A stretch of DNA of 64,000 nt from Polynucleobacter antarcticus (GTDB taxonomy: Bacteria > Pseudomonadota > Gammaproteobacteria > Burkholderiales > Burkholderiaceae). Below the pieces are notes generated by a model. The model saw only the letters and a program-made list of their open reading frames with translations. It was not told the DNA's origin and did not search any database. The stretch lies in the NCBI RefSeq assembly GCF_013307245.1, contig NZ_CP028941.1:744001-808000 (forward strand). Reading direction: 5' to 3'. Positions 1 to 64,000 of the stretch are shown one piece after another. The translations under genes and the position numbers were made by a program. Every line of letters begins with the position of its first letter. Within the stretch, counting starts at the first letter, position 1.

Positions 1-685
1 GTAGCTTATTAACAGTTGCCTCAGTGAGTACCGTGAGATTGGGTCGCTGAGCAGCATCCCTTAAAAAGGCTTTCACAGTATTGAGGCGCCAGCCTTTACG
101 TTGATTGACATCAAAATAACCCACCCCAAAATTATCACCTTGGTTAAAGTCATCTGATGCTGGTATGCCTGCCTCTATCGCAGCCTGCCTAAAGATATCC
201 ATGATGGGCCAACGTAAACGTTGTTTAGAAACAGTCCATTCACCACCCTTACCATGCCATACATTAGCTCCGCCATGGTAATCCTCAAATTGCTTATAGC
301 GTTGTAGCGCATGTTCCCAAGACCAAGCCTCATCACCGGTTACCTTCACCCAAGATGTGTAATCACTTGCTTGGCCGCGCATATAAATCATGCCATTAAT
401 CGATGAAGATCCACCTAAAACCCGTCCACGAGGATACAAGAGAGAGCGGCCATTCAGGCCCTGTTCATTAGCGGTCTTAAAACGCCAATCTGCTCTAGGG
501 TTATCGATGCAATACAAATAACCTACCGGAATATGAATCCAAATGTAATGATCATTTTTGCCCGCCTCAATCAAGAGTACCCGCTTACTGGGGTTCTCAG
601 TCAGACGCTTAGCTAGCATGCAACCAGCACTACCTGCACCAATGATGATGTAGTCATAAACGCTAGGCTGGGCTGTACTAGTCAT
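1..685 (-). CDS. GMC-family FAD oxidoreductase (choline dehydrogenase-like), C-terminus outside the window
   Basis: The reverse strand is open from an ATG at 685 to the window edge, giving the first 228 or so residues. A Rossmann FAD-binding motif G16-x-G18-x-x-G21 sits near the N-terminus and E40-A-G follows the second strand, as in GMC oxidoreductases. The GMC signature region is readable at residues 84-98 (YPRGRVLGGSSSIN). The family (choline, glucose and alcohol dehydrogenases) oxidises alcohols with FAD; the substrate cannot be told from this half. No signal peptide is visible, so a cytoplasmic enzyme is likely. It is divergent from the toxin gene at 803. Confidence 0.9.
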   Translation of the reverse strand, partial: MTSTAQPSVYDYIIIGAGSAGCMLAKRLTENPSKRVLLIEAGKNDHYIWIHIPVGYLYCIDNPRADWRFKTANEQGLNGRSLLYPRGRVLGGSSSINGMIYMRGQASDYTSWVKVTGDEAWSWEHALQRYKQFEDYHGGANVWHGKGGEWTVSKQRLRWPIMDIFRQAAIEAGIPASDDFNQGDNFGVGYFDVNQRKGWRLNTVKAFLRDAAQRPNLTVLTEATVNKL

Positions 686-765
686 ATATCTATTTGGAGA
701 GCTGAAAACTGAGTACTTATTATTCACCATACTGCAAAGATTGGTAATTCTTGTCATATTTGTTG

Positions 766-802
766 ATTTGATATAGAATCAAATTTGATCTAATATTAGA
801 TC
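766..802. promoter_or_regulatory. Two palindromes before a toxin-antitoxin pair (probable operator)
   Basis: Two dyads lie just upstream of the toxin start at 803. The first (766-784) has arms ATTTGAT and ATCAAAT around 5 bases. The second (787-802) is the perfect 16-bp palindrome GATCTAATATTAGATC, which abuts the ATG. Autoregulation by antitoxin binding to such dyads is usual for type II TA operons, so these are probably the operator of the 803-1430 pair. The second palindrome occupies the place of a Shine-Dalgarno site, so bound protein or an RNA hairpin could also affect translation. Confidence 0.55.
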
Positions 803-1102
803 ATGCAAATTAACTACAAACGACCTTTCACCCACTTTGTTAAGAAAGCAATTAAGCCTCTTAAACTCGCCATTAAAGATAATGTAACGAGGATAAGCAA
901 TAATCCTAATTTAGGCGAACCTAAATTAGGAGACCTAAAAGGAATTTTTATTCATAAGTTTCGTTTTGATGGGCAGGAATATTTAATGGCATATCGATGC
1001 AGAGTAAACAGCAAGATTGAGATAATTTGGATTGACTTTTATAAAGTAGGTAGTCACGAGAACTTTTATGATGACTTAAAACAATATTTACGCCAAGAAT
1101 AG
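803..1102 (+). CDS. RelE/ParE-like toxin
   Basis: This 99-residue basic protein has the layout of RelE/ParE-superfamily toxins: an N-terminal helical hairpin rich in Lys, a central beta-sheet (FIHKFRFDGQEYLMAYR) and a C-terminal segment ending GSHENFYDDLKQYL, a common ending in this superfamily. Such toxins are either ribosome-dependent mRNA endonucleases or gyrase inhibitors; the sequence alone does not decide which. A DNA-binding protein gene follows after 16 bases, giving a toxin-first TA operon. Two palindromes immediately upstream support autoregulation. Confidence 0.7.
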   Translation: MQINYKRPFTHFVKKAIKPLKLAIKDNVTRISNNPNLGEPKLGDLKGIFIHKFRFDGQEYLMAYRCRVNSKIEIIWIDFYKVGSHENFYDDLKQYLRQE

Positions 1103-1118
1103 CGCGTGGGAGAAAAAA

Positions 1119-1430
1119 ATGGGTTTGACAATAACAGCAAAAGATATGTTTAATCAGGTGAAGAAAATGCCCTCAAAGGAGCGCATTAAATTCTTCGCAT
1201 TAATTGCTACAAATGCATTTAGAGAAAATGACTTTACGGATGAACAGGTTTTTGGCAATTTGAAGAATGACACTTTTACTGCGGAAGAGTCAGCTCAATA
1301 TCTTGAAATCTCTATGCCAACTTTTCGTCGCCATGTACAGTCAGGAAAATTGATACCAAAAACAGTTGTAGGTAGAAGTCAGTTTTTTGCAACTGGTGAC
1401 CTTCAGCGCTTCAAGCAAGAGCTAGACTAA
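1119..1430 (+). CDS. Excisionase/MerR-type HTH protein, probable antitoxin
   Basis: This 103-residue protein has a C-terminal winged-helix excisionase-type domain at about residues 50-100: FTAEESAQYLEISMPTF, then GKLIPKTVVGRSQFF. That arrangement (recognition helix, then a wing with an R/K patch) is known from small DNA-binding proteins including TA antitoxins. The N-terminal half has no recognised domain. GGGAG lies 7 bases before the ATG. Its position directly behind a RelE/ParE-like gene suggests that it is the antitoxin and operon repressor. Confidence 0.65.
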   Translation: MGLTITAKDMFNQVKKMPSKERIKFFALIATNAFRENDFTDEQVFGNLKNDTFTAEESAQYLEISMPTFRRHVQSGKLIPKTVVGRSQFFATGDLQRFKQELD

Positions 1431-1472
1431 GTTTAAAATTGATTATTGACGATATCCGTCTAAAATAGATTT

Positions 1473-2000
1473 ATGCACGTTAATGAGAAAAACCGGACGC
1501 CCAAGAAAGAAGATTTGGACGCGGGCCCAAGCAAATCAGAGCTAAAGCGCCAGATGACGGAGCGTCAGAAACTAGCCGAGGTTCTGGCTTCGCTCAGTAG
1601 TGATGGTCTCAAGTCCATCCCTATGGATGAAGCTATCAAAGTAGCCATTGCAGAAACACCTAAAATCAAGAGTTTTGAGGCCATCCGCCGCCATAAGCAA
1701 TATCTTGGCAAGCTCATGCGCTTTTTAGATGACGAAGAATTAGCGACTATTCAAAAACGTCTAGATGCCATTCAAGGAGTCAGTAAAGCAGAGACAGCCA
1801 AACTTCATTTTTTAGAATCCTACCGTGATCGTTTAGTAGCTGATGATGCCGCCTTTACGAAGATGATTGAGCAATACCCCGATATGGATATTCAGAACAT
1901 GCGGACGATGATTCGTAATGCGCGTAAAGAAAAAGAAATGAATAAGCCACCTAAGGCTTATCGTGAGATCTTTCGTGTTTTGAAAGATATGGGTATTTAG
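1473..2000 (+). CDS. darP: DarP/YjgA family ribosome-associated protein (DUF615)
   Basis: The 175-residue product matches the DUF615/YjgA family, now called DarP, in size and pattern: SKSELKRQM near residues 20-28, a helical core with IRRHKQYLGKLMR at about 72-84, and the C-terminal YREIFRVLK. Proteins of this family bind the late 50S ribosomal subunit and help its maturation. The protein is highly charged and cytoplasmic. This is a core gene embedded among accessory genes, so it likely marks the original chromosome backbone. Confidence 0.9.
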   Translation: MHVNEKNRTPKKEDLDAGPSKSELKRQMTERQKLAEVLASLSSDGLKSIPMDEAIKVAIAETPKIKSFEAIRRHKQYLGKLMRFLDDEELATIQKRLDAIQGVSKAETAKLHFLESYRDRLVADDAAFTKMIEQYPDMDIQNMRTMIRNARKEKEMNKPPKAYREIFRVLKDMGI

Positions 2001-2016
2001 CTAGGTGAGACTAGGC

Positions 2017-2205
2017 TTATTTTTTTAAACGAGATCTGCCACTCGCGGTTTTATTCATATCCACTAAGCTCTTAAATAATTCAAGAGGCAAAATATCTTT
2101 AGCGGGCTTAAAGAGCTTCAGGTCTTGGGCAGATAGATGTCTCACCTCGCCGTCATGGTTAATGATTGGTCTAGGTATTTTGATATTGTTTAACTTATTT
2201 TGCAT
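2017..2205 (-). CDS. Small antitoxin-like protein, possibly truncated
   Basis: This 62-residue protein carries the segment EVRHLSAQDLKLFKPAKDILP (residues 20-40). It resembles the N-terminal part of BrnA/CopG-type antitoxins, where EVR-L-T/A-D-FRPA-EVLP precedes a ribbon-helix-helix domain. Here the protein stops soon after that motif and has no ribbon-helix-helix, so it is either a shortened antitoxin or a remnant. No BrnT-like toxin is adjacent. The 56-residue gene at 2230-2400 lies just upstream on the same strand and may be its partner. Confidence 0.4.
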   Translation of the reverse strand: MQNKLNNIKIPRPIINHDGEVRHLSAQDLKLFKPAKDILPLELFKSLVDMNKTASGRSRLKK

Positions 2206-2229
2206 TTGCTTTTCAAAATGAAACTACTC

Positions 2230-2400
2230 TCATTTTTTGAGAGCAAACTTGGCTGCATCCAGAATTAATTCTTGTTCATCAGCAATTATTTGAGCTGCAA
2301 TATCTTGCTCTGAAGTGGTATCCACTCGCACTAGATCAATGTTGCCTTTTTTCAAAGAGCTCGGTTTTTCAGAATCAATATTTATTAGTACTATTGTCAT
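2230..2400 (-). CDS. Hypothetical 56-residue protein
   Basis: A short reading frame starts MTIVLINIDSE and ends AAKFALKK. It is acidic in the middle (SEQDIAAQIIADEQE) and looks helical. It lies 24 bases upstream of the 2017-2205 gene on the same strand, so the two may form one operon. I do not recognise a family. Upstream (2403-2529) another reverse frame is open without a start codon and ends ELSDLLDEAI, so the whole stretch could be what is left of a larger gene set. Confidence 0.35.
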   Translation of the reverse strand: MTIVLINIDSEKPSSLKKGNIDLVRVDTTSEQDIAAQIIADEQELILDAAKFALKK

Positions 2401-2529
2401 AATTTTTAGGGTTGGTTCAAAGTCTGGTCTTTTGCGTAAAAGATTCAGATTGCTTCATCAAGAAGATCGCTGAGTTCTATCTCATACTTTACACCTTCGT
2501 AAAACCAGACTGAGGAGTAGGTTTTAGTA

Positions 2530-3606
2530 TTAGATCTTTAAGCGCATCGCTGGTAACTCTATCCAACGATACAAATAGTTAGCTGCAACAGTACTGCAAA
2601 TCAATACACCGATCATGAGCGCTATGGCGATACTGCCGCTTTCATAAGCATGCCATCCCAAAGCAATATAGATCGTATTGGCTAGTAAGATAAAAGCAAA
2701 GTGAATTAAGAAAGCACAGTAAGAACGTTGACTACCCCATTGCATCCCTTTTAGTAGTTTTGCTCGTAATGACTGTTTAGCGCTATTTATTACTGGGTAA
2801 GGTGTATTACCCCATATGAGTAATATCAGCGCTACAAACCAAGCTAAGTAATTGCGTAACCAGACTTCCTGAAAGGAAGAGAGTGCAATCAGAACACCAA
2901 TGGCCATGAGGGCAAATTTCGCTAAGCGTGCAACTCTGAGGTCAGGGTAATTTTTGGCAAGATAAGCCAATACACCCAAGCTATAAGACCCAATGAAGTA
3001 AATAAAATAGGCTTCGTAAGCACTAGAGCGATTAAAAAATAGGAGTGAGGCAACAGCCACTATCGCCAATATCCAAATTACGACCTGATAAGCAGAAAAA
3101 GAAATCAGCAGAATGGCAAGAACAGAATAGAGTTGCCAATCTATAGCGACATACCAAGCTCCCGCAGAAATCGACTCTAAACCCAAGATACCTTGAATAA
3201 AGAACAGATGCGCTACAAACTGACCGAGTGTTTCAGTCTCACCCACAAACTCATCAGCAACCCAAAACCGAGCAAGCCAAGCGCAGGCCATTGTCAGTAT
3301 GAGTGCAGCAATAAAGGGAGCAACTAATCTGAGATAGCGATTGATCACTACCCGCAATAGAGTCTTACTACTAAAAGCAATGGTGGCAAAACGGCTAAGG
3401 GATTGCGCTGCGAGATAGCCCGCTAGCACTAAAAATATTTGGACTGCGTAGCGCCCGTACTCAAACAAAAAGGACATGGTATTGGGTAGGACTAACATTG
3501 CATCTTGGGCTATCTGCCCATAATTCGACAGATGATGGGCAATGATCAGAACGGCAGCAAAGACCTTTAAAAAGTCAATTAATAAAAGTGAGGATGATGG
3601 CTTCAA
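2530..3606 (-). CDS. Acyltransferase 3 family membrane protein
   Basis: The 358-residue protein has about ten hydrophobic segments and the features of acyltransferase 3 (OafA/YrhL) enzymes: the N-terminal FLKVFAAVLIIAHHLSNYG with the conserved His around residues 24-25, an RYLRLVAPF loop, and AWYVAIDWQLYS in mid-protein. These inner-membrane enzymes transfer acetyl or other acyl groups to sugars of surface polysaccharides or exported glycans. No glycan gene cluster is adjacent, so the acceptor is unknown. The length is typical of the membrane domain alone, without an SGNH domain. Confidence 0.85.
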   Translation of the reverse strand: MKPSSSLLLIDFLKVFAAVLIIAHHLSNYGQIAQDAMLVLPNTMSFLFEYGRYAVQIFLVLAGYLAAQSLSRFATIAFSSKTLLRVVINRYLRLVAPFIAALILTMACAWLARFWVADEFVGETETLGQFVAHLFFIQGILGLESISAGAWYVAIDWQLYSVLAILLISFSAYQVVIWILAIVAVASLLFFNRSSAYEAYFIYFIGSYSLGVLAYLAKNYPDLRVARLAKFALMAIGVLIALSSFQEVWLRNYLAWFVALILLIWGNTPYPVINSAKQSLRAKLLKGMQWGSQRSYCAFLIHFAFILLANTIYIALGWHAYESGSIAIALMIGVLICSTVAANYLYRWIELPAMRLKI

Positions 3607-3643
3607 TTATTTTTAGCTTTTAATAAAACCATCTGGGTGCAGC

Positions 3644-3829
3644 TTACTTTGGCTTCGTAGTAGTTTTTGTCTTACCTATTAAAGAGGCGAGTAAGGGATT
3701 GGTGCTTGCCAACTCTTTCTTGGTCTTAGCTACCTCTTCTGCTGTTCCAGGCTTAGGTACTTTGGCAGCATTTTTCATCCGCTGAGCGGTTGCTAAGCCT
3801 AGGTTCTTATAGAGGTCTGTTTTTTTCAT
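3644..3829 (-). CDS. Small basic hypothetical protein
   Basis: This 61-residue protein begins MKKTDLYKNLGLATAQRMK and ends in a Lys/Thr-rich tail (GKTKTTTKPK). It is very basic and has no membrane segment or signal peptide. No family is recognised. The base composition and codon use look like coding sequence, and the frame sits alone between the acyltransferase and a repeat-bearing intergenic region. No strong ribosome binding site is seen. Confidence 0.45.
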   Translation of the reverse strand: MKKTDLYKNLGLATAQRMKNAAKVPKPGTAEEVAKTKKELASTNPLLASLIGKTKTTTKPK

Positions 3830-4194
3830 CTGTATAGCGTTTCAATTAGTTAGCATATGAGCGTTTTTATTATTTTAATGGAAACCTATCGCCTCAGGCC
3901 TTTACTTCTAATTCAATGCTGGTATCCCTACATCATATCCAGCCCATAAATCACATATGCCTCCTGAGGTGCATTCAGAGAAGAAATGAGATGAGGGGCA
4001 ATAGAAAGCAATAAGAAGGCATAAGCAACAATAAGAACGGGCAAGCATCAATAATGGCCAAGAAGAACGAATAAGAACCGACAAGCATCAACAAAAACCA
4101 TGATGAGTTGATAGGATGACTTTTAAAACAGGTATTCTTAGTTTTTGATGTAATCAATAGGCTAGCGAATAAGCCAAAAGAGAATGGGGTTTAA
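3830..4194. other. Intergenic stretch with short imperfect repeats
   Basis: No convincing gene is seen in these 365 bases. A hydrophobic reverse frame at 3975-4157 is open but is produced largely by the low-complexity repeats described at 4011-4091. It has no recognisable domain or ribosome binding site. Confidence 0.5.
4011..4091. repeat. Imperfect direct repeats, 22-bp core
   Basis: Two 22-base copies beginning AATAAGAAC and ending CAAGCATCAA lie at 4030-4051 and 4070-4091, with two differences and a 40-base period. A weaker third copy begins at 4011. The strand composition is purine/A-rich. The function is unknown; it may be slippage-derived. Confidence 0.6.
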
Positions 4195-4419
4195 ATGGAT
4201 AACACTATGACAATTATTTTTGGGATTGTGGCGATACTTCTTCCCCTCCTCATTGGCCGTTATGTCTGGAAAAACTTTGATCGGTACTTTGGCAAAAATG
4301 ATCAAGCCTATATGGATACCTTGGAATACTTTCTGAAGAAAATCGGTATCACTATCCTGGTGGCTTTTATTGTTCTCTGGATTGGTATGACACTGGTTTT
4401 TAATGGCAGTGCTGGCTGA
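4195..4419 (+). CDS. Small two-helix membrane protein
   Basis: This 74-residue protein has two hydrophobic helices, residues about 5-24 and 50-70, separated by a charged loop (WKNFDRYFGKNDQAY). No signal peptide cleavage site or known domain is seen. The gene lies 8 bases before another membrane-protein gene (4428-4808) on the same strand, so they are probably co-transcribed and may act together. The function is unknown. Confidence 0.6.
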   Translation: MDNTMTIIFGIVAILLPLLIGRYVWKNFDRYFGKNDQAYMDTLEYFLKKIGITILVAFIVLWIGMTLVFNGSAG

Positions 4420-4427
4420 CTAGTTAC

Positions 4428-4808
4428 ATGAATCATCCACTCACCACTATCTTTAGCAAGGCAAAGCTCAATATTGCCGTGCTCGTCGCTATTTTGCTGT
4501 TTGCTGTTTTGGGAAAAATAATCTTTCCTGAATTTACAAATCGTGTTTTTGAAACTGCAGATCAACTCATCTCTGAGCTCATCTTACTGTTCGTGGCCAT
4601 AACACTGGGGGCATTTATTCCCCAATTTAAGTGGGTGGTGCTGGGCGTCATTGCTACCTATATTGCCGCTGCAGTGGCAATTCAGATAGGTGTGTTTAGC
4701 GCGCTCCGCTTTTTCACTACGGATTATCTTCTAGCTGTTTTGATAGTGGTGCTAGGTTTTGCTGCTATTGCAAACCTGTATCGGCGTTATCGAGAGCTCG
4801 GGCTTTAA
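4428..4808 (+). CDS. Hypothetical inner-membrane protein
   Basis: This 126-residue protein has four likely transmembrane segments at about residues 14-32, 46-64, 67-88 and 98-117, and a positively charged C-terminus (NLYRRYRELGL). The charge pattern suggests an inner-membrane protein with a cytoplasmic tail. No family is recognised. It follows the 74-residue membrane protein at 4195 and precedes an antitoxin gene at 4842, which is a separate module. Confidence 0.6.
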   Translation: MNHPLTTIFSKAKLNIAVLVAILLFAVLGKIIFPEFTNRVFETADQLISELILLFVAITLGAFIPQFKWVVLGVIATYIAAAVAIQIGVFSALRFFTTDYLLAVLIVVLGFAAIANLYRRYRELGL

Positions 4809-4841
4809 AGTATTAAAAATACTGAGGAAAGAAAAAATAGT

Positions 4842-5072
4842 ATGGGAACCATTGATCTGAGTAAATTCTCATCTCAAGCAAACCCAGAGATTTTGAGTGC
4901 CCTACGCCAAATTGCCAAAATAGAAGGTCGTAAATTTCATTCAGTATTAGATGAAGCATTTCGCGATTTTCTAAATAAAAAAGGTGCCTCCACCCCGAAT
5001 CGTCAAGCACTGGCCGGTTTTGCGCAAAGTCTCAATGAGTTCGAGGATCTATACAAAGAACTTGCTAAGTAA
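4842..5072 (+). CDS. Ribbon-helix-helix-type antitoxin of a Doc-like module
   Basis: The 76-residue protein starts with a short strand and two helices (LSALRQIAKIEGRKFHSVLDEAFRDFL, residues 18-44), the arrangement of ribbon-helix-helix antitoxins. The C-terminal LNEFEDLYKELAK would be the toxin-binding tail. Its TAA stop overlaps the ATG of a Doc-type toxin remnant at 5072 (TAATG), which fixes its identity as the antitoxin of a phd-doc-like operon. The toxin is destroyed, so this gene may be kept by chance, as a regulator, or as an anti-addiction protein. Confidence 0.7.
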   Translation: MGTIDLSKFSSQANPEILSALRQIAKIEGRKFHSVLDEAFRDFLNKKGASTPNRQALAGFAQSLNEFEDLYKELAK

Positions 5073-5352
5073 TGCCCTTTATTGACACACAAGACATCAT
5101 GTTTATGCAGAGTGTTCTGATGAAGCAATTTGGGGGATCTGCTGGCTTAAGAGATCAATCCGGCCTTAATGCAGCGCTCATCCGTCCTCATACTACCCGG
5201 ATCTGATCTCTGAAGCAGCTGCGTTGTTTGAAAGCCTTATCGTTAACCACCCCTTTATTGATGCGTGATTGCGAACCATCTGTCGTTAATATCAAGAGGA
5301 ATACTTTGCCTCGTATTTGTTGATAGGGCATCGCGTGACTATTTCTAAATGA
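5072..5352 (+). pseudogene. Doc/Fic-type toxin, degraded
   Basis: Frame 1 from the ATG at 5072 reads MPFIDTQDIMFMQSVLMKQ and then GLRDQSGLNAALIRPH before a TGA at 5204. This is the start of a Doc (death on curing) toxin. A shift of frame near 5190 resumes as YPDLISEAAALFESLIVNHPFIDA and then hits TGA. The Fic/Doc catalytic loop HPFxDGNKRT is eroded here to HPFIDA-stop-LRT, so the AMP-transfer/phosphotransfer site is lost. The gene overlaps its antitoxin by one base. Confidence 0.85.
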
Positions 5353-5505
5353 ACACAGCTTTTAACTTGCTAATTTTTAGCACTTTCATGCCAATAGTTA
5401 GCAATGTCTCTAGTCAAAGCCCTATTTACCAATTAAGGTTTGTTTATCTGACTTGGTTGAATAGATAAGCCAGTCTAGCGATATAGCTGCTCCAGAATTA
5501 ATTTT

Positions 5506-5831
5506 CTATGAAATCAATGTAGCCAATTTGGCCAATACTTCATCCATTAGGTCGGCCGATACAGTCTCCAGTTTTTTGCTTTTCTTGCCACTAAGTCTAG
5601 CACCCTGAGTTGATCGCATCGCGCCACACCCACTGTTTTAGTGCCTAACTAGTCAACTGTATATCCAGCTACTCTTGCAAAGTTTGCACCTGTTGTGATC
5701 GGCAATACCATTGGCATCTTTGTTAAGTTATTAAAAGGTCCTGGCGAAACTACGAGCACAGGACGCATTCACTTTTGCTGATGCCCAGAAGTGGGATCCA
5801 GAGAAACTAAATAAATATCACCTCGATTCAT
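5506..5831 (-). pseudogene. MazF/PemK-type toxin, degraded
   Basis: The reverse strand from an ATG at 5831 reads MNRGDIYLVSLDPTSGHQQK, then an in-frame TGA (codon 21). It continues MRPVLVVSPGPFNNLTKMP and VLPITTGANFARVAGY, then TAG at codon 61 (5649-5651), then GVARCDQLRVLDL, and after a one-base shift near an A-rich run it ends LMDEVLAKLATLIS. This is a full-length MazF/ChpB-type mRNA endonuclease gene with two nonsense codons and one frameshift. The first stop sits where the family usually has a Gly, consistent with GGA to TGA. It overlaps the end of the antitoxin gene. Confidence 0.9.
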
Positions 5832-6139
5832 TACAAGATCTCATTGCCAACGGGTGCAAAATCAAACCACTGCTTATCTCCTTTAGGCATTTTGGCTTAT
5901 ACATCACATTTTGCCAATAAATCAGCTAGTTTATATTTAGGTTTGGTGATGGGCTTTACTACTAAGCGCCCCTCTAATAGTGCAACATCGACCATTGAAC
6001 CCGAACTTATTTTCAGCTCCTCTAAAAATGCAGGCGAAACCGCCATCATCACTGAACTGCCTACTTTTTTCAAATTTGTCTGTATTTTCTTCTTCCGTAA
6101 GTTATGTAAAAGTAATACACATAATCTTCTCAGAATCAA
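5831..6139 (-). pseudogene. MazE/ChpI-type antitoxin with premature stop and lost start
   Basis: The reverse frame contains LKKVGSSVMMAVSPAFLEEL and GRLVVKPITKPKYKLADLL, the swapped-hairpin AbrB-type domain and tail of MazE/ChpI antitoxins. An in-frame TAA at 5897-5899 cuts it after KCDV. The same frame then continues with KMPKGDKQWFDFAPVGNEIL, the normal family ending, to TAA at 5831-5833. The family usually starts just before TNLKKVG; here that codon is ATA (6083-6085) behind a good GGAAGAAG site, so the original ATG may be mutated. The only ATG in frame is further up at 6139. Confidence 0.85.
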
Positions 6140-6142
6140 ATT

Positions 6143-6160
6143 GTTATATAAATATATAAC
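6143..6160. promoter_or_regulatory. Palindrome upstream of the decayed mazEF-like pair
   Basis: GTTATATA-AA-TATATAAC forms 8-bp inverted arms upstream of the antitoxin remnant. MazE-type proteins repress their own promoter by binding AT-rich dyads, so this is likely the fossil operator and -10 region of the module. Confidence 0.4.
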
Positions 6161-6250
6161 TCTAAAGAAAAGTTAAATATAGGTGAGGGTGGGATTTATT
6201 AATTGGCGCCAAGAAGGCTAATTTTTTGTAGTGGGCCTCCCTTTGGGGGC

Positions 6251-6979
6251 TTATTCATTGCCTCCACCCATTGAATCTACCCCTGCTACTCCCATTAAGT
6301 GCTCTATGTTTTGCCAAAGTATCGCTTTAGGTGTATCAATTCTCATGGTAGTCATACATCGTTCTAGAAGGCCCTCTGTTGTTAATACTCGGTCTATGGA
6401 TTTGCTCAGGCTATTCAGAACACTATCGCCATAAGCTGGCCTTGCTTTTGCAAGTGCTGCTTGAAATTCTTTTTGACTCACCTTCATCATAGCCAGATCA
6501 AGTACATCCCGACTAAAGACACTGTCATCATTCCATCGGTCAGCATTGGCTAAGAGCTTGCTGGCCGTTAAGTCTACTCGTGTCAAAGTGGCGATATTGT
6601 CTATACAGTCCAGCTTTCCAGGAGTATCGAATTCAATACGCCCTTCTGAAATGATTTCAAATTTAATGTGGGCATCACCCACCTTAATGGCTGTCCGAAT
6701 GCCGTATTGATCTGTACGAATTTCACGCGCTAAAACCAACTCTCTACCACTCTTGGTTATTGCAGCAATACCCTGCGGTCCCCTTAGTAATTCACGGAGG
6801 TCTCGATAATGCTCGAGATCTGAAACTAAGAAATCAATATCTACAGACTCTCGATATTCATCATGCATTAGTGCGACCGCCGTACCGCCACCAAAATAGC
6901 AAGCATGATCTCTTAATAACTGATCATCTAGTCTTTGCAGAACTTCTGAAATGCGTTGATGATGTTTTCGTCTAAACAA
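6251..6979 (-). CDS. AbiEii/AbiGii-family nucleotidyltransferase toxin
   Basis: The 242-residue protein has the polymerase-beta-like nucleotidyltransferase signature: G30-G-G-T33, then ESVD47-ID49-F, where the two Asp would bind metal. It continues with the helical region of the AbiEii/AbiGii family (VDLTASKLLANADRWNDDSVFSRDVLDLAMM). AbiEii proteins are type IV TA or abortive-infection toxins that transfer nucleotides to RNA targets. The start is TTG at 6979, overlapping the XRE gene by 8 bases, so translation is coupled. The partner here is an XRE protein rather than the usual winged-helix AbiEi. Confidence 0.8.
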   Translation of the reverse strand: MFRRKHHQRISEVLQRLDDQLLRDHACYFGGGTAVALMHDEYRESVDIDFLVSDLEHYRDLRELLRGPQGIAAITKSGRELVLAREIRTDQYGIRTAIKVGDAHIKFEIISEGRIEFDTPGKLDCIDNIATLTRVDLTASKLLANADRWNDDSVFSRDVLDLAMMKVSQKEFQAALAKARPAYGDSVLNSLSKSIDRVLTTEGLLERCMTTMRIDTPKAILWQNIEHLMGVAGVDSMGGGNE

Positions 6980-7442
6980 AAAAATTCTCCATTCCTTTTG
7001 ACAAGATGAGTCTTTGCATTAACAACCTTTCATGATCATCTAGTTGATTGAGGTCCATGAATCGCTGATTACGCTCATAAATACCTATTACCTCTTCATC
7101 CGTGAGCAGAGCATTAGGATCCAATTGCCAAGCTAAAGCGGTCAATTGTGGATAATCCGCAATCCGCACATGGGAGCCATTCGATAGGGTTTCATGTTGG
7201 GGTTGCTGAGGTGTTAGCCCACCATTTACAGCAAGAATGCCTAAATGGAGTCCTAGTGCATGACACACCTTGACATAAGCCCCTAAGCTAACGGATGCCT
7301 CCCCCTTCTCAATTCGATGCAAGGTCACCCTAGAAATCCCTGCCGCCCTGGCAGCAGATTGAGCGCGCACCCCCAAAGCTTTTCTTTGGGCGGCAATTTT
7401 GGCACCCAGATCAGCTTGCTGGTCACGTACTAAGTCAGTCAT
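6972..7442 (-). CDS. XRE-family regulator, antitoxin partner of the AbiEii-type toxin
   Basis: An HTH domain spans about residues 15-60 (IAAQRKALGVRAQSAARAAG, then SRVTLHRIEKGEASVSLG), typical of XRE/Cro proteins. The C-terminal domain includes ALAWQLDPNALLTDEEVIGIYERN and a helical end that is probably for toxin contact. I place the start at the ATG at 7442 (MTDLVRDQ). An ATG further up would lie inside the large dyad at 7443-7494, which is almost certainly the operator. It overlaps the downstream nucleotidyltransferase by 8 bases. Confidence 0.75.
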   Translation of the reverse strand: MTDLVRDQQADLGAKIAAQRKALGVRAQSAARAAGISRVTLHRIEKGEASVSLGAYVKVCHALGLHLGILAVNGGLTPQQPQHETLSNGSHVRIADYPQLTALAWQLDPNALLTDEEVIGIYERNQRFMDLNQLDDHERLLMQRLILSKGMENFFV

Positions 7443-7494
7443 AATGTTTCTTATTATATACAAAATTGCTTATTTGTACATAGTAAGAAACATT
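7443..7494. promoter_or_regulatory. Nested inverted repeat, operator of the XRE/AbiEii operon
   Basis: Outer arms AATGTTTCTTA (7443-7453) and TAAGAAACATT (7484-7494) are perfect 11-bp inverted repeats. Inside them TATACAAA (7457-7464) and TTTGTACA (7473-7480) form a second dyad with one mismatch. The whole 52 bp abuts the start codon at 7442. Two nested sites at fixed spacing suggest cooperative binding by two dimers of the XRE protein. Confidence 0.6.
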
Positions 7495-7571
7495 ATTTAG
7501 TTTTTACCCAATAAGCTCTTTAGGTGCCATCCAAGCATCACTATTTATTACCACCCATCATCATCACCTCA

Positions 7572-7889
7572 TCACCACCAACTGTAATTAGCATCATGCT
7601 TGTGAGATGCCTCAAATAATGGATCGACTTCTGGCTTACAAAGCCAATTTTTCATCGCTCGATTATTGCGGGTGCGTCGCCGATGATCAAATGACTTGCG
7701 GTACCAGCGTGGTGCCGCACCACCCATGGTGACCTCTTTATCAGAATGAAAAAGAGCAATGGCTTTTTTAGCTAAACGTGATTTGGGCTCATGACGAGAA
7801 TATTGCCCACCCAGAGCAAAGTATTGCCAATTTTTTAAAACCCAATCATATTCATGAAACTGATTTTTTCTACGTTTTGTACGTGACAT
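7572..7889 (-). CDS. Very basic hypothetical protein
   Basis: This 105-residue protein starts MSRTKRRKNQFHEYDWVL and ends HKHDANYSWW. It is rich in Arg, Lys, His and Trp, for example APRWYRKSFDHRRRTRNNR in mid-protein. AGGAG lies 6 bases before the ATG, so translation is likely. The composition suggests nucleic-acid binding, and it is loosely like small basic proteins of phages, but I do not recognise the family. A minimal ORF with its own ribosome binding site precedes it at 7910-7918. Confidence 0.6.
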   Translation of the reverse strand: MSRTKRRKNQFHEYDWVLKNWQYFALGGQYSRHEPKSRLAKKAIALFHSDKEVTMGGAAPRWYRKSFDHRRRTRNNRAMKNWLCKPEVDPLFEASHKHDANYSWW

Positions 7890-7909
7890 AACAAACTCCT
7901 TTTTGATAG

Positions 7910-7918
7910 TTACATCAT
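7910..7918 (-). other. Two-codon minigene (ATG ATG TAA) with strong ribosome binding site
   Basis: On the reverse strand AAGGAG (AGGAG at 7925-7929) is followed after 6 bases by ATGATGTAA. It encodes only fMet-Met and lies 20 bases before the start of the 7572-7889 gene, which has its own AGGAG. Such minigenes can sequester peptidyl-tRNA or act in translational control, as known for lambda bar minigenes. Here this is an inference from sequence only. Confidence 0.35.
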
Positions 7919-8115
7919 GTCGATCTCCTTGTTAAATTAAATACGTAAATTGACTGGGCTATTTGCAAAACATAATTTTAACTAATAGAAAAAACCATCT
8001 TGAATACGTGGTTTGGTAACAATCAATCTTTGTGGGGGCTTTTTAAGAACAATGGAGCCAATCATCATCTGCCTTAAACTCCAAAAATGCATCCACTCTG
8101 AGAAGGATAATTCCT

Positions 8116-8615
8116 ATGTTTTATTTACACTGCTCTAAACAATTACTGGACCGAGTGCCAAAAGGCGCTGGCACACCAACAATGCAGACAATCAATATTT
8201 TAGGGCTTGGTATGCCAAAGCGATTTTCTCCAAGCCCCAAGTTGCACTGTTTGTGAACGAAAGAACCCTTCTTCCTCTTGTGATTCCCCTAGCGCCTATA
8301 TTAAACTTAGTCGATCTGTTTCCTGAGTACCTATTCAAAATCCTGCTCAATCAAGGCGTTAGTGAAAGCTTCATCATGCAAGAGTTAAATCACCTAGATG
8401 AAGTCACGTATTGCAAATCCAGCAATCGCAGCACCATCGGTATTTTGAATATGTTTAGTTATCATTTAGATGGATACCGCGCAATAAATTATGTTGATAA
8501 TTAGTATTAGTTATCGATGATGATGGCCGATACACTCTGTGGACCGCTTTATAAAAGCACCGTTACGCCCGGAAACGCCTTGAGGGAATTTGCCCTAAGT
8601 GGGCAAATGCATTAA
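8116..8615 (+). pseudogene. DUF6933-type protein, degraded
   Basis: From the ATG at 8116 the frame reads MFYLHCSKQLLDRVPKG and stays open to a TGA at about 8254. After a shift near 8205 the second frame reads WYAKAIFSKPQVALFVNERTLLPLVIPLAP and SSNRSTIGILNMFSYHLDGYR, meets TAG at 8502-8504 and 8508-8510, and then MADTLCGPLYKSTVTP. Together these form a nearly complete member of the family I know as DUF6933, whose function is unknown. One frameshift and two nonsense codons make it a pseudogene. The open piece 8253-8504 is not an independent gene. Confidence 0.8.
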
Positions 8616-8616
8616 A

Positions 8617-8643
8617 GAGATCGCATTAATGAGATCGCATTAA
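8617..8643 (+). repeat. Tandem repeat of GAGATCGCATTAA
   Basis: Two copies, at 8617-8629 and 8631-8643, lie between the DUF6933 remnant and the higA stop. The function is not known. Confidence 0.7.
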
Positions 8644-8698
8644 CCAGCTGAACTCACTTTTTTTTATAGTAAGGCCAAACAATCAAATGGGTGCACTA

Positions 8699-9001
8699 CT
8701 AAGCAGCCATTTGAAATACGCGTACTCGTGACTTAATGTGCTGTTCTAATGTTCGCTGTGCAACACGCATATCGTATTCCGACTGCAAATTGAGCCAAAA
8801 GCGTGGGTCCATTGAAAAAAATAAGCCTAATCGTAAGGCGGTATCTGCGCTTATGGGTCGCTTGCCATGCACAATCTCACTAATTCGGCTTGGGGATACA
8901 TCAATATCCGCGGCCAACTGTCGGGCGGTAATGCCCAGCGGACGCATAAAGTCCTCTAGGAGTATTTCTCCGGGGTGAATTTCTTCGAGTAGTGTTGTCA
9001 T
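8699..9001 (-). CDS. higA: HigA-family antitoxin (XRE)
   Basis: The 100-residue protein begins with the HigA/VapI-type lead-in LEEIHPGEILLEDFMRPLGI, followed by an XRE helix-turn-helix at about residues 25-62 (ARQLAADIDVSPSRISEIVHGKR) and the family's FFSMDPRFWLNLQSEYD segment. HigA binds the toxin HigB and represses the operon. The toxin gene lies 10 bases upstream on the same strand, the reversed order normal for higBA. The module looks intact. Confidence 0.9.
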   Translation of the reverse strand: MTTLLEEIHPGEILLEDFMRPLGITARQLAADIDVSPSRISEIVHGKRPISADTALRLGLFFSMDPRFWLNLQSEYDMRVAQRTLEQHIKSRVRVFQMAA

Positions 9002-9011
9002 TGCATTCTCC

Positions 9012-9290
9012 TTAGTGGTAATCCACTATTTCGACCCCGTGAACGCCATCCTCTTTCCACAAAAAACAGATGCGCCACTGTGCATTAATCCGAATACTAT
9101 ATTGGCCATCTCGATCTCCACGCAAGGATTCCAGCCTATTTCCGGGCGGTATCCGTAAGTCCTCCAAGCGGGTCACTGCATGTAGTTGCAATAAGCGACG
9201 CCTTGCCACTCGCTCCACATTTTTGAAGCGATAGGACGCTTCGCTGTAAAACAATGCTTCGGTTTCTTGGCATCCAAAAGAACGAATCAT
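9012..9290 (-). CDS. higB: HigB-family toxin (RelE superfamily)
   Basis: The 92-residue protein has the HigB layout: MIRSFGCQETEALFY at the N-terminus, an Arg-rich central helix, GNRLESLRGDRDGQYSIRINAQWRICF, and a C-terminal HGVEIVDYH. The family cleaves translated mRNA on the ribosome; the Arg residues and the final Tyr-His are the kind of residues used for this. It is followed by higA. A 17-bp dyad lies 10 bases upstream of the start. Confidence 0.9.
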   Translation of the reverse strand: MIRSFGCQETEALFYSEASYRFKNVERVARRRLLQLHAVTRLEDLRIPPGNRLESLRGDRDGQYSIRINAQWRICFLWKEDGVHGVEIVDYH

Positions 9291-9300
9291 AAGAAACTAT

Positions 9301-9317
9301 ATTCTGTAAAACAGAAT
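9301..9317. promoter_or_regulatory. higBA operator dyad
   Basis: ATTCTGT-AAA-ACAGAAT is a perfect inverted repeat with 7-bp arms, 10 bases upstream of the higB start on its 5' side. HigA proteins bind this kind of dyad to repress their operon. Confidence 0.6.
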
Positions 9318-9865
9318 CTGTCAAATGGAATTATTATTGCTTTCTGGCGAGCAAAGAGAACGTTTACAGAACTCGGAATCGCCAAGGCTCTAACGTGAAT
9401 AGTCCCATCGCATGGGGTCAAGATATCTGCCACTAGAGATCTCCTAAAAGCGGGGTAGCCGCCATGCCAGCAGCACGTTCGCGATAACAGCAAACCTGAC
9501 GAGACTGAGCTTGATCATGAATGCCCTAATGTATTGATGAATGTATTTGATAGGTAACATGTACTAAGCTCAGAGAGTTCATAAGCCAAGGTTCAGAATA
9601 CGGTAACCCGCTAAACCGAACTATCAGACGAAGCGCAATTACCTGTAGGAAATCGCCTATGGTCTCTTAAAATCTACAATAAATTTAGACAAGCTCTCAC
9701 CACGAAGTCTTGGGTAACTTATGTACCCTCGCTCTTTTTTTATGCTCTACTACACTTAGCATTTGTATCTGTATTTATGTTTTTGTTTTCTATTATGTAT
9801 TGTGTTTACCTATTTTTTATAGGTACTGAAGCCTGAACGCTTGACTTGAACTGCCCTCGATATTT
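9318..9865. other. Long stretch without a recognisable gene
   Basis: I find no supportable gene in about 548 bases. A reverse frame at 9287-9493 is open but has no known domain or ribosome binding site and runs through the higB operator. The last 150 bases are T-rich and may hold the promoter of the antiporter gene at 9866. The stretch may be eroded coding sequence. Confidence 0.5.
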
Positions 9866-10906
9866 ATGACCAGCACCTTCTTCTCCTTTACCCATTTGCT
9901 TGGCCAATCCTGGTTTATAGGCCTGATGGCAATTGTGTTGATTGGTGCTGTCTTAGCAGCGGTGCATTACGCCGAAGTGATTGCACATAAAACGGGTGAG
10001 CCCTATGGAACACTGGTACTAGCTATTAGCGTCACCATTATTGAAGTGGCTCTGATTGTTTCGATGATGCTCTCAGGTCAAGCCGGCTCTGAATTCATAG
10101 CGCGTGATGCCATCTTTGCTACCGTCATGATTGTGATCAATGGGGTAATTGGTTTATGTATTTTTATGGGTGGTCTCAAGCATTACGAGATGAGCTTTCG
10201 TAATGAAGGCACCAATTCCGCATTAGCAGTACTAACTGCCTTGGCAACTTTTATTCTGGTTCTCCCTTTAGTAACCGTCAGTAGCCCAGGGCCAGACTTT
10301 ACTGAAAGCCAGTTGGCTTTTGCAGGCATTGCTTCCTTTGCTCTTTATGGGGCATTTATCTTTTTTCAGACAGTCAGTCATCGTGACTACTACCTACCAT
10401 CGGTAGAAGAGCAAAAACTCGATAGCTCTATCCATGCAGAAAAACCAAGCAATCTCAAGACCGCTGTGAGCTGCGTTCTGCTCTTGATCTCACTCATTGC
10501 CGTGGTAGGTCTGGCAAAGGCCTTGAGTCCCGCGATTGAAGCAGGGGTCAATGCCGTTGGTGCTCCTAAAACAATTGTGGGTATTGCCATTGCTTTCTTA
10601 GTACTTTTGCCAGAAGGCTATGCCGCTGTCAGGGCTGCTAGAGCCAATCGATTACAAAGTAGTTTAAACTTAGCCCTAGGTTCTGGATTAGCCAGCATTG
10701 GCTTATCCATTCCGGTGGTGGCAGCCATTGCGATTTACTTTGATCTCCCCTTGAGTTTAGGCATCAGTCAACTCAATATGGTCCTGATGTACGTGTCTCT
10801 CTTTATTGGGGCGCTGACCCTAGCCATTGGTAGGACCACCCTACTGCAAGGCATCGTTCACTTGATTATTTTCTTTGCGTATTTGTTCTTGAGTTTGGTG
10901 CCTTAG
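9866..10906 (+). CDS. ChaA-type Ca2+/H+ (Na+/H+) antiporter
   Basis: The 346-residue protein has about ten membrane helices and the CaCA-superfamily motif EPYGTLVLAISVTIIEVAL (residues about 44-62). The second half has a related motif around LLPEGYAAVRAARANRLQSS, with the acidic residues used for cation exchange. This matches the ChaA family, which exports Ca2+ or Na+ in exchange for protons at the inner membrane. The length is close to that of known ChaA proteins. It stands alone on the + strand. Confidence 0.85.
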   Translation: MTSTFFSFTHLLGQSWFIGLMAIVLIGAVLAAVHYAEVIAHKTGEPYGTLVLAISVTIIEVALIVSMMLSGQAGSEFIARDAIFATVMIVINGVIGLCIFMGGLKHYEMSFRNEGTNSALAVLTALATFILVLPLVTVSSPGPDFTESQLAFAGIASFALYGAFIFFQTVSHRDYYLPSVEEQKLDSSIHAEKPSNLKTAVSCVLLLISLIAVVGLAKALSPAIEAGVNAVGAPKTIVGIAIAFLVLLPEGYAAVRAARANRLQSSLNLALGSGLASIGLSIPVVAAIAIYFDLPLSLGISQLNMVLMYVSLFIGALTLAIGRTTLLQGIVHLIIFFAYLFLSLVP

Positions 10907-11007
10907 CGCAGGCAATTCAATAAAAATCCGAAACATAATCTACTAGAGATATCCGTACTGCATAGTTACATTTGCATTTATTTAATAATCTTCAGACAGC
11001 GAAAGAT

Positions 11008-11109
11008 TTAAAAGACTACAAGTAGCAGTAATAAGGCAGCAAGAACCATTGAGCCCAACTCAATGCGGAAGAATTTGACCCTTTTATAAACATATTCAAT
11101 TGGTAAAAT
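11008..11109 (-). CDS. Tiny membrane protein with apparent ATT start, paralogue of 14792-14923
   Basis: The reverse frame reads (I)LPIEYVYKRVKFFRIELG and then one hydrophobic helix of about 14 residues ending VVF, 33 residues in all. It aligns over its length with the 43-residue protein at 14792-14923 (MLSIEYVHKRVRLFRVELS plus helix). In that alignment its first codon is ATT where the paralogue has ATG. AGGAG sits 7 bases before this ATT, the ideal distance. Either ATT is used as a rare start, or the start was lost by mutation. It lies downstream of the frameshifted wecA-like gene on the same strand. Confidence 0.5.
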   Translation of the reverse strand: MLPIEYVYKRVKFFRIELGSMVLAALLLLLVVF

Positions 11110-11253
11110 TACCTTTCTCCTGCCGCTTAATCGGAAATAATTTACCGAGATCAGCTTAGGCTCAAAGTCCATCAACACCTATCAGGAAAGGACTTTCAGC
11201 CCTTAGAAAGCAGTTACTTTAGTTGTCAGTCCTTACTTCAACGAGTATCGGGG

Positions 11254-12358
11254 CTATTTACTATCTCGACGAATAATCAGGTATTCAGGCACTTGATAAC
11301 GCACAATAGCCCAGTAAATCCAAACATAGCTTATGGCAAAAACTAAAGCAAAGGCTTTTAGAGCTAAGTGGTAACGCCAAAATAATACTGCTGGAATCAC
11401 TGCCATAAGACATAGCAACCACAGGTATGGCGAAGTCATGGCGTTGTGCTGAGTTTTAATCCAAGTTTCATCAGAATCTTTAGACCATTGCACTACTCTA
11501 CGATAAATTAATTGGTGCAAATGCATGGCATCTGGCATACCAGGATGAACACGTCTCAAAACAACTCGACGATAAATTGTAAAGATCGTCTCAAAGATTG
11601 GATACATACATAAAAGGAGCGGAAACCATTTAGAAACTTCATCATGTCGAGCAGTCAAAAGTACAGATAACTCTGCAATCCAAAATCCAATGAGATAGGC
11701 GCCACCATCCCCCAGAAAAATCAATCCACGGGGGTAATTCCATATTAAGAAACCTAGTAGCGCACCAATCATAGCCAGCGATGCAATCATGATGTGGTAG
11801 TCCGACACCTAAAAAAGCGACATAAGCTATACCCGCCAAAATAATGACGGCCACCATACTAGATAAGCCGTTATAGCCATCAATAATATTGAAAGAATTA
11901 GCCACGCCACCAACAGCAAAACAGGTAATCGCAATTGCTACAACCGGATATGCCAATAAGAGATTATCAATCCCCAGTACCTGAACGGATGTAAGCCATC
12001 CATTAAGCAAGTAACCCGCACAGATAGCAGAAAACATTGTTGCCAATAGTCGAAACTTCACCCCTACTCGTTTAGTGACATCCTCAAGTAAGCCAGCTAA
12101 AAATGCAGGCAAGGCACTAACTAATAATAGTAGTCCAAAAGTACCTACGGATATATTTTCAAAATAACGCCAAACCAAGGCTACTAAGAGTCCGATAACA
12201 ATGCCCACTCCACCGACTCTGGGTACTGCATTGAAATGGAACTTCTGAACACTCGTTACATCAGAATCTGCTGTGAGATGGCCATGCAAATGGTTATATC
12301 TCACTACCCATAAGGAGACCAATAAGGAGGCAAGAAATGAGAGCGCTAAAACCGACAT
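11254..12358 (-). pseudogene. WecA/MraY-family phosphoglycosyl transferase with a frameshift
   Basis: The frame from 12358 reads through KFHFNAVPRVGGVGI, SFNIIDGYNGLSSM and AYVAFLGV, then loses the family pattern. The frame from 11808 continues with LGFLIWNYPRGLIFLGDGGAYLIGFW and the rest of the protein to 11254. Together they match the intact paralogue at 13660-14742. The shift lies at about 11806-11816 and needs one base removed to restore. The family moves a sugar-1-phosphate to undecaprenyl phosphate at the inner membrane. As read, no full enzyme is made. Confidence 0.85.
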
Positions 12359-12480
12359 GAAAACCCATCAATATAGAAATAATGATATTTTACCCAAGTA
12401 AAGGGCTTGCTCAGCTCGAATCTACTTACTCAGGATGCTCATGCTATAAGAGCTTCTCATCAGCTAAGTTCAGTTATCTT

Positions 12481-13365
12481 TCAGAATTTGGGCATCTTTT
12501 TCAGATCTAGCTGAATGGTAGCGCCATACTGATCACTCAGGCCAACTACTGATCGCAATGGAATGTGGCCTTTTTCAGAAAACCAGATTTCAAAGGTAGC
12601 ATTGTCATCCTTAGAGGTAGTCTTGTAGTAGCGTACTGCCTTTATTTTGCTGCCATCAAAAGGAACTTCTAGGGACTCACCGCGCACTAAGGTGTAATTT
12701 TTAACTGAGCGTCCATCCGTAACAGGCAGCACTACTGACTTTGCGGGCAGCTCACGTCCTATAAATTGATAGCCCACCGTCAGCATATCTAACAAGCGAC
12801 CAGTGTAGGGTGCTGTACCAACTGGTGGTGTACGTGAAGAGACTTTATAAAAGTTCACGATGTTTTTAGGGACTTCTACCTTGGCTAGGAGTAAATCCGT
12901 ATTGCCGCGCTTCTCTTGATAGGTATTAGTCAACATACCTGTGGCACTCATAGTCCCTACTGAATCCCGAATCAAGTTCTGACCCCCTAGTGCAGTAGAC
13001 ATCCCTGCTAATAAGGTTCCTTTTGAGCTAATGTGGTACTTAGCACTATCAATCTTGACTTGATCTACTACGGTAGCAACCGTCATAGAGCCACTCACAA
13101 TCTTATAGACTGATTCATAAGGACTAGGTTCTTCCTTGCTCCGGGCTAAATACGCAGAACGCTTTGAGGCATCCACTGTGACTTTGAGATCGTATTCAAA
13201 TTGGGCGTTGATTGAACTAGCGGGGCCTGATCCAGAGGTACCAGCAACAGGCTTAGCCGAGCCAGAACTTTGCGCCCAAGATACACCTGAGGATATCGAT
13301 ACCAAGGCAAGCACTAAGACAACACCAGAGAGGCTATTACGCAACGTCAATGGAGATTTATTCAT
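12481..13365 (-). CDS. DUF3108 domain protein, exported
   Basis: The 294-residue protein has an N-terminal signal peptide (basic start, hydrophobic residues 12-28, cleavage near SWA-QS) and a low-complexity Ser/Gly linker. Residues about 55-290 resemble DUF3108 proteins: a beta-rich domain starting FEYDLKVTVDASKRSAYL and ending IPLRSVVGLSDQYGATIQLDL. DUF3108 proteins are periplasmic with no firmly known role. It lies between the two wecA-like genes and is divergent from the intact one. Confidence 0.8.
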   Translation of the reverse strand: MNKSPLTLRNSLSGVVLVLALVSISSGVSWAQSSGSAKPVAGTSGSGPASSINAQFEYDLKVTVDASKRSAYLARSKEEPSPYESVYKIVSGSMTVATVVDQVKIDSAKYHISSKGTLLAGMSTALGGQNLIRDSVGTMSATGMLTNTYQEKRGNTDLLLAKVEVPKNIVNFYKVSSRTPPVGTAPYTGRLLDMLTVGYQFIGRELPAKSVVLPVTDGRSVKNYTLVRGESLEVPFDGSKIKAVRYYKTTSKDDNATFEIWFSEKGHIPLRSVVGLSDQYGATIQLDLKKMPKF

Positions 13366-13659
13366 GATGGGGCTATTTAATGAGGGCTGTGTACATTACT
13401 TAATGTATTTCAAAATGATTATTATTAATATAATTAGTAGGTAGTATGCATTAGATAATGGGAAATAGGTAACTGACTTTATTGCTATGTATTTTTATTG
13501 CTATGTATTGATAGCCATATTATCAATTTCAAAGTATTCAACAGTATATTTGGCCAATTAATACTACAATCAAGCCGATTTTTTATGATCTTCTACTATT
13601 TTGAAGCATCTCAGTAGGCCACTCTTCCAATTAGCCACTTTTAGAATTTATAATGAATC
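13366..13659. other. AT-rich divergent promoter region
   Basis: The 294 bases between the DUF3108 gene and the intact wecA-like gene are AT-rich and carry no gene that I can support. They must hold promoters for both divergent genes. A direct repeat, TTATTGCTATGTATT followed by ATTGCTATGTATTG, is seen at about 13479-13510. Confidence 0.5.
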
Positions 13660-14742
13660 ATGATTGGTCTTTTAGCCGCCTTCTTCTCGTCATTCATCTT
13701 GACCTTGCTCATTATTCGCTTTGAGCATGTACATTCCCGTTTTTCTGGTGATACTGATTTGTCGGGACCTCAAAAGTTTCATACCAAATCCGTACCTAGA
13801 ATAGGCGGTCTTGCAATCGCATTGGGCGTCTTTTGCGCCATCACCATCAAGCTCAGCACCAATCCTGAAGTAAGGCTTGAACTACTGCTATTGATTTGTG
13901 CTATTCCTGTCTTTTTTATTGGGCTATCTGAAGATCTCACCAAAAAGATATCCGTCAAGGTACGCCTTATCTTTACAGCAATCAGTGCACTACTACTTAC
14001 TCAGCTGCTTGGCGCATCTATCAATCATCTCGATATTCCAGGCATTGATTATTTACTCTCGATTCGATGGATTGCAGTCGTCTTTACTATTTTTGCAATC
14101 ACTGGCCTTGCCAATGCGTACAACATCATTGATGGGTTTAATGGCTTATCCAGTATGGTAGGTATCATTACTTTGATGGCCATAGGGTATGTGGCATTTA
14201 TTGTGGGTGATCCCGCCATCATGTATCTGAGTTTTATTATGGCTAGCGCTATCTTAGGGTTCTTTATTTGGAACTACCCGCGAGGCTTGATTTTCTTGGG
14301 TGATGGTGGTGCCTATTTAATTGGCTTTTGGATTGCTGCTCTAAGCGTACTCTTAGTCTCACGTCACCAAAATATTTCACCTTGGTTTGCGCTCTTGGTA
14401 AACGCTTATCCCATCCTAGAAACCTTGTTTACTATCTACCGTAGAAAAATTCATCAAGGTAAAAGCCCAGGGCTACCCGATGGAATACATTTCCATACCT
14501 TAATTTTTAGAAGAATTCTGAATCCTTCCTGTGTTGCCACTGAGCGCGATTGGTTTAATGCGAATGCTAAAACAGCACCCTACCTTTGGATATTGGCAGG
14601 ACTAGGGATTGCGCCAGCAGTGCTATGGTGGCAATCTACCCTCATCTTAATGGGCTTTGCATTGCTGTTTGTGATTTCTTATATATGGCTATATCGGCGT
14701 ATTGTGGTTTTCAAGACCCCAAGATGGATGCACATTGAGTAA
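13660..14742 (+). CDS. WecA/MraY-family undecaprenyl-phosphate sugar-1-phosphate transferase
   Basis: The 360-residue protein has about ten membrane helices and the conserved loops of the polyprenyl-phosphate N-acetylhexosamine-1-phosphate transferase family: KFHTKSVPRIGGLA (39-52), ANAYNIIDGFNGLSSM (151-166) with the metal/nucleotide Asp, and WNYPRGLIFLGDGGAYL (204-220). It starts synthesis of lipid-linked glycans such as O-antigen or enterobacterial-common-antigen-like polymer. It is intact, unlike its paralogue at 11254-12358. No glycosyltransferase cluster is next to it, and a small membrane-protein gene faces its 3' end. Confidence 0.88.
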   Translation: MIGLLAAFFSSFILTLLIIRFEHVHSRFSGDTDLSGPQKFHTKSVPRIGGLAIALGVFCAITIKLSTNPEVRLELLLLICAIPVFFIGLSEDLTKKISVKVRLIFTAISALLLTQLLGASINHLDIPGIDYLLSIRWIAVVFTIFAITGLANAYNIIDGFNGLSSMVGIITLMAIGYVAFIVGDPAIMYLSFIMASAILGFFIWNYPRGLIFLGDGGAYLIGFWIAALSVLLVSRHQNISPWFALLVNAYPILETLFTIYRRKIHQGKSPGLPDGIHFHTLIFRRILNPSCVATERDWFNANAKTAPYLWILAGLGIAPAVLWWQSTLILMGFALLFVISYIWLYRRIVVFKTPRWMHIE

Positions 14743-14791
14743 GTATGAATTGAATCATTATTGAATTCGCCTTGTTATTAAATACACCTTG

Positions 14792-14923
14792 TTATTTAAT
14801 AATTTTCAACATACTTAAGATCTGCCAAAGCAGCATCAATACAATCAGACAAGCCACCACAATCAGGCTGAGTTCAACCCTAAATAGCCGCACACGCTTA
14901 TGAACATATTCAATCGATAGCAT
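14792..14923 (-). CDS. 43-residue single-helix membrane protein
   Basis: The reverse frame starts MLSIEYVHKRVRLFRVELS, then a hydrophobic helix from about residue 18 to 37, and ends in KIIK. AAAGGA lies 6 bases before the ATG. The basic N-terminus before the helix suggests an inner-membrane protein with its N-terminus inside. A homologue without ATG lies at 11008-11109. Both sit next to a wecA-like gene, so they may be small partners or regulators of that transferase; this is inference. The gene converges on the intact wecA-like gene. Confidence 0.6.
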   Translation of the reverse strand: MLSIEYVHKRVRLFRVELSLIVVACLIVLMLLWQILSMLKIIK

Positions 14924-15152
14924 CTTATTTCCTTTGGGTGAGTGAAAAAGATAGGCTAAATAAATAGATATTAAAGATCGATAGTCTAGGTTGGATTAGT
15001 TTGTATGAAATTTCTGAATAAGCTGACAGCACGTGGATAGCATATCAATAGGTTCTATATTTCAGAGCAATCTGACTGCTGTAAATGTATTTAGCTAGTG
15101 TTGCTATCTTACGCACTGAGATAGGATGGTTTAAAACACTCATAAGCTAACT

Positions 15153-16058
15153 ATGAATCTCCATGATATTTTGTAAGACACGATTGTCCGTATAAAAGGT
15201 GTATATGCTCCCTTCACCATCAGAGCATACTCAAGTGACTTTGCTGCTTTTATTAATTTTTGTGAAGCGCGACATCAAGTAGCCATTCCGGCCCGCTCTC
15301 AATCGATAGCTGAGTTTTTTTTGACTTTAAGTAGTAGTGGGCGATCTTCCGCAAGTATTCGGCGGGCAATAGTCGGAATCTCCGCAATGCATCTGCTTAA
15401 TCGCTTTTCTGATCCAACCAAAGAGCCAGAGGCTCTGCTGGAGATGAAGCGCATGCATCGCATCCTTGGGAGAGAATCCAAGCAAGCCTTTGGTATTAGC
15501 CAAGACATTCTTTCTCAATTACTGGCAAGTCTAGATCATTCACTTAGAGACCTATGTGATGCTGCTTTGCTCCAATTAGCCTACGATAGCCTAGGTCGTC
15601 GTAGTGAATTAGTCTCACTACAGATCACTGATTTACAGCAACTTACACAGGGTGGCAAAACTCGACATACTATCTTGCTTCGTAAAAGTAAGGTAGATCA
15701 AGATGCAAAAGGTCGTTGGATCACCTTACGACCAGGCACAGTCGATGCCGTGAAGCGCTGGACCACTGCCGCAAAAATAGATAAGGGGCTTATATTGCGG
15801 GGAGTTGATCGTAAGGGCGATATTAGTGATTTTTTATGCTGCGGGCAGATCAATCGGATCTTTAAGCGTATTGCCAGCCAGGCCAAGATTGATCCTGTAC
15901 TTATTAAAAGAATTAGTGGTCATTCACTTCGAATTGGGGCCGCTCAGGATTTACTGGTTTCTGGGGCAAGCATGCCAATGATTATGAGCAGGGGTCGCTG
16001 GACAAAGACTGACACCGTGATGCGTTATCTTGAGCAGTATGGTGGAAGAGATCTCTAA
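15153..16058 (+). pseudogene. Tyrosine recombinase with an early nonsense codon
   Basis: From the ATG at 15153 the frame reads MNLHDIL, TAA (15174-15176), then DTIVRIKGVYAPFTIRAY and on to the stop at 16058. The integrase fragment at 19791 has LLEETIIKIDGAYAPSTIRAY at the same place, so the stop replaces a Glu (GAA to TAA). Counting from a TTG at 15321, the catalytic residues R94, K (RKSK, 121-124), H201-xx-R204, W227 in the His/Trp place and Y236 are all present. Without readthrough, only an N-terminally shortened protein lacking the core-binding domain could be made. Confidence 0.8.
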
Positions 16059-16128
16059 AAAAATAGAGATTTGAATTCTGATCCCCCTACTCTCAAAATA
16101 GAAGTTTTTATTGCCATCGCAAGCAGTC

Positions 16129-16159
16129 AAACTAAAAGCCCTTTAGGGGCTTTTAGTTT
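16129..16159. terminator. Bidirectional hairpin terminator
   Basis: AAACTAAAAGCCC (16129-16141) and GGGCTTTTAGTTT (16147-16159) form a perfect 13-bp stem with a 5-base loop. It lies between the recombinase and the convergent antitoxin gene at 16158, so it can serve both. Confidence 0.75.
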
Positions 16160-16526
16160 ATGCAGCCTTGGCTACCTTTTCTTTCTTGGGATGATTTGAT
16201 TGATCCCTTAACTTTGATCTCGCTAAACTTTGCTTTTCCAAAGCCTCGAGGGCCACCATCTTCAGTTCACCATCGGCAAACCGCTTCAACGCCTCTCGCA
16301 TTAGAGGCTGATAGCCCAATTGATACTTTCCACCCAAAAGCTTGAACATATCAATTAACTCCTTATCCAAGCGAATGGAGATCATTTGCAAACCAAGCGC
16401 ATCATCTATGTCAGATACTAATTTACTTGGTGCCACGTTCACATGCTCTAGACTTTGCCCAAGTTCGCCACTCTCCCATGCTTCAGGAGAGTTTGTAATT
16501 TCCTTTGCAAGCTGTTTGGAGTTCAT
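16158..16526 (-). CDS. CopG/RHH-type antitoxin-like protein
   Basis: In this 122-residue protein the segment LGLQMISIRLDKELIDMFKLLGGKYQLGYQPLMREALKRF (residues 45-84) has the strand-helix-helix form of antitoxins paired with small toxins (MISIRLD strand, YQPLMREAL second helix). The N-terminal half is acidic and may contact the toxin; the C-terminal tail is Lys-rich. It lies 40 bases downstream of a broken toxin gene (16567-16854) on the same strand, so it would be the surviving antitoxin of that pair. Confidence 0.6.
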   Translation of the reverse strand: MNSKQLAKEITNSPEAWESGELGQSLEHVNVAPSKLVSDIDDALGLQMISIRLDKELIDMFKLLGGKYQLGYQPLMREALKRFADGELKMVALEALEKQSLARSKLRDQSNHPKKEKVAKAA

Positions 16527-16566
16527 TTGCTTCCTCTTTTATAAGATTAAACTTACTATGTAGTGA

Positions 16567-16854
16567 TTATTTAGAGTTTTTGTATATACTTAATTCTACT
16601 TCATTAGGCGGATAGATTGTTTTCAGGAAAACCTGTCCTTCCTTAAAAACACGAACCACTTTGAGCCCAACAGACTGATGATTTTCTGATATAAACCAAT
16701 AGGTTCGAGGGTTTGTTTTGTTGTTCAGCCTTTTATCTTCAATGTATCTTGGGTTATTGTGGTTAAAAAAACAGTCCTCAACATCCACCCTCCTGAGATG
16801 GTGCTTTTCCTAAATATGATCCAAAACAACCTGACTTGTTATTAAATTTTTCAT
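16567..16854 (-). pseudogene. Small TA toxin-like gene with a TAG at codon 15
   Basis: From the ATG at 16854 the frame reads MKNLITSQVVLDHI, TAG (16810-16812), then EKHHLRRVDVEDCFFNHNN, TNPRTYWFISEN, LKVVRVF and IKTxYPPNE-like LKTIYPPNEVELSIY to the stop at 16567. The pattern KH-hydrophobic-VE-CF, TNPxTxWFI, LKVV and KTxYxPNE is that of a widespread family of small toxin-like proteins encoded before CopG-type antitoxins. Translation from an internal GTG at 16788 would lack the N-terminal helix. An intact promoter sits upstream, so the lesion may be recent. Confidence 0.65.
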
Positions 16855-16870
16855 TTGCAGCCCAATGAAA

Positions 16871-16911
16871 TTGTATATACAAATTGTATCGTATATTTTC
16901 AAATGGGTCAA
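16871..16911 (-). promoter_or_regulatory. Sigma-70 promoter with overlapping operator palindrome
   Basis: On the reverse strand TTGACC (16906-16911) and TACAAT (16883-16888) are spaced by 17 bases, a near-ideal promoter. Directly downstream, TTGTATATACAA (16871-16882) is a perfect 12-bp palindrome at the expected start site. It points to repression by the antitoxin at 16158. Confidence 0.65.
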
Positions 16912-16985
16912 TACATTGAGTGGGGGTTTTATGCTTTCACTCTGATATTTATTTGCAGGTTTGGTAACACCGCGTAACGGGCTTA

Positions 16986-17219
16986 TTACTTATCAATTGA
17001 GTTCATAAGCTCATCCATCTTTTCTTGAAGTTTTCTTTCAGATCTCTCCATTGACTCAAGCATAGCCAATACTCCAAGATTTGGATTGGTAGCAACGCCA
17101 TTTGCAACATTAGCAAATGCCTCTGTCACTTCTGATCTGAGCTCACGAGCCGCCTTGTGATAGGCAGTCCATTGATCTAGGAGCTCATAAAACAGGTCCT
17201 GAGCTTTTTCAGTTTTCAT
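16986..17219 (-). CDS. Third gene of the vapBC operon, helical protein of unknown function
   Basis: This 77-residue protein is predicted to be all helical, with a coiled-coil-like C-terminus (LESMERSERKLQEKMDELMNSI). It starts 9 bases after the vapC stop on the same strand, so it is probably co-transcribed with vapBC. It has no membrane helix and no recognised domain. A third gene behind vapC is not part of the standard two-gene module. The protein could be an accessory or stabilising factor, or an unrelated passenger. Confidence 0.6.
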   Translation of the reverse strand: MKTEKAQDLFYELLDQWTAYHKAARELRSEVTEAFANVANGVATNPNLGVLAMLESMERSERKLQEKMDELMNSIDK

Positions 17220-17228
17220 AATTAATTA

Positions 17229-17630
17229 CTAAAGCACCCAATTTTCTAGCGCTAAATTTGGAACTCTTTTAAATTCTCGTAAATTGTTGCTTACCAATAT
17301 CAAGCCCTGGCCAATAGCATGGGCTGCAATATGAATATCATTCTCTCCTATGATTTCCCCTTTTTTTCCTAACGCAGCTTTAATTTGCCCATAGTGCTGC
17401 GATGCCTTGGCGTCATAAGATAGAACCTCAAGATGGCTGATGAAGTCTTCAATCGCTTCTAAATTTTTATCTACGTTAAGGCTTTTTTCTGCACCGTAAA
17501 TTAACTCTGACAAGGTAATACTAGAAATTGCCATACGACTAGCATTGGCATTAAAAACTTCCAGCACTTCCTTAGGCCTACGTTTGAGTACGTAGATAAC
17601 AATATTGGTGTCTAGTAAATATTTGAGCAT
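17229..17630 (-). CDS. vapC: VapC PIN-domain ribonuclease toxin
   Basis: The 133-residue protein has the PIN-domain pattern: YLLDTN with D7, TLSELIYGAEKS with E42, ENDIHIAAHAI with D98, and SNNLREF with N115-N116 near the fourth acidic position. VapC toxins are Mg2+-dependent endoribonucleases that cut tRNA or rRNA. The start overlaps the end of vapB (ATG/TAA region at 17630), so the pair is translationally coupled. The length and motifs are those of an intact toxin. Confidence 0.93.
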   Translation of the reverse strand: MLKYLLDTNIVIYVLKRRPKEVLEVFNANASRMAISSITLSELIYGAEKSLNVDKNLEAIEDFISHLEVLSYDAKASQHYGQIKAALGKKGEIIGENDIHIAAHAIGQGLILVSNNLREFKRVPNLALENWVL

Positions 17631-17869
17631 TACAGCTCTTCTCTCTCAGCTGGCTTTTGTACTCCGCGCTCATTCAAAAAGTCATCAGATACTGTCGGGC
17701 CATTTAAGAAAAAGTTATCCCACGTATTTTCAATCGGCGTAATGATGCGTTCGCGACCTCGAATGCGAACGATCACCTTTTTCACTTCGTCGGGTAAACG
17801 CGCTTCAGCGGGCATTCTGACTGCCTGGCTTCGATTGTTAGTAAACACGGTTGTAATCGCTATAGTCAT
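17630..17869 (-). CDS. vapB: VapB antitoxin (AbrB/MazE fold)
   Basis: The 79-residue protein starts MTIAITTVFTNNRSQAVRMP, the VapB N-terminal swapped-hairpin DNA-binding domain (NRSQAVR is the hallmark). The C-terminal half DNFFLNGPTVSDDFLNER is the toxin-wrapping tail. I choose the ATG at 17869 because GGGAG lies 8 bases before it; a GTG one codon upstream is also possible. It is followed by vapC and a third gene. Confidence 0.92.
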   Translation of the reverse strand: MTIAITTVFTNNRSQAVRMPAEARLPDEVKKVIVRIRGRERIITPIENTWDNFFLNGPTVSDDFLNERGVQKPAEREEL

Positions 17870-17910
17870 CACTTGCTCCCTATGTATATAGCATAAGTAT
17901 ATAGCATGTC

Positions 17911-17950
17911 ACAAAATGTCGGTATATATTTATAAATACCGACATTTTGT
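17911..17950. promoter_or_regulatory. 15-bp perfect stem, vapB operator or terminator
   Basis: ACAAAATGTCGGTAT (17911-17925) and ATACCGACATTTTGT (17936-17950) are perfect inverted repeats with a 10-base AT loop. Between this and vapB the sequence GTATATAGCAT occurs twice (17884-17894 and 17898-17908). The stem could terminate the gene at 18012 or be the VapBC operator; its position fits both. Confidence 0.55.
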
Positions 17951-18011
17951 ATCAATTCAGAACTTGCTACATGGCATTAGCATCCCCATCTCCGCCATAC
18001 CTACTTTCCTC

Positions 18012-18907
18012 TTACCCCCGCCCTACTATCGCCACCCCCTCCAAATGAGAATGAGTTTGTTTTGTAAAGCTGGGTAAATGCTCGACGATCCCCATATCAA
18101 TAGATCCTCGGTCCTTGAGCCACGCTTCGTGACGACGATACTCCGCCAACAGCTTTGAGAATGATCTCCTTAAATCATCAAAGGCTCGGCTGGTGCCCGT
18201 ATTTTCCATAAAGCTCATCAAGCGGCGATTGCGCAAAGCCTCGTACTCCTTGAGAATCTCATCGCGATGCGTACACAACCACTGACTTTTTAATAATTCT
18301 TTAATTACCATCGAAAGCAGCTCCCGAACAGGTGCACTTTCCCGACGATCCATATCTAGGTTCCTAGGTCTATCAGCTAAATTTTTAAAGCTAGGTGCCA
18401 GCTCATACTCCGCAACTTCTTATTTAGCAATGTATCAACCAGGGGAAGATAGGTAGCGTGGTGCAATATGTCTTCGTCCGTGAATTCAGGAAACTCGAGC
18501 AAAAGGGCGAACTCCAAAGCAAAATTAGTTTCTTTTAAACATTCACCATTAAATTGATCCACCACACTAATTAGATCTGCGATTTCAGAACGCCACAAAT
18601 ATCGAGTACCACGTGTTTCGTCAGACAGAATTGGCTTATCTAAAAGATCAGTCAATACCTTTTTCTCAATACGCTCTAAGCGCATGCGCTTCCACACCAC
18701 TATCGCCATGTCGCGCACCAACTGACTGCCGACAATATCTTGTGGTACAAAGTCATCGATAAAGCGCTGATGATGTGCTTCAAATTCTGCCAGACTTTCA
18801 TTGGGCAGCGCAATGTCACGCGCATACACGCCACTCTTTAATGCGTTTCGTGAAACGCGATTTTTACCTGCTTCGGTCTTAGGACCAGTTGATTTGTTGA
18901 TTGCCAT
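18012..18907 (-). pseudogene. Hypothetical gene split by a one-base frameshift
   Basis: From the ATG at 18907 the product begins with GPKTEAGKNRVSRNALKSG (residues 8-26), a motif found at the N-terminus of many bacterial hypothetical proteins. It runs to TAA at 18377. Near 18420 another frame, EVAEYELAPSFKNLADRPRN, runs on without a stop into MDRRESAPVRELL and ends at 18012. One missing base in an A-rich run (AATAAGAAG) joins both into a single product of about 298 residues. The two open pieces (18377-18907 and 18012-18353) would otherwise look like two genes. The function is unknown. Confidence 0.65.
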
Positions 18908-19029
18908 ACACCCACCTAATATGAATGCTGAACGCAGTCATACCCTTACCTAGTTTTTTTGAATAGCGTTATTGATGCCCCCCAAATAAAGCGAACCAAC
19001 GTAGTAAAGCAACGCATTAGAACACCTAA

Positions 19030-19053
19030 GGCAACCAGATTGCTCTGGTTGCC
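19030..19053 (-). terminator. Hairpin downstream of the 45-residue gene
   Basis: GGCAACCAGA (19030-19039) and TCTGGTTGCC (19044-19053) form a perfect 10-bp stem with a 4-base loop, just past the stop at 19061 on the reverse strand. There is no good T-run, so termination would be weak or Rho-assisted. Confidence 0.5.
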
Positions 19054-19060
19054 AGCCCAC

Positions 19061-19198
19061 TTACTTCTTGGGCTTTACTTGCTTTAAAACAGTCTGTTTA
19101 TAAGTCGTGCCAGGGTTCTTTTGCACAGTCTTTTGACTGACAAACTGACCAGTTACCGCACTTTTATTAACAGTTGTTGTCACTTTTTTGGTAGCCAT
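19061..19198 (-). CDS. Small basic protein, SAxTGQFV family
   Basis: The 45-residue product reads MATKKVTTTVNKSAVTGQFV, then NPGTTYKQTV, and ends KPKK. The pattern K/R-SA-x-TG-x-FV followed by P-x-TT-x-x-x-TV is shared by small proteins found in many proteobacteria near mobile elements and TA genes, usually annotated as hypothetical. AAGGA lies 8 bases before the ATG. A hairpin follows the stop. Confidence 0.6.
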   Translation of the reverse strand: MATKKVTTTVNKSAVTGQFVSQKTVQKNPGTTYKQTVLKQVKPKK

Positions 19199-19298
19199 GA
19201 TGCGTTCCTTCAAAAGGGTTTTTCTTTACAAGACCCTTTACCAAATACTTTTTGGTTTAGACTAGGCAGACCTTGTTAAGCTTGCTTAAATCCAGGGG

Positions 19299-19330
19299 GC
19301 GGTGTTAGTGACAGCTAACGCCGCTTTTTT
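19299..19330 (+). terminator. Rho-independent terminator on the + strand without an obvious gene
   Basis: GCGGTGTTAG (19299-19308) pairs with CTAACGCCGC (19315-19324, one G-T pair), loop TGACAG, followed by six T. The nearest genes on both sides are on the other strand, so it implies a + strand transcript ending here, possibly a small or antisense RNA over the 19061-19198 gene. Confidence 0.55.
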
Positions 19331-19475
19331 CTTGCGCCTCCAGGCCTAAATCCAACGAAAAACACTACATTTAGTGAATTAGTTACCTGTTAACACTAAT
19401 TGTAGGAAATTAAACTAAAGTTGGTAAGCTTTATTTATGAAATTTGTAATTTTTTATAAATAAAAGCTAAATTGG

Positions 19476-19709
19476 CTATTTGTTGAGCCGAACGCCTGGC
19501 CGGTCTTCAGGAGTGCCGATGAACTCGATGCCGGCTTGCTCAAAGGCTGCCTTTATAGCCTCTAAGGTTTTAAAATTGCTGGAGGGCACACCATCAAATG
19601 ACTCCAAACGCATCATTGAGGCAAAGCTAAGTCCTGAAGATTTGGCTAAATCTTTCCTAGACCAATCCAACATTCCTCTTGCAGCGCGAATTTGTGCACT
19701 TGTAATCAT
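19476..19709 (-). CDS. Short XRE-family regulator
   Basis: This 77-residue protein is of the type MITSAQIRAARGMLDWSRKDL...FEQAGIEFIGTPEDRPGVRL. The HTH lies at about residues 5-58 and the ending EFI-x-G(V)R is typical of small phage- or island-borne regulators. It is divergent from the integrase fragment at 19791, with phased direct repeats between them, so it may have regulated that integrase. Confidence 0.8.
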   Translation of the reverse strand: MITSAQIRAARGMLDWSRKDLAKSSGLSFASMMRLESFDGVPSSNFKTLEAIKAAFEQAGIEFIGTPEDRPGVRLNK

Positions 19710-19737
19710 TAAAAGTTTAGTTTAAAATTAATCAAAA

Positions 19738-19773
19738 TGACTAATTTAATAATTTATTTGACTAATTTAATAA
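19738..19773. promoter_or_regulatory. Two 15-bp direct repeats, 21 bp apart
   Basis: TGACTAATTTAATAA occurs at 19738-19752 and 19759-19773. The period of 21 bp puts both copies on the same face of the helix. Lying between the XRE gene and the integrase fragment, they are probably binding sites for the XRE protein. Confidence 0.5.
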
Positions 19774-19790
19774 CCGAATAATTCAATAAA

Positions 19791-20026
19791 ATGCTTAATA
19801 AACAAGATTTTGCACAATCCGAGCCCAAAAGTCCAGTCAAAAGAAGATTGGAGCTAGTTGTCCCCGCCAATCAATGCGCAGAAAAAAAAGTTGCGCCTTC
19901 CGATTCGGCTCGAGCATTCAAACTTCTTGAAGAAACTATCATCAAGATCGATGGCGCATATGCGCCTTCTACGATTCGAGCCTATCGCGCTGACTTTATT
20001 AATTTCATCAATTTTTGCCTGCGTAG
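19791..20026 (+). pseudogene. Integrase N-terminal fragment cut by an IS30 element
   Basis: The frame from the ATG at 19791 reads MLNKQDFAQSEPKSPVKRRL and then LLEETIIKIDGAYAPSTIRAY and FINFCLRRF, the SAM-like core-binding start of a tyrosine recombinase. It is similar to the recombinase at 15153-16058. The frame runs into the inverted repeat of the IS30 copy and ends within it. The catalytic domain is missing, so it is non-functional. Beyond the IS is an unrelated gene remnant, so the rest of the integrase was deleted. Confidence 0.85.
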
Positions 20027-21076
20027 ATTCAAACACGAAGTGCAACACGGTTTAAGGACTGCATAAACACTTCATTCGGGGTTTTAAATCCCAACCTCTT
20101 GCGAGGACGATTATTCAGTTTAGTTTCAATCACTCTAAGCTCCTTGTCTGTCACAGTAGATAGCGGTCTCTTTTTAGGGATGTATTGACGCAGCAGACCA
20201 TTGAAGTTTTCATTGGATCCGCGTTGCCAACTCGCAAACGGATCTGCAAAGTAGGTGGTTGATTGCAGCGATTCATCAATTCGGGCATGCTCGGCAAATT
20301 CTTTTCCGTTGTCAAAAGTCAGTGTTTTAACTAGTCGGCTTAAGGGATTCATTTTGGTAATGATGGCATTACTGACAAGCTCTGAGGTTTTATTGTTCAC
20401 TTTGCTTATTAAGGCATAACCACTCTTGCGCTCGACTAAGGTCACGATGGCTTGCTTATGGGCAGCGCCAATGACGGTATCGCCTTCCCAGTGGCCGATT
20501 TGGGATCTGGCTTCAATGTGCTGGGGACGCTCGCTGATGGGCCTTCTACCGACGATCTGACCCCTCCGGTCACGGCCACTGGCATAGCGCTTTTTGCGTT
20601 TCTTTTGGCAGCGCAGCTGCTGATAAAGACTACCGCCAGCGGCCTTATCGGCGTACACATGGCGGTAGATGGTTTCAATGCTAATACCAACTCTGATTGG
20701 CAATTTGGACGGGGCTCCATTGGTCCTTTAGGCGCTCCACAGCCTGATCCCAATCAGATGGGGTGATTTGGGCGGCATTACGAGAGCCTTGGGAACGTTC
20801 CTCTGCTAACAGGCAGGCTTGCCTGGGACGGTAACCCCGATTACCCGTATTGCGAGCAAGCTCTCGGCTAATGGTCGACTTATGTCGATCCAGGAGCTGG
20901 GCTATCTGGCTTTGGGTTTTTCCGTCTTTCATAAGGATATAAATCTGATATCGTTCAGTTTGGCTAAGGTGTTGATAGGTCATGGCTACTTTGACTTACC
21001 GGCCCCTAAGCTTTGGATACTAAAACATCCTTAGCCACTAGCCCTAGTTGTTCAAAGTTGCACTTCGTAGTTGAAT
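20027..21076. mobile_element. IS30-family insertion sequence
   Basis: The ends carry inverted repeats sharing ATTCAA and then ACGAAGTGCAAC (left 20027-20046, right 21057-21076). The outer boundary is uncertain: the strictly conserved part starts at 20035 and ends at 21068. The element holds one transposase gene on the reverse strand, itself frameshifted. A length of about 1.05 kb fits the family. No target duplication is seen and the flanks belong to two unrelated genes, so the copy probably marks a deletion between two former IS copies. Confidence 0.8.
20029..20983 (-). pseudogene. IS30-family transposase with a frameshift
   Basis: The first frame (20983 to 20681) begins MTYQHLSQTERYQIYILMKDG with the IS30 N-terminal HTH (IAQLLDRHKSTISREL) and ends after PVQIANQSWY. 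The second frame (20703 to 20029) continues VGISIETIYRHVYADK and has the DDE residues in GHWEGDT (D75 of that piece), TFDNGKEF (D131) and NENFNGLLR (E165). A one-base insertion or two-base loss near 20690 separates them. The catalytic triad is intact, so repair of the shift would restore a normal transposase. As read, it is inactive. Confidence 0.85.
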
Positions 21077-21369
21077 TCACCACTAATATAAAAGATGAGC
21101 AAGCTAAGAATCCTAGTCTAACCATTACCCTCAATCGGAGTGAATTAGAAAAGATTATGGGCGGCCAAACTACTTTTGAAAAATTATTGGCAGAGGGCAA
21201 AGTTAAATTCTTAGGCGATCGCAAGGCCTTTGATCAACTGAAAAGCACTTTAACTATCTTTAAGCCCGACTTTGAATTGATGCCTGGTACCAAGTCAAAA
21301 AAACCAGTATCTCAGCCTAAGCAAGACCCCTTTTCTGCTCAAGAAATTGCTATTAGTGCGGGACAGTAA
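21077..21369 (+). pseudogene. 3' remnant of an alkylsulfatase-type gene (SCP2-like domain)
   Basis: After the IS end the + frame reads TTNIKDEQAKNPSLTITLNR, then LEKIMGGQTTFEKLLAEGKV and LTIFKPDFELMPGT. This is the C-terminal sterol-carrier-like domain of alkyl/aryl sulfatases of the SdsA/BDS1 type, which bind the alkyl chain; there the pattern T-LT-R-G-TT-LL-GKV-G-D is usual. The catalytic metallo-beta-lactamase domain is gone. An open frame starting in the IS (21013) is accidental. The tail after the domain is Lys/Gln-rich. Confidence 0.7.
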
Positions 21370-21400
21370 GCTTGGCAAGATTTGATAGGCTGCTAGTCAC

Positions 21401-22618
21401 TTAGGCGGAAAATGCACCGCCGTCTGTGAGCGCTTTGAGCTCATCACCCGCAATACCGAGTTCTTGCAGAATCTGATCGGTGTGCTCTCCTAAGAGCGGG
21501 GGGTGCCTGGTGACTTGCTGCGGCGTTCCCATCATCTTGACCGCAAAGCCAATATTGGGCACCTTACCTTCAATCGGATGATCAATTTCGATTCGCATCT
21601 GGCGATGTTGGCCATGCTCACTATCAAATGCTTGCGGATAGGTATTAATGGGTCCTGCTGGAATGCCAGCTGCAAGCAGAGAGTCAACCCACTCTTCACT
21701 GGTTTTACTAACGAAGGTCTTTTCTAATTCCTCTGCCAGCAATAGTCTGTTAGCTAGGCGTAAAGGATTGGTCCTAAAAAGTGGATCTTCAAACAATTCT
21801 GGGCGACCGATTTGATCGCACAATAATTTCCATAATTTTTGGTTGGTCGCACCCATTACAAAGTAACCATCAGAGGCTTTCATGGCTTGATAGGGCGCAC
21901 TCATATGATTGGCTGTCCCCAATTTATAAGGCTCAACTCCAGTCCCCCAATACTGCGCGGTATCCCAAATAGAGAACGCTAAGGCAGAATCAAATAAAGA
22001 GGCATCAATAAACTGACCTTCACCCGATTTAGTTTTACCAATGTAAGCAGAAAGAATGCCGTAAACAGCAAAGAGGGCGCAACCAATATCAGCTACCGGG
22101 ACACCGGCTTTTACAGGAGGACCATCGGGATAGCCTGTCACACTCATTACCCCTGACATGGCTTGTGCCATTAAATCAAAACCAGGTCGATCTGCCCAAG
22201 GACCTGATTGCCCAAACCCAGAAATACTGGCGTAAACCAAACCAGGGTTAAGTGTTTTTAGTGATGGGTAATCAATGCCTAAGCGCTTCATGACGCCTGG
22301 ACGATAGTTTTCCACCAAGATGTCTGCAGTTTTAACAAGTTCAAAGAAAATCTTTTTACCGGCCTCTGTTTTAAGATTTAAAGTAACACTGCGTTTATTG
22401 CGATTCATATTCAGAAAGCCCATGCTATCTGAACCTTTCATCTTAAAACCCATAGCGCCACGCGTTTGATCGCCTGTGCCAGGAGGTTCAATCTTGATGA
22501 CGTCAGCGCCTAGATCGGCTAACAACATGCAGCAATAAGGACCTGCCATGACTTGACTCACGTCAAGAACTCGGACGCCCGCTAGGGGAAGGGGCTTACT
22601 TGTTGGTGCATTCATCAT
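21401..22618 (-). CDS. CaiB/BaiF family (class III) CoA-transferase
   Basis: The 405-residue protein has the family's N-terminal VRVLDVSQVMAGPYCCMLLADLGADVIKIE region, which binds CoA. The motif PVKAGVPVAD177IG supplies the catalytic Asp that forms the acyl anhydride. Class III enzymes move CoA between carboxylic acids (formyl/oxalyl, carnitine, succinyl and others); the substrate cannot be told here. The length is typical. It is divergent from the crotonase-like gene at 22782, with which it may act in an acyl-CoA pathway. Confidence 0.9.
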   Translation of the reverse strand: MMNAPTSKPLPLAGVRVLDVSQVMAGPYCCMLLADLGADVIKIEPPGTGDQTRGAMGFKMKGSDSMGFLNMNRNKRSVTLNLKTEAGKKIFFELVKTADILVENYRPGVMKRLGIDYPSLKTLNPGLVYASISGFGQSGPWADRPGFDLMAQAMSGVMSVTGYPDGPPVKAGVPVADIGCALFAVYGILSAYIGKTKSGEGQFIDASLFDSALAFSIWDTAQYWGTGVEPYKLGTANHMSAPYQAMKASDGYFVMGATNQKLWKLLCDQIGRPELFEDPLFRTNPLRLANRLLLAEELEKTFVSKTSEEWVDSLLAAGIPAGPINTYPQAFDSEHGQHRQMRIEIDHPIEGKVPNIGFAVKMMGTPQQVTRHPPLLGEHTDQILQELGIAGDELKALTDGGAFSA

Positions 22619-22781
22619 GGTCTCAATTATTTTTTCTAGCTTGAATATAAATCAAAACAATCCAGGGCGCATAATTAGTCAGAACTTCAAACCACTTAAA
22701 ACGTTTATTTTAATGATCAACTGAGATCAACTGAGGCATTTAAAATATTGAGATATGCTTGAGCTTGAGTAAGGGAAATGT

Positions 22782-23585
22782 ATGACAGTAGAGAATAATC
22801 CGCAGCCAGAAAATATTGCACAGGTGCACTACGCATTGCGTAATCATATTGCTTACATCACCTTTGATCATGTGGCCGCTAGAAATGCTATGACTGTGGC
22901 GATGTATCAAAGTTTGCAATCGATTTGTGAGGACATTGCTCTGAACCCTGATATTCGGGTTGCTATTTTTCGTGGGGCAGGTGGTAAATCATTTGTTTCC
23001 GGCAGTGATATCGCGCAGTTTTCTGGTTTTCAAAGTGGCGCAGACGGTATTCGATATGAGGAAGATATCGATCAATATTTAGGGCCGCTAGCGACATTGC
23101 CAATACCTTCGATTGCGGTGATTGATGGCATGGCAGTGGGTGGGGGTTTAGCAATTGCCAGTTGCTGCGATTTTCGTATTTCTACTCCAGATGCAAAGTT
23201 TGGGGTACCGATTGCCAGAACCTTAGGCAATTGTTTATCCCCAAGTAATATCGCTTACTTAGTAGTCAACCTTGGAATTCATATTGTGAAGCGGATGTTG
23301 CTCTTAGCGGAAATGATTTCTGCAAAAGAGCTACTCGTGCAAGGCTATTTATTAGCCACATATGACGCAGATCAACTGGGCAAAGAGGCGGATAGTCTGG
23401 CTGAGCGCTTGATCAAGCTAGCACCAATAACGCAGAAATCTTGCAAGTTAACAGTTGCGCGGATCGTCAAACACAATCTACCGAATTGCAATGACCTGAT
23501 TGAGGAATGCTATGGTAGTGCGGATTTTAAAAATGGGGTGGCCTCATTCTTAAAGGGTGAGCCTGCTACTTGGGTAGGTAAGTAA
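22782..23585 (+). CDS. Enoyl-CoA hydratase/isomerase (crotonase) family protein
   Basis: The 267-residue protein has the crotonase fold marks: GGKSFVSGSDIAQF (68-80) and DGMAVGGGLAIASCCDFRIS (115-134), which form the CoA pocket and oxyanion hole. At the place of the hydratase Glu in the family loop (F-G-x-P-E), it reads FGVPIARTLGN, so that Glu is missing. The reaction may therefore not be hydration. It is divergent from the class III CoA-transferase gene 163 bases away; a joint role is possible. Confidence 0.8.
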   Translation: MTVENNPQPENIAQVHYALRNHIAYITFDHVAARNAMTVAMYQSLQSICEDIALNPDIRVAIFRGAGGKSFVSGSDIAQFSGFQSGADGIRYEEDIDQYLGPLATLPIPSIAVIDGMAVGGGLAIASCCDFRISTPDAKFGVPIARTLGNCLSPSNIAYLVVNLGIHIVKRMLLLAEMISAKELLVQGYLLATYDADQLGKEADSLAERLIKLAPITQKSCKLTVARIVKHNLPNCNDLIEECYGSADFKNGVASFLKGEPATWVGK

Positions 23586-23619
23586 TCATTTCCATTATTA
23601 CTTAGCTATAAGTAGCCTC

Positions 23620-24858
23620 TTATAAAAATAATTCTTGCAGATTATTGAGGTAACGCAGTCCTTGCGCGCTGGCTTTCAGCTTACTGGGATTGGGGTCTAG
23701 CAAACCTTTTTTACAAGCATCATCTAATCCTTGGGCAATGGTACTCATTGCTAGACCAGTACGCTCGCTAAAGGTTACGCTATCTACGCCATCGGTCAGA
23801 CGCAAGACATTGAGCATGAATTCAAAAGGAAGATCTTTGGCTGGAATGTCTCTAGCTTCAATTAAGGCATGCCCTGTCGATTCCATAGCCTGCATATAGG
23901 TCTCTGGATGACGCTCTCTGACTTGACGAGTCACTTTATCCGGGAAAGAAATCTTGCCGTGTGCACCGGCACCAATTCCGATGTAATCACCAAAGCGCCA
24001 GTAATTGAGATTATGTTTGCACTCTTGATCTTTTTTGGCGTATGCCGAGACTTCATAGCGCTGATAGCCTGCACCTTCCAAGAGCGCCAAATTTTGCTCG
24101 AAGATCGCATCAATCTCATCTTCATTGGGTAATTTTGGTGGGAAGTTCGCGAAGTAGGTATTGGGCTCAAGGGTGAGGTTGTATAGAGAGAGGTGCGGGG
24201 TCTTAAAAGACAGTGCAGTCTCGATATCCGCCTTAGCAGCGGCTAAGCTTTGATTGGGAAGTCCATACATCAAATCAATATTGACAGCGCTAAAGTGCTC
24301 CATGGCGATAGTAATTGCATGCTGTGCCTCTTTGCCATTGTGAATACGACCCAAGGCTTTGAGCTGGGCATCTTGAAAACTTTGAATGCCTAAAGAGACG
24401 CGATTAATGCCAGATTTAGCAAAGGCAGCAAATTTCTCTGTTTCGACTGAGCCAGGATTGGCCTCCATGGTGATTTCACAAGCGGGCGCTAAATTAAGGC
24501 GGGCGCGAACAGCGGATAAGAGTTCATCCATACCCTTGGCTGAGAGCAGACTTGGCGTACCACCCCCAATAAAAATACTGTGCACTTGCCGTCCCCAGAT
24601 TCTGGGCAGCTCGGTTTCTAAATCTGTAATGAGTGCTTTGATGTAACGTGCTTCATCAAATCCTGGCCCGGCCTGAGCTCCCTTATTTTCTTTATCTCCC
24701 CCATCCTTCACTTGATGTGAATTGAAGTCGCAATAAGGACACTTCTTTTCACACCAAGGAAAATGAATATACAAAGACAGTGGTGGGAGCGCCTTGAGTT
24801 GCGGAATTGCCTTTAGCTGCGGCTGAAGTATGGAGCTAGCTTGTATAGAATCTGACAC
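23620..24858 (-). CDS. hemW: HemW-type radical SAM protein
   Basis: The protein has the HemW signature YIHFPWCEKKCPYCDFNSH with the radical-SAM CxxxCxxC cluster ligands (C36, C40, C43 from the GTG start), then FIGGGTPSLLS and GINRVSLGIQSFQ. HemW is a haem chaperone, long annotated as oxygen-independent coproporphyrinogen oxidase. I prefer the GTG at 24858, four bases after the rdgB stop; an ATG at 24924 lies inside rdgB and would add an atypical N-terminus. It is co-transcribed with rdgB and rph. Confidence 0.88.
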   Translation of the reverse strand: MSDSIQASSILQPQLKAIPQLKALPPLSLYIHFPWCEKKCPYCDFNSHQVKDGGDKENKGAQAGPGFDEARYIKALITDLETELPRIWGRQVHSIFIGGGTPSLLSAKGMDELLSAVRARLNLAPACEITMEANPGSVETEKFAAFAKSGINRVSLGIQSFQDAQLKALGRIHNGKEAQHAITIAMEHFSAVNIDLMYGLPNQSLAAAKADIETALSFKTPHLSLYNLTLEPNTYFANFPPKLPNEDEIDAIFEQNLALLEGAGYQRYEVSAYAKKDQECKHNLNYWRFGDYIGIGAGAHGKISFPDKVTRQVRERHPETYMQAMESTGHALIEARDIPAKDLPFEFMLNVLRLTDGVDSVTFSERTGLAMSTIAQGLDDACKKGLLDPNPSKLKASAQGLRYLNNLQELFL

Positions 24859-24862
24859 GAGA

Positions 24863-25465
24863 TTAAGCGCCCAATTTTGTGCGATGAGAAAGCTGAATGA
24901 GTAATTCGCGTAAGGCTTGACCACGATGGCTCAAGGCATTTTTTCGCTCTGGCTCAAGCTGGGCTACCGTCAAGCCCAGTTCCGGTAAAAAGAAATGGGG
25001 GTCATAACCAAAGCCATGACTCCCTTGAGCGAGATCTTGGATTTGTCCATACCAACGAGTTTGCACTATCACGGGCTCTGGATCATCAACGCTATTGATC
25101 ATGACGAGTGCACAAACATAATGTGCTCCACGATCACTCTTGCCTTGTAAGGCAGAGATGAGTTTCTGATTATTTGCCGCACTATTGGCTTCTATGCCGG
25201 CATAGCGAGCGGAGAGTACGCCAGGCGCACCTTGTAAAGCATGGGCGCAAATCCCCGAGTCATCCGCTAGGGCAGGTAAGCCGCTAGCCGAACTGGCATG
25301 ACGTGCTTTGGCAAGGGCATTCTCAACAAAAGTAGCATAAGGTTCTTCTGCTTCCGGAATACCCAATGCACCTTGCGGAATAATCTCAAAATGCACCGGT
25401 GCCAAGAGCTCTGAAAATTCACGTAGCTTGCCCGCATTATTTGAGGCTAGAACTAGCTTTTTCAT
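24863..25465 (-). CDS. rdgB: RdgB/HAM1 non-canonical purine NTP pyrophosphatase
   Basis: The 200-residue protein begins LVLASNNAGKLREFSELL, the phosphate-binding start of the Ham1 family. It has LPALADDSGICAHAL with the catalytic acidic pair, HGFGYDPHFFLPELG and LSHRGQALREL at the usual places. It hydrolyses dITP, XTP and ITP to monophosphates, cleaning the nucleotide pool. It sits in the order rph-rdgB-hemW on the reverse strand, common in betaproteobacteria. Confidence 0.93.
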   Translation of the reverse strand: MKKLVLASNNAGKLREFSELLAPVHFEIIPQGALGIPEAEEPYATFVENALAKARHASSASGLPALADDSGICAHALQGAPGVLSARYAGIEANSAANNQKLISALQGKSDRGAHYVCALVMINSVDDPEPVIVQTRWYGQIQDLAQGSHGFGYDPHFFLPELGLTVAQLEPERKNALSHRGQALRELLIQLSHRTKLGA

Positions 25466-25486
25466 AGGCTACTTATACAAGTATTT

Positions 25487-26218
25487 TTATTTCAGGGCTG
25501 CCAGCTGTAACTGGGTCAGATCTCGAATACCTTGCTCTGCTAAATCCAATAGTGCACTCAACTCCGTACGAGAAAACGCAGGGCCTTCAGCAGTACCTTG
25601 TATTTCAATCATGCCGCCTTTGCCTGTCATCACAACATTCATATCGGTATCGCAAGCTGAGTCCTCGGGGTAATCTAAATCCAGCACAGGTACGCCTTGA
25701 TAAATGCCCACAGAAATAGCGGCCACACTATCGAGGATGGGATCTGACTTTAATGTCCCGCTTTTAAGTAGTTGATTAATGGCATCCCTAGCAGCCACAT
25801 AAGCACCGGTAATCGCAGCAGTTCTGGTGCCTCCATCGGCTTGCAAGACATCGCAATCTAAATGAATCGTGCGCTCACCCAAGATCTTCAAATCAAATAC
25901 GCTACGCATGGCACGGCCAATCAGGCGTTGGATTTCTTGAGTGCGACCCGATTGTTTACCGCGTGCTGCCTCGCGATCACTACGGGTATGCGTAGAGCGG
26001 GGGAGCATGCCGTATTCAGCAGTAACCCAGCCTTCTCCAGAGCCCTTTTTGTGGGGAGGCACCTTTTCTAGAACACTGGCTGTGCAGAGCACCTTGGTGT
26101 CTCCAAAGGCAATCAGGACAGATCCCTCAGCATGTTTTGTAAAGGCCCGATCAATAGTCACAGGGCGCAATTGCGAAGGGGTGCGGCCACTGGGGCGGGT
26201 CACTTTTGAGTTACTCAT
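25487..26218 (-). CDS. rph: Ribonuclease PH
   Basis: From the ATG at 26218 ([20 protein letters not shown]) the 243-residue product has the RNase PH phosphorolytic core: [28 protein letters not shown], the [30 protein letters not shown] block and [17 protein letters not shown]. It trims tRNA 3' ends with inorganic phosphate. A longer frame up to 26350 overlaps the start of yicC and lacks family support. The upstream yicC gene is divergent, 54 bases away. Confidence 0.95.
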
Positions 26219-26272
26219 CTGGTTTGGTCCTAAATGGTTGGGCAGAATCCACAATGAATCTACAATGTTCAC

Positions 26273-27214
26273 ATGATATCGAGCATGACTGGTTATGGCA
26301 GCGCTTCTCGCCAAGTATCCCTCGGGGCTGGTGTAGTTGCTGATCTGCAAGTGGAATGTCGGGCTGTTAATAGCCGCTTTCTGGATTTAGGCTTTCGTCT
26401 ACCGGATGAGTGCCGAGGGGCTGAGCCTGTCCTGCGAGAAATCGCCGCCCAACAACTTTCTCGAGGTAAGGTCGAGTTTCGGGCTGCTTGGCGGGTCAAT
26501 ACAACAGCTGGTGCTGCTAAAGTGGGTACTCAGAACCAAGCCCACTCTATATTGGGTGCGCTCAACCCAGAACGCCTCGATGCACTACATTCCTTACAAG
26601 AAAAAACCCAAATAGTCTTTCCCAAAGCGGAAGCATTACGGATCGCTGACATTTTGCGTTGGCCTGGGATTGTTTCTGAGCCCAGAGGTGAAGAGGCGGG
26701 TTGGATAGCGGCAACTGTAGAGGCAGGGCGTGCAGCCTTAGAGGCCCTCATGGATAGCCGTCATGCTGAAGGTCAGGCTTTAGCAGCTGTGCTCACTGAT
26801 ATCACCAATAAAATGCGGGTGATTGTAAAAACCATTGAACCCAGGGTCCCAGAATACGTTGCGCAATATCAGGCCAAATTGACTGAGCGCCTGGCAGAAG
26901 CCTTGGCTAGTCAAGAGCAGTCCAAGGGCGGAACTGAATTGATGGAGCGCATTCGTCAAGAAGTGGTTCTCTATGCTGTTCGGATTGATGTCGCAGAAGA
27001 GTTTGCCCGCTTAAAAACCCATTTTCAGGCAGTGGAAAAAGCCCTTACCGGAAATGGCCCCGTTGGCAAGCGTTTAGATTTCTTAATGCAAGAACTCAAT
27101 CGGGAAGCTAATACCCTGAGTTCTAAGTCGGTTTCTGAAGAATGTACTCAAGCTGCTTTAGAGCTTAAGCTCTTGATAGAGCAGATGCGTGAACAAGTAC
27201 AAAATTTAGAGTAA
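26273..27214 (+). CDS. yicC: YicC family endoribonuclease
   Basis: The 313-residue protein starts [15 protein letters not shown], the YicC N-terminus. It has [20 protein letters not shown] and the C-terminal DUF1732 part with [20 protein letters not shown]. YicC-type proteins are endoribonucleases implicated in small-RNA turnover. It precedes gmk, rpoZ and spoT on the same strand, the typical order, with 21 bases to gmk. Confidence 0.92.
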
Positions 27215-27235
27215 CTCAAATGGATTTTATGATTC

Positions 27236-27898
27236 ATGACTGCACCTAAACATAACCCTCATTCCAATCTGGCCATAGCTCCCGATTATCAAGGCAGCAT
27301 GTTGATGATTGTGGCGCCTTCAGGCGCTGGTAAGTCATCTTTGGTCAACGCTTTATTGCAGGCAGATCCTGCTCTTTGCTTATCCCTTTCAAGTACGACG
27401 CGCACACCCAGACCCGGTGAGCTTGATGGAAAAGACTACCGCTTTGTTTCAAAAGAAGTATTTATTGCCGAGCGAGATCAAGGTCATTTTTTAGAATATG
27501 CCGAAGTGCACGGTAATTTTTACGGCACCTCACGCATCTGGATTGAAGCGCAAATGAAGATGGGGCGCGATGTTGTACTAGAGATTGATTGGCAGGGTGC
27601 TGAGCAGATTCAAAAGATCATTCCAGAAGTACAGTGGATTTTTATTTTCCCGCCCTCGCTAGAGGCTTTGGAAGAGCGTCTTCGCAAAAGGGCGCAAGAT
27701 GATGAGGCTACCATTCAGAAAAGGTTGGCCGCAGCCCATATTGAGCTCCAGCATGCCCATGAGGCAGATTTTGTAGTAATTAATGATCATTTTGACCAAG
27801 CCCTGGAAGATTTGAAGCACATACTGGCCGCAAGTCGCCTGCGTTCTGGCCCCGTGATGGCCTGCAACCCCGCACTTTTAAGGCGCCTTGGGGTCTAA
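27236..27898 (+). CDS. gmk: Guanylate kinase
   Basis: The 220-residue protein carries the P-loop APSGAGKSS (27-35), the GMP-binding [19 protein letters not shown] segment and [12 protein letters not shown]. It converts GMP and ATP to GDP and ADP. Its N-terminus is about ten residues longer than most. The next genes, rpoZ and spoT, link GTP supply to ppGpp metabolism, a widely conserved order. Confidence 0.95.
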
Positions 27899-27942
27899 TC
27901 AGTTATCCTATAGGTGTTAAAGCTAAATTAAGTGAGTTCAGC

Positions 27943-28146
27943 ATGGCCCGTATCACTGTAGAAGATTGTTTAAAAACTATTCCTAATCGTTTTGAGCTGG
28001 TGTTGGCGGCGACTTATCGTGCGCGTCAATTAGCCCAAGGTCACTCTCCACGGGTTGATTCCAGAGATAAAGTCACGGTAGTTGCTTTACGTGAAGTTGC
28101 TGCTGGTGTCACTGACCGTGACATGTTGACCAAAGTTCCTTTGTAA
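27943..28146 (+). CDS. rpoZ: RNA polymerase omega subunit
   Basis: The 67-residue protein [20 protein letters not shown]...ARQL is the omega subunit that supports assembly of the beta' subunit and forms part of ppGpp binding site 1 on RNA polymerase. It has the usual length for Burkholderiaceae, and the usual place between gmk and spoT. Confidence 0.97.
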
Positions 28147-28161
28147 TTTTAGGGTTCCGCT

Positions 28162-30513
28162 ATGGAGCTGCCTCTAGGCGATCCACATACAGCGGAATTC
28201 CCTGGACTGGTCTCGCCTCCAGAGACCAAGAAAAGTAACCAAGCATCTGTTCTTGCGTCTTTATTGGCGCAGTCAAGTCGTCATTTATTTGGGCCCACAT
28301 CAGCCCCCAAGCTGCCTGTAAAACATCAGGTAGTTTCTACTGACGGTTTAATTTCAAAGCTTGGCTATCTCAAGCCAGAAGAAATTATCCCCATTAAAAA
28401 AGCTTTTCAGTTTGCTGATGCTGCGCACTTAGGTCAGTACCGGCATAGTGGCGAGCCTTACATCACGCATCCACTAGCTGTTGCGGAACTCTGTGCCACA
28501 TGGCGCCTAGACGCATCATCGATCAAAGCAGCACTCTTACACGATGTGATTGAAGATACTGGTTGCTCCCAAGCAGATCTCGTAGAAAAGTTTGGCAGCA
28601 AGGTAGCTGAGCTAGTGGAAGGGCTGACTAAGCTGGATAAGTTGGAGTTTCAGAGTCACGCTGAAGCACAAGCTGAAAGCTTTCGTAAGATGTTTATGGC
28701 GATGGCGCGTGACGTACGGGTTATTTTGGTAAAGCTCGCTGACCGTACCCACAATATGCGTACTCTGGATGTGGTCCCGATGGAGAAGCGCCGTAGAGTA
28801 GCCGCGGAGACTATCGAGATCTACGCGCCGATTGCCCATCGCCTAGGCTTAAATATCATCTATCGAGACTTACAAGATCTCAGCTTCCGTTTTTCTATGC
28901 CTATGCGCTTTAGGGTGATTGAGGGTGCTGTAAAGCGGGCGCGTGGCAATCGAAAAGAGATGGTTGAAAAGATATTGCAGCACACCCGAATGACTTTTGC
29001 TAAGGCGGGCATCGAGGTTGATCTGCAGGGTCGTGAGAAAACCCTTTTTAGTATTTACAGCAAAATGCGCAGCAAGCATTTGAGTTTTTCTCAGGTACTC
29101 GATGTCTATGCATTTAGAGTGACAGTGCATTCTATTGATGAGTGCTATCGCGCTTTGGGTTTATTGCATGCGCTCTATAAGCCGATGCCCGGTAAGTTCA
29201 AAGATTACATTGCCATTCCTAAGCTCAACGGTTATCAATCTTTGCACACGACCTTATTAGGACCTTCCGGTGTGCCAGTAGAGTTTCAGATTAGAACCAG
29301 TGAGATGCATGCGGTAGCAGAGGCTGGGGTTGCTGCGCATTGGGCCTACAAGGATGGTTCACCCGATATGAGTGAAGTGCAAAATCGCGCACACCAGTGG
29401 TTACAGTCATTGATAGATATTCAAGACAGTAGCGGAGATTCACAAGAATTCTTAGAGCACGTCAAAATTGATTTGTTTCCGGATGCTGTATATGTGTTCA
29501 CACCTAAAGGCCAGATTCGAGCTTTGCCACGCGGGGCAACTGCTTTAGACTTTGCCTACTCTATCCATAGTGATATTGGGAATACCTGCGTGGCGGTCAA
29601 AATTAATGGTATGCAATTGCCTTTGCGCAGCGAGCTAAAGAATGGCGACATTATTGAAGTAGTGACTTCATCCAATTCTCAGCCGAATCCTGGATGGTTA
29701 GCATTTGTTAGAACTGGTAAAGCGCGCGCCTCAATTCGTCACTCTCTTAAGACAAAACACTATGCTGAATCATTGCAACTTGGCGAGCGTCTCTTGGCCA
29801 GTGCTTTGCGGCAGCAAGGTGTCGATGCGGGACTCTTATTGCCTGAGGTTTGGGAAAAGCTCTTACATTGGACGGGCGACAAAACGCGTGAAGAGGCCTG
29901 TGTCAATATTGCATTAGGCCGTCGATCAGCTCAAGAGCTAGCAATTCGTTTAAATATTCTGATTGATGATGAAGGCGGATCAGAGCAAATGCGCTTGGGC
30001 GCGACAGACTGGGTTTCTCCTCATCAAGAAATTGCGGCTCATCATCATCAGCGTCAGGCTATTTTGGTGGATGGTCGTGAAGGAAACTCTATGAGCTTCC
30101 AGAATTGCTGTCACCCGATACCAGGCGATAATATTATTGGTTACCTAGGTAAGGGCGAGGGTTTGCAAGTGCATACCAATGACTGCGCTGTTGCTCTTAA
30201 GATGCTTTCAAAAGACAGTGATAAGTGGGTTGAGGTGGAGTGGGGGAAAGAGATTAACCGAGAGTTTGAGGTCGATCTTGCAATTGATACCCATCAAGGT
30301 AAAGGTGTCTTAGCCCGGGTCGCAAGTAGCGTTACCGCAGCGGACTCAAACATCATGAACGTCTCTATGGATGATCGCTATAAAGAAGATGCTGTAACGA
30401 TTCGTTTTACGATTCAGGTTTCGGATCGACTCCATCTTTCTAAAGTCATGCGCAGTTTGCGCGCCAATCATGACGTCATGCGGGTAACACGTACTAGAGC
30501 TAGTGATAGATAG
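28162..30513 (+). CDS. spoT: Bifunctional (p)ppGpp synthetase/hydrolase SpoT
   Basis: The 783-residue protein has an HD hydrolase domain (HSGEPYITHPLA, ALLHD128VIEDTG), a synthetase domain (about 260-380: YAFRVTVHSIDECYRALG, KDYIAIPKLNGYQSLHT, VEFQIRT), a TGS domain (VYVFTPKGQIRALPRGAT), and a C-terminal ACT domain (EVDLAIDTHQGKGVLARV). The HD pair is kept, so hydrolase activity is expected. The protein sets the stringent response alarmone level in the cytoplasm. The unusual first 50 or so residues are less conserved. Confidence 0.95.
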   Translation: MELPLGDPHTAEFPGLVSPPETKKSNQASVLASLLAQSSRHLFGPTSAPKLPVKHQVVSTDGLISKLGYLKPEEIIPIKKAFQFADAAHLGQYRHSGEPYITHPLAVAELCATWRLDASSIKAALLHDVIEDTGCSQADLVEKFGSKVAELVEGLTKLDKLEFQSHAEAQAESFRKMFMAMARDVRVILVKLADRTHNMRTLDVVPMEKRRRVAAETIEIYAPIAHRLGLNIIYRDLQDLSFRFSMPMRFRVIEGAVKRARGNRKEMVEKILQHTRMTFAKAGIEVDLQGREKTLFSIYSKMRSKHLSFSQVLDVYAFRVTVHSIDECYRALGLLHALYKPMPGKFKDYIAIPKLNGYQSLHTTLLGPSGVPVEFQIRTSEMHAVAEAGVAAHWAYKDGSPDMSEVQNRAHQWLQSLIDIQDSSGDSQEFLEHVKIDLFPDAVYVFTPKGQIRALPRGATALDFAYSIHSDIGNTCVAVKINGMQLPLRSELKNGDIIEVVTSSNSQPNPGWLAFVRTGKARASIRHSLKTKHYAESLQLGERLLASALRQQGVDAGLLLPEVWEKLLHWTGDKTREEACVNIALGRRSAQELAIRLNILIDDEGGSEQMRLGATDWVSPHQEIAAHHHQRQAILVDGREGNSMSFQNCCHPIPGDNIIGYLGKGEGLQVHTNDCAVALKMLSKDSDKWVEVEWGKEINREFEVDLAIDTHQGKGVLARVASSVTAADSNIMNVSMDDRYKEDAVTIRFTIQVSDRLHLSKVMRSLRANHDVMRVTRTRASDR

Positions 30514-30521
30514 ACCCTCAC

Positions 30522-31022
30522 TTACAAGTATTGAACAGTTAGTATTTCTATTTCAGCAGGACCGGTAGGCGTCTGAATCTTGACGCAATCACCAGCGCTG
30601 GCCTTAATTAATGCTTTGGCAATGGGCGATACCCAGCTAACATGATTTTTTTCTAGATCTACTTCATCAACGCCAACAATCGTGATGGTGGTTTGCTTCC
30701 CAGAGTCAATGTCTTCTAGACTGGCATAGGTAACCGTAGCCCCAAAAAAGATACGATCAGCATCTGCTTCCCCAGATTTACGGGCTTGATTATCGACAAC
30801 GACAGCAAATTCTAGGCGTTGATTGAGAAAACGAATACGACGATCAATCTCACGAAGCCGCTTTTTCCCATAGATATAGTCCCCATTTTCAGAGCGATCG
30901 CCATTGGAGGCAGCCCAGTGGACAACCTTGACCACTTCAGGCCGATCAAGGTTGAGGAGCTGTAAAAGCTCACTTTTGATGCGTTCATGACCAGTAGGCG
31001 TGATGTAGTTCTTCTCTTCCAT
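30522..31022 (-). CDS. greB: Transcript cleavage factor GreB
   Basis: From the ATG at 31022 (MEEKNYITPTGHERIKSELL) the 166-residue product has the Gre coiled-coil N-terminus with ASNGDRSENGDYIYGKKRLREID (the tip with the acidic residues) and a C-terminal FKBP-like domain (ISWVSPIAKALIKASAGD-like). It rescues backtracked RNA polymerase. An extended frame to 31118 would run through the tRNA-Arg gene and is rejected. It converges on spoT and is only 18 bases from the divergent tRNA. Confidence 0.93.
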   Translation of the reverse strand: MEEKNYITPTGHERIKSELLQLLNLDRPEVVKVVHWAASNGDRSENGDYIYGKKRLREIDRRIRFLNQRLEFAVVVDNQARKSGEADADRIFFGATVTYASLEDIDSGKQTTITIVGVDEVDLEKNHVSWVSPIAKALIKASAGDCVKIQTPTGPAEIEILTVQYL

Positions 31023-31040
31023 GGCATAATTATGGCTGTT

Positions 31041-31117
31041 GCGGCTGTAGCTCAGTTGGATAGAGTACTTGGCTACGAACCAAGGGGTCGTGGGTTCAAT
31101 TCCTGCCAGCCGCACCA
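31041..31117 (+). tRNA. tRNA-Arg (anticodon ACG)
   Basis: The 77 bases fold as a tRNA: acceptor stem GCGGCTG/CAGCCGC, D arm GCTCAGTTGGATAGAG, anticodon stem CTTGG/CCAAG with loop CTACGAA (anticodon ACG), T arm with GGTTCAATTCC, and encoded CCA. It reads CGU, and with inosine at the first position CGC and CGA as well. It is divergent from greB. Confidence 0.97.
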
Positions 31118-31126
31118 CCTCATATT

Positions 31127-31159
31127 GGGCCTAGTTCAAAAACTAGGCCCTTTCCTTTT
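31127..31159 (+). terminator. Terminator after tRNA-Arg
   Basis: GGGCCTAGTT (31127-31136), loop CAAA, and AACTAGGCCC (31141-31150) form a perfect 10-bp stem, followed by TTTCCTTTT. It is a clear Rho-independent terminator for the tRNA. Confidence 0.9.
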
Positions 31160-31204
31160 AAGGTCCTTTGACCTAGTTTCATGCTGATCCCTTATAGTTC
31201 ATAT

Positions 31205-32386
31205 ATGAGCATTTCTGATACTTCCTTGCCGATTTCTAGCCTTCCTGTGGCAATGTGGAGTCCGATAGATGCCAGTAGCGCCACTCTGGCGCTTTCTGGA
31301 AATGTAGATATTTATTCACTAGATGGTCTTTGGTCGCAAATACGCGCTGCACAAGATATATGGCTAAAGCAGGGCAGCCTTAATAATCGAACAAAACAGA
31401 CCTTAAGGTTTGATGCCTCTCAAGTGCTTTCGTTGGATGGTGCCGGCATTGCTTTTTTGATTTCAGTGCAAGAGGCTCAGCAACAGGCTGGCGGTATCTT
31501 TGAATTGGTAGGCTTAAATGCGCGCTATCAGCCCTTGTTAAAGGTATTTGATCCGATTACGCATTTATTTCCAGTGCCGGTAGTCAAGCCCAAAAGAAAT
31601 CTGATTGTCAGCACTGGCATGGCTACACAAAATCTGATTGAAGATGTCGTTGGCTTGGTGACTTTTACCGGTCACCTTGCCGCTGATTTATGGTGGTCTC
31701 TTTGTCATGTGAGGCAAGTTCGCTGGGGTGATTTTGTGAACACAGCAGTACAGGCTGGCATTGCAGCATTACCGATTGTTGGTTTAGTCGCTTTCTTGAT
31801 TGGGGTGATTTTGTCTTTTCAGGCGGCAATTGGTATGGAGCAATTTGGCGCCGTTTCTTTTGTTGGCCCACTTGCTGCCCTAGGTATTGTTCGAGAAATG
31901 GGCCCACTGATTACAGCTATCTTGCTTGCCGGTAGATCATCTGCTGCATTTGCTGCAGAGATTGGGACCATGACGGTGAATAGTGAAGTTGATGCTTTAG
32001 TGTCTGGCGGATTAAGCCCCATTCGATTCTTGGTAGTGCCTAGAGTGCTTGCCGGTATTTTGGTGGCCCCCATCCTGACTTTATATGCCGACATCGTGAG
32101 CATCTTTGCCTCTATGGTTACGATGTTAGCGTACGGCATTCCATTTATAAACTTTTATAACGGCATGTTAGTTGCAGTCAGTATCGAAGATATTGGCTCT
32201 GGTTTAATCAAGGCTACTCTGTTTGGCGTAGTGATTTCTGCCGTAGGATGTTTGCGTGGCATGCAAACTGGAACAGGTGCGGCAGCTGTCGGCATCTCCG
32301 CTACTCGGGCGGTTGTCAGTAGTATTGTGATGATTGTGTTGGTTGACGGTGTCTTTGCTTTTATCTCTTACAAGACTGGTTTCTGA
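31205..32386 (+). CDS. MlaE-type permease with fused N-terminal STAS domain
   Basis: From the ATG at 31205 the first 120 or so residues form a STAS domain (ALSGNVDIYSLDGLW, LRFDASQVLSLDGAGIAFL), as in MlaB. The rest is an MlaE permease with five or so helices (GIVREMGPLITAILLAGRSSAAFAAEIGTM, the EF-loop). In E. coli MlaB is a separate protein; here it is fused. With the ATPase, MCE protein and lipoprotein genes that follow, it forms an Mce-type phospholipid transporter between inner and outer membranes. The gene ends within the next ATG. Confidence 0.9.
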   Translation: MSISDTSLPISSLPVAMWSPIDASSATLALSGNVDIYSLDGLWSQIRAAQDIWLKQGSLNNRTKQTLRFDASQVLSLDGAGIAFLISVQEAQQQAGGIFELVGLNARYQPLLKVFDPITHLFPVPVVKPKRNLIVSTGMATQNLIEDVVGLVTFTGHLAADLWWSLCHVRQVRWGDFVNTAVQAGIAALPIVGLVAFLIGVILSFQAAIGMEQFGAVSFVGPLAALGIVREMGPLITAILLAGRSSAAFAAEIGTMTVNSEVDALVSGGLSPIRFLVVPRVLAGILVAPILTLYADIVSIFASMVTMLAYGIPFINFYNGMLVAVSIEDIGSGLIKATLFGVVISAVGCLRGMQTGTGAAAVGISATRAVVSSIVMIVLVDGVFAFISYKTGF

Positions 32387-33177
32387 TGAGTCCTATCTCT
32401 GCCGGCAATATAAATAAGACTGCTTGCGCTATTGAGGTACAGAACCTGAGTGTTGGCTATGATTCAACCGTACTGATGCAAGACCTGAATTTCTCAGTGA
32501 ATTATGGTGAAATCTTTGTCATATTGGGCGGCTCTGGTTGCGGTAAATCGAGCCTCTTAAAGAATCTCTTCGGCCTTTACCAGCCCTTGGCAGGTGATGT
32601 ATTAATTGAGGGGCAAAACATTACTAAAGCTCGCGGTGTAGAGCGCCAAAAAATGATGACTAGCTTTGGCGTGATGTATCAGCAGGGCGCTTTGTTTGGC
32701 TCAATGAATCTCCTAGAGAATGTCATCCTCTTTATGCAAGAGTACACGGGGCTAACGCAAGATCAAATGAATCTCTTAGCGCGCTGTAAACTCGACTTGG
32801 TTGGTCTATTGCCCTATGAGTCTTACATGCCGAGTGAGATTAGTGGCGGTATGCAAAAAAGGGCTGCCATTGCGAGAGCTATGGCGCTCGATCCTAAAAT
32901 CTTGTTTTTAGACGAGCCATCCGCTGGCCTAGATCCGATTACTTCTGCGGATTTGGATAGTACGATCATGGACTTATCTAAAAATTTAGGAATTACCTTT
33001 GTTATTGTGTCACACGAGTTAGCTAGTATTTATGCTATTGCCGATAAAGTGATCATGCTCGATAAGGATACAAAGAGCATCATTGCAGAGGGCGATCCTA
33101 AAGTATTGCGCGATACCAGTTCCGACCCCAAGGTGCATCAATTCTTTAATCGTATTATGAGTAAGGACGCAGCATGA
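32386..33177 (+). CDS. mlaF: MlaF-type ABC transporter ATPase
   Basis: The 263-residue protein has Walker A GGSGCGKSS (48-56), ABC signature SGGMQKR (153-159), Walker B ILFLDEP (172-178) and the switch His in VSHE. It powers the MCE transporter encoded around it. Its ATG overlaps the permease stop and its stop overlaps the next start, so the operon is tightly coupled. Confidence 0.93.
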   Translation: MSPISAGNINKTACAIEVQNLSVGYDSTVLMQDLNFSVNYGEIFVILGGSGCGKSSLLKNLFGLYQPLAGDVLIEGQNITKARGVERQKMMTSFGVMYQQGALFGSMNLLENVILFMQEYTGLTQDQMNLLARCKLDLVGLLPYESYMPSEISGGMQKRAAIARAMALDPKILFLDEPSAGLDPITSADLDSTIMDLSKNLGITFVIVSHELASIYAIADKVIMLDKDTKSIIAEGDPKVLRDTSSDPKVHQFFNRIMSKDAA

Positions 33178-34106
33178 GCAATCAATCCAATCCCAATTAT
33201 TTTCGTTTAGGCGCTTTTGTACTTGCTGCCATTGGCATACTCATCGCAGTAATCTTGATTTTTGGATCGGGGCAGCTTTTTAAAAAGTCTTTTATGGTGG
33301 AGACCTATGTTAATCAATCCATCACTGGGCTGGACACTGGTGCAGCCGTTCGCTTTAGAGGAGTAAAGATTGGTCAGGTCACTTATATTGGACTATCTGG
33401 AGCACTTTATGAAGATAAGATCCCCTTTGGAGAGCGACGACAGTATGTAGTGGTGCGTATGCAAATTCTTGGTGAAAAGCTTAGCGAAGAAAAAATTAAA
33501 CAATTCGCTAGAAATAATTTAAAAGCAACTATTAAATCCATGGGGATTACTGGTGTAAATTATGTAGAGTTTGATTTTGATTCTCGCTCTACCGATTACG
33601 CAGCCCTACCTTTTAGTTGGACTCCGGAATATCCTGTTATCCCCTCTTTACCGAATAAGGCTGATCAAATTATTTTAGGTATTCAAAAGATGATTGATGC
33701 GGTCAATCATCTGGATATTGAGGGAACCCAGAAAAAATTTGATTCCTTGATTACCAATCTGAATGTGATGATGGCGGGAGACGCTAAGGATAATGGGGGT
33801 TTGATTTATTCCGTAAGAGATCTCAATGTCTTGTTGGCGCGCATTACTAAGGTAACTGATAAGGATGAGCTCAATATACTCATGCGTGAACTTGTAGGGA
33901 CGATGGTTGCCTTGCGTCAAACAGTGACTAGCATTCAAGGTGATACTAGTTTGACAATAGATAATCTCAAGCAAACCAGTGAACAATTAAATGAATTTAC
34001 TCGGATTGCAAGTCAATCGCCTTCGAGTCTCATTTGGAGTGCGCCACCGCCCAAGATCGTGCTTCCTTTAAATGGTACTCAAGAACAGTCTGGAGTGCAG
34101 AAATGA
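33174..34106 (+). CDS. MlaD/MCE-domain lipid transport protein
   Basis: The 310-residue protein has one N-terminal membrane helix (FVLAAIGILIAVILIFGSG, residues 15-33) and a single MCE domain at about 40-120 (SITGLDTGAAVRFRGVKIGQV), with a long helical C-terminal part. MCE proteins form hexameric rings that carry phospholipids across the periplasm. It is longer than E. coli MlaD (183 residues) and closer to PqiB/YebT-like single-MCE members with a helical tail. Confidence 0.88.
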   Translation: MSNQSNPNYFRLGAFVLAAIGILIAVILIFGSGQLFKKSFMVETYVNQSITGLDTGAAVRFRGVKIGQVTYIGLSGALYEDKIPFGERRQYVVVRMQILGEKLSEEKIKQFARNNLKATIKSMGITGVNYVEFDFDSRSTDYAALPFSWTPEYPVIPSLPNKADQIILGIQKMIDAVNHLDIEGTQKKFDSLITNLNVMMAGDAKDNGGLIYSVRDLNVLLARITKVTDKDELNILMRELVGTMVALRQTVTSIQGDTSLTIDNLKQTSEQLNEFTRIASQSPSSLIWSAPPPKIVLPLNGTQEQSGVQK

Positions 34107-34729
34107 AGAAATACATCCTGACCTTTTTAGCGCTCTTAGTGCTAAATTCATGCTCTTTACCCACTCGTGCTCCTGTGACTCCAGCGACTTGGCTATTGGC
34201 TCCAGTCCGAACTGGAGAAGTGAATAAGCCCCGCACGGAGTATTGGCTCAAAATTAGTACTGTGACGGTAGCACCTCCATTTGATGGCAAGTCCCTTGTA
34301 TATCGTCTGGCAGATCAGCGTTACGAGAAAGATTTTTATAACGTTTACAGTACGATTCCTGCAGAAATGATTGCCAATGCTGAGCGTCAGTGGATTAATC
34401 AGGCAAATATCTTTTCAGCAGCGGTAGGACAGGGAAATACTTTCTTTCCTTTTTACACGCTGCAGGCAACAGTTAATGAGTTGTATGGAGATTATCGAGT
34501 TAAGCCAGAGGCAGTAGTGAGTATGGAGTTTTTACTTAGCGCCGAGAATGCGGGAAGAGGCAATCCCTTAATTGGAGTGAATCGCTTCTCAAAGCGGATC
34601 GCGCTCAAAGACAATACCCCAGAGGCACTCGTTTTAGGGCAACAACAGGCTCTCGCTGAAATTTTAAAAGAGTATGAAATCAAGCTCTTTCAATATGCTG
34701 GTAATTTACCAAAGCCCTTAGGGCGCTAA
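34103..34729 (+). CDS. ABC-type auxiliary lipoprotein (PqiC-like)
   Basis: From the ATG at 34103, overlapping the mce stop, the product has a lipoprotein signal MKKYILTFLALLVLNSC with lipobox LNSC, so it is lipid-anchored. The rest matches the PqiC/YmbA-type auxiliary family (YWLKISTVTVAPPFDGKSLVYRL, IPAEMIANAERQWI). It probably sits at the outer membrane as the receiving partner of the MCE complex, replacing MlaC/MlaA. An earlier start inside the mce gene is unlikely. Confidence 0.82.
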   Translation: MKKYILTFLALLVLNSCSLPTRAPVTPATWLLAPVRTGEVNKPRTEYWLKISTVTVAPPFDGKSLVYRLADQRYEKDFYNVYSTIPAEMIANAERQWINQANIFSAAVGQGNTFFPFYTLQATVNELYGDYRVKPEAVVSMEFLLSAENAGRGNPLIGVNRFSKRIALKDNTPEALVLGQQQALAEILKEYEIKLFQYAGNLPKPLGR

Positions 34730-34769
34730 TTTTTAAGTAAGTAATATATTTATTTGCGATGGAGAAGAT

Positions 34770-35555
34770 ATGGACTTAGGACTCAAAGGAAAAGTGGCTT
34801 TAGTGATGGCATCGAGCCGTGGTTTAGGTCAGGCAATGGCCGTTTCTTTAGCAAGGGAAGGCGTCAAAGTGGCAGTGACTGGCCGCAATGCTGAGGGTCT
34901 AAAAAAATCCGTGGAGCTCATTGAAGCTGCTGGTGGAAAAGCGCTAGCTTTAACTTGGGATTTATCAGACCCATCAGTCATTGATGCGCTGGTGACTACA
35001 GTAGAAAAAGAATTAGGCCCCATCGACATTTTGATTAACAACACCGGGGGTCCGCCTCCTACTTCAGCGACAGGGCAAGACCCAGCGCTATGGCAAAAAA
35101 GCTTTAATGACATGGTCTTATCCTTAATTAGTATTACTGATCGGGTATTGCCGGGTATGCGTCAGCGTAAATGGGGTCGTATTATTACCAGTACAACTTC
35201 TGGTGCCATTGCACCTATTAAAAATTTAGCGATTTCGAATACCTTGCGCGCTGCATTACTAGCCTGGTCTAAAACCTTATCCACTGAAGTGGCTGCTGAA
35301 GGAATTACCGTCAATGTGATCATGCCGGGCCGGGTAGCAACAGATCGTTTGCGCCAATTAGACGAAGCACGTGCCCAACGTGAAAATACGACCTACGATG
35401 CTGTGGTGCAGTTGAGCTTGAAGCAGATCCCGATGGGTCGTTATGGTGATCCCAAAGAGTATGGTGATGCCGCTGCATTTTTAGCCAGTCAAAATGCTTC
35501 TTTTATTACTGGATCAGTGATCCGGGTTGATGGTGGCCAGGTTCAGGCAGTGTAA
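34770..35555 (+). CDS. Short-chain dehydrogenase/reductase lacking the YxxxK motif
   Basis: The 261-residue protein has the Rossmann motif ASSRGLGQA (14-22), NNTGGP (90-95) and a C-terminal GSVIRVDGG, all usual in SDRs. The catalytic Ser is in STTSG (141-145). The Tyr and Lys of YxxxK are replaced: the place reads I155-SNT-L159. A subgroup of proteobacterial SDRs shares this change, so the enzyme either uses other residues or is not a classical reductase. Annotated relatives are called 3-oxoacyl-ACP reductases. Confidence 0.82.
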   Translation: MDLGLKGKVALVMASSRGLGQAMAVSLAREGVKVAVTGRNAEGLKKSVELIEAAGGKALALTWDLSDPSVIDALVTTVEKELGPIDILINNTGGPPPTSATGQDPALWQKSFNDMVLSLISITDRVLPGMRQRKWGRIITSTTSGAIAPIKNLAISNTLRAALLAWSKTLSTEVAAEGITVNVIMPGRVATDRLRQLDEARAQRENTTYDAVVQLSLKQIPMGRYGDPKEYGDAAAFLASQNASFITGSVIRVDGGQVQAV

Positions 35556-35560
35556 TTAGG

Positions 35561-38038
35561 GTGCCAGTCAATTTCTTGCAAGGCATTCGGCGGGACTTAA
35601 GGTCTAGTGAGTTAGCGTGGCTTTTGGTTGCGCTCACTCTTTCTGTAGCAGCTTTATCGAGTGTGAGCTTTCTAGCGGATCGAATGCAGCGGGCATTTCA
35701 GTTAGATGCCCGTCAACTGCTTGCGGCAGATCTTCTATTAGTAGCTGATCAACCTTTGCCTGAGCGCTTTCTTCAGGAGGCTACTCAACGTCAGTTACAA
35801 GTTGCCCAAACCATTGTTTTTCCCAGCATGGCAACCGTGGGAGGGCAAAGTAAGCTTGCCTCTCTTAAAGTCGTCAGTGCTGCATATCCATTAAGGGGAG
35901 AATTGAAGGTTTCTCCAACACCTTCGACCTCAGGCCCTGCAAAGGGTTCAGTGTGGGTAGATCCTGCCATGCTAGCGACTCTGAATGCCAAAGTGGGTGA
36001 TGAGATGCTCTTAGGGGATCAGCGCTTTTTGATTGGGGGCGTGTTAGAGCGCGAAGTGGATCGCGGTGCTGGCTTTATGAACTTCGCGCCACGCGTGATG
36101 ATGTCACTGGAAGATCTAGCCGCAACGGGTTTAATTGGGTTAGGAAGTCGTGTGACCTACCGATTACTCTTAGCCGGTGAGGATCGATCTATTGCGGCTT
36201 ATCAATCCTGGGCGATGCAGTTTATTCAATCAGAGGGCTTGCGAGGTCTTCGGATCGAGACCTTAGAAAATGCTCAGCCCACAATGCGTAAAACATTAGA
36301 TAGGGCGGAAAAATTCTTATCCTTGGTAGCCTTATTAACCGCCATGGTGGCGGCTGTTGCGATTGCCTTATCAGCACGACGTTATGTATTAAAACAAGCT
36401 GATGTTTGCGCGGTCATGAAATGCCTTGGGGCAAGTCAAGCCACGATACTGCGAAAGCAACTCAACATTTTAGTTAGCTTAAGTTTGATAGCCGCTCTGG
36501 TGGGCTCAATCATTGCCTATGGGGTACAAGAGGTGTTGTTACGTCTCTTGGGTAATCTCGTCTTGGCTGATCTTCCACCGATTTCTGTTTGGCCGGCAGT
36601 GTGGAGCATTCTGTTTTCATCCTTTTTGTTGGTGGGATTCGCTGGCCCCCCTTTATTTAGCTTGGTGACAATCTCACCCATACGCTTAGTTCGCAAAGAG
36701 CTGGGTACAGTTAACATCAAGTCGGTATGGGCTGCACTATTTGCTTTGGTAACTTGCTTGGGATTAATTGCCGTTGCCGCACAAGATTGGAAGCTCAGCT
36801 TTTGGGTGGGATTAAGTTTTGGGCTGGCAGTTACTTTGTTTGCTCTGGTCTCTAGCCTTATTCTGCGTGTATTGAGTAGCTGGTTGTTAAGATCAAAACA
36901 ACAAAGTTTTGCTTTGCGCTTTGCGTTTACCTCTCAAGCGCGCCGTGCAGGATTTGCTGTGATGCAAATTACGGCCTTGGGTATTGCCTTGATGGCCTTG
37001 CTCATTATTTTATTACTGCGTCAAGATCTCTTATCTACCTGGCAGGGAAGTATTCCAGTAGATGCGCCCAATCGCTTCATGATTAATATTCAAGAAGATC
37101 AAAAGTTAGATATTACAAAATCGCTGACTAGTATGGGGGTAGATCAACCACGCTTTAATCCGATGGTACGGGCACGCTTAATTGAGATCAACAGTCGTCC
37201 AATCACCCCAGATAATTACACGGAAGACAATGCACGTCGCTTGGTAGATCGTGAATTTAATCTTTCCTATACCAGTGAATTACCGGATGGTAATCGCATT
37301 ATTTCTGGTAAGTGGATCGAAGGTACTACTCCACAGATTTCATTAGAAGTGGGCATTGCGAAGACCTTGAAATTAAAGCTGGGTGATCTGATGATGTTTG
37401 AGATAGCCGGTGAAAAAATAGTAGCGCCGATTACGTCCTTGCGTAAGCTCGATTGGGGGTCGATGAATGTGAACTTCTTTGTGATCATGCCACCTGCACA
37501 GCTCAGTAACATGCCGCAATCTTGGATTACTTCCTACTATCAAGGCGCCAGTCTAGAGGGGCTAGATTTTCGTCTGGCGCAAACGTATCCTAATCTCACC
37601 ATTGTGGATGTTGCGGGGTCACTCCGTCAGATACAGGATGTCCTCAATCGTCTTTCTTCAGTATTGGGATTGTTATTTACCTTTACGATTGCAGCCGCCA
37701 TTTTGGTATTGGTTGCTGCGATTGCTGCTACACAAGATGAGCGCTTTCGAAGCGCAGCCTTGCTTAAAGCAGTGGGCGCTTCCCGCAGTCTTTTACAAAA
37801 GATCGCCATTACGGAGTTACTGGTAATTGGTGTTCTTGCTGGAGTATTAGCGGGCCTTGCCGCTGGCATAGCCGCTTGGGCTTTGGGTCGATTTGTTCTA
37901 GAGATCGAGTTCAATGCCTTTCTGCAATCTCTTGCCATGGGCATTACTTTTGGGGTGAGTGCTTGTCTGCTAGCTGGCTATCGCTTTCAGAAAAGAATTC
38001 AAACGGCTACTGCTATGGAATGTTTGCGAGAAATTTAG
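35561..38038 (+). CDS. FtsX-like ABC permease (YbbP type)
   Basis: The 825-residue protein has about ten membrane helices in the pattern of double-FtsX permeases: one N-terminal, groups around residues 250-350 and 380-490, and a last group around 700-810, with two large periplasmic domains. ERFRSAALLKAVGASRSLLQK is the FtsX coupling helix. Such proteins pair with a LolD/YbbA-like ATPase in lipoprotein or lipid handling. No such ATPase is in the window near it. The start is GTG, 5 bases after the SDR stop. Confidence 0.85.
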   Translation: MPVNFLQGIRRDLRSSELAWLLVALTLSVAALSSVSFLADRMQRAFQLDARQLLAADLLLVADQPLPERFLQEATQRQLQVAQTIVFPSMATVGGQSKLASLKVVSAAYPLRGELKVSPTPSTSGPAKGSVWVDPAMLATLNAKVGDEMLLGDQRFLIGGVLEREVDRGAGFMNFAPRVMMSLEDLAATGLIGLGSRVTYRLLLAGEDRSIAAYQSWAMQFIQSEGLRGLRIETLENAQPTMRKTLDRAEKFLSLVALLTAMVAAVAIALSARRYVLKQADVCAVMKCLGASQATILRKQLNILVSLSLIAALVGSIIAYGVQEVLLRLLGNLVLADLPPISVWPAVWSILFSSFLLVGFAGPPLFSLVTISPIRLVRKELGTVNIKSVWAALFALVTCLGLIAVAAQDWKLSFWVGLSFGLAVTLFALVSSLILRVLSSWLLRSKQQSFALRFAFTSQARRAGFAVMQITALGIALMALLIILLLRQDLLSTWQGSIPVDAPNRFMINIQEDQKLDITKSLTSMGVDQPRFNPMVRARLIEINSRPITPDNYTEDNARRLVDREFNLSYTSELPDGNRIISGKWIEGTTPQISLEVGIAKTLKLKLGDLMMFEIAGEKIVAPITSLRKLDWGSMNVNFFVIMPPAQLSNMPQSWITSYYQGASLEGLDFRLAQTYPNLTIVDVAGSLRQIQDVLNRLSSVLGLLFTFTIAAAILVLVAAIAATQDERFRSAALLKAVGASRSLLQKIAITELLVIGVLAGVLAGLAAGIAAWALGRFVLEIEFNAFLQSLAMGITFGVSACLLAGYRFQKRIQTATAMECLREI

Positions 38039-38040
38039 TT

Positions 38041-38580
38041 TTATTTCAGGGTAACTAGGTTCTTGGGCAACTCCACTAGGCGACTGCCTGCCCAGCGGTC
38101 TGGTAGGCCTTGACGCAAGAGAGGGGTAACCCGGTTCAAGTAGATCGTGAGAGGCCACAGAAATAAAGCAACGATAAATAGCATGCTGAGGATTTGCCAT
38201 TTTTCAAGGGAAAAAATCCATTGCAACAGTACACAAGGCAAAAGCCACAAAGACCCAAAGACATAACGCAAGATAGCTTGTTTTTTACTGAGGCGGTCAC
38301 CATTTGGCCCGATGATACGAATGCGCCAAGTTTGCATGGCCAATGTTTGACCAGACTTGAGCCAGTACCAAACAAAGTAAAGGCCGAGAACGCCATATAA
38401 ATATAAGAAAGTCAGCCAGCTTGGCAAAGACACTCCAAACAGAACGCCTAGGCCTAAATTAGGCAGTAAAAAAGTCAGGGCAATCACACCCAGTAAAACA
38501 AGCTGTTCATAGAGACTACAAAAAACACGACGCCAAAATTGTGGCGCGGGCAAGATATTAAGTTCAGCAGAAGTTATCAC
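38041..38580 (-). CDS. RDD family membrane protein
   Basis: The 179-residue protein has an RDD domain: residues about 15-150 with FWRRVFCSLYEQLVLLGVIALTF (the first motif usually has R-x-x-D-D; here YEQ is in that place) and GQTLAMQTWRIRI, typical for the family. It has three or four membrane helices. The GTG start lies 6 bases downstream of the end of the extended DUF3106 frame on the same strand. The cellular role of RDD proteins is mostly unknown. Confidence 0.8.
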   Translation of the reverse strand: MITSAELNILPAPQFWRRVFCSLYEQLVLLGVIALTFLLPNLGLGVLFGVSLPSWLTFLYLYGVLGLYFVWYWLKSGQTLAMQTWRIRIIGPNGDRLSKKQAILRYVFGSLWLLPCVLLQWIFSLEKWQILSMLFIVALFLWPLTIYLNRVTPLLRQGLPDRWAGSRLVELPKNLVTLK

Positions 38581-38586
38581 GGTGCA

Positions 38587-39245
38587 TTAATCGCTTGGGC
38601 CAGCATCTGGGTTTAGTGTGCTGGGAGTATTCGGAGCGTTGGGGCTCTCAGCAGAGGGGCTACTAGCTGCTGTTGGAGGCGCAGTGAGGCTCGTTTTTTT
38701 CGGAATAGAATGTTGCTGCAAAGTAGGTGCATTCATTGCAGTGGGTTTTTTTTGCTTGCTTCAGTTTGCGCTAATTTCTTTTTCTGTTCATCACTGAGTT
38801 TTTGATAAGCACTCCAAGCCTCCGATTTTTTCTCGGCAGGAAATTTCAGGCTACTAAGGTAATTTTCGCGTGCGAGGCGTCGATTTTTTTGAGAAAGATT
38901 AGACCAGCTCGTCATGCGCGATTGGAGGCGCTGTTGATCCACCTCACTCATTTTTGGATAAAGATTAGCCACCTGAATCCATTTTTTTCGACTATCTGGG
39001 AGCATATAGTCCCAATCTTCTTCCAGAGGGGCTAAGATTTTTTGTTGCGCAGGCCTTAAGCCCTCCCAAGTCCCATCGGGTTTTTTCTCAGGGATACCAG
39101 TCGTTTTTCCGTGAGCGCCTCCTGGGGTTTGAGCAAATATCCCTGGGCTTGCTATCAAGCCAATTCCGCCCAGCGTGAGCGTGACAATCAACATCATTTT
39201 GTTGATAGCAAAAGCGACGCGGTAGAGTCTGAATGTTTTTAGCAT
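38587..39245 (-). CDS. DUF3106 protein, with a C-terminal extension in another frame after an A8 run
   Basis: From 39245 the product has a signal peptide (hydrophobic residues 17-36, cleavage near IFA-QT) and a DUF3106 domain at about 60-160 (GLRPAQQKILAPLEEDWDYM, RRLARENYLSSLKF). The direct frame stops at TGA 38733-38735, giving 170 residues. At an A8 run (T38746-38753 on the + strand) one more A would continue as KKPTAMNAPTLQQHSIPKK and a Pro/Ser/Ala-rich tail, to TAA at 38587, 6 bases before the RDD start. I give the full span; the extension is conditional on slippage or a reading error. Confidence 0.7.
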
Positions 39246-39294
39246 GTGCTACAAAAGCTCGATATTCTGGATATTGGCCTACAGGAAAACCGAT

Positions 39295-39753
39295 TTATTT
39301 CGGCGAATCTAGACTCACTTTATCTGAATCTGCCGGGAGGCCATTTTTCAGAAATCCTAGAAATCCATTATCCGCATAGGCATCGGGTGGAACATCATCC
39401 GTTAACAGCGCAATATCTAGCTCAGCAATGTCATTAATACGGGAGTCTTGTTGCCATTGGGCGATGCCCACTAAGCCCATCACCAGAACTATCAATGGCG
39501 CCATCCAGCCAGTACTGTTCCAAAAGGCACGGGATCCTGAGGACCAATTTCCAGCGGTACCCGCTAAGGCAAATTGCGTGATGGCTACTTTTTCTGGCTT
39601 TTTGACGGCAAGGGCCTTAATGCGAGCAGCGTATAGGCGATCTTTAATATCTGCAGGCAGGGATTGAGATCCGTGGCGGAGCAGGGCAGCAGTAGCTCGA
39701 CCAAACTGGTCGACTTCTGTTGAGTCTAGAAGATCTTGCTTAGCAATGTTCAC
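39295..39753 (-). CDS. DUF3619 family membrane protein
   Basis: The 152-residue protein has an N-terminal soluble part (EVDQFGRATAALLRHGSQSLP), one membrane helix (about 85-103, WMAPLIVLVMGLVGIAQWW-like), and an acidic C-terminal part ending in ALLTDDVPPDAYADNGF. This is the DUF3619 pattern. Its start overlaps the sigma factor stop (ATGA). In this order it is the likely anti-sigma-like membrane partner of the ECF sigma factor, but that is inferred from position. Confidence 0.82.
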   Translation of the reverse strand: MNIAKQDLLDSTEVDQFGRATAALLRHGSQSLPADIKDRLYAARIKALAVKKPEKVAITQFALAGTAGNWSSGSRAFWNSTGWMAPLIVLVMGLVGIAQWQQDSRINDIAELDIALLTDDVPPDAYADNGFLGFLKNGLPADSDKVSLDSPK

Positions 39754-40319
39754 AGCGTAATTCCTTTTAATTTCAATGCTTTAGCTAGAGCCTGGGTGGC
39801 TCTTGAGCAGTGGGTTTTGACACTACCTTCGCTACAACGCATCGCTTGGGCAGTTTCAGTAATACTCAGCTCATCCCAGTAACGCATCAGGAAGGCTTCT
39901 CGTTGACGGGCAGGCAATTTTGATATTTCTGTCTCCAGGGCCTGTAAAAGCTGAGTCCGTTCTAATTTATATGCCCCATCTTGGTGAATTTCACTGTCAT
40001 CAGGGGCCGCAAGGGACTCCAGAGGGTCAAAATCATCACTTTCATCAGATCTCTTGCCCATATTGGAGAAAAGCGTCACCCAGGTATTGCGGACCTTTTG
40101 CCGCCTAAACCAGTCATGAATGCGGTTTTGCAAGATTCTGGTGAAAACTAAAGGGAGCTCGGCTGCTGGGCGGTCTCCATACTTTTCGGCCAGCTTAATC
40201 ATGGCATCCTGAACAATATCTAACGCAGCATCGTCATCTCGCACAGCGTAAACCGCTTGTTTAAAAGCACGCTGCTCAACATTACTGAGAAAGTCAGAAA
40301 GTTCTTGGGGTGAAGCCAT
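39750..40319 (-). CDS. ECF-type RNA polymerase sigma factor
   Basis: The 189-residue protein has sigma region 2 (residues 15-80: AVRDDDAALDIVQDAMIKLAEKY and RILQNRIHDWFRRQ) and region 4 (135-185: LPARQREAFLMRYWDELSITETAQAM), with no region 3, so it is an ECF sigma factor. It heads the operon with DUF3619, DUF3106 and RDD genes, an order conserved in Burkholderiales, so these are probably its regulators or targets. Confidence 0.9.
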   Translation of the reverse strand: MASPQELSDFLSNVEQRAFKQAVYAVRDDDAALDIVQDAMIKLAEKYGDRPAAELPLVFTRILQNRIHDWFRRQKVRNTWVTLFSNMGKRSDESDDFDPLESLAAPDDSEIHQDGAYKLERTQLLQALETEISKLPARQREAFLMRYWDELSITETAQAMRCSEGSVKTHCSRATQALAKALKLKGITL

Positions 40320-40348
40320 TCAGTAGATTAGACCTGAATCAGAGGGAA

Positions 40349-40376
40349 TTGGCTCATTTTAAGGGATTACTATAGA
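40349..40376 (+). promoter_or_regulatory. Promoter of the ilv operon
   Basis: TTGGCT (40349-40354) and TATAGA (40371-40376) are separated by 16 bases. The mRNA leader to the ilvI start would be about 130 bases. It contains a weak hairpin (40389-40428) but no T-run and no clear leader peptide. Confidence 0.5.
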
Positions 40377-40512
40377 ATATAGGGCTTACTACCAAGATCG
40401 TCATTTACGAAGTGACTTTTGTCGGTAGCAGCGCCGTTCGAACTCAGGCCACAAGCAGGAGACAGAACAGACCAATCAATTTTTTGCCGAAAATTGCAAA
40501 GGACGAAAGAAA

Positions 40513-42297
40513 ATGAATACTAGCAGCGCAGAATTTTTAGCTTCTACAGCTAACAAAGACAAAACAAACCCTAATATCGTAGCAGCCCCAGAAATCATTG
40601 GCGCCGAGATGCTTGTGCGTGCATTGCATGCAGAAGGTGTGGAATTCGTGTGGGGATATCCCGGCGGCTCTGTGCTCTTCATCTACGATGAAATTTTTAA
40701 ACAAGATAAGTTTGAGCACATCTTGGTGCGCCATGAGCAGGCAGCTGTCCATGCAGCTGACGGTTACGCGCGCGCCACGGGCAAGGTTGGTGTAGCACTG
40801 GTGACCTCTGGTCCCGGAGTTACCAATGCCGTAACAGGTATTGCTACTGCCTACACAGATTCGATCCCGATGGTGATCATCAGTGGCAACGTGCCGACCT
40901 ATGCGATTGGTGAGGATGCCTTTCAAGAGGCCGATACCGTGGGTATCACCCGCCCAATCGTGAAACATAACTTCTTAGTCAAGGATGTCAGAGATCTTCC
41001 ACTGGTATTGAAGAAGGCCTTTCATATTGCACAGACGGGTCGTCCTGGCCCTGTGCTGATTGATATCCCGAAGGATGTATCTGCCGCTAAAGCACCTTTT
41101 GTCTATCCAGAAACCTTAGAGATGCGCTCCTATAACCCTGTTGTTAAGGGTCATAGTGGGCAAATTCGTAAAGCGATTTCTTTACTGCAAGAAGCAGAGC
41201 GCCCCTTTATCTATACCGGTGGTGGTGTGATTTTGGCTGACGCAGCTCCAGAGCTGAAAGAGTTTGCAGATTTACTGGGTTATCCCGTCACCAACACCTT
41301 GATGGGCTTGGGCGGTTTTCCTGGTACGAGCCCCCAATTTGTGGGCATGTTAGGGATGCATGGTACTTACGAAGCCAATATGGCTATGCAGCACAGTGAT
41401 GTGTTGATTGCCATTGGTGCACGATTTGATGATCGCGTAATCGGTAACCCATCGCATTTTGCAGGCAACCCTCGCAAGATCATCCATATCGATATCGATC
41501 CATCAGTTATCTCTAAGCGCGTGAAGGTCGATGTACCGATCGTGGGCAATCTTAAAGAAGTATTGCAAGAAATGACTGCCCTGCTTAAAGCAGCAGGCCC
41601 TCGCCAAAATGATGCCAAAGTAGCCGCATGGTGGGCGCAAATTAATGAGTGGCGTAAAAAAGATTGCTTGAAATATGATGAAGCTTCCCAAATTGTGAAG
41701 CCGCAGTATGTGGTTCAAAAGCTGTGGGAGTTGACAGGTGGTGACGCATTTATTACTTCAGACGTTGGACAGCACCAGATGTGGGCTGCACAGTTCTATA
41801 AGTTTGATAAGCCTCGCCGTTGGATTAATTCAGGTGGTCTGGGTACTATGGGCGTAGGTTTGCCTTACGCTATGGGCATCAAGAAAGCATTTCCGGATCA
41901 AGATGTCTTTGCGATTACTGGTGAAGGCTCGATTCAGATGTGTATCCAAGAATTGTCCACCTGTAAGCAATACAACACGCCAGTGAAAATTGTGTCACTG
42001 AACAATCGCTATCTCGGTATGGTACGTCAATGGCAGGAGCTCACTTATAACAAGCGTTACTCCAGCTCTTACATGGATTCATTGCCAGACTTTGTAAAAT
42101 TAGCGGAAGCTTTTGGACACGTTGGAATGCGCATTGAGAAAAAGTCTGATGTTGAGGGCGCCCTCAAGGAAGCGATTCGCTTAAAAGATCGTACGGTGTT
42201 TATGGATTTCCAGACAGACCCAGAAGAAAACGTTTGGCCAATGGTGCAAGCAGGTAAGGGTATTACAGACATGCTATTGGGTAGCGAGGAACTTTGA
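40513..42297 (+). CDS. ilvI: Acetolactate synthase large subunit
   Basis: The 594-residue protein has the three thiamine-diphosphate enzyme domains. E75 in RHEQAAVHAADGYAR is the catalytic Glu, and ITGEGSIQMCIQEL (around 463) with SLNNRYLG binds ThDP-Mg. It condenses pyruvate to acetolactate, or pyruvate and 2-oxobutyrate to acetohydroxybutyrate, the first step of valine/isoleucine synthesis. GGACGAAAGAAA precedes the ATG. The stop overlaps the ilvH start. Confidence 0.97.
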   Translation: MNTSSAEFLASTANKDKTNPNIVAAPEIIGAEMLVRALHAEGVEFVWGYPGGSVLFIYDEIFKQDKFEHILVRHEQAAVHAADGYARATGKVGVALVTSGPGVTNAVTGIATAYTDSIPMVIISGNVPTYAIGEDAFQEADTVGITRPIVKHNFLVKDVRDLPLVLKKAFHIAQTGRPGPVLIDIPKDVSAAKAPFVYPETLEMRSYNPVVKGHSGQIRKAISLLQEAERPFIYTGGGVILADAAPELKEFADLLGYPVTNTLMGLGGFPGTSPQFVGMLGMHGTYEANMAMQHSDVLIAIGARFDDRVIGNPSHFAGNPRKIIHIDIDPSVISKRVKVDVPIVGNLKEVLQEMTALLKAAGPRQNDAKVAAWWAQINEWRKKDCLKYDEASQIVKPQYVVQKLWELTGGDAFITSDVGQHQMWAAQFYKFDKPRRWINSGGLGTMGVGLPYAMGIKKAFPDQDVFAITGEGSIQMCIQELSTCKQYNTPVKIVSLNNRYLGMVRQWQELTYNKRYSSSYMDSLPDFVKLAEAFGHVGMRIEKKSDVEGALKEAIRLKDRTVFMDFQTDPEENVWPMVQAGKGITDMLLGSEEL

Positions 42298-42788
42298 TGC
42301 GACATATTATTTCTGTTCTCATTGAGAATGAACCTGGGGCATTGTCACGCGTAGTGGGTTTGTTTTCAGCACGTGGTTACAACATTGAGTCTTTAAGTGT
42401 TGCGCCCACTGAAGATCCTTCTCTGTCTCGCATGACCATTGTGACCATTGGCTCCGATGATGTGATTGAGCAAATTACCAAGCACTTAAATCGTCTAGTA
42501 GAAGTAGTCAAAGTATTTGATTTGACCGAGGGCCCACACATTGAGCGCGAGCTTATGATGATTAAAGTGCGCGCAGTTGGTAAAGAGCGTGAAGAGCTGA
42601 AGCGCACAACGGATATCTTCCGCGGTCGAATTATTGATGTGACAGATAAGAGTTACACCATTGAATTGACCGGAGATGGCAGCAAATTAGACGCCTTTAT
42701 TGATTCGATTGATCGTGCCTCTATCCTCGAAACCGTCCGCTCGGGTGGTTCTGGTATCGGGCGCGGTGAACGTATCTTAAAGGTGTAA
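42297..42788 (+). CDS. ilvH: Acetolactate synthase small (regulatory) subunit
   Basis: The 163-residue protein starts MRHIISVLIENEPGALSRVVG, an ACT domain that binds valine for feedback inhibition. The second half is the C-terminal domain that contacts the large subunit. The ATG at 42297 overlaps the ilvI TGA by one base, so the two subunits are coupled. The length is that of IlvH. Confidence 0.96.
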   Translation: MRHIISVLIENEPGALSRVVGLFSARGYNIESLSVAPTEDPSLSRMTIVTIGSDDVIEQITKHLNRLVEVVKVFDLTEGPHIERELMMIKVRAVGKEREELKRTTDIFRGRIIDVTDKSYTIELTGDGSKLDAFIDSIDRASILETVRSGGSGIGRGERILKV

Positions 42789-42796
42789 TTTTTTAA

Positions 42797-43861
<1,065 letters not shown>

Positions 43862-43882
43862 AGAGAAAGCTCAGAACATAAG

Positions 43883-44530
43883 ATGATGTATCCACACCCC
43901 ATTATTGCGCGTGAAGGTTGGCCGTATTTGGCTTTAGTGGGAGTGGTGACTTTGTTAGCCCATTATTTTGGTGGCTTGGCATGGTCATGGCCACTGTGGA
44001 TTATTTTCTTCTTTGTGCTGCAATTCTTTCGTGACCCACAGCGTATTGCTGCCTTAGGTCGTGATTTGATTTTGTCTCCCGCAGATGGCCGTATTGTCGT
44101 GGTAGAAAAAGCACATGACCCTTATGCGGGTCGCGAAGCCTTAAAGATTAGTGTTTTTATGAATGTCTTTAATGTCCATTCCAACCGAAGTGCCGTCAAT
44201 GGTTTAGTCAAAGAGATCCAATATTTCCCTGGTAAGTTTGTCAATGCCGATTTAGATAAGGCCTCTACCGAGAATGAGCGTAATGCGGTTGTTATTGATG
44301 CCAATGGTCAGATCGTGACTTTGGTTCAAGTAGCCGGCTTGATTGCCCGTCGTATTCTGTGCTACGTACACGTTGGCGATCGCTTAACTGCAGGTGAGCG
44401 TTATGGTTTTATTCGTTTTGGCTCCAGGGTGGATGTCTACCTACCTTTGAGCGCTGAACCCTTGGTGAGTGTTGGCGATAAAGTATTTGCAACAAATACT
44501 GCTTTGGCCCGTGTACCCGGTTTAGATTAA
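43883..44530 (+). CDS. psd: Phosphatidylserine decarboxylase proenzyme
   Basis: The 215-residue protein has two N-terminal membrane helices and the PSD core: [27 protein letters not shown], and IRFG180-S181RVDVY, where cleavage between Gly and Ser makes the pyruvoyl group. It makes phosphatidylethanolamine at the inner membrane. It is the short PSD form. It is followed by pssA, so both steps of PE synthesis are in the same transcript as ilvC. Confidence 0.95.
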
Positions 44531-44567
44531 TCATGAATCTAATGCAGCACTATTACCAGGATATTCT

Positions 44568-45431
44568 TTGAACACATTTCGCCGTCGCGGTCGTATTAAC
44601 CGCAGTCGCATTGCTTCTAAGTCCTTAGACCGCAACAAAGATGAGTGGGCCGAAGATTTAGCAGATGGAGTCGATTTTGAAGTAGAAGAGTTGCATATAG
44701 ATAAGCCTCGTAAACGTAGTAAGGGGATCTATCTCTTGCCTAACGCTTTTACGACTGCTGCCTTGTTCTGTGGTTTCTTTGCCATCGTCAATGCGATGAA
44801 TCATCAATTTGAGACAGCAGCAATTGCAATTTTCGCCTCCCTAGTCTTAGATGGTATGGATGGCCGGATTGCTCGGATGACCAATACCCAGAGTGCCTTT
44901 GGTGAGCAGTATGACTCCCTAGCAGACATGGTTTCTTTTGGTGTCGCCCCCGCATTGGTAGCCTATGAGTGGGCTCTAAAAGATATGGGTAAGTTGGGCT
45001 GGCTTGCTGCCTTTACTTATTGTGCTGGCGCCGCTTTGCGTTTAGCACGCTTTAACGTCAATACTGGGGTGGTCGATAAGAAGTTCTTTCAGGGCTTACC
45101 TAGCCCAGCTGCTGGTGCATTGATAGCCGGTTTCATTTGGTTGGCTGACGATAATAAGATTCCGGTGCGTGACACCGCCATTCCGTGGATTACCTTCTTT
45201 TTAGCCATCTATGCGGGTTTGACGATGGTTTCTAATGCCCGTTTCTATAGCGGTAAAGCCTTGGATTTACGTTACCGCGTGCCGTTTGGCGTGATGGTCT
45301 TAATGATTCTGACCTTTGTATTGGTTTCCTCTAACCCCCCATTAACCCTGTTTGGAGTCTTTGTTGTGTATTCCATCTCGGGATACGTCATCTGGGGATG
45401 GGAGCGCTTGACTGGCCGCCGCTTCAGTTAA
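44568..45431 (+). CDS. pssA: CDP-diacylglycerol-serine O-phosphatidyltransferase
   Basis: The 287-residue protein has the CDP-alcohol phosphotransferase motif DGMDGRIARMTN, then G-E-QYDSLAD, around residues 96-122, with the metal-binding Asp. Eight or so helices follow. It makes phosphatidylserine for psd. The N-terminal 45 residues are basic, then acidic, and soluble. The start is TTG. In Burkholderiales it stands between psd and leuA, as here. Confidence 0.94.
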   Translation: MNTFRRRGRINRSRIASKSLDRNKDEWAEDLADGVDFEVEELHIDKPRKRSKGIYLLPNAFTTAALFCGFFAIVNAMNHQFETAAIAIFASLVLDGMDGRIARMTNTQSAFGEQYDSLADMVSFGVAPALVAYEWALKDMGKLGWLAAFTYCAGAALRLARFNVNTGVVDKKFFQGLPSPAAGALIAGFIWLADDNKIPVRDTAIPWITFFLAIYAGLTMVSNARFYSGKALDLRYRVPFGVMVLMILTFVLVSSNPPLTLFGVFVVYSISGYVIWGWERLTGRRFS

Positions 45432-45434
45432 TAT

Positions 45435-45464
45435 TTGGCGAATCTGCATTATTTAGGTTATATT
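45435..45464 (+). promoter_or_regulatory. Promoter of the leuA leader
   Basis: TTGGCG (45435-45440) and TTATAT/TATATT (45458-45464) are spaced by 17-18 bases. The predicted start site falls at about 45471, the A of the leader peptide ATG, so the leader mRNA may have no untranslated 5' part. Confidence 0.5.
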
Positions 45465-45470
45465 AATCTT

Positions 45471-45548
45471 ATGCTGATCAATTTCTCACCCTTAAGTGGA
45501 TTCCTTCTACTAGCACTAAGCTTACAGCTTGGGGCGGGTAGGGCCTGA
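45471..45548 (+). CDS. leuL: leuA leader peptide
   Basis: The 25-residue peptide reads MLINFSPLSGFLLLALSLQL and then GAGRA, with eight Leu, six of them in the stretch FLLLALSLQL. It is followed within 45 bases by a terminator hairpin and then leuA, so it is the leader of a ribosome-mediated attenuator sensing leucyl-tRNA. No Shine-Dalgarno site is seen. The codons are of mixed Leu types (CTT, CTA, TTA). Confidence 0.85.
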   Translation: MLINFSPLSGFLLLALSLQLGAGRA

Positions 45549-45620
45549 GTTAATGAGAAAAAGATAATTCATTAACCACCACATACCAGCCCCAGCTCAT
45601 AGCTGGGGTTTTTGTTTTTA
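45549..45620 (+). terminator. leuA attenuator
   Basis: CCCCAGCT (45590-45597), loop CAT, AGCTGGGG (45601-45608) and TTTTTGTTTTT form the terminator. Upstream GTTAATGA (45549-45556) and TCATTAAC (45569-45576) form a second hairpin. The leader codons around AGCTTGGGGCGGGT (45521-45534) could pair with ACCAGCCCCAGCT (45585-45597), which would block the terminator when the ribosome stalls at the Leu codons. Confidence 0.85.
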
Positions 45621-45693
45621 TGGCCTAGTAACCAGTATTGGAAGTAATAAGCACTATCAGGATAATGAAGCGATATTGAACCGGAGAGCAGTG

Positions 45694-47241
45694 ATGAGCG
45701 ACAAAGTAATTATTTTTGATACCACCTTACGTGATGGCGAACAGTCCCCTGGTGCCTCGATGACGAAGGACGAAAAAGTACGCATTGCCCGTCAATTAGA
45801 GCGTCTCAAAGTGGATGTGATTGAGGCTGGTTTTGCGGCGAGTTCAGAGGGTGATTTTCAAGCGATCTCGGCGGTCGCTGCTGCTGTGAAGGATTCGATT
45901 GTTTGTTCACTTGCCCGGGCTAACGAAAAAGATATTACGCGTGCAGCTGATGCCTTAAAAGCAGCGAATGCTAAACGGATTCATGCTTTCTTGGCTACTA
46001 GCCCATTACACATGGCTGTGAAGTTGCGCATGTCGCCTGAAGAAGTATTAGAGCAAGCAAAACGCTCTATTCGGTTTGCTAGAAATTTGGCAGATGATGT
46101 GGAGTTCTCTGCTGAAGATGGTTATCGCTCAGAAATGGATTTCTTATGTAGAGTGGTCGAGGCGACTATTAATGAGGGAGCCTCTACGATCAATATTCCG
46201 GATACGGTAGGTTATGCCACTCCAGAGTTGTATGGCGAGTTCATTAAAACTTTGCGTACCCGCGTACCAAATTCAGATAAGGCCGTATGGTCTGTGCATT
46301 GTCATAACGACTTAGGCATGGCGGTAGCGAATTCATTAGCAGGCGTCAAAATTGGTGGTGCACGTCAAATCGAGTGCACGGTTAATGGTTTAGGTGAGCG
46401 TGCTGGTAACACGGCCCTAGAAGAAGTTGTGATGGCTTTGCGCACTCGCAAAGATTATTTTGCTATGGTCTGCGGCATTGATGCTACGCAAATTGTGCCG
46501 TCATCAAAGTTGGTCTCTCAGATTACTGGCTTTGTAGTACAGCCCAATAAAGCAGTGGTTGGCGCCAATGCATTTGCTCATGCCTCTGGTATTCATCAAG
46601 ATGGTATTTTGAAGAACCGAGAGACCTATGAAATTATGCGGGCAGAAGATGTGGGTTGGTCTACCAACAAAATTGTCTTGGGTAAATTATCGGGTCGCAA
46701 TGCCTTTAAGCAACGCCTACATGAGTTGGGCATCAAGGTCGAAGCTGAAGCGGACTTAAATGAGGCCTTTGCGCGTTTCAAAGCCTTGGCCGATCAAAAG
46801 GTAGATATTTTTGACGAAGACATCATTGCCATCATGTCAGATGCAGCAGCAGCGGAAGAAGGCGAGCATTACCATTTTATTTCTATAAGTCAGCATTCAG
46901 AAACGGGTGAACGCCCTGCATCCAAGGTGACTTTCCGGATGGGTGACAAAGAGATGAGCTCATCAGCCGAAGGGAATGGCCCTGTAGATGCGAGCTTAAA
47001 TGCGATTGAGGCGATTGCCAAGAGTGGGGCAGAGCAATTGCTGTATTCAGTCAATGCAATTACTTCGGGTACGCAATCACAAGGCGAGGTGACCGTGCGC
47101 TTGTCAAAAGGCGGCCGGATTGTGAATGGCGTAGGTACCGATCCGGATATTATTGCTGCCTCAGCAAAGGCCTACTTGTCAGCACTGAACAAATTGCATG
47201 ATCCAAGCCTCGCGAAGCTCAATGCCCAGATGACGCCTTAA
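45694..47241 (+). CDS. leuA: 2-isopropylmalate synthase
   Basis: From the ATG at 45694 (GGAGA 8 bases upstream) the 515-residue protein starts [20 protein letters not shown] with the DRE-TIM barrel signature, and has [20 protein letters not shown], which binds the metal. A LeuA allosteric domain at the C-terminus mediates leucine feedback. It makes 2-isopropylmalate from 2-oxoisovalerate and acetyl-CoA, the first step to leucine. It is regulated by the attenuator upstream. Confidence 0.96.
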
Positions 47242-47271
47242 GAAGTTCTCGGCGACATCTGTGAACCTTGA

Positions 47272-47889
47272 TTACTTATTGAGGTCTGTGTTCTTGTAGT
47301 ACTTGGTGCCTTTGCCGGTGATTTCTGCGGCAAGGCCTGAGTCTGTGAGTTGGTACATGAGAACGCCGGGCGCAACAATCGTTGCGTCTTGGTAGGCATC
47401 ACCATTGTTTTCATATTTAGCTGCTGCAGTCACTTGACCACCAAAAGTCCAGCCTGAGTTCACGAAATCATTTAAAGCAGCCTCGGTTTCAAACACAAAA
47501 ATATTTTGAAATGATTTAATTCCAAAGCCAAGCCCTGCCTGAACCTCAGCCATATTCATATAAATGGGTTTTGTGCCATTTCTACTTATTACTACGCCAC
47601 TTCCAGTCCCACCGCCTGCGATCAGGATCTTCATACCAAAATTGCTAAATGTTGCATACGCCACAGACTTATTAATCAGGCTTTTTGCTTTGGGCTGAAC
47701 CCGGTAAAGCTGCCTTAAAGTCGCATCATTCTTCTTTAAAATGTCTTCACGTTGCTGGGTAACGGTTTTACTTGGTCCAAAGGGATTAGAAAATTGGGCG
47801 TTAGCAGTCAGCGGGGTGAGTAGGGCTAGACATAGAGCTAACGATATTCCTAGAGATAAAAGCAGGCTTTGAATAGATTTGAGTGTCAT
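47272..47889 (-). CDS. SYLF (YSC84) domain lipid-binding protein, exported
   Basis: The 205-residue protein has a signal peptide (hydrophobic residues 8-28, cleavage near ANA-QF) and a SYLF domain from about residue 60: KSLINKSVAYATFSNFG, GGGTGSGVVI, AEVQAGLGFGIKSFQNIFVF. SYLF domains bind membrane lipids in other organisms; the bacterial role is not settled. It is on the reverse strand behind an efflux set. Confidence 0.85.
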   Translation of the reverse strand: MTLKSIQSLLLSLGISLALCLALLTPLTANAQFSNPFGPSKTVTQQREDILKKNDATLRQLYRVQPKAKSLINKSVAYATFSNFGMKILIAGGGTGSGVVISRNGTKPIYMNMAEVQAGLGFGIKSFQNIFVFETEAALNDFVNSGWTFGGQVTAAAKYENNGDAYQDATIVAPGVLMYQLTDSGLAAEITGKGTKYYKNTDLNK

Positions 47890-47973
47890 GATCTTCTCGT
47901 TTGTTAGTAAATATATGTGGATAAGACTTTAAGCTTAATTTTGTTATCTGATGATGGGTTTGCTGAAGTGTGC

Positions 47974-49368
47974 TTAATAGGCTGGTCCGCCTAGTGCCAG
48001 AAAGAGATTCACTCTTTGCGATAGGGCATCCACCCGACCTTGGTTCCAAGCCATTTGAGTCGTATTGGTTTTAATTCTTTGCTGCTGAACTTGGCGTTGA
48101 TCAATGCGGCCAATAGTAAATTCACTATCTGTATTTTTCATCAATCTTTTTTGATTATCTAATTGTGTTTGTAATAAAGCACTACGACTTTTCCAGGCTT
48201 GATCACCATTAAGATTATTTTCTGCTTCATTAAAAGCAGTGAGTACAGTTTTACCATAATTTGCTAAAGCGGCACGGGCCTCAGCGTCCTGATAGGCAAT
48301 TTGCGCCTCAATCGCACCGCCTTGAAAGATGGGTACGGTAGCACCAACACCAAATCCAAAACTGGTAGATGCGCCATTAATCAAGGTAAATACTTGACTA
48401 TCAATATAGGCAAGGCCTGCCGATAAGCTAATTTTTGGCAGTCTGGCTAAACGTTTTTCATCTACTGTATAAAAAGCACTATTAACGCGTGCTTCTGCTG
48501 CAATGACATCAGGACGTCGCTCGAGTAAGTCCATCGGTAGCCCCGGATCAATCGCGCTTGGAATAGAGGGCAGGGCGCTAGTACGAAGAGGTTTTGCATG
48601 AGGATAACGGCCCACTAAGACTTCTACTGCACGTAAAGATTGATCTCTCGCAAATGCGGATGCAATTGCACCCTCTTTTAGTTGCGCAGCTGAGCTTTGT
48701 GTTGCTAAGACATCGCTATTAGAAGATGCGCCTATCTTTTCACGAATTCCAGTAAGGGCATGTAATTTTTCAGCTGCAGCAGCACTCTCTTCTGAGAGAC
48801 GCGCTTGCTCTGTTAGTGCGCGTGCCAGCCATACGGATTTTGCAATGGATGCTAACAGTGATAGTTGCGCTGCATCTTGATCAGCGTTAATAGCTCTTGC
48901 ATTCTGAGTAGCGCCTGCTTTTTGGGTTCGAACTCTACCCCACAGATCTAATTCCCAATTAGCACCAATGTAATAGCCTGTTAAGCCAGTACCACTAGAG
49001 CCTGCTTTACCACCAAGATTTCCCGTAGCGCTTATGCCTGGGTATAGTGCGCCACCTGCAGCATCTATTAATGATTGGGCTTGTGATCTGCGTGCAGCAA
49101 AAATACTTAGACTGGGATTATTTTTGAGAGCTTCAGCAACGAGTTCATTTAACTCAGGATCATTAAATTGCGTTAACCACGCATCATTCGCATTTAGTAC
49201 GGTAGTTTGCGGATTGTCAGTTGCTTGAAATGTTTTAGGTGTCTGAACGCTAGGCAATGCTTTATTTATTAAGTCCTTGCTGGTCATTAAGGAGCTCACA
49301 CAAGCGCTCAAGCTAATACTTAAGGCAAGGTAATTGCAACTTCGTATGAGTTGACGAATAAGCATCAA
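47974..49368 (-). CDS. Outer-membrane efflux factor (NodT/OprM family lipoprotein)
   Basis: The 464-residue protein has a lipoprotein signal ending LSISLSAC, then two TolC-type repeats: ALKNNPSLSIFAARRSQAQ and YIGANWELDLWGRVRTQ in the first, and DLLERRPDVIAAEARVNSA and GATVPIFQGGAIEAQ in the second. It forms the outer-membrane channel of a tripartite exporter. Its ATG overlaps the stop of the adaptor gene by 4 bases, so they act together. Confidence 0.92.
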   Translation of the reverse strand: MMLIRQLIRSCNYLALSISLSACVSSLMTSKDLINKALPSVQTPKTFQATDNPQTTVLNANDAWLTQFNDPELNELVAEALKNNPSLSIFAARRSQAQSLIDAAGGALYPGISATGNLGGKAGSSGTGLTGYYIGANWELDLWGRVRTQKAGATQNARAINADQDAAQLSLLASIAKSVWLARALTEQARLSEESAAAAEKLHALTGIREKIGASSNSDVLATQSSAAQLKEGAIASAFARDQSLRAVEVLVGRYPHAKPLRTSALPSIPSAIDPGLPMDLLERRPDVIAAEARVNSAFYTVDEKRLARLPKISLSAGLAYIDSQVFTLINGASTSFGFGVGATVPIFQGGAIEAQIAYQDAEARAALANYGKTVLTAFNEAENNLNGDQAWKSRSALLQTQLDNQKRLMKNTDSEFTIGRIDQRQVQQQRIKTNTTQMAWNQGRVDALSQRVNLFLALGGPAY

Positions 49369-50321
49369 TGCAACTTTGGAATAATATAATTGAGCTTGGT
49401 GCTAATTCGTAGCATCACTTTGCGCATGATGTGTAAAAAGGCGAGACGATCGGTATATACCGCACCATCCCCCACTGCACCAGCTGGTAGCAGTAAGGCA
49501 GTCTTTTCTTCATCTAGTACTAGCTTGACAGCAAAACGATTCGTCGGAATTTCTCGTAAACCAATAGTGGGTAAGTTACCGGAGGTATTTAGTTGTCCTT
49601 GACCTTCAGCCAAAATCACCGACTCTACTTTTGCCTTTAGTATTTTTCCTGGAAAACTCGGTAGATAGAATTCTGCTTCGTTGCCTACTTCTATTTGATG
49701 TAATTCATTTTGATTAAAGAGCGCATAAATTTGCGGTGCATCTTCAAGAAATGTCATGACGGATGCCAGCGGAAAGGCAGCCACAAATGCACCGGGGCGA
49801 AGCTGCACGTTCACAACCGTACCATCGCTTGGTGCGCGCATCACGGTTTGCTCTAGATCATAGTTGGCGCTAATTAATTGCCCTTGTAAATCTTCAAAGT
49901 CAGCGTCAGCTTTTTCTAAATCAAAGCGACTGCCTGCACCGCTAGCAACGAGCTGTTTATTTTCCTCAAGGCGTAACTTAGCAAGATTAAATTTAGCTTT
50001 AATAGAGTTTGCATTGGCTTTGTATTGAGTCGGGTCAATCTTAAAAAGGATGTCTCCTTTTTTAACCCGCTGATTGATAGCGACTGGCACTTCGACTACC
50101 CGACCGCGAACTTGGCTAACAATACCCACTGAGTTACGAACTACCAAGACATCACCAGAGGATGGCGCAAAAATATTGAGCAGCATGATGAGGGTGATCA
50201 TGCCCACTACGGGTATGGTGAACACAATTACCTTGGCGATAGTGTTCCATGGTAAGAGCTTGTATTTAAAAAAGATCAGCCAAACAATGCCTGAGTAAAT
50301 GCCGAGTATCAGTGCTTCCAT
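49365..50321 (-). CDS. HlyD/EmrA-type membrane fusion protein
   Basis: The 318-residue protein has two N-terminal hydrophobic helices (residues 2-20 and 27-50), a biotinyl-lipoyl-like domain (VVEVPVAINQRVKKGDILFKIDPTQY), a helical hairpin and a beta-barrel domain with IEVGNEAEFYLPSFPG. It links an inner-membrane component to the outer-membrane factor encoded next. The C-terminus is short. No MFS or RND pump is present, so the paired DUF3302 protein may be the membrane partner, as in YiaV/YiaW pairs. Confidence 0.87.
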   Translation of the reverse strand: MEALILGIYSGIVWLIFFKYKLLPWNTIAKVIVFTIPVVGMITLIMLLNIFAPSSGDVLVVRNSVGIVSQVRGRVVEVPVAINQRVKKGDILFKIDPTQYKANANSIKAKFNLAKLRLEENKQLVASGAGSRFDLEKADADFEDLQGQLISANYDLEQTVMRAPSDGTVVNVQLRPGAFVAAFPLASVMTFLEDAPQIYALFNQNELHQIEVGNEAEFYLPSFPGKILKAKVESVILAEGQGQLNTSGNLPTIGLREIPTNRFAVKLVLDEEKTALLLPAGAVGDGAVYTDRLAFLHIMRKVMLRISTKLNYIIPKLH

Positions 50322-50323
50322 GC

Positions 50324-50695
50324 TTAGTTGGCTGCTTTCTTTGGGTCTTGTCCCTCTTCGATAGGCTGGTACTTATCGCTACCATAGGCAAGCTTGTACA
50401 TAGTCGGACGGGTGTACGCCCAGAGATAGGCAATCGGCCAAAGTAGGCCGGCAAAAAATAGGGACAGAATACATAAAGCATGAATCGCATCTCTTTGAGG
50501 ATGCTGACGGCGCTTGGCAATGGTGTCCGGGAGGATATGGACATACCAAAAGAGGGCAATCAGACCAATCGGCATCACAATTAAGATCACCCAGGAGATT
50601 ACATTGGCAACACTATCAATGAGATCATGGGGGAGGAAAGAGGCGCTGACGAGTTGTGGGGCCAGTAAAAGGACGCTTAATAGTACTTTTTTCAT
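50324..50695 (-). CDS. DUF3302 inner-membrane protein (YiaW-like)
   Basis: From the ATG at 50695 the 123-residue protein has a signal-like N-terminus (VLLSVLLLAPQLVSA), two membrane helices (ISWVILIVMPIGLIALFWYV and LCILSLFFAGLLWPIAYLW) and a KRRQHPQRDAIHAL loop, the DUF3302 pattern. In E. coli YiaW is next to the HlyD-type YiaV, and the same pair is here. Its function is unknown. It heads the three-gene operon with the adaptor and outer-membrane factor. Confidence 0.82.
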   Translation of the reverse strand: MKKVLLSVLLLAPQLVSASFLPHDLIDSVANVISWVILIVMPIGLIALFWYVHILPDTIAKRRQHPQRDAIHALCILSLFFAGLLWPIAYLWAYTRPTMYKLAYGSDKYQPIEEGQDPKKAAN

Positions 50696-50817
50696 CAAAA
50701 CAGCCTTAAATTACTGATTTTGTGGGAATTTATCATGTTTAACGTCTTTTCGTTATTAGTCTAATGGTAAACAGAGATATCTTACCGAATCTAAACAAAG
50801 AGTTTTTGCCTGCCTTC

Positions 50818-50826
50818 TGCTACAAT
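50818..50826 (+). promoter_or_regulatory. Extended -10 promoter of rpsO
   Basis: TGC-TACAAT (50818-50826) is an extended -10 element about 100 bases before rpsO. No good -35 box is seen, which the TGn extension can compensate. Confidence 0.4.
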
Positions 50827-50927
50827 TCGAGTGCTTTGATTTGTAAAGCTTTTTTTGTTTTATTTTGTTTAATCGCACGACACAAGATGGGTGAAAGCTC
50901 CAGTGTTCGCAAGTTAGGAGTATGAAA

Positions 50928-51197
50928 ATGGCAGTTGCTGATATTAAAACGGCGGAAATCGTCAAAGACAACGCGCGTAGCGCAAACGATACGGGTAGCC
51001 CTGAAGTGCAGGTTTCATTGCTGACAGCCCGTATTAATGAATTAACCCCCCATTTCAAGGCTAACGCTAAAGACCATCACAGCCGTCGTGGCTTGTTGAA
51101 GATGGTTTCACGTCGCCGTCGCCTGTTGGATTACCTCAAGGGCAAAGATTTGGGTCGCTATCGCGCCTTGATAGAGAAATTAGGCCTGCGTAAGTAA
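50928..51197 (+). CDS. rpsO: 30S ribosomal protein S15
   Basis: From the ATG at 50928 the product is 89 residues, the standard S15 length, with [41 protein letters not shown] and the C-terminal LGLRK. AGGAG lies 7 bases before this ATG; the ATG two codons earlier is too close to it. S15 binds the central 16S domain and helps assemble the platform. It is followed by pnp, the near-universal order. Confidence 0.97.
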
Positions 51198-51390
51198 TTT
51201 TTATCAGTATTGCAATGCCATCTATCTTAGGTTTGTTTTCTTTTAAGAATCAGCCCTAGGAAGGTGGCATGTTTTTTGAGCGGTTTTAGATTATTTGTGT
51301 AGAGGATCGTGTCATTCCAATGAGTTTCTGGGTTATTAGCCTAGTGTCTCCCTGGAATGGCATCCTCTGAGATCTTCAAACGCTCCAGTG

Positions 51391-51420
51391 TTGTCGTGAC
51401 ACTGCTTTATCCCACGACAA
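51391..51420 (+). promoter_or_regulatory. Stem-loop in the pnp leader
   Basis: TTGTCGTG (51391-51398) and CACGACAA (51413-51420) form a perfect 8-bp stem about 50 bases before pnp. A second inverted pair, CATTCCA/TGGAATG, lies at about 51312-51357. In E. coli a pnp leader stem is cut by RNase III for autoregulation; these stems are candidates for the same control. Confidence 0.45.
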
Positions 51421-51468
51421 GCGCAGGACCCATGTGGGTTTTGCGTGAACAATTTGGAGAAGATCAGA

Positions 51469-53625
51469 ATGACGATGTTTAATAAAGCAGTAAAAACGTT
51501 TCAATGGGGCAATCATCAGGTAATTATGGAAACAGGCGAGATTGCTCGTCAATCTGGTGGTGCTGTCATTGTGAACGTGGATGACACGGTAGTGATGGGT
51601 ACAGTAGTGGCTTCTAAATCTGCCAAGCCTGGACAGTCTTTTTTCCCATTGACTGTAGATTATTTAGAAAAAACGTATGCTGCAGGAAAAATTCCTGGGG
51701 GATTCTTCCGCCGTGAAGGCCGTCCATCTGAAGGCGAGACATTGATCTCCCGCTTGATTGATCGTCCACTACGTCCATTATTTCCAGAAGGATTTTTAAA
51801 CGAAGTGCAGGTAGTGATTCATGTGTTATCGATCAACCCAGATGTACCTTCCGATATTCCTGCTTTGATTGCTGCTTCTGCAGCCTTAGCTATCTCTGGT
51901 ATTCCTTTTGCTGGCCCAGTGGGCGCAGCACGTGTTGGTTACGCCAATGGTCAGTACTTATTGAATCCAACCCGTTCAGAGCAAGCAAGCAGTGAGATGG
52001 ATTTGATCGTAGCGGGTACGCAAGCTGCAGTGTTAATGGTGGAATCAGAAGCCAACCAGTTGTCCGAAGAAATCATGTTAGGCGCAGTTGTATATGGCCA
52101 TGACCAAATGCAAACAGCGATTAACGCCATCAATGACTTAGTTAGTGAAGCTGGCAAGCCTGAGTGGGATTGGACTGCTGCACCTAAGGATGAGCCGTTT
52201 ATTGCCAAGGTTACTGCTTTAGCAGAAGGCCCATTGCGCGAAGCCTATCAGATTCGTCAAAAGGGTGCGCGTACAGACAAACTCAAAGAAACAACTAAAT
52301 CAGTGTTGGCAAAATTAGCTGAAGATGGCGATGTCGATGCAGTAGCAGTAAATGACATCCTGTTTGAAATCGAAGCGAAGATTGTACGTAGCCAGATCTT
52401 GAATGGCGAGCCACGGATTGATGGTCGCGATACACGCACTGTTCGTCCAATTGAAATTCGTAACGGCGTATTGCCACGTACACATGGTTCAGCGTTGTTT
52501 ACCCGCGGTGAAACACAAGCCCTGGTAGTTGCTACTCTAGGTACAGCACGAGATGAACAAATCATCGATGCGCTCGAAGGTGAGTACCGTGATCGCTTTA
52601 TGTTCCACTACAACATGCCTCCATTTGCTACTGGCGAAACCGGTCGCGTTGGTAGCCCAAAGCGTCGTGAAATCGGTCATGGTCGTTTGGCTAAGCGCGC
52701 ATTGATTCCAGTGTTACCAAGTGCAGAAGATTTTGCTTACAGTATTCGTGTGGTTTCAGAAATAACTGAATCAAATGGCTCCTCTTCCATGGCTTCTGTT
52801 TGCGGTGGCTGTTTAGCGATGATGGATGCAGGTGTTCCAGTTAAGGCGCACGTTGCTGGTGTCGCTATGGGCTTGATTCTGGATGGCAACCGTTTTGCTG
52901 TGTTGACTGATATCTTGGGTGATGAAGATCACTTAGGTGATATGGACTTTAAAGTAGCCGGCACTGCAAATGGCATTACCGCATTGCAAATGGATATTAA
53001 AGTGCAAGGCATTACTAAAGAAATTATGCAAGTCGCATTAGCTCAAGCTAAAGAAGGTCGTTTGCATATTTTGAGCAAGATGCAAGAAGCGATGGGTTCT
53101 GTTCGTACTGAACTGTCTGCGCATGCGCCACGTATGGTGTCTTTCAAGATTCATCCAGACAAGATTCGTGAAGTGATTGGTAAGGGCGGAGCTACTATTC
53201 AAGCCTTGACTAAAGAAACAGGTTGCAGCATTGATATCAAAGATGATGGTACCGTTACTATTGCTTCTACTAGTGCAGAAGGTATGGCAGAAGCAAAAGC
53301 CCGTATCGAAGGTATTACAGCCGAAGCAGAAGTCGGCAAGATCTATGAAGGTCCTGTCGTGAAGTTGCTGGAGTTCGGTGCACTCATTAACATTCTTCCG
53401 GGTAAAGATGGTCTCTTGCACATCTCTGAAATCTCTAATGAACGCGTGAAAGAAGTGAAGGACTATTTGCAAGAAGGTCAGATCGTTCGCGTGAAATTAT
53501 TAGCAGCAGATGAGCGTGGACGTTTACGTTTATCGCTTAAAGCTGCGATGGCAGATGAGGGCGGCACGATTGCGCCTTTAGCTGGTGCTGCAGATGCAAG
53601 CCCCGTATCCGGTGAAACTGTTTAA
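51469..53625 (+). CDS. pnp: Polynucleotide phosphorylase
   Basis: From the ATG at 51469 the 718-residue protein has two RNase PH-like domains ([39 protein letters not shown]), a KH domain ([19 protein letters not shown]) and an S1 domain ([20 protein letters not shown]) at the C-terminus. It degrades RNA 3' to 5' with phosphate, and forms part of the degradosome. GGAGA lies 8 bases before the start. It follows rpsO and precedes a quinone oxidoreductase gene. Confidence 0.96.
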
Positions 53626-53639
53626 GCCTAATCAGTCCT

Positions 53640-54638
53640 ATGCGCGTCATTGAGATTAAGGAATTTGGTGCACCAGAGATGTTGGTGCCCGCTACGCGTC
53701 CTGATCCGGTAGCTCCGGCTTCTGGTTCGGGTGAGATTTTGATTAAAGTAGCTGCTGCAGGCATTAATCGCCCAGACGTTTTACAACGTAAAGGCTTTTA
53801 TCCTGTTCCTGCAGGTGCCTCGGATATTCCGGGTCTTGAAGTGGCTGGTGAAATTATTGGCGGTGACTTAGCGCATGCAGATAATGTCTTTGGCCTTCAG
53901 TTAGGTGACAAAGTATGTGCGCTGGTGCAGGGTGGTGGTTATGCGCAATTCTGTACCGCACCTGTTGCCCAATGCCTTCCCTACCCAAAAGGGTTTACCG
54001 ATCAAGAAGCTGCTGCACTGCCTGAGACTTTCTTCACCGTGTGGAGTAATGTCTTCATGCGGGGTGAGCTGGCTGAAGGCGAAACCTTATTGGTACAAGG
54101 CGGATCAAGCGGGATTGGAGTAACAGCTATTTTGATTGCTAAGGCCTTAGGACACAAAGTGTTTGTGACTGCAGGTACTGATGAGAAATGCGTTGCCTGT
54201 ATTCAGTTGGGTGCTGACTTAGCAATTAACTATAAAACCCAAGATTTTGTGGAAGAAGTAAAGAAGGCCACTGACGGTAAGGGTGTCAATGTCATTCTCG
54301 ATATGGTCACAGGTGCTTACGTGCAGCGCGAGATTGATTGCTTAGCTGATGATGGCCGTATTGTGATTATTGCCATCCAAGGTGGCTCTAAGGCAGAAGT
54401 GAGTACGAATCAAATTTTGCGTCGTCGCTTAACGATCACCGGATCTACCTTACGTCCTCGCCCTATTTCTTTTAAGAAGCAAATTGCACAGCAGTTGCAT
54501 ACGCGCATTTGGCCATTGTTGAATGCGGGCAAGCTAAAACCCGTAATTTATAAAACGTTTACCTTAGAACACGCTGCAGATGCCCATAGTCTGATGGAAT
54601 CTTCTGAGCATGTAGGTAAGATTGTTCTCACTGTTTAA
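53640..54638 (+). CDS. NAD(P)H:quinone oxidoreductase (zinc-free MDR family)
   Basis: The 332-residue protein is a medium-chain reductase: the N-terminal GroES-like domain with GINRPDVLQRKGFYPVP, and the NADPH-binding LLVQGGSSGIGVTAILIAKALG (residues 150-172). The structural-zinc Cys set is missing, so it is a quinone reductase (QOR/PIG3-type). PIG3-type motifs RPDVLQRKG are clear. It lies between pnp and tpiA, as in many betaproteobacteria. Confidence 0.9.
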   Translation: MRVIEIKEFGAPEMLVPATRPDPVAPASGSGEILIKVAAAGINRPDVLQRKGFYPVPAGASDIPGLEVAGEIIGGDLAHADNVFGLQLGDKVCALVQGGGYAQFCTAPVAQCLPYPKGFTDQEAAALPETFFTVWSNVFMRGELAEGETLLVQGGSSGIGVTAILIAKALGHKVFVTAGTDEKCVACIQLGADLAINYKTQDFVEEVKKATDGKGVNVILDMVTGAYVQREIDCLADDGRIVIIAIQGGSKAEVSTNQILRRRLTITGSTLRPRPISFKKQIAQQLHTRIWPLLNAGKLKPVIYKTFTLEHAADAHSLMESSEHVGKIVLTV

Positions 54639-54659
54639 GTATTGAGTATTGAGTTAGCT

Positions 54660-55418
54660 ATGCGCCCCCTCATTGTTATCGGTAACTGGAAAATGAACGG
54701 CAGTCTTGCGAGTAATGCGAGTTGGATTAAAACGGTTTGTCGTGGCATGGAGCAGGGTATGCCTGCTGGCCGTCAGTATTCAGTATGTGTACCAGCGCCG
54801 TATTTGTCGCAGTGTCATGGGCTCATTCAGGAATGCTCTTTGGCGTTTATGAGTTTGGGTGCGCAAGACGTCTCGGCTTACACCGCCGGTGCTTATACCG
54901 GAGAGATTTCTGCTGCCATGCTCAAAGAATTAGGCTGTACTTATGTCATTGTGGGGCATTCTGAGCGCCGACAGTTTCATCATGAAAGTGATGGACTGGT
55001 GGCTGAAAAAGCTTTGCAAGTCCTCGATAATGGGATGACTCCGGTGATTTGCGTTGGAGAATCTGCTGATGAGCGAAATTCCGGGCGTGAAATTGAAGTA
55101 GTGCGAGGTCAGATTTCCAAGCAGGTGGCTGTTTTGCAGGATCGTTTGGCAGATTGCTTAATTGCCTATGAGCCTGTTTGGGCTATTGGAACTGGTAAGT
55201 TTGCTAGTGCTCAAGTTGCACAGGATATGCATCGGGCTATCCGCCTTCAATTGGCGGAATTTGATGAAGATGTAGCTTCTCATGTGGGAATTTTATATGG
55301 CGGCAGTGTCAAACCCGACAATGCTGTTGAATTGTTTGCGATGCCAGACATTGACGGCGGATTGATTGGGGGCGCTTCATTGAACCCACAAGATTTCTTA
55401 GCGATTTGTCAGGCTTAG
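54660..55418 (+). CDS. tpiA: Triosephosphate isomerase
   Basis: From the ATG at 54660 the 252-residue protein has VIGNWKMNGS (active-site Asn and Lys), IVGHSERRQFH (His), IAYEPVWAIGTG (catalytic Glu) and YGGSVKPDN for the phosphate loop. It interconverts dihydroxyacetone phosphate and glyceraldehyde 3-phosphate. A frame from TTG at 54642 adds six residues without family support. secG follows after 22 bases. Confidence 0.96.
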   Translation: MRPLIVIGNWKMNGSLASNASWIKTVCRGMEQGMPAGRQYSVCVPAPYLSQCHGLIQECSLAFMSLGAQDVSAYTAGAYTGEISAAMLKELGCTYVIVGHSERRQFHHESDGLVAEKALQVLDNGMTPVICVGESADERNSGREIEVVRGQISKQVAVLQDRLADCLIAYEPVWAIGTGKFASAQVAQDMHRAIRLQLAEFDEDVASHVGILYGGSVKPDNAVELFAMPDIDGGLIGGASLNPQDFLAICQA

Positions 55419-55440
55419 ATTTTTTATTGGGAGATAAACC

Positions 55441-55788
55441 ATGGAATGGTTGAAGACGTTATTAATCGTGTTGCAGATCATCTCTGCTTTAGCGGTCATT
55501 TTGCTGGTATTGCTGCAGCAAGGTAAGGGCGCTGATATGGGGGCGGCATTTGGTTCTGGTTCGTCCGGAAGCCTCTTTGGCTCTAGTGGCTCTGCCAACT
55601 TCCTTTCTCATGCAACCGCAGTATTTGCGGTGGTCTTTTTTGTTTGCACTTTGGGCATTACCTGGCTAAGCAATAAAAAGGAAGTCAGTCCTGGTGTTTT
55701 ATCAGGAACCGTTGCCCCAGTAGCAGCCCCTTCAGTGGCGCCTGTTGCTCCGGTTCAGGATCCGACTAAACCCGCTGTTCCAAGGTAA
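55441..55788 (+). CDS. secG: Preprotein translocase subunit SecG
   Basis: The 115-residue protein has two membrane helices (residues 4-22 and 53-73) with the SecG middle loop LQQGKGADMGAAFGSGSSGS. The C-terminal 35 residues are Ala/Pro/Val-rich and not conserved. It sits in the inner membrane with SecYE. GGGAG lies 7 bases before the ATG. Confidence 0.94.
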   Translation: MEWLKTLLIVLQIISALAVILLVLLQQGKGADMGAAFGSGSSGSLFGSSGSANFLSHATAVFAVVFFVCTLGITWLSNKKEVSPGVLSGTVAPVAAPSVAPVAPVQDPTKPAVPR

Positions 55789-55841
55789 AAAATAGGCTTT
55801 TAAGTGTTGCAATGCAGTAGAATTGACAAGTTTTGCAAGAT

Positions 55842-55926
55842 GCCGACGTGGTGAAATTGGTAGACACGCTATCTTGAGGGGGTAGTGGCTTAGGCTGTGC
55901 GAGTTCGAGTCTCGCCGTCGGCACCA
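55842..55926 (+). tRNA. tRNA-Leu (anticodon GAG)
   Basis: The 85 bases fold as a class II tRNA: acceptor GCCGACG/CGTCGGC, D arm with GAAATTGGTAGACAC, anticodon stem CTATC/GGTAG with loop TTGAGGG (anticodon GAG), a long variable arm TGGCTTAGGCTG, T arm GTTCGAGTC and encoded CCA. It reads CUU/CUC Leu codons. It lies between secG and nuoA. Confidence 0.97.
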
Positions 55927-56033
55927 AACTGCAGGAATTGTAGGGTTAATGCTTTAAATCAAGGCTTTATTTGCTGTAATGGTTGATAATTTTTACTTCT
56001 TAGGATTTTCTAGACGTATCGCTCAGGACTATT

Positions 56034-56393
56034 TTGGATCTCGCTAATTACCTTCCCGTTCTACTTTTTATCCTTGTGGGTATCGGGATTGGCATTGCGC
56101 CTGTATTGCTAGGAAAGGCGCTTGCTCCTTCAAAGCCGGATGCTGAAAAGATTTCTCCATTCGAATGTGGTTTTGAAGCATTCGAAGATGCGCGGATGAA
56201 GTTTGACGTCCGCTATTACTTGGTTGCCATCCTTTTTATCCTTTTTGACCTTGAAACTGCTTTTTTATTTCCTTGGGGCGTAGCTCTGCGTGAAATAGGT
56301 TGGTTTGGTTATGCCTCCATGGTGGTGTTCCTCCTGGTATTTGTTGCAGGTTTTGTGTACATCTGGAAAAAGGGCGCCCTTGACTGGGAATAA
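56034..56393 (+). CDS. nuoA: NADH-quinone oxidoreductase subunit A
   Basis: The 119-residue protein has three membrane helices and the NuoA signature [29 protein letters not shown] loop (residues 42-66; quinone-site loop) and [12 protein letters not shown]. The start is TTG with AGGA 9 bases upstream. It is the first gene of the complex I operon, which continues past the window. Confidence 0.95.
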
Positions 56394-56398
56394 TTACT

Positions 56399-56881
56399 AT
56401 GGCACTTGAAGGCGTACTTAAAGAAGGATTTGTGACCACCACTGCGGATCAGTTGATTAACTGGACGCGTAATGGTTCTTTATGGCCCATGACGTTTGGC
56501 CTTGCCTGCTGTGCCGTCGAAATGATGCATGCAGGCGCATCCCGTTATGACTTAGATCGCTTTGGTGTAGTCTTTCGCCCATCACCTCGTCAATCAGATT
56601 TGATGATTGTGGCCGGTACTTTATGTAACAAGATGGCTCCAGCACTTCGCAAGGTGTACGACCAAATGCCCGAGCCTCGCTGGGTGATCTCTATGGGCTC
56701 TTGTGCCAATGGCGGCGGTTATTACCATAATTCGTATTCAGTAGTTCGTGGTTGCGATCGTATCGTGCCCGTCGATATTTACGTTCCAGGTTGCCCGCCG
56801 ACTGCAGAAGCCTTGATTTACGGAATTATTCAGCTGCAGTCAAAAATTGCACGTACTAGTACGATTGCGCGCAAAGCCTAA
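56399..56881 (+). CDS. nuoB: NADH-quinone oxidoreductase subunit B
   Basis: The 160-residue protein carries the N2 cluster ligands: the tandem Cys in [11 protein letters not shown], Cys in [12 protein letters not shown], and Cys in [11 protein letters not shown], as well as [10 protein letters not shown]. Cluster N2 passes electrons to quinone. It is cytoplasmic-side and sits against NuoD and NuoH. Confidence 0.96.
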
Positions 56882-56884
56882 GCC

Positions 56885-57484
56885 ATGTCAGATCGTTTAG
56901 TTCAGCTTTCAGCCAATTTAGAAAAAGTCTTAGGTAAGCGTCTGCATTCCGTTCAGACAGCTTTAGGTGAAGTAACTATTGTTATTCATGCTGAGACTTA
57001 TTTTGAATCCGCTATGTTGTTGCGCGATGATCCCTCATTAGCGTTTGAGCAATTGATTGATTTGTGTGGCGTAGATTATTTAGATTTTAAAGATGGTCAG
57101 TGGGGTGGTCAGCGCTTTGCGGTGGTTTCCCATTTGTTGTCATTGGCACATAACTGGCGTCTGCGTGTGCGCGTATTTGCAGCAGAAGATACGTATCCTC
57201 TGGTGGCATCTGTCACTCCAGTCTGGGCTGTTGCGAATTGGTTTGAGCGCGAGGCATTTGACCTCTACGGTATTTTGTTTGACGGTCACGATGACTTGCG
57301 TCGTATCTTGACGGATTACGGTTTCATTGGCCATCCATTTAGAAAAGATTTCCCGATCTCTGGCAATGTAGAAATGCGTTATGACCCTGAGTTAAAGCGC
57401 GTTGTCTATCAGCCTGTCACCATCGAAGCCCGTGAGATTACGCCGCGCGTTGTTCGCGAAGAGCAATACGGAGGCCCGGTTTAA
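56885..57484 (+). CDS. nuoC: NADH-quinone oxidoreductase subunit C
   Basis: The 199-residue protein is the 30-kDa subunit: [29 protein letters not shown] and [12 protein letters not shown] (residues about 118-158), the family signature. It is peripheral and separate from NuoD here, unlike the fused NuoCD of E. coli. Confidence 0.96.
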
Positions 57485-57487
57485 GCC

Positions 57488-58741
57488 ATGGCACAAATTA
57501 AGAACTACACCCTCAATTTTGGACCTCAACATCCGGCAGCGCACGGCGTTCTTCGCCTAGTACTTGAGCTAGATGGTGAGGTGATTCAGCGTGCTGATCC
57601 GCATATCGGTTTATTGCATCGTGCTACTGAAAAATTAGCCGAGACCCGCACTTGGATTCAGAACGTTCCTTACATGGATCGTTTGGACTATGTCTCGATG
57701 ATGGCCAACGAGCATGCCTATGTAATGGCGATTGAGAAATTGCTGCAGGTCGATGTGCCTTTGCGTGCCCAGTACATCCGTGTGATGTTTGATGAGTTAA
57801 CACGTTTATTGAATCACTTGTTGTGGATTGGCTGTCATGGTTTAGACGTCGGTGCGATGGCAGTGTTCTTATACGCCTTCCGTGACCGTGAAGATATTTT
57901 CGATATGTACGAAGCGGTTTCGGGTGCTCGTATGCATGCTGCTTACTATCGTCCAGGTGGCGTGTATCGCGATCTGCCTTCACAGATGGCTCAGTTTTCT
58001 CAGAACAAGATTCGCAGTGCTGCTGCAATCCAGCGCTTGAACGACACCCGCAGCGGCACCTTATTAGATTTTATTGAATCCTTTGCCGGGCGTTTTGATG
58101 GCAATGTGGATGAGTATTGCAATCTGTTGACAGATAATCGAATTTGGAAACAGCGTTTAGTAGGTATTGGTGTAGTGAGCCCCGAGCGCGCATTGCAACT
58201 GGGCTTCACAGGTCCGATGCTGCGTGGTTCCGGAATCGAGTGGGACCTGCGTAAGAAGCAGCCCTACGAAACTTACGACAAGCTTGATTTTGATATTCCT
58301 GTTGGTGTGAATGGCGATTCCTATGATCGTTACTTAGTGCGCATGGAAGAGATGCGTCAATCCAATCGCATTATTAAGCAGTGTGTTGCATGGCTCAAAG
58401 CAAATGATGGTCCCGTGATGAGTGATAACCATAAAGTATCTCCACCTAGCCGTGTAGATATGAAAACCAATATGGAAGAGTTAATTCATCATTTCAAACT
58501 CTTTACTGAAGGTATTCATGTGCCAAATGGTGAGGCTTACTCCGCTGTTGAGCATCCCAAGGGCGAGTTCGGAATTTATTTAATTTCTGATGGCGCCAAT
58601 AAGCCTTATCGCTTAAAAATTCGTGCTCCAGGCTTTGTACATCTTTCCGCTATGGATGAAATGTCCCGTGGCCATATGTTGGCTGATGCCGTAACTATTA
58701 TTGGTACCCAAGATATTGTGTTTGGGGAGATTGACCGCTAA
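57488..58741 (+). CDS. nuoD: NADH-quinone oxidoreductase subunit D
   Basis: The 417-residue protein is the 49-kDa subunit: [21 protein letters not shown] (the His loop near quinone), [16 protein letters not shown], and the C-terminal [18 protein letters not shown]. With NuoB and NuoH it forms the quinone-binding site. The length is standard. Confidence 0.97.
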
Positions 58742-58764
58742 TACAGCGTGATATAGAACGATTC

Positions 58765-59271
58765 ATGACTACTACTATTTCATTCTCCGATAAAACCATG
58801 GTTGATATTGCACGCAATATTGCTAAATATCCACCTGAGCATAAGCAGTCCGCAGTGATGGCCTGTTTAATTGCCGCTCAAACTGAATTAGGTTGGGTTT
58901 CTCCCGAAGTGATCGAGACGGTTGCCCAAATTCTTGAGATGCCAACGATCGCGGTAGATGAAGTCGCCACTTTTTATAATATGTATGACACCAAGCAGAT
59001 TGGTAAATATAAGTTAGTTATTTGCACTAATCTGCCATGCCAGTTAAAGCATGGTGAAACAGCAGCTAACCACCTAAAAGAAACTTTAGGTATTAGCTAT
59101 AACGAGACCACGCCTTGTGGCACCTTTACCCTCAAGGAGGGTGAGTGCATGGGGGCTTGTGGGGACTCTCCCGTGTTGTTAGTGAATAACAAGCGTATGT
59201 GTAGTTTCATGAGTAATGAAAAGATTGATGTGCTGTTGAATGAGCTTCGTGCAGAAGGAAAAGCCACATGA
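58765..59271 (+). CDS. nuoE: NADH-quinone oxidoreductase subunit E
   Basis: The 168-residue protein has a thioredoxin-like [2Fe-2S] domain with CTNLPC and, after about 36 residues, ECMGACG, the ligands of cluster N1a. It starts with a helical domain ([21 protein letters not shown]). It overlaps nuoF by 4 bases. Confidence 0.96.
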
Positions 59272-60566
59272 GCAGTCTGCACGATAGACACATAAAGCCT
59301 TTGATTCTTGCGGGACTGAATGGTGATAACTGGCGCTTAAAAGATTATGTGAGTCGCGGTGGTTATCAACAACTGCGCCGCATCATTGAAGAAAAAATAG
59401 CCCCGGATGCGATCATTGCGGAGTTAAAAGCGTCTTCATTGCGGGGTCGCGGTGGTGCAGGCTTCCCAACTGGGTTGAAGTGGAGTTTCATGCCACGCCA
59501 GTTCCCAGGTCAAAAGTATTTAGTCTGTAATAGTGATGAGGGTGAGCCCGGCACATTTAAAGACCGCGACATCATGCGTTACAACCCCCATGCTTTGATT
59601 GAGGGCATGATTATTGGTGCCTACACTATGGGCATTTCGGTAGGCTACAACTACATTCACGGTGAGATTTGGCAAGAGTATCTTCGTTTTGAAGAAGCTC
59701 TGGAAGAGGCTCGCGCTGCTGGTTTCTTAGGTGACAAAATCTTAGGTAGTGAGTTTAATTTTCAGCTACACGCATCACCAGGGTGGGGCGCTTATATTTG
59801 CGGTGAAGAAACTGCACTCTTAGAATCGCTTGAGGGTAAAAAAGGGCAGCCCCGCTTTAAGCCGCCGTTTCCAGCCAGTTTTGGTCTGTACGGTAAGCCG
59901 ACAACTATTAACAACACAGAAACATTTGCAGCCGTGCCCTTCATCATGGCGATTGGTGGACAGGCCTATTTAGAGTTGGGTAAGCCCAATAATGGCGGTA
60001 CCAAGATTTTCTCAGTCTCGGGTGATGTAGTTCATCCAGGTAATTATGAGGTTCCATTGGGTACGCCCTTTGCTGAACTGCTAAAACTGGCTGGTGGAAT
60101 GCGTGATGGTATTGCTCTTAAAGCCGTTATTCCTGGCGGCTCTTCAGCCCCTGTTGTTCCTGGTGCGCAAATGATGGATGTCACCATGGATTACGACGGT
60201 ATTGCAAAAGCAGGTTCCATGTTGGGTTCTGGCGCAGTGATCGTCATGAATGAGACCCGTTGCATGGTGCGTGCTTTAGAGCGCTTATCTTATTTCTATC
60301 ACGAAGAATCTTGTGGTCAGTGCACCCCATGTCGTGAGGGTACGGGTTGGTTATGGCGGATTGTGCATCGTATTGAACATGGTCAGGGACGTCCTGAAGA
60401 TTTAGATTTATTAAATGACGTAGCAGCCAATATTCAGGGTCGCACTATTTGCGCCTTAGGTGACGCAGCGGCAATGCCAGTACGTGGCATGTTGAAGCAC
60501 TATATGGATGAATTTGCGTATCACGTAGAACATAAGCGCTGCTTAGATTCTGCACAACCTTTATAA
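59268..60566 (+). CDS. nuoF: NADH-quinone oxidoreductase subunit F
   Basis: The 432-residue protein has the NADH-binding [17 protein letters not shown], the FMN-binding [16 protein letters not shown], and the [4Fe-4S] N3 ligands in [11 protein letters not shown] with a fourth Cys in TICALGD. It accepts electrons from NADH. Confidence 0.97.
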
Positions 60567-60593
60567 AAGATATTGAGTACGGGATAGCTGACA

Positions 60594-62918
60594 GTGAGCA
60601 TGGTTGAAATCGAATTAGATGGCAAGGTAGTTGAAGTTCCGCAAGGTTCGATGGTGATGCACGCCGCCAATAAACTCGGTACGTATATTCCTCACTTTTG
60701 CTATCACAAGAAATTATCGATTGCTGCTAACTGCCGTATGTGTTTAGTTGAGGTAGAGAAGGCGCCTAAGCCATTACCTGCTTGTGCAACGCCAGCTACC
60801 CAAGGCATGAAAGTATTTACGCATTCTGCTAAGGCTTTAGAGGCTCAGCGTTCCGTCATGGAGTTTTTGCTGATTAATCACCCATTAGATTGCCCGATTT
60901 GCGATCAAGGTGGTGAGTGCCAATTACAAGATTTAGCTGTAGGCTATGGAAAATCCGCTTCACGCTACGAGGAAGAGAAGCGGGTTGTCTTTCATAAGAA
61001 TGTAGGACCACTCATTTCTATGCAAGAGATGTCCCGCTGTATTCATTGCACGCGTTGCGTTCGTTTTGGCCAAGAAGTCGCTGGCGTGATGGAATTGGGC
61101 ATGGTTAACCGTGGTGAGCATTCTGAAATTACTACCTTCTCAGGTCAAACCATTGATTCAGAGTTGTCCGGCAACATGATTGATATCTGCCCTGTAGGCG
61201 CTTTGACCAGTAAGCCTTTCCGCTACGCTGCGCGTACTTGGGAATTGGGCCGCAAACGCTCAGTCAGCCCACACGATAGTTTGGGTGCAAATACTACGGT
61301 TCAAACTAAAGCTAACAAAGTCATGCGTGTGGTGGCTTTGGAAAATGAAGCGATCAACGATTGCTGGATTAGTGACCGTGATCGTTTTGCTTATGAAGGC
61401 TTAAATAGCACAGATCGCATCACTAGTCCTATGGTGAAGCAGGGTGGTCAGTGGCTTGAGACTGATTGGGAGTCCGCTATGAATTATGTAGCGCATTCTC
61501 TTACTACTATTGCTGCAGAAAGTGGACCGGAGTCCATTGCAGCACTTGCCCATCCTATTTCTAGTGCAGAAGAATTGCATCTACTGCAAAAATTGATTCG
61601 TGGCTTGGGATCTAGCCAAGTGGATACCCGTCTGCGTCAAATAGATGTGAAGGGCGCTGCCTCAGCTCCTTGGTTAGGTATGCCTATTGCTCAATTAAGT
61701 GAGCTCGATCGTGCCCTCGTGATTGGCAGCTTCTTACGTAAGGATCAGCCACTGATTGCTGCGCGTTTGCGTACTGCTACTAAACGCGGTCTTCAAGTCC
61801 ATCGGATTGATGCGGGTGGTGATGACTGGCTCATATTAAATGCGATCAGTGTGAAAACGGTTCCGAGTGCTTGGGTAAACGCCCTGGCTGAAGTTGCTTC
61901 TGCAGTTGCCAAAGCAAAGTCTGCTTCATTGCCTGCAGGCGTAACGGTGAACACTATTTCTTCAGTAGCGCAAGCGATTGCTGATAGCCTACTTTCCGGA
62001 CAATCCACAGCAGTGCTTCTGGGTTCAGCTGCGCAAGCGCATCCACAGGCTTCTAGCTTGCATGCCTTGGCGCAATTCATTGCCGCTCAAACAGGCGCTA
62101 CCTTGGGCTTTTTACCGGTTGGCGGAAATGCAGTAGGTGCGAGTCTTGTAAAAGCCAATGGTGCTGGTGTTGAATCCGTGCTGTCTGGTGAGCGCCGCGC
62201 TGTATTGTTAATGAACATCGAACCAGATGCCGATTTACCGAATCCTGCACTAGCCCGTGCTGCATTGGCTAAAGCTAATACGGTGATTGCTTTAAGTGCT
62301 TATAAGAGTGCTGATCTCTTAGAAGTGGCAGATGTGATTTTGCCCATTACTCCTTTTACCGAGACAGTGTCGACTTTTGTGAATGCAGAAGGCTTTGCAC
62401 AAACGATTCAGCCCGCTGTAAAACCTTTAGGTGATGCTCGTCCTGCCTGGAAAGTGATTCGTGCACTGGGTAGTTTATTAAATCTTGACGGCTTCTTATT
62501 CAATATGCCCGAAGAAGTATTGGCCGATGCACTAGCTGAAGATTGCTCTTCGCTTCTCAACAACCAAAGTTCAGCACCTATTACGATCGCTGCAGGTAGT
62601 GCGGCAACCGATGGTTTGGAGCGTATATCTGATGTCACTATCTATAGCGGTGATCCGATTGTTCGTCGTGCGCCTGCTTTGCAATTAACGCGGGATGCTA
62701 AGCGCGGCAATCACGCTGGCTTAGGCCAAGCGCTTTTTGCTCAGCTAGGCCTGAAAGAGGGTGACGCGGTACAAGTCAGCCAAGGAAGTCAGTCTGTTAC
62801 TTTGCCTGCGAGCCTAGAGATGAATTTAGCGGCAGGCGCTGTCAGAATTTCTGCTGGAACTTTGGCTAGCGGGCAATTAGGATCAATGTTTGGTCCTATT
62901 TCAGTGATGAGAGCATAG
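60594..62918 (+). CDS. nuoG: NADH-quinone oxidoreductase subunit G
   Basis: The 774-residue protein has an N-terminal [2Fe-2S] domain ([19 protein letters not shown]), the HxxxCxxCxxxxxC site ([18 protein letters not shown]), a [4Fe-4S] site ([17 protein letters not shown] with [10 protein letters not shown]), and a molybdopterin-oxidoreductase-like domain without the cofactor function. It links NuoEF to the rest of the chain. The start is GTG. Confidence 0.96.
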
Positions 62919-62926
62919 AGAGCAGA

Positions 62927-63999
62927 GTGGATCAGTTCTTGAACGTCATCACTACCCAAGGCGAGGCTATTTTTGGTGTGCTATGGCCTGTCGTATGGGC
63001 ACTCATTCGTATTATTGTGATCGTATTGCCCTTGTTTGCCTGCGTTGCCTATATGACTCTGTGGGAAAGAAAGCTGATCGGTTGGATGCATATTCGTATT
63101 GGCCCCAATCGCGTTGGTCCGCTAGGACTACTCCAGCCTATTGCTGATGCATTGAAGCTCTTGATGAAGGAGATTATTTCTCCGGCGCGATCAAGTAAGG
63201 CGCTATTTATTATTGCCCCTGTGATGGTGATCATGCCCGCGTTTGCAGCATGGGCCGTAATTCCTTTTCAGGCAAAGATGGTGCTGGCAGATATCAATGC
63301 TGGACTGCTCTATGTGATGGCCATCTCCTCCATGGGTGTGTACGGCATCATTCTTGCTGGCTGGGCATCGAATTCAAAATACCCGTTCTTGGGTGCCATG
63401 CGTGCTTCTGCACAAATGATCTCTTATGAAATCGCCATGGGCTTTGCTTTAGTGACAGTGTTGTTGACATCGGGTTCACTCAATCTCAGCGCTATTGTGG
63501 TCTCGCAAGAGCAAGGCGTTTTTGCTGACATGGGGCTGAACTTTTTGTCATGGAACTGGTTGCCATTATTTCCAATGTTCTTGATCTACTTTATCTCTGG
63601 CGTTGCTGAAACCAATCGTCACCCCTTTGACGTTGTCGAAGGAGAGTCTGAGATTGTTGGCGGTCATATGGTGGAATATTCTGGCATGGCATACGCTATG
63701 TTCTTCCTGGCTGAATATGCCAACATGATCTTAATTGCAGCGCTAGCTTCAACCCTATTCTTAGGCGGCTGGTTACCTATTGTGGATCTGCCGATCTTGC
63801 GGGATATCCCGGGATTCTTCTGGTTGTTTGCCAAGACATTTATCCTTTTATCGTGTGTTATTTGGCTACGTGCGACGTTGCCGCGCTATCGTTACGATCA
63901 AATCATGCGTTTAGGTTGGAAGGTTTTATTCCAATTTGCATTTTTTGGGTGATAGTTGTTGGTGCATGGGTTGTTTCCCCATGGAATATCTGGAAATAA
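62927..63999 (+). CDS. nuoH: NADH-quinone oxidoreductase subunit H, with an apparent one-base frameshift near the 3' end
   Basis: The protein has eight or so helices and the NuoH motifs: [20 protein letters not shown] near residue 45, [10 protein letters not shown], and [20 protein letters not shown]. The direct frame ends at TGA 63950-63952 with FQFAFFG, 341 residues. In the +1-base frame the normal family ending follows: tgc-att-ttt-tgg reads [20 protein letters not shown] and TAA at 63997-63999. One base is missing near 63924-63930 (KVLIP expected). I annotate the whole span; either a sequence error or a true lesion is possible. Confidence 0.9.
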
Positions 64000-64000
64000 G

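Follow-up and report, generated by a model that had tools for sequence, protein, structure and literature searches.

Chromosomal integrons carry toxin-antitoxin (TA) cassettes and hold many TA modules in one array. In Pseudomonas aeruginosa, core genes bracket many alternative systems, mostly anti-phage ones, at the sites cDHS1 and cDHS2, whose median sizes are given as 26 and 6 kb (PMC10250203). The replacement flexible genomic islands of Polynucleobacter asymbioticus, among them a cell-surface island, likewise combine variable content with conserved flanks; in their description, homologous-recombination hotspots lie at the island flanks, exchange is ascribed to homologous recombination, across species too, and mutS/mutL are missing in this group (PMC5644125). 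The main text of that paper does not contain the word 'toxin'. Orphan antitoxins are reported to outlast toxins, and many are read as degraded pairs (PMC7354431).

Here we analyse a TA locus of Polynucleobacter antarcticus within a 64,000-nucleotide stretch of DNA (the window). It comes from the same group as the P. asymbioticus islands and shares their variable content between conserved flanks, and a WecA-type gene (PF00953) comes after its transporter gene. Unlike those islands, it holds mainly small TA modules and is compared across species. As at cDHS1 and cDHS2, core genes bracket alternative systems, but these are TA modules, the size is 0.25-10.6 kb, and the comparison spans species of one genus. 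In contrast to chromosomal integrons, the array lacks recurrent cassette-type repeats and has genes in both orientations. Whole and degraded pairs, the two states of the orphan-antitoxin study, are compared here at one syntenic site. Among the titles and abstract openings of the literature matches listed, there was no published description of this site.

Results

Seven TA pairs lie within positions 803-17872 of the window, and Pfam together with intact relatives confirmed the seven kinds in about 17 kb that had been noted in a preliminary description. Both genes are open in four pairs (ParE-like/HTH, XRE-AbiEii, HigBA and VapBC), while three are broken (Doc, MazEF and the partner of a CopG-type gene). 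The region had been called a graveyard; decay is evident in the three broken pairs, but the label is overstated, as both genes remain open in four of the seven modules.

Among the open modules, the ParE-like toxin (803..1102, + strand; PF15781, 78.3 bits, 4.4e-22) is followed by an HTH_17-type antitoxin partner (1119..1430, +; PF12728 just below cut-off), which adjoins the toxin in relatives too; both are intact in 33 of 116 loci. A profile search with PF05016 gave no match in this genome. The AbiEii nucleotidyltransferase toxin (6251..6979, -; PF08843, 1.2e-19; PADLOC AbiEii, 2.6e-68) is paired in AbiE fashion with an XRE antitoxin (6972..7463, -; HTH_31/HTH_3), of which the PADLOC AbiEi model covers residues 98-157 only. 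HigA (8699..9001, -; HTH_3) adjoins the HigB toxin (9012..9290, -; PF05015 above cut-off, 1.1e-14), which is the only PF05015 match in the genome; in several relatives HigA copies of 77-84% identity directly follow m4428, a small gene described below. The VapC toxin (17229..17630, -; PIN domain PF01850 above cut-off, 1.3e-20) is predicted to be tRNA(fMet)-specific by two NCBIfam cut-offs passed (NF010285 and NF047863). Its partner VapB (17630..17872, -) is AbrB-type, with PF04014 below cut-off, and is 77% identical to the L001 copy.

Broken toxins were named via the Pfam matches of intact relatives, and their lesions were read from tblastn pieces. The antitoxin at 4842..5072 (+) is open and without a Pfam match above cut-off; we take it to be of ribbon-helix-helix (RHH) type, and its orthologues adjoin intact Doc in 10 copies. 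The adjacent Doc remnant (5072..5265, +; Fic PF02661 from the intact relative L139) shows a frame change near 5185-5194, and its C-terminal part is lost, with nothing clearly recognisable past about 5265. The MazF-like remnant (5509..5831, -), traced with the intact L001 copy, carries two in-frame stops and one frame change; the L001 copy identifies it as PemK (PF02452), and the best NCBIfam model, ChpB, stays below cut-off. The MazE-like antitoxin (5834..6139, -; open frame 5897-6139) has a single in-frame stop close to its C-terminus. Hence neither RHH-Doc nor MazEF has an intact toxin in the window. The CopG/BrnA-like antitoxin (16158..16526, -; PF14384 below cut-off) is open and shows no stops when aligned with the L117 copy. 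Its partner, a putative toxin of 95 aa (16567..16854, -), shares 73% identity with the intact copy of L117 across 95 residues and has a single in-frame stop close to the N-terminus; it had no Pfam or NCBIfam match, and none of its 12 homologues is functionally named. Three pairs thus have a broken toxin; in one of these the antitoxin is broken as well, and in the other two it is still open, which agrees with the preliminary description. Its antitoxin-like orphan at 2017 found no support: Pfam, NCBIfam and protein searches gave no name for this 62-aa ORF (2017..2205, -), the last returning only the ORF itself.

The backbone common to relatives consists of a GMC oxidoreductase gene, darP, an acyltransferase gene, small membrane genes, a variable interval (slot B) and a transporter gene here named caxA. 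A second interval, slot A, is bracketed by the GMC oxidoreductase gene and darP and holds the ParE-like pair in the window. Of 151 genomes of the genus, 143 have a match to the core anchor darP (1473..2000, +; PF04751). In 80 named loci, some of them on contigs ending early, we counted darP 80, acyltransferase 71, GMC oxidoreductase 69, o3644 64, m4195 60 and m4428 58 times; 60 further stretches are similar. Slot B is bracketed on the left by m4428 (4428..4808, +; membrane-like by its letters), which clusters in 54 of 60 loci, and on the right by caxA (9866..10906, +; Na/Ca-exchanger type, PF01699), which is conserved in relatives. Thus the same core flanks recur across species. Slot B of the window also contains o7572 (7572..7889, -), a 105-aa gene with its cluster in 11 loci, which had no Pfam, PHROGs or PADLOC match and is no known TA gene. 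Two pairs of the window, CopG and VapBC, are located outside slot B and close to the integrases. In most relatives, slot B includes cysI, DUF934, cobA and cbiX (clusters in 59-61 of 63 loci), all absent from the window's slot. A deletion from this genome was rejected; cysI is present at 1,736,210, so the sulfite-reduction genes were relocated and not lost. In G119, G060, G079, G108, G058 and G040, cysI also lies on a different contig or far away from darP.

Among the 63 loci read whole, slot B is as short as 253 bp and as long as 10.6 kb. With remnants treated as present, 35 of these loci have one or more of the six TA kinds mapped and 28 have none, and with the empty set included there are 17 distinct TA sets. 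Different TA content therefore occupies the same place; the preliminary description had proposed this comparison, at the darP and wecA-like genes. In 39 single-contig genomes, with 93 of 95 HigB places (two below cut-off dropped) and the 86 strongest AbiEii and 89 strongest ParE-like places as input, 12 of 23 HigB, 4 of 14 AbiEii and 10 of 28 ParE-like places lay within 20 kb of darP, against 0.46, 0.28 and 0.56 expected by length. Weaker or fragmentary matches were dropped from this input, among them darP-proximal fragments in G091 and G019, and Fic places were left out, as the matches listed for them mix Doc with long Fic proteins. All three tested families are thus enriched against the rest of the genome. 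The varied slot content and the concentration of HigB near darP establish the TA hotspot as real; the capture hotspot suggested earlier is supported in this sense, as a site of capture or exchange.

Modules keep a constant side of two non-TA landmark genes, o7572 and blac17. Over six kinds including these two, 50 of 53 pairwise orders agree (shuffled mean 37.4; 0 of 2000 shuffles reach it). The exceptions are XRE-AbiEii versus Doc, with 2 pairs each way, and HigBA/blac17, with 5 to 1. A fixed order of the TA kinds among themselves was not established: 12 of 14 pairs agreed, which 1179 of 5000 shuffles matched. The claim is therefore limited to the side relative to o7572 and blac17.

For the distribution among species, each represented by one genome, we placed 60 loci on a local backbone tree built from five genes of the locus itself. 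Modules are scattered on it like shuffled labels, HigBA for example with 17 changes versus a shuffled mean of 15.9, whereas blac17, which is not a TA gene, shows clumping (13 changes versus 18.5, minimum 15 in 100 shuffles). Exchange was then scored wherever a gene reached 94% identity or more and exceeded the median of its flanks by 8 points or more. This signal appeared in 27 of 839 module comparisons versus 13 of 12,200 controls; the comparisons are interdependent and reflect perhaps six events in all. Between some species, module alleles share 94-99% identity while the flanks share 80-89%. Between L097 and L112, for instance, identity is 95% for AbiEii, 95% for XRE, 98% for RHH and 95% for Doc, against 79% for m4428 and 86% for cysI. 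Alleles so much more alike than the surrounding genes indicate recent transfer at the same site. Modules are thus exchanged between species, and recent exchange centres on them, not on the adjoining cys or transporter genes.

The window's own modules differ from their nearest relatives (identity 77% for HigBA, 83% for RHH, 69% for AbiEii and 64% for ParE/HTH, with the backbone near 79%) and, judged by these values, are old residents that show no recent exchange. Sequential capture in this genome, as proposed before, is not borne out: HigBA, RHH-Doc and XRE-AbiEii share their interval with orthologues of other species and have diverged from them about as much as the backbone, or more. Across loci, divergence correlates with that of the backbone for ParE/HTH (0.64), HigBA (0.55), AbiEii (0.56) and RHH (0.43), and not significantly for Doc (0.17) and XRE (0.36); in matched loci the coefficients are 0.43-0.92 for modules and 0.45-0.89 for controls. 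Such tracking is the pattern that inheritance with loss would give.

Decayed copies nearly always lose the toxin first. Among relatives, 12 copies have the toxin broken or gone and the antitoxin open, and one shows the reverse, counting near-full-length queries matched anywhere in the fetched stretches, beyond slots A and B, with copies at contig ends set aside. The L128 AbiEii is doubtful as a toxin-broken copy because its frame is open in G014, and beside the sole reverse case, the ParE of L004, another ORF may be its partner. The order of loss read from the window alone in the preliminary description therefore extends to its relatives.

The window contains two genes for tyrosine recombinases, at 15-20 kb. 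The first (15177..16058, +; PF00589) is without its 5' end: residues 45-334 of a relative align at 15168-16034, with an in-frame stop near 15174. Of the second, N-terminal residues 1-79 remain (19791..20027, +), cut by an element (20029..21010, -) with HTH_38 and rve domains that presumably belongs to the IS30 family. Residues 78-334 are found at 322205-322972 of the same genome (G000), beside another copy of the element and 441 kb from the first half. The element has four copies in the genome, 99-100% identical. On its other side, an alkyl sulfatase gene (PF14863/PF14864 in a relative) is cut at the element, leaving C-terminal residues 602-706 of 707 aa (21064..21363, +). Recombination between IS30-type copies probably inverted this segment and split one integrase, which makes 20029..21010 the probable inversion junction. 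Direct repeats comprise only four two-copy families, with no recurrent cassette recombination sites as in an integron, and an Rfam search of 1-21400 gave no match up to E 0.5.

Discussion

We consider it likely that the window holds one copy of a genus-wide TA exchange locus, in which resident modules are lost and re-exchanged by homologous recombination. Conserved core genes bracket the slots, and the species differ in which modules of a common TA pool they carry. DNA of related species would enter and recombine via the conserved flanks. The absence of MutS may ease recombination between diverged DNA; in a split by locus presence made by hand, the 38 genomes with the locus, among them this one, all lack MutS_I, while 12 of the remaining 23 have it. 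An arriving module would be retained because cells losing it would be harmed, up to the point where its toxin is mutated; the antitoxin left alone would then be free for deletion. The modules of the window have long been resident, four of them open and three in decay, and the segment was probably inverted later via IS30-type copies.

An ancestral TA array, inherited vertically and differentially lost per lineage with no exchange between species, would fit the divergence of most modules, which scales with the backbone, and their constant side relative to the landmark genes. It is also favoured by the ParE/HTH deletion scars beside darP, where nine loci keep an antitoxin scrap only. We nevertheless regard it as distinctly unlikely, and it is already disfavoured by the near-identical alleles shared across species despite diverged flanks; moreover, module presence on the tree is no better ordered than shuffled labels. 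A generally permissive spot, where any DNA enters and leaves and TA modules are over-represented as small and loss-resistant, draws on the other variable, non-TA genes in the slots of L093, L115, L126 and others. The focus of recent exchange on modules and not on their cys and transporter neighbours speaks against it, and on balance it is unlikely, although largely compatible with the exchange locus.

The preliminary description suspected that integrases had fed the site. Two recombinase genes do lie nearby, and several relatives have related integrases downstream of wecA. However, none of the 63 slot-B intervals contains an integrase related to these two, which disfavours such feeding for slot B, both recombinases of the window are broken, no tRNA or tmRNA gene lies in 1-31 kb, and no direct repeat recurs between modules. 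A working integrase with attachment repeats was thus not found in a search for relatives of the window's two integrases, and capture by site-specific integrases is very improbable. Hardly credible is the idea that the array is in fact intact and that its lesions come from sequencing errors. Single-base lesions may arise in this way, but the genome is a single contig with a stated completeness of 99.95, MazEF carries several lesions, Doc lacks its C-terminal part, and similar toxin losses appear in other assemblies.

Within the reading as an exchange locus, we tentatively raise a more specific and rather doubtful possibility: a TA rack shared by the genus, in which each kind sits at its own position next to the same landmarks and alleles circulate by homologous recombination faster than the intervening core genes. 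TA addiction might then act as a local drive, pulling recombination to this site where MutS is missing.

To our knowledge, the spread, settling and death of chromosomal TA modules have mostly been inferred from genome lists. Dozens of species share the flanks of this site, where modules are seen intact, half-broken or deleted alongside recent transfers, and this makes exchange and toxin-first loss directly countable. It also connects TA turnover with the recombination hotspots described for these freshwater bacteria (PMC5644125).

Results

The site was compared across the genus, in which 143 of 151 genomes gave a darP match, by means of 80 named loci that surround darP and 60 stretches, each about 20 kb long, around and downstream of this gene. 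After removal of loci with identical darP DNA, 116 were left, the window counted in. Most loci showed the gene order GMC oxidoreductase, darP, acyltransferase, o3644, m4195, m4428, caxA. The interval between the GMC oxidoreductase gene and darP (slot A) is the home of a ParE-like toxin-antitoxin (TA) pair, both genes of which are intact in 33 of the 116 loci (some contigs end early). Slot B, between the small backbone gene m4428 and the transporter gene caxA, was readable whole in 63 loci and measures 253 to 10,619 bases. It contains HigBA, RHH-Doc or Phd-Doc, XRE-AbiEii, RES-Xre and TumE-type modules in subsets that vary by locus. With remnants scored as present, the 63 loci displayed 17 distinct TA sets (empty set included), and 28 had none of the six TA kinds mapped. 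These figures cover the six kinds; other small pairs, each seen once, also occur, and TA-bearing loci may therefore be more numerous. In P. brandtiae, one stretch (L001) carries HigBA, HipA with an HTH gene, MazEF and a VapB. A cysI-DUF934-cobA-cbiX cluster lies inside slot B in most relatives. It is found elsewhere in the window's genome (G000 1733600–1737050, L147) and likewise in genome G119 (L149), where a ParE-like pair adjoins it.

TA families are concentrated near darP. Among 39 single-contig genomes with the locus, 12 of 23 HigB, 4 of 14 AbiEii and 10 of 28 ParE-like matches were located within 20 kb of darP, versus 0.46, 0.28 and 0.56 expected by length (counting the strongest AbiEii and ParE-like matches, with weaker or fragmentary rows and HigB below the cut-off dropped). 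The window's genome as a whole has a single HigB match, two each for AbiEii and the ParE-like toxin, and six for PIN; one of each kind lies at this site. With the same flanks and changing TA subsets, these counts bear out the TA hotspot proposed in a preliminary description. Elsewhere in this genome (G000 256000–272000, L148) there is another TA cluster, made up of one ParE-like and one Gp49-type pair, AbiEii and HipA, each accompanied by an HTH gene, and a broken gene closely similar to the window's VapC; many of the cluster's neighbour genes adjoin slot B instead in G119.

The P. antarcticus genome is one contig of 2,154,412 bases, of which the window covers 744,001–808,000. Seven TA pairs lie within window positions 803–17,872. 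Both genes are open in the ParE-like toxin/HTH_17 partner, XRE-AbiEii, HigBA and VapBC pairs, while RHH-Doc, MazEF and a CopG/BrnA-like gene with its 95-aa partner are broken. TA pairs, some with lesions, had thus been correctly noticed beforehand; the supposed antitoxin-like orphan at 2017 found no support in family and homologue searches. Slot B of locus L117 contains a relative of the CopG-type pair whose two genes are intact, the 95-aa partner also has a match at the end of L047, and the pair is a candidate for an undescribed TA family. HigB cleaves mRNA on ribosomes, VapC of the window's type cleaves initiator tRNA, and the AbiEii nucleotidyltransferases belong to phage-exclusion systems; cellular roles of the intact pairs are predicted from this established knowledge of the families. 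Between the conserved 105-aa gene (o7572, 7572–7889) and HigA, an apparently broken DUF6933 protein fragment (PF22016) was found at 8253–8504. The 77-aa ORF at 16986–17219, between VapC and the CopG pair, matched no family above the cut-off. A WecA-type gene (PF00953) at 11254–12358 spans two overlapping frames and is probably a frameshifted copy; an intact paralogue stands alongside at 13660–14742. Pfam supports the labels GMC oxidoreductase, acyltransferase, caxA, WecA-type gene, CoA transferase (CaiB), cysI and alkyl sulfatase, whereas cobA, cbiX, DUF934, Phd, RHH, blac17 and IS30 are presumed labels.

Decay was tallied for 132 copies of seven module pairings in the fetched stretches of the 116 loci, excluding copies cut by contig ends and the window's MazEF, CopG and VapBC pairs. 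Both genes were open in 97 copies. In 12 the antitoxin was open and the toxin broken or gone; the reverse state occurred once. The remainder were antitoxin scrap only (19), toxin scrap only (2) or had both genes broken (1). Toxin-first losses fit the established view that a toxin freed of its antitoxin harms the cell.

Are the modules inherited or exchanged? When mapped on a tree built from five backbone proteins of 60 loci, every TA module changed between presence and absence about as often as with shuffled labels (ParE/HTH, 15 changes versus a shuffled mean of 15.7; HigBA, 17 versus 15.9). blac17 was clumped (13 changes; shuffled mean 18.5, minimum 15) and cysI leaned that way (9 changes; mean 11.2, minimum 9). 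Module divergence mostly tracks backbone divergence (Doc and XRE correlations were not significant), with matched-locus coefficients of 0.62 for ParE/HTH, 0.46 for HigBA, 0.43 for RHH, 0.92 for AbiEii and 0.79 for the 105-aa gene. Control genes on matched loci gave 0.45 to 0.89, and HigBA fell below all three of its controls. We scored exchange where a gene was at least 94% identical and at least 8 points over the flanking-gene median, in pairs with flank medians of 70–92%. This applied to 27 of 839 module versus 13 of 12,200 control-gene comparisons (which are not independent) and speaks against pure inheritance. The clearest case is the locus pair L097/L112, with AbiEii 95%, XRE 95%, RHH 98%, Doc 95% and a second HigBA 98% identical, whereas m4428 is at 79% and cysI at 86%. 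Module order agreed in 50 of 53 pairs when two non-TA landmark genes were included; for TA kinds alone, 12 of 14 agreed, a level often reached by chance. As judged from these sequences, the modules appear to be old residents that are occasionally exchanged.

Serial capture, perhaps fed by the integrases at 15 and 20 kb, had been suggested as the source of the modules. This did not hold up: the 63 slot-B intervals contained no integrase related to either, no direct repeat recurred between modules, and both window copies are broken. The recombinase gene at 15 kb is missing its 5' end. That at 19.8 kb retains residues 1–79 and is then interrupted by an IS30-type element (20029–21010); its residues 78–334 are encoded at G000 322,205–322,972, beside an oppositely oriented copy of the element (323046–324027). 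In the window's genome the CoA-transferase gene directly right of the element lies at about 765 kb and darP at 745 kb. In G018, G012 and G031, respectively, this transferase gene is located at 769, 771 and 720 kb, whereas darP is found on the opposite strand, at 334, 339 and 337 kb. Five further single-contig genomes (G002, G004, G014, G024, G038) have the CoA-transferase gene at 0.89–1.20 Mb; in G010, which belongs to a more distant group, this gene and darP are 4 kb apart. A probable 441-kb inversion between the IS30-type copies, splitting the integrase, is the simplest account. It would explain the flip of GC skew at window 21 kb (−0.055 left of the element, +0.057 right). The missing N-terminal part of the sulfatase was not found beside the three other element copies inspected, so that the inversion account needs a further deletion.

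Discussion

At this site flanks are shared, TA subsets differ, some module alleles have passed between species, and toxins decay first. In the searched genomes with the locus, the window's own included, a MutS_I domain was found in 0 of 38, versus 12 of 23 without this darP type (some assemblies are incomplete). PMC5644125 describes this group as having recombination hotspots at replacement-island flanks and as missing mutS/mutL; exchange through conserved neighbours agrees with that account. Modules may be exchanged by homologous recombination via these neighbours, and addiction would retain a module until its toxin mutates. The locus belongs with known hotspots bracketed by core genes, as their TA-rich relative; what is unusual here is exchange across species, module by module, at one site.
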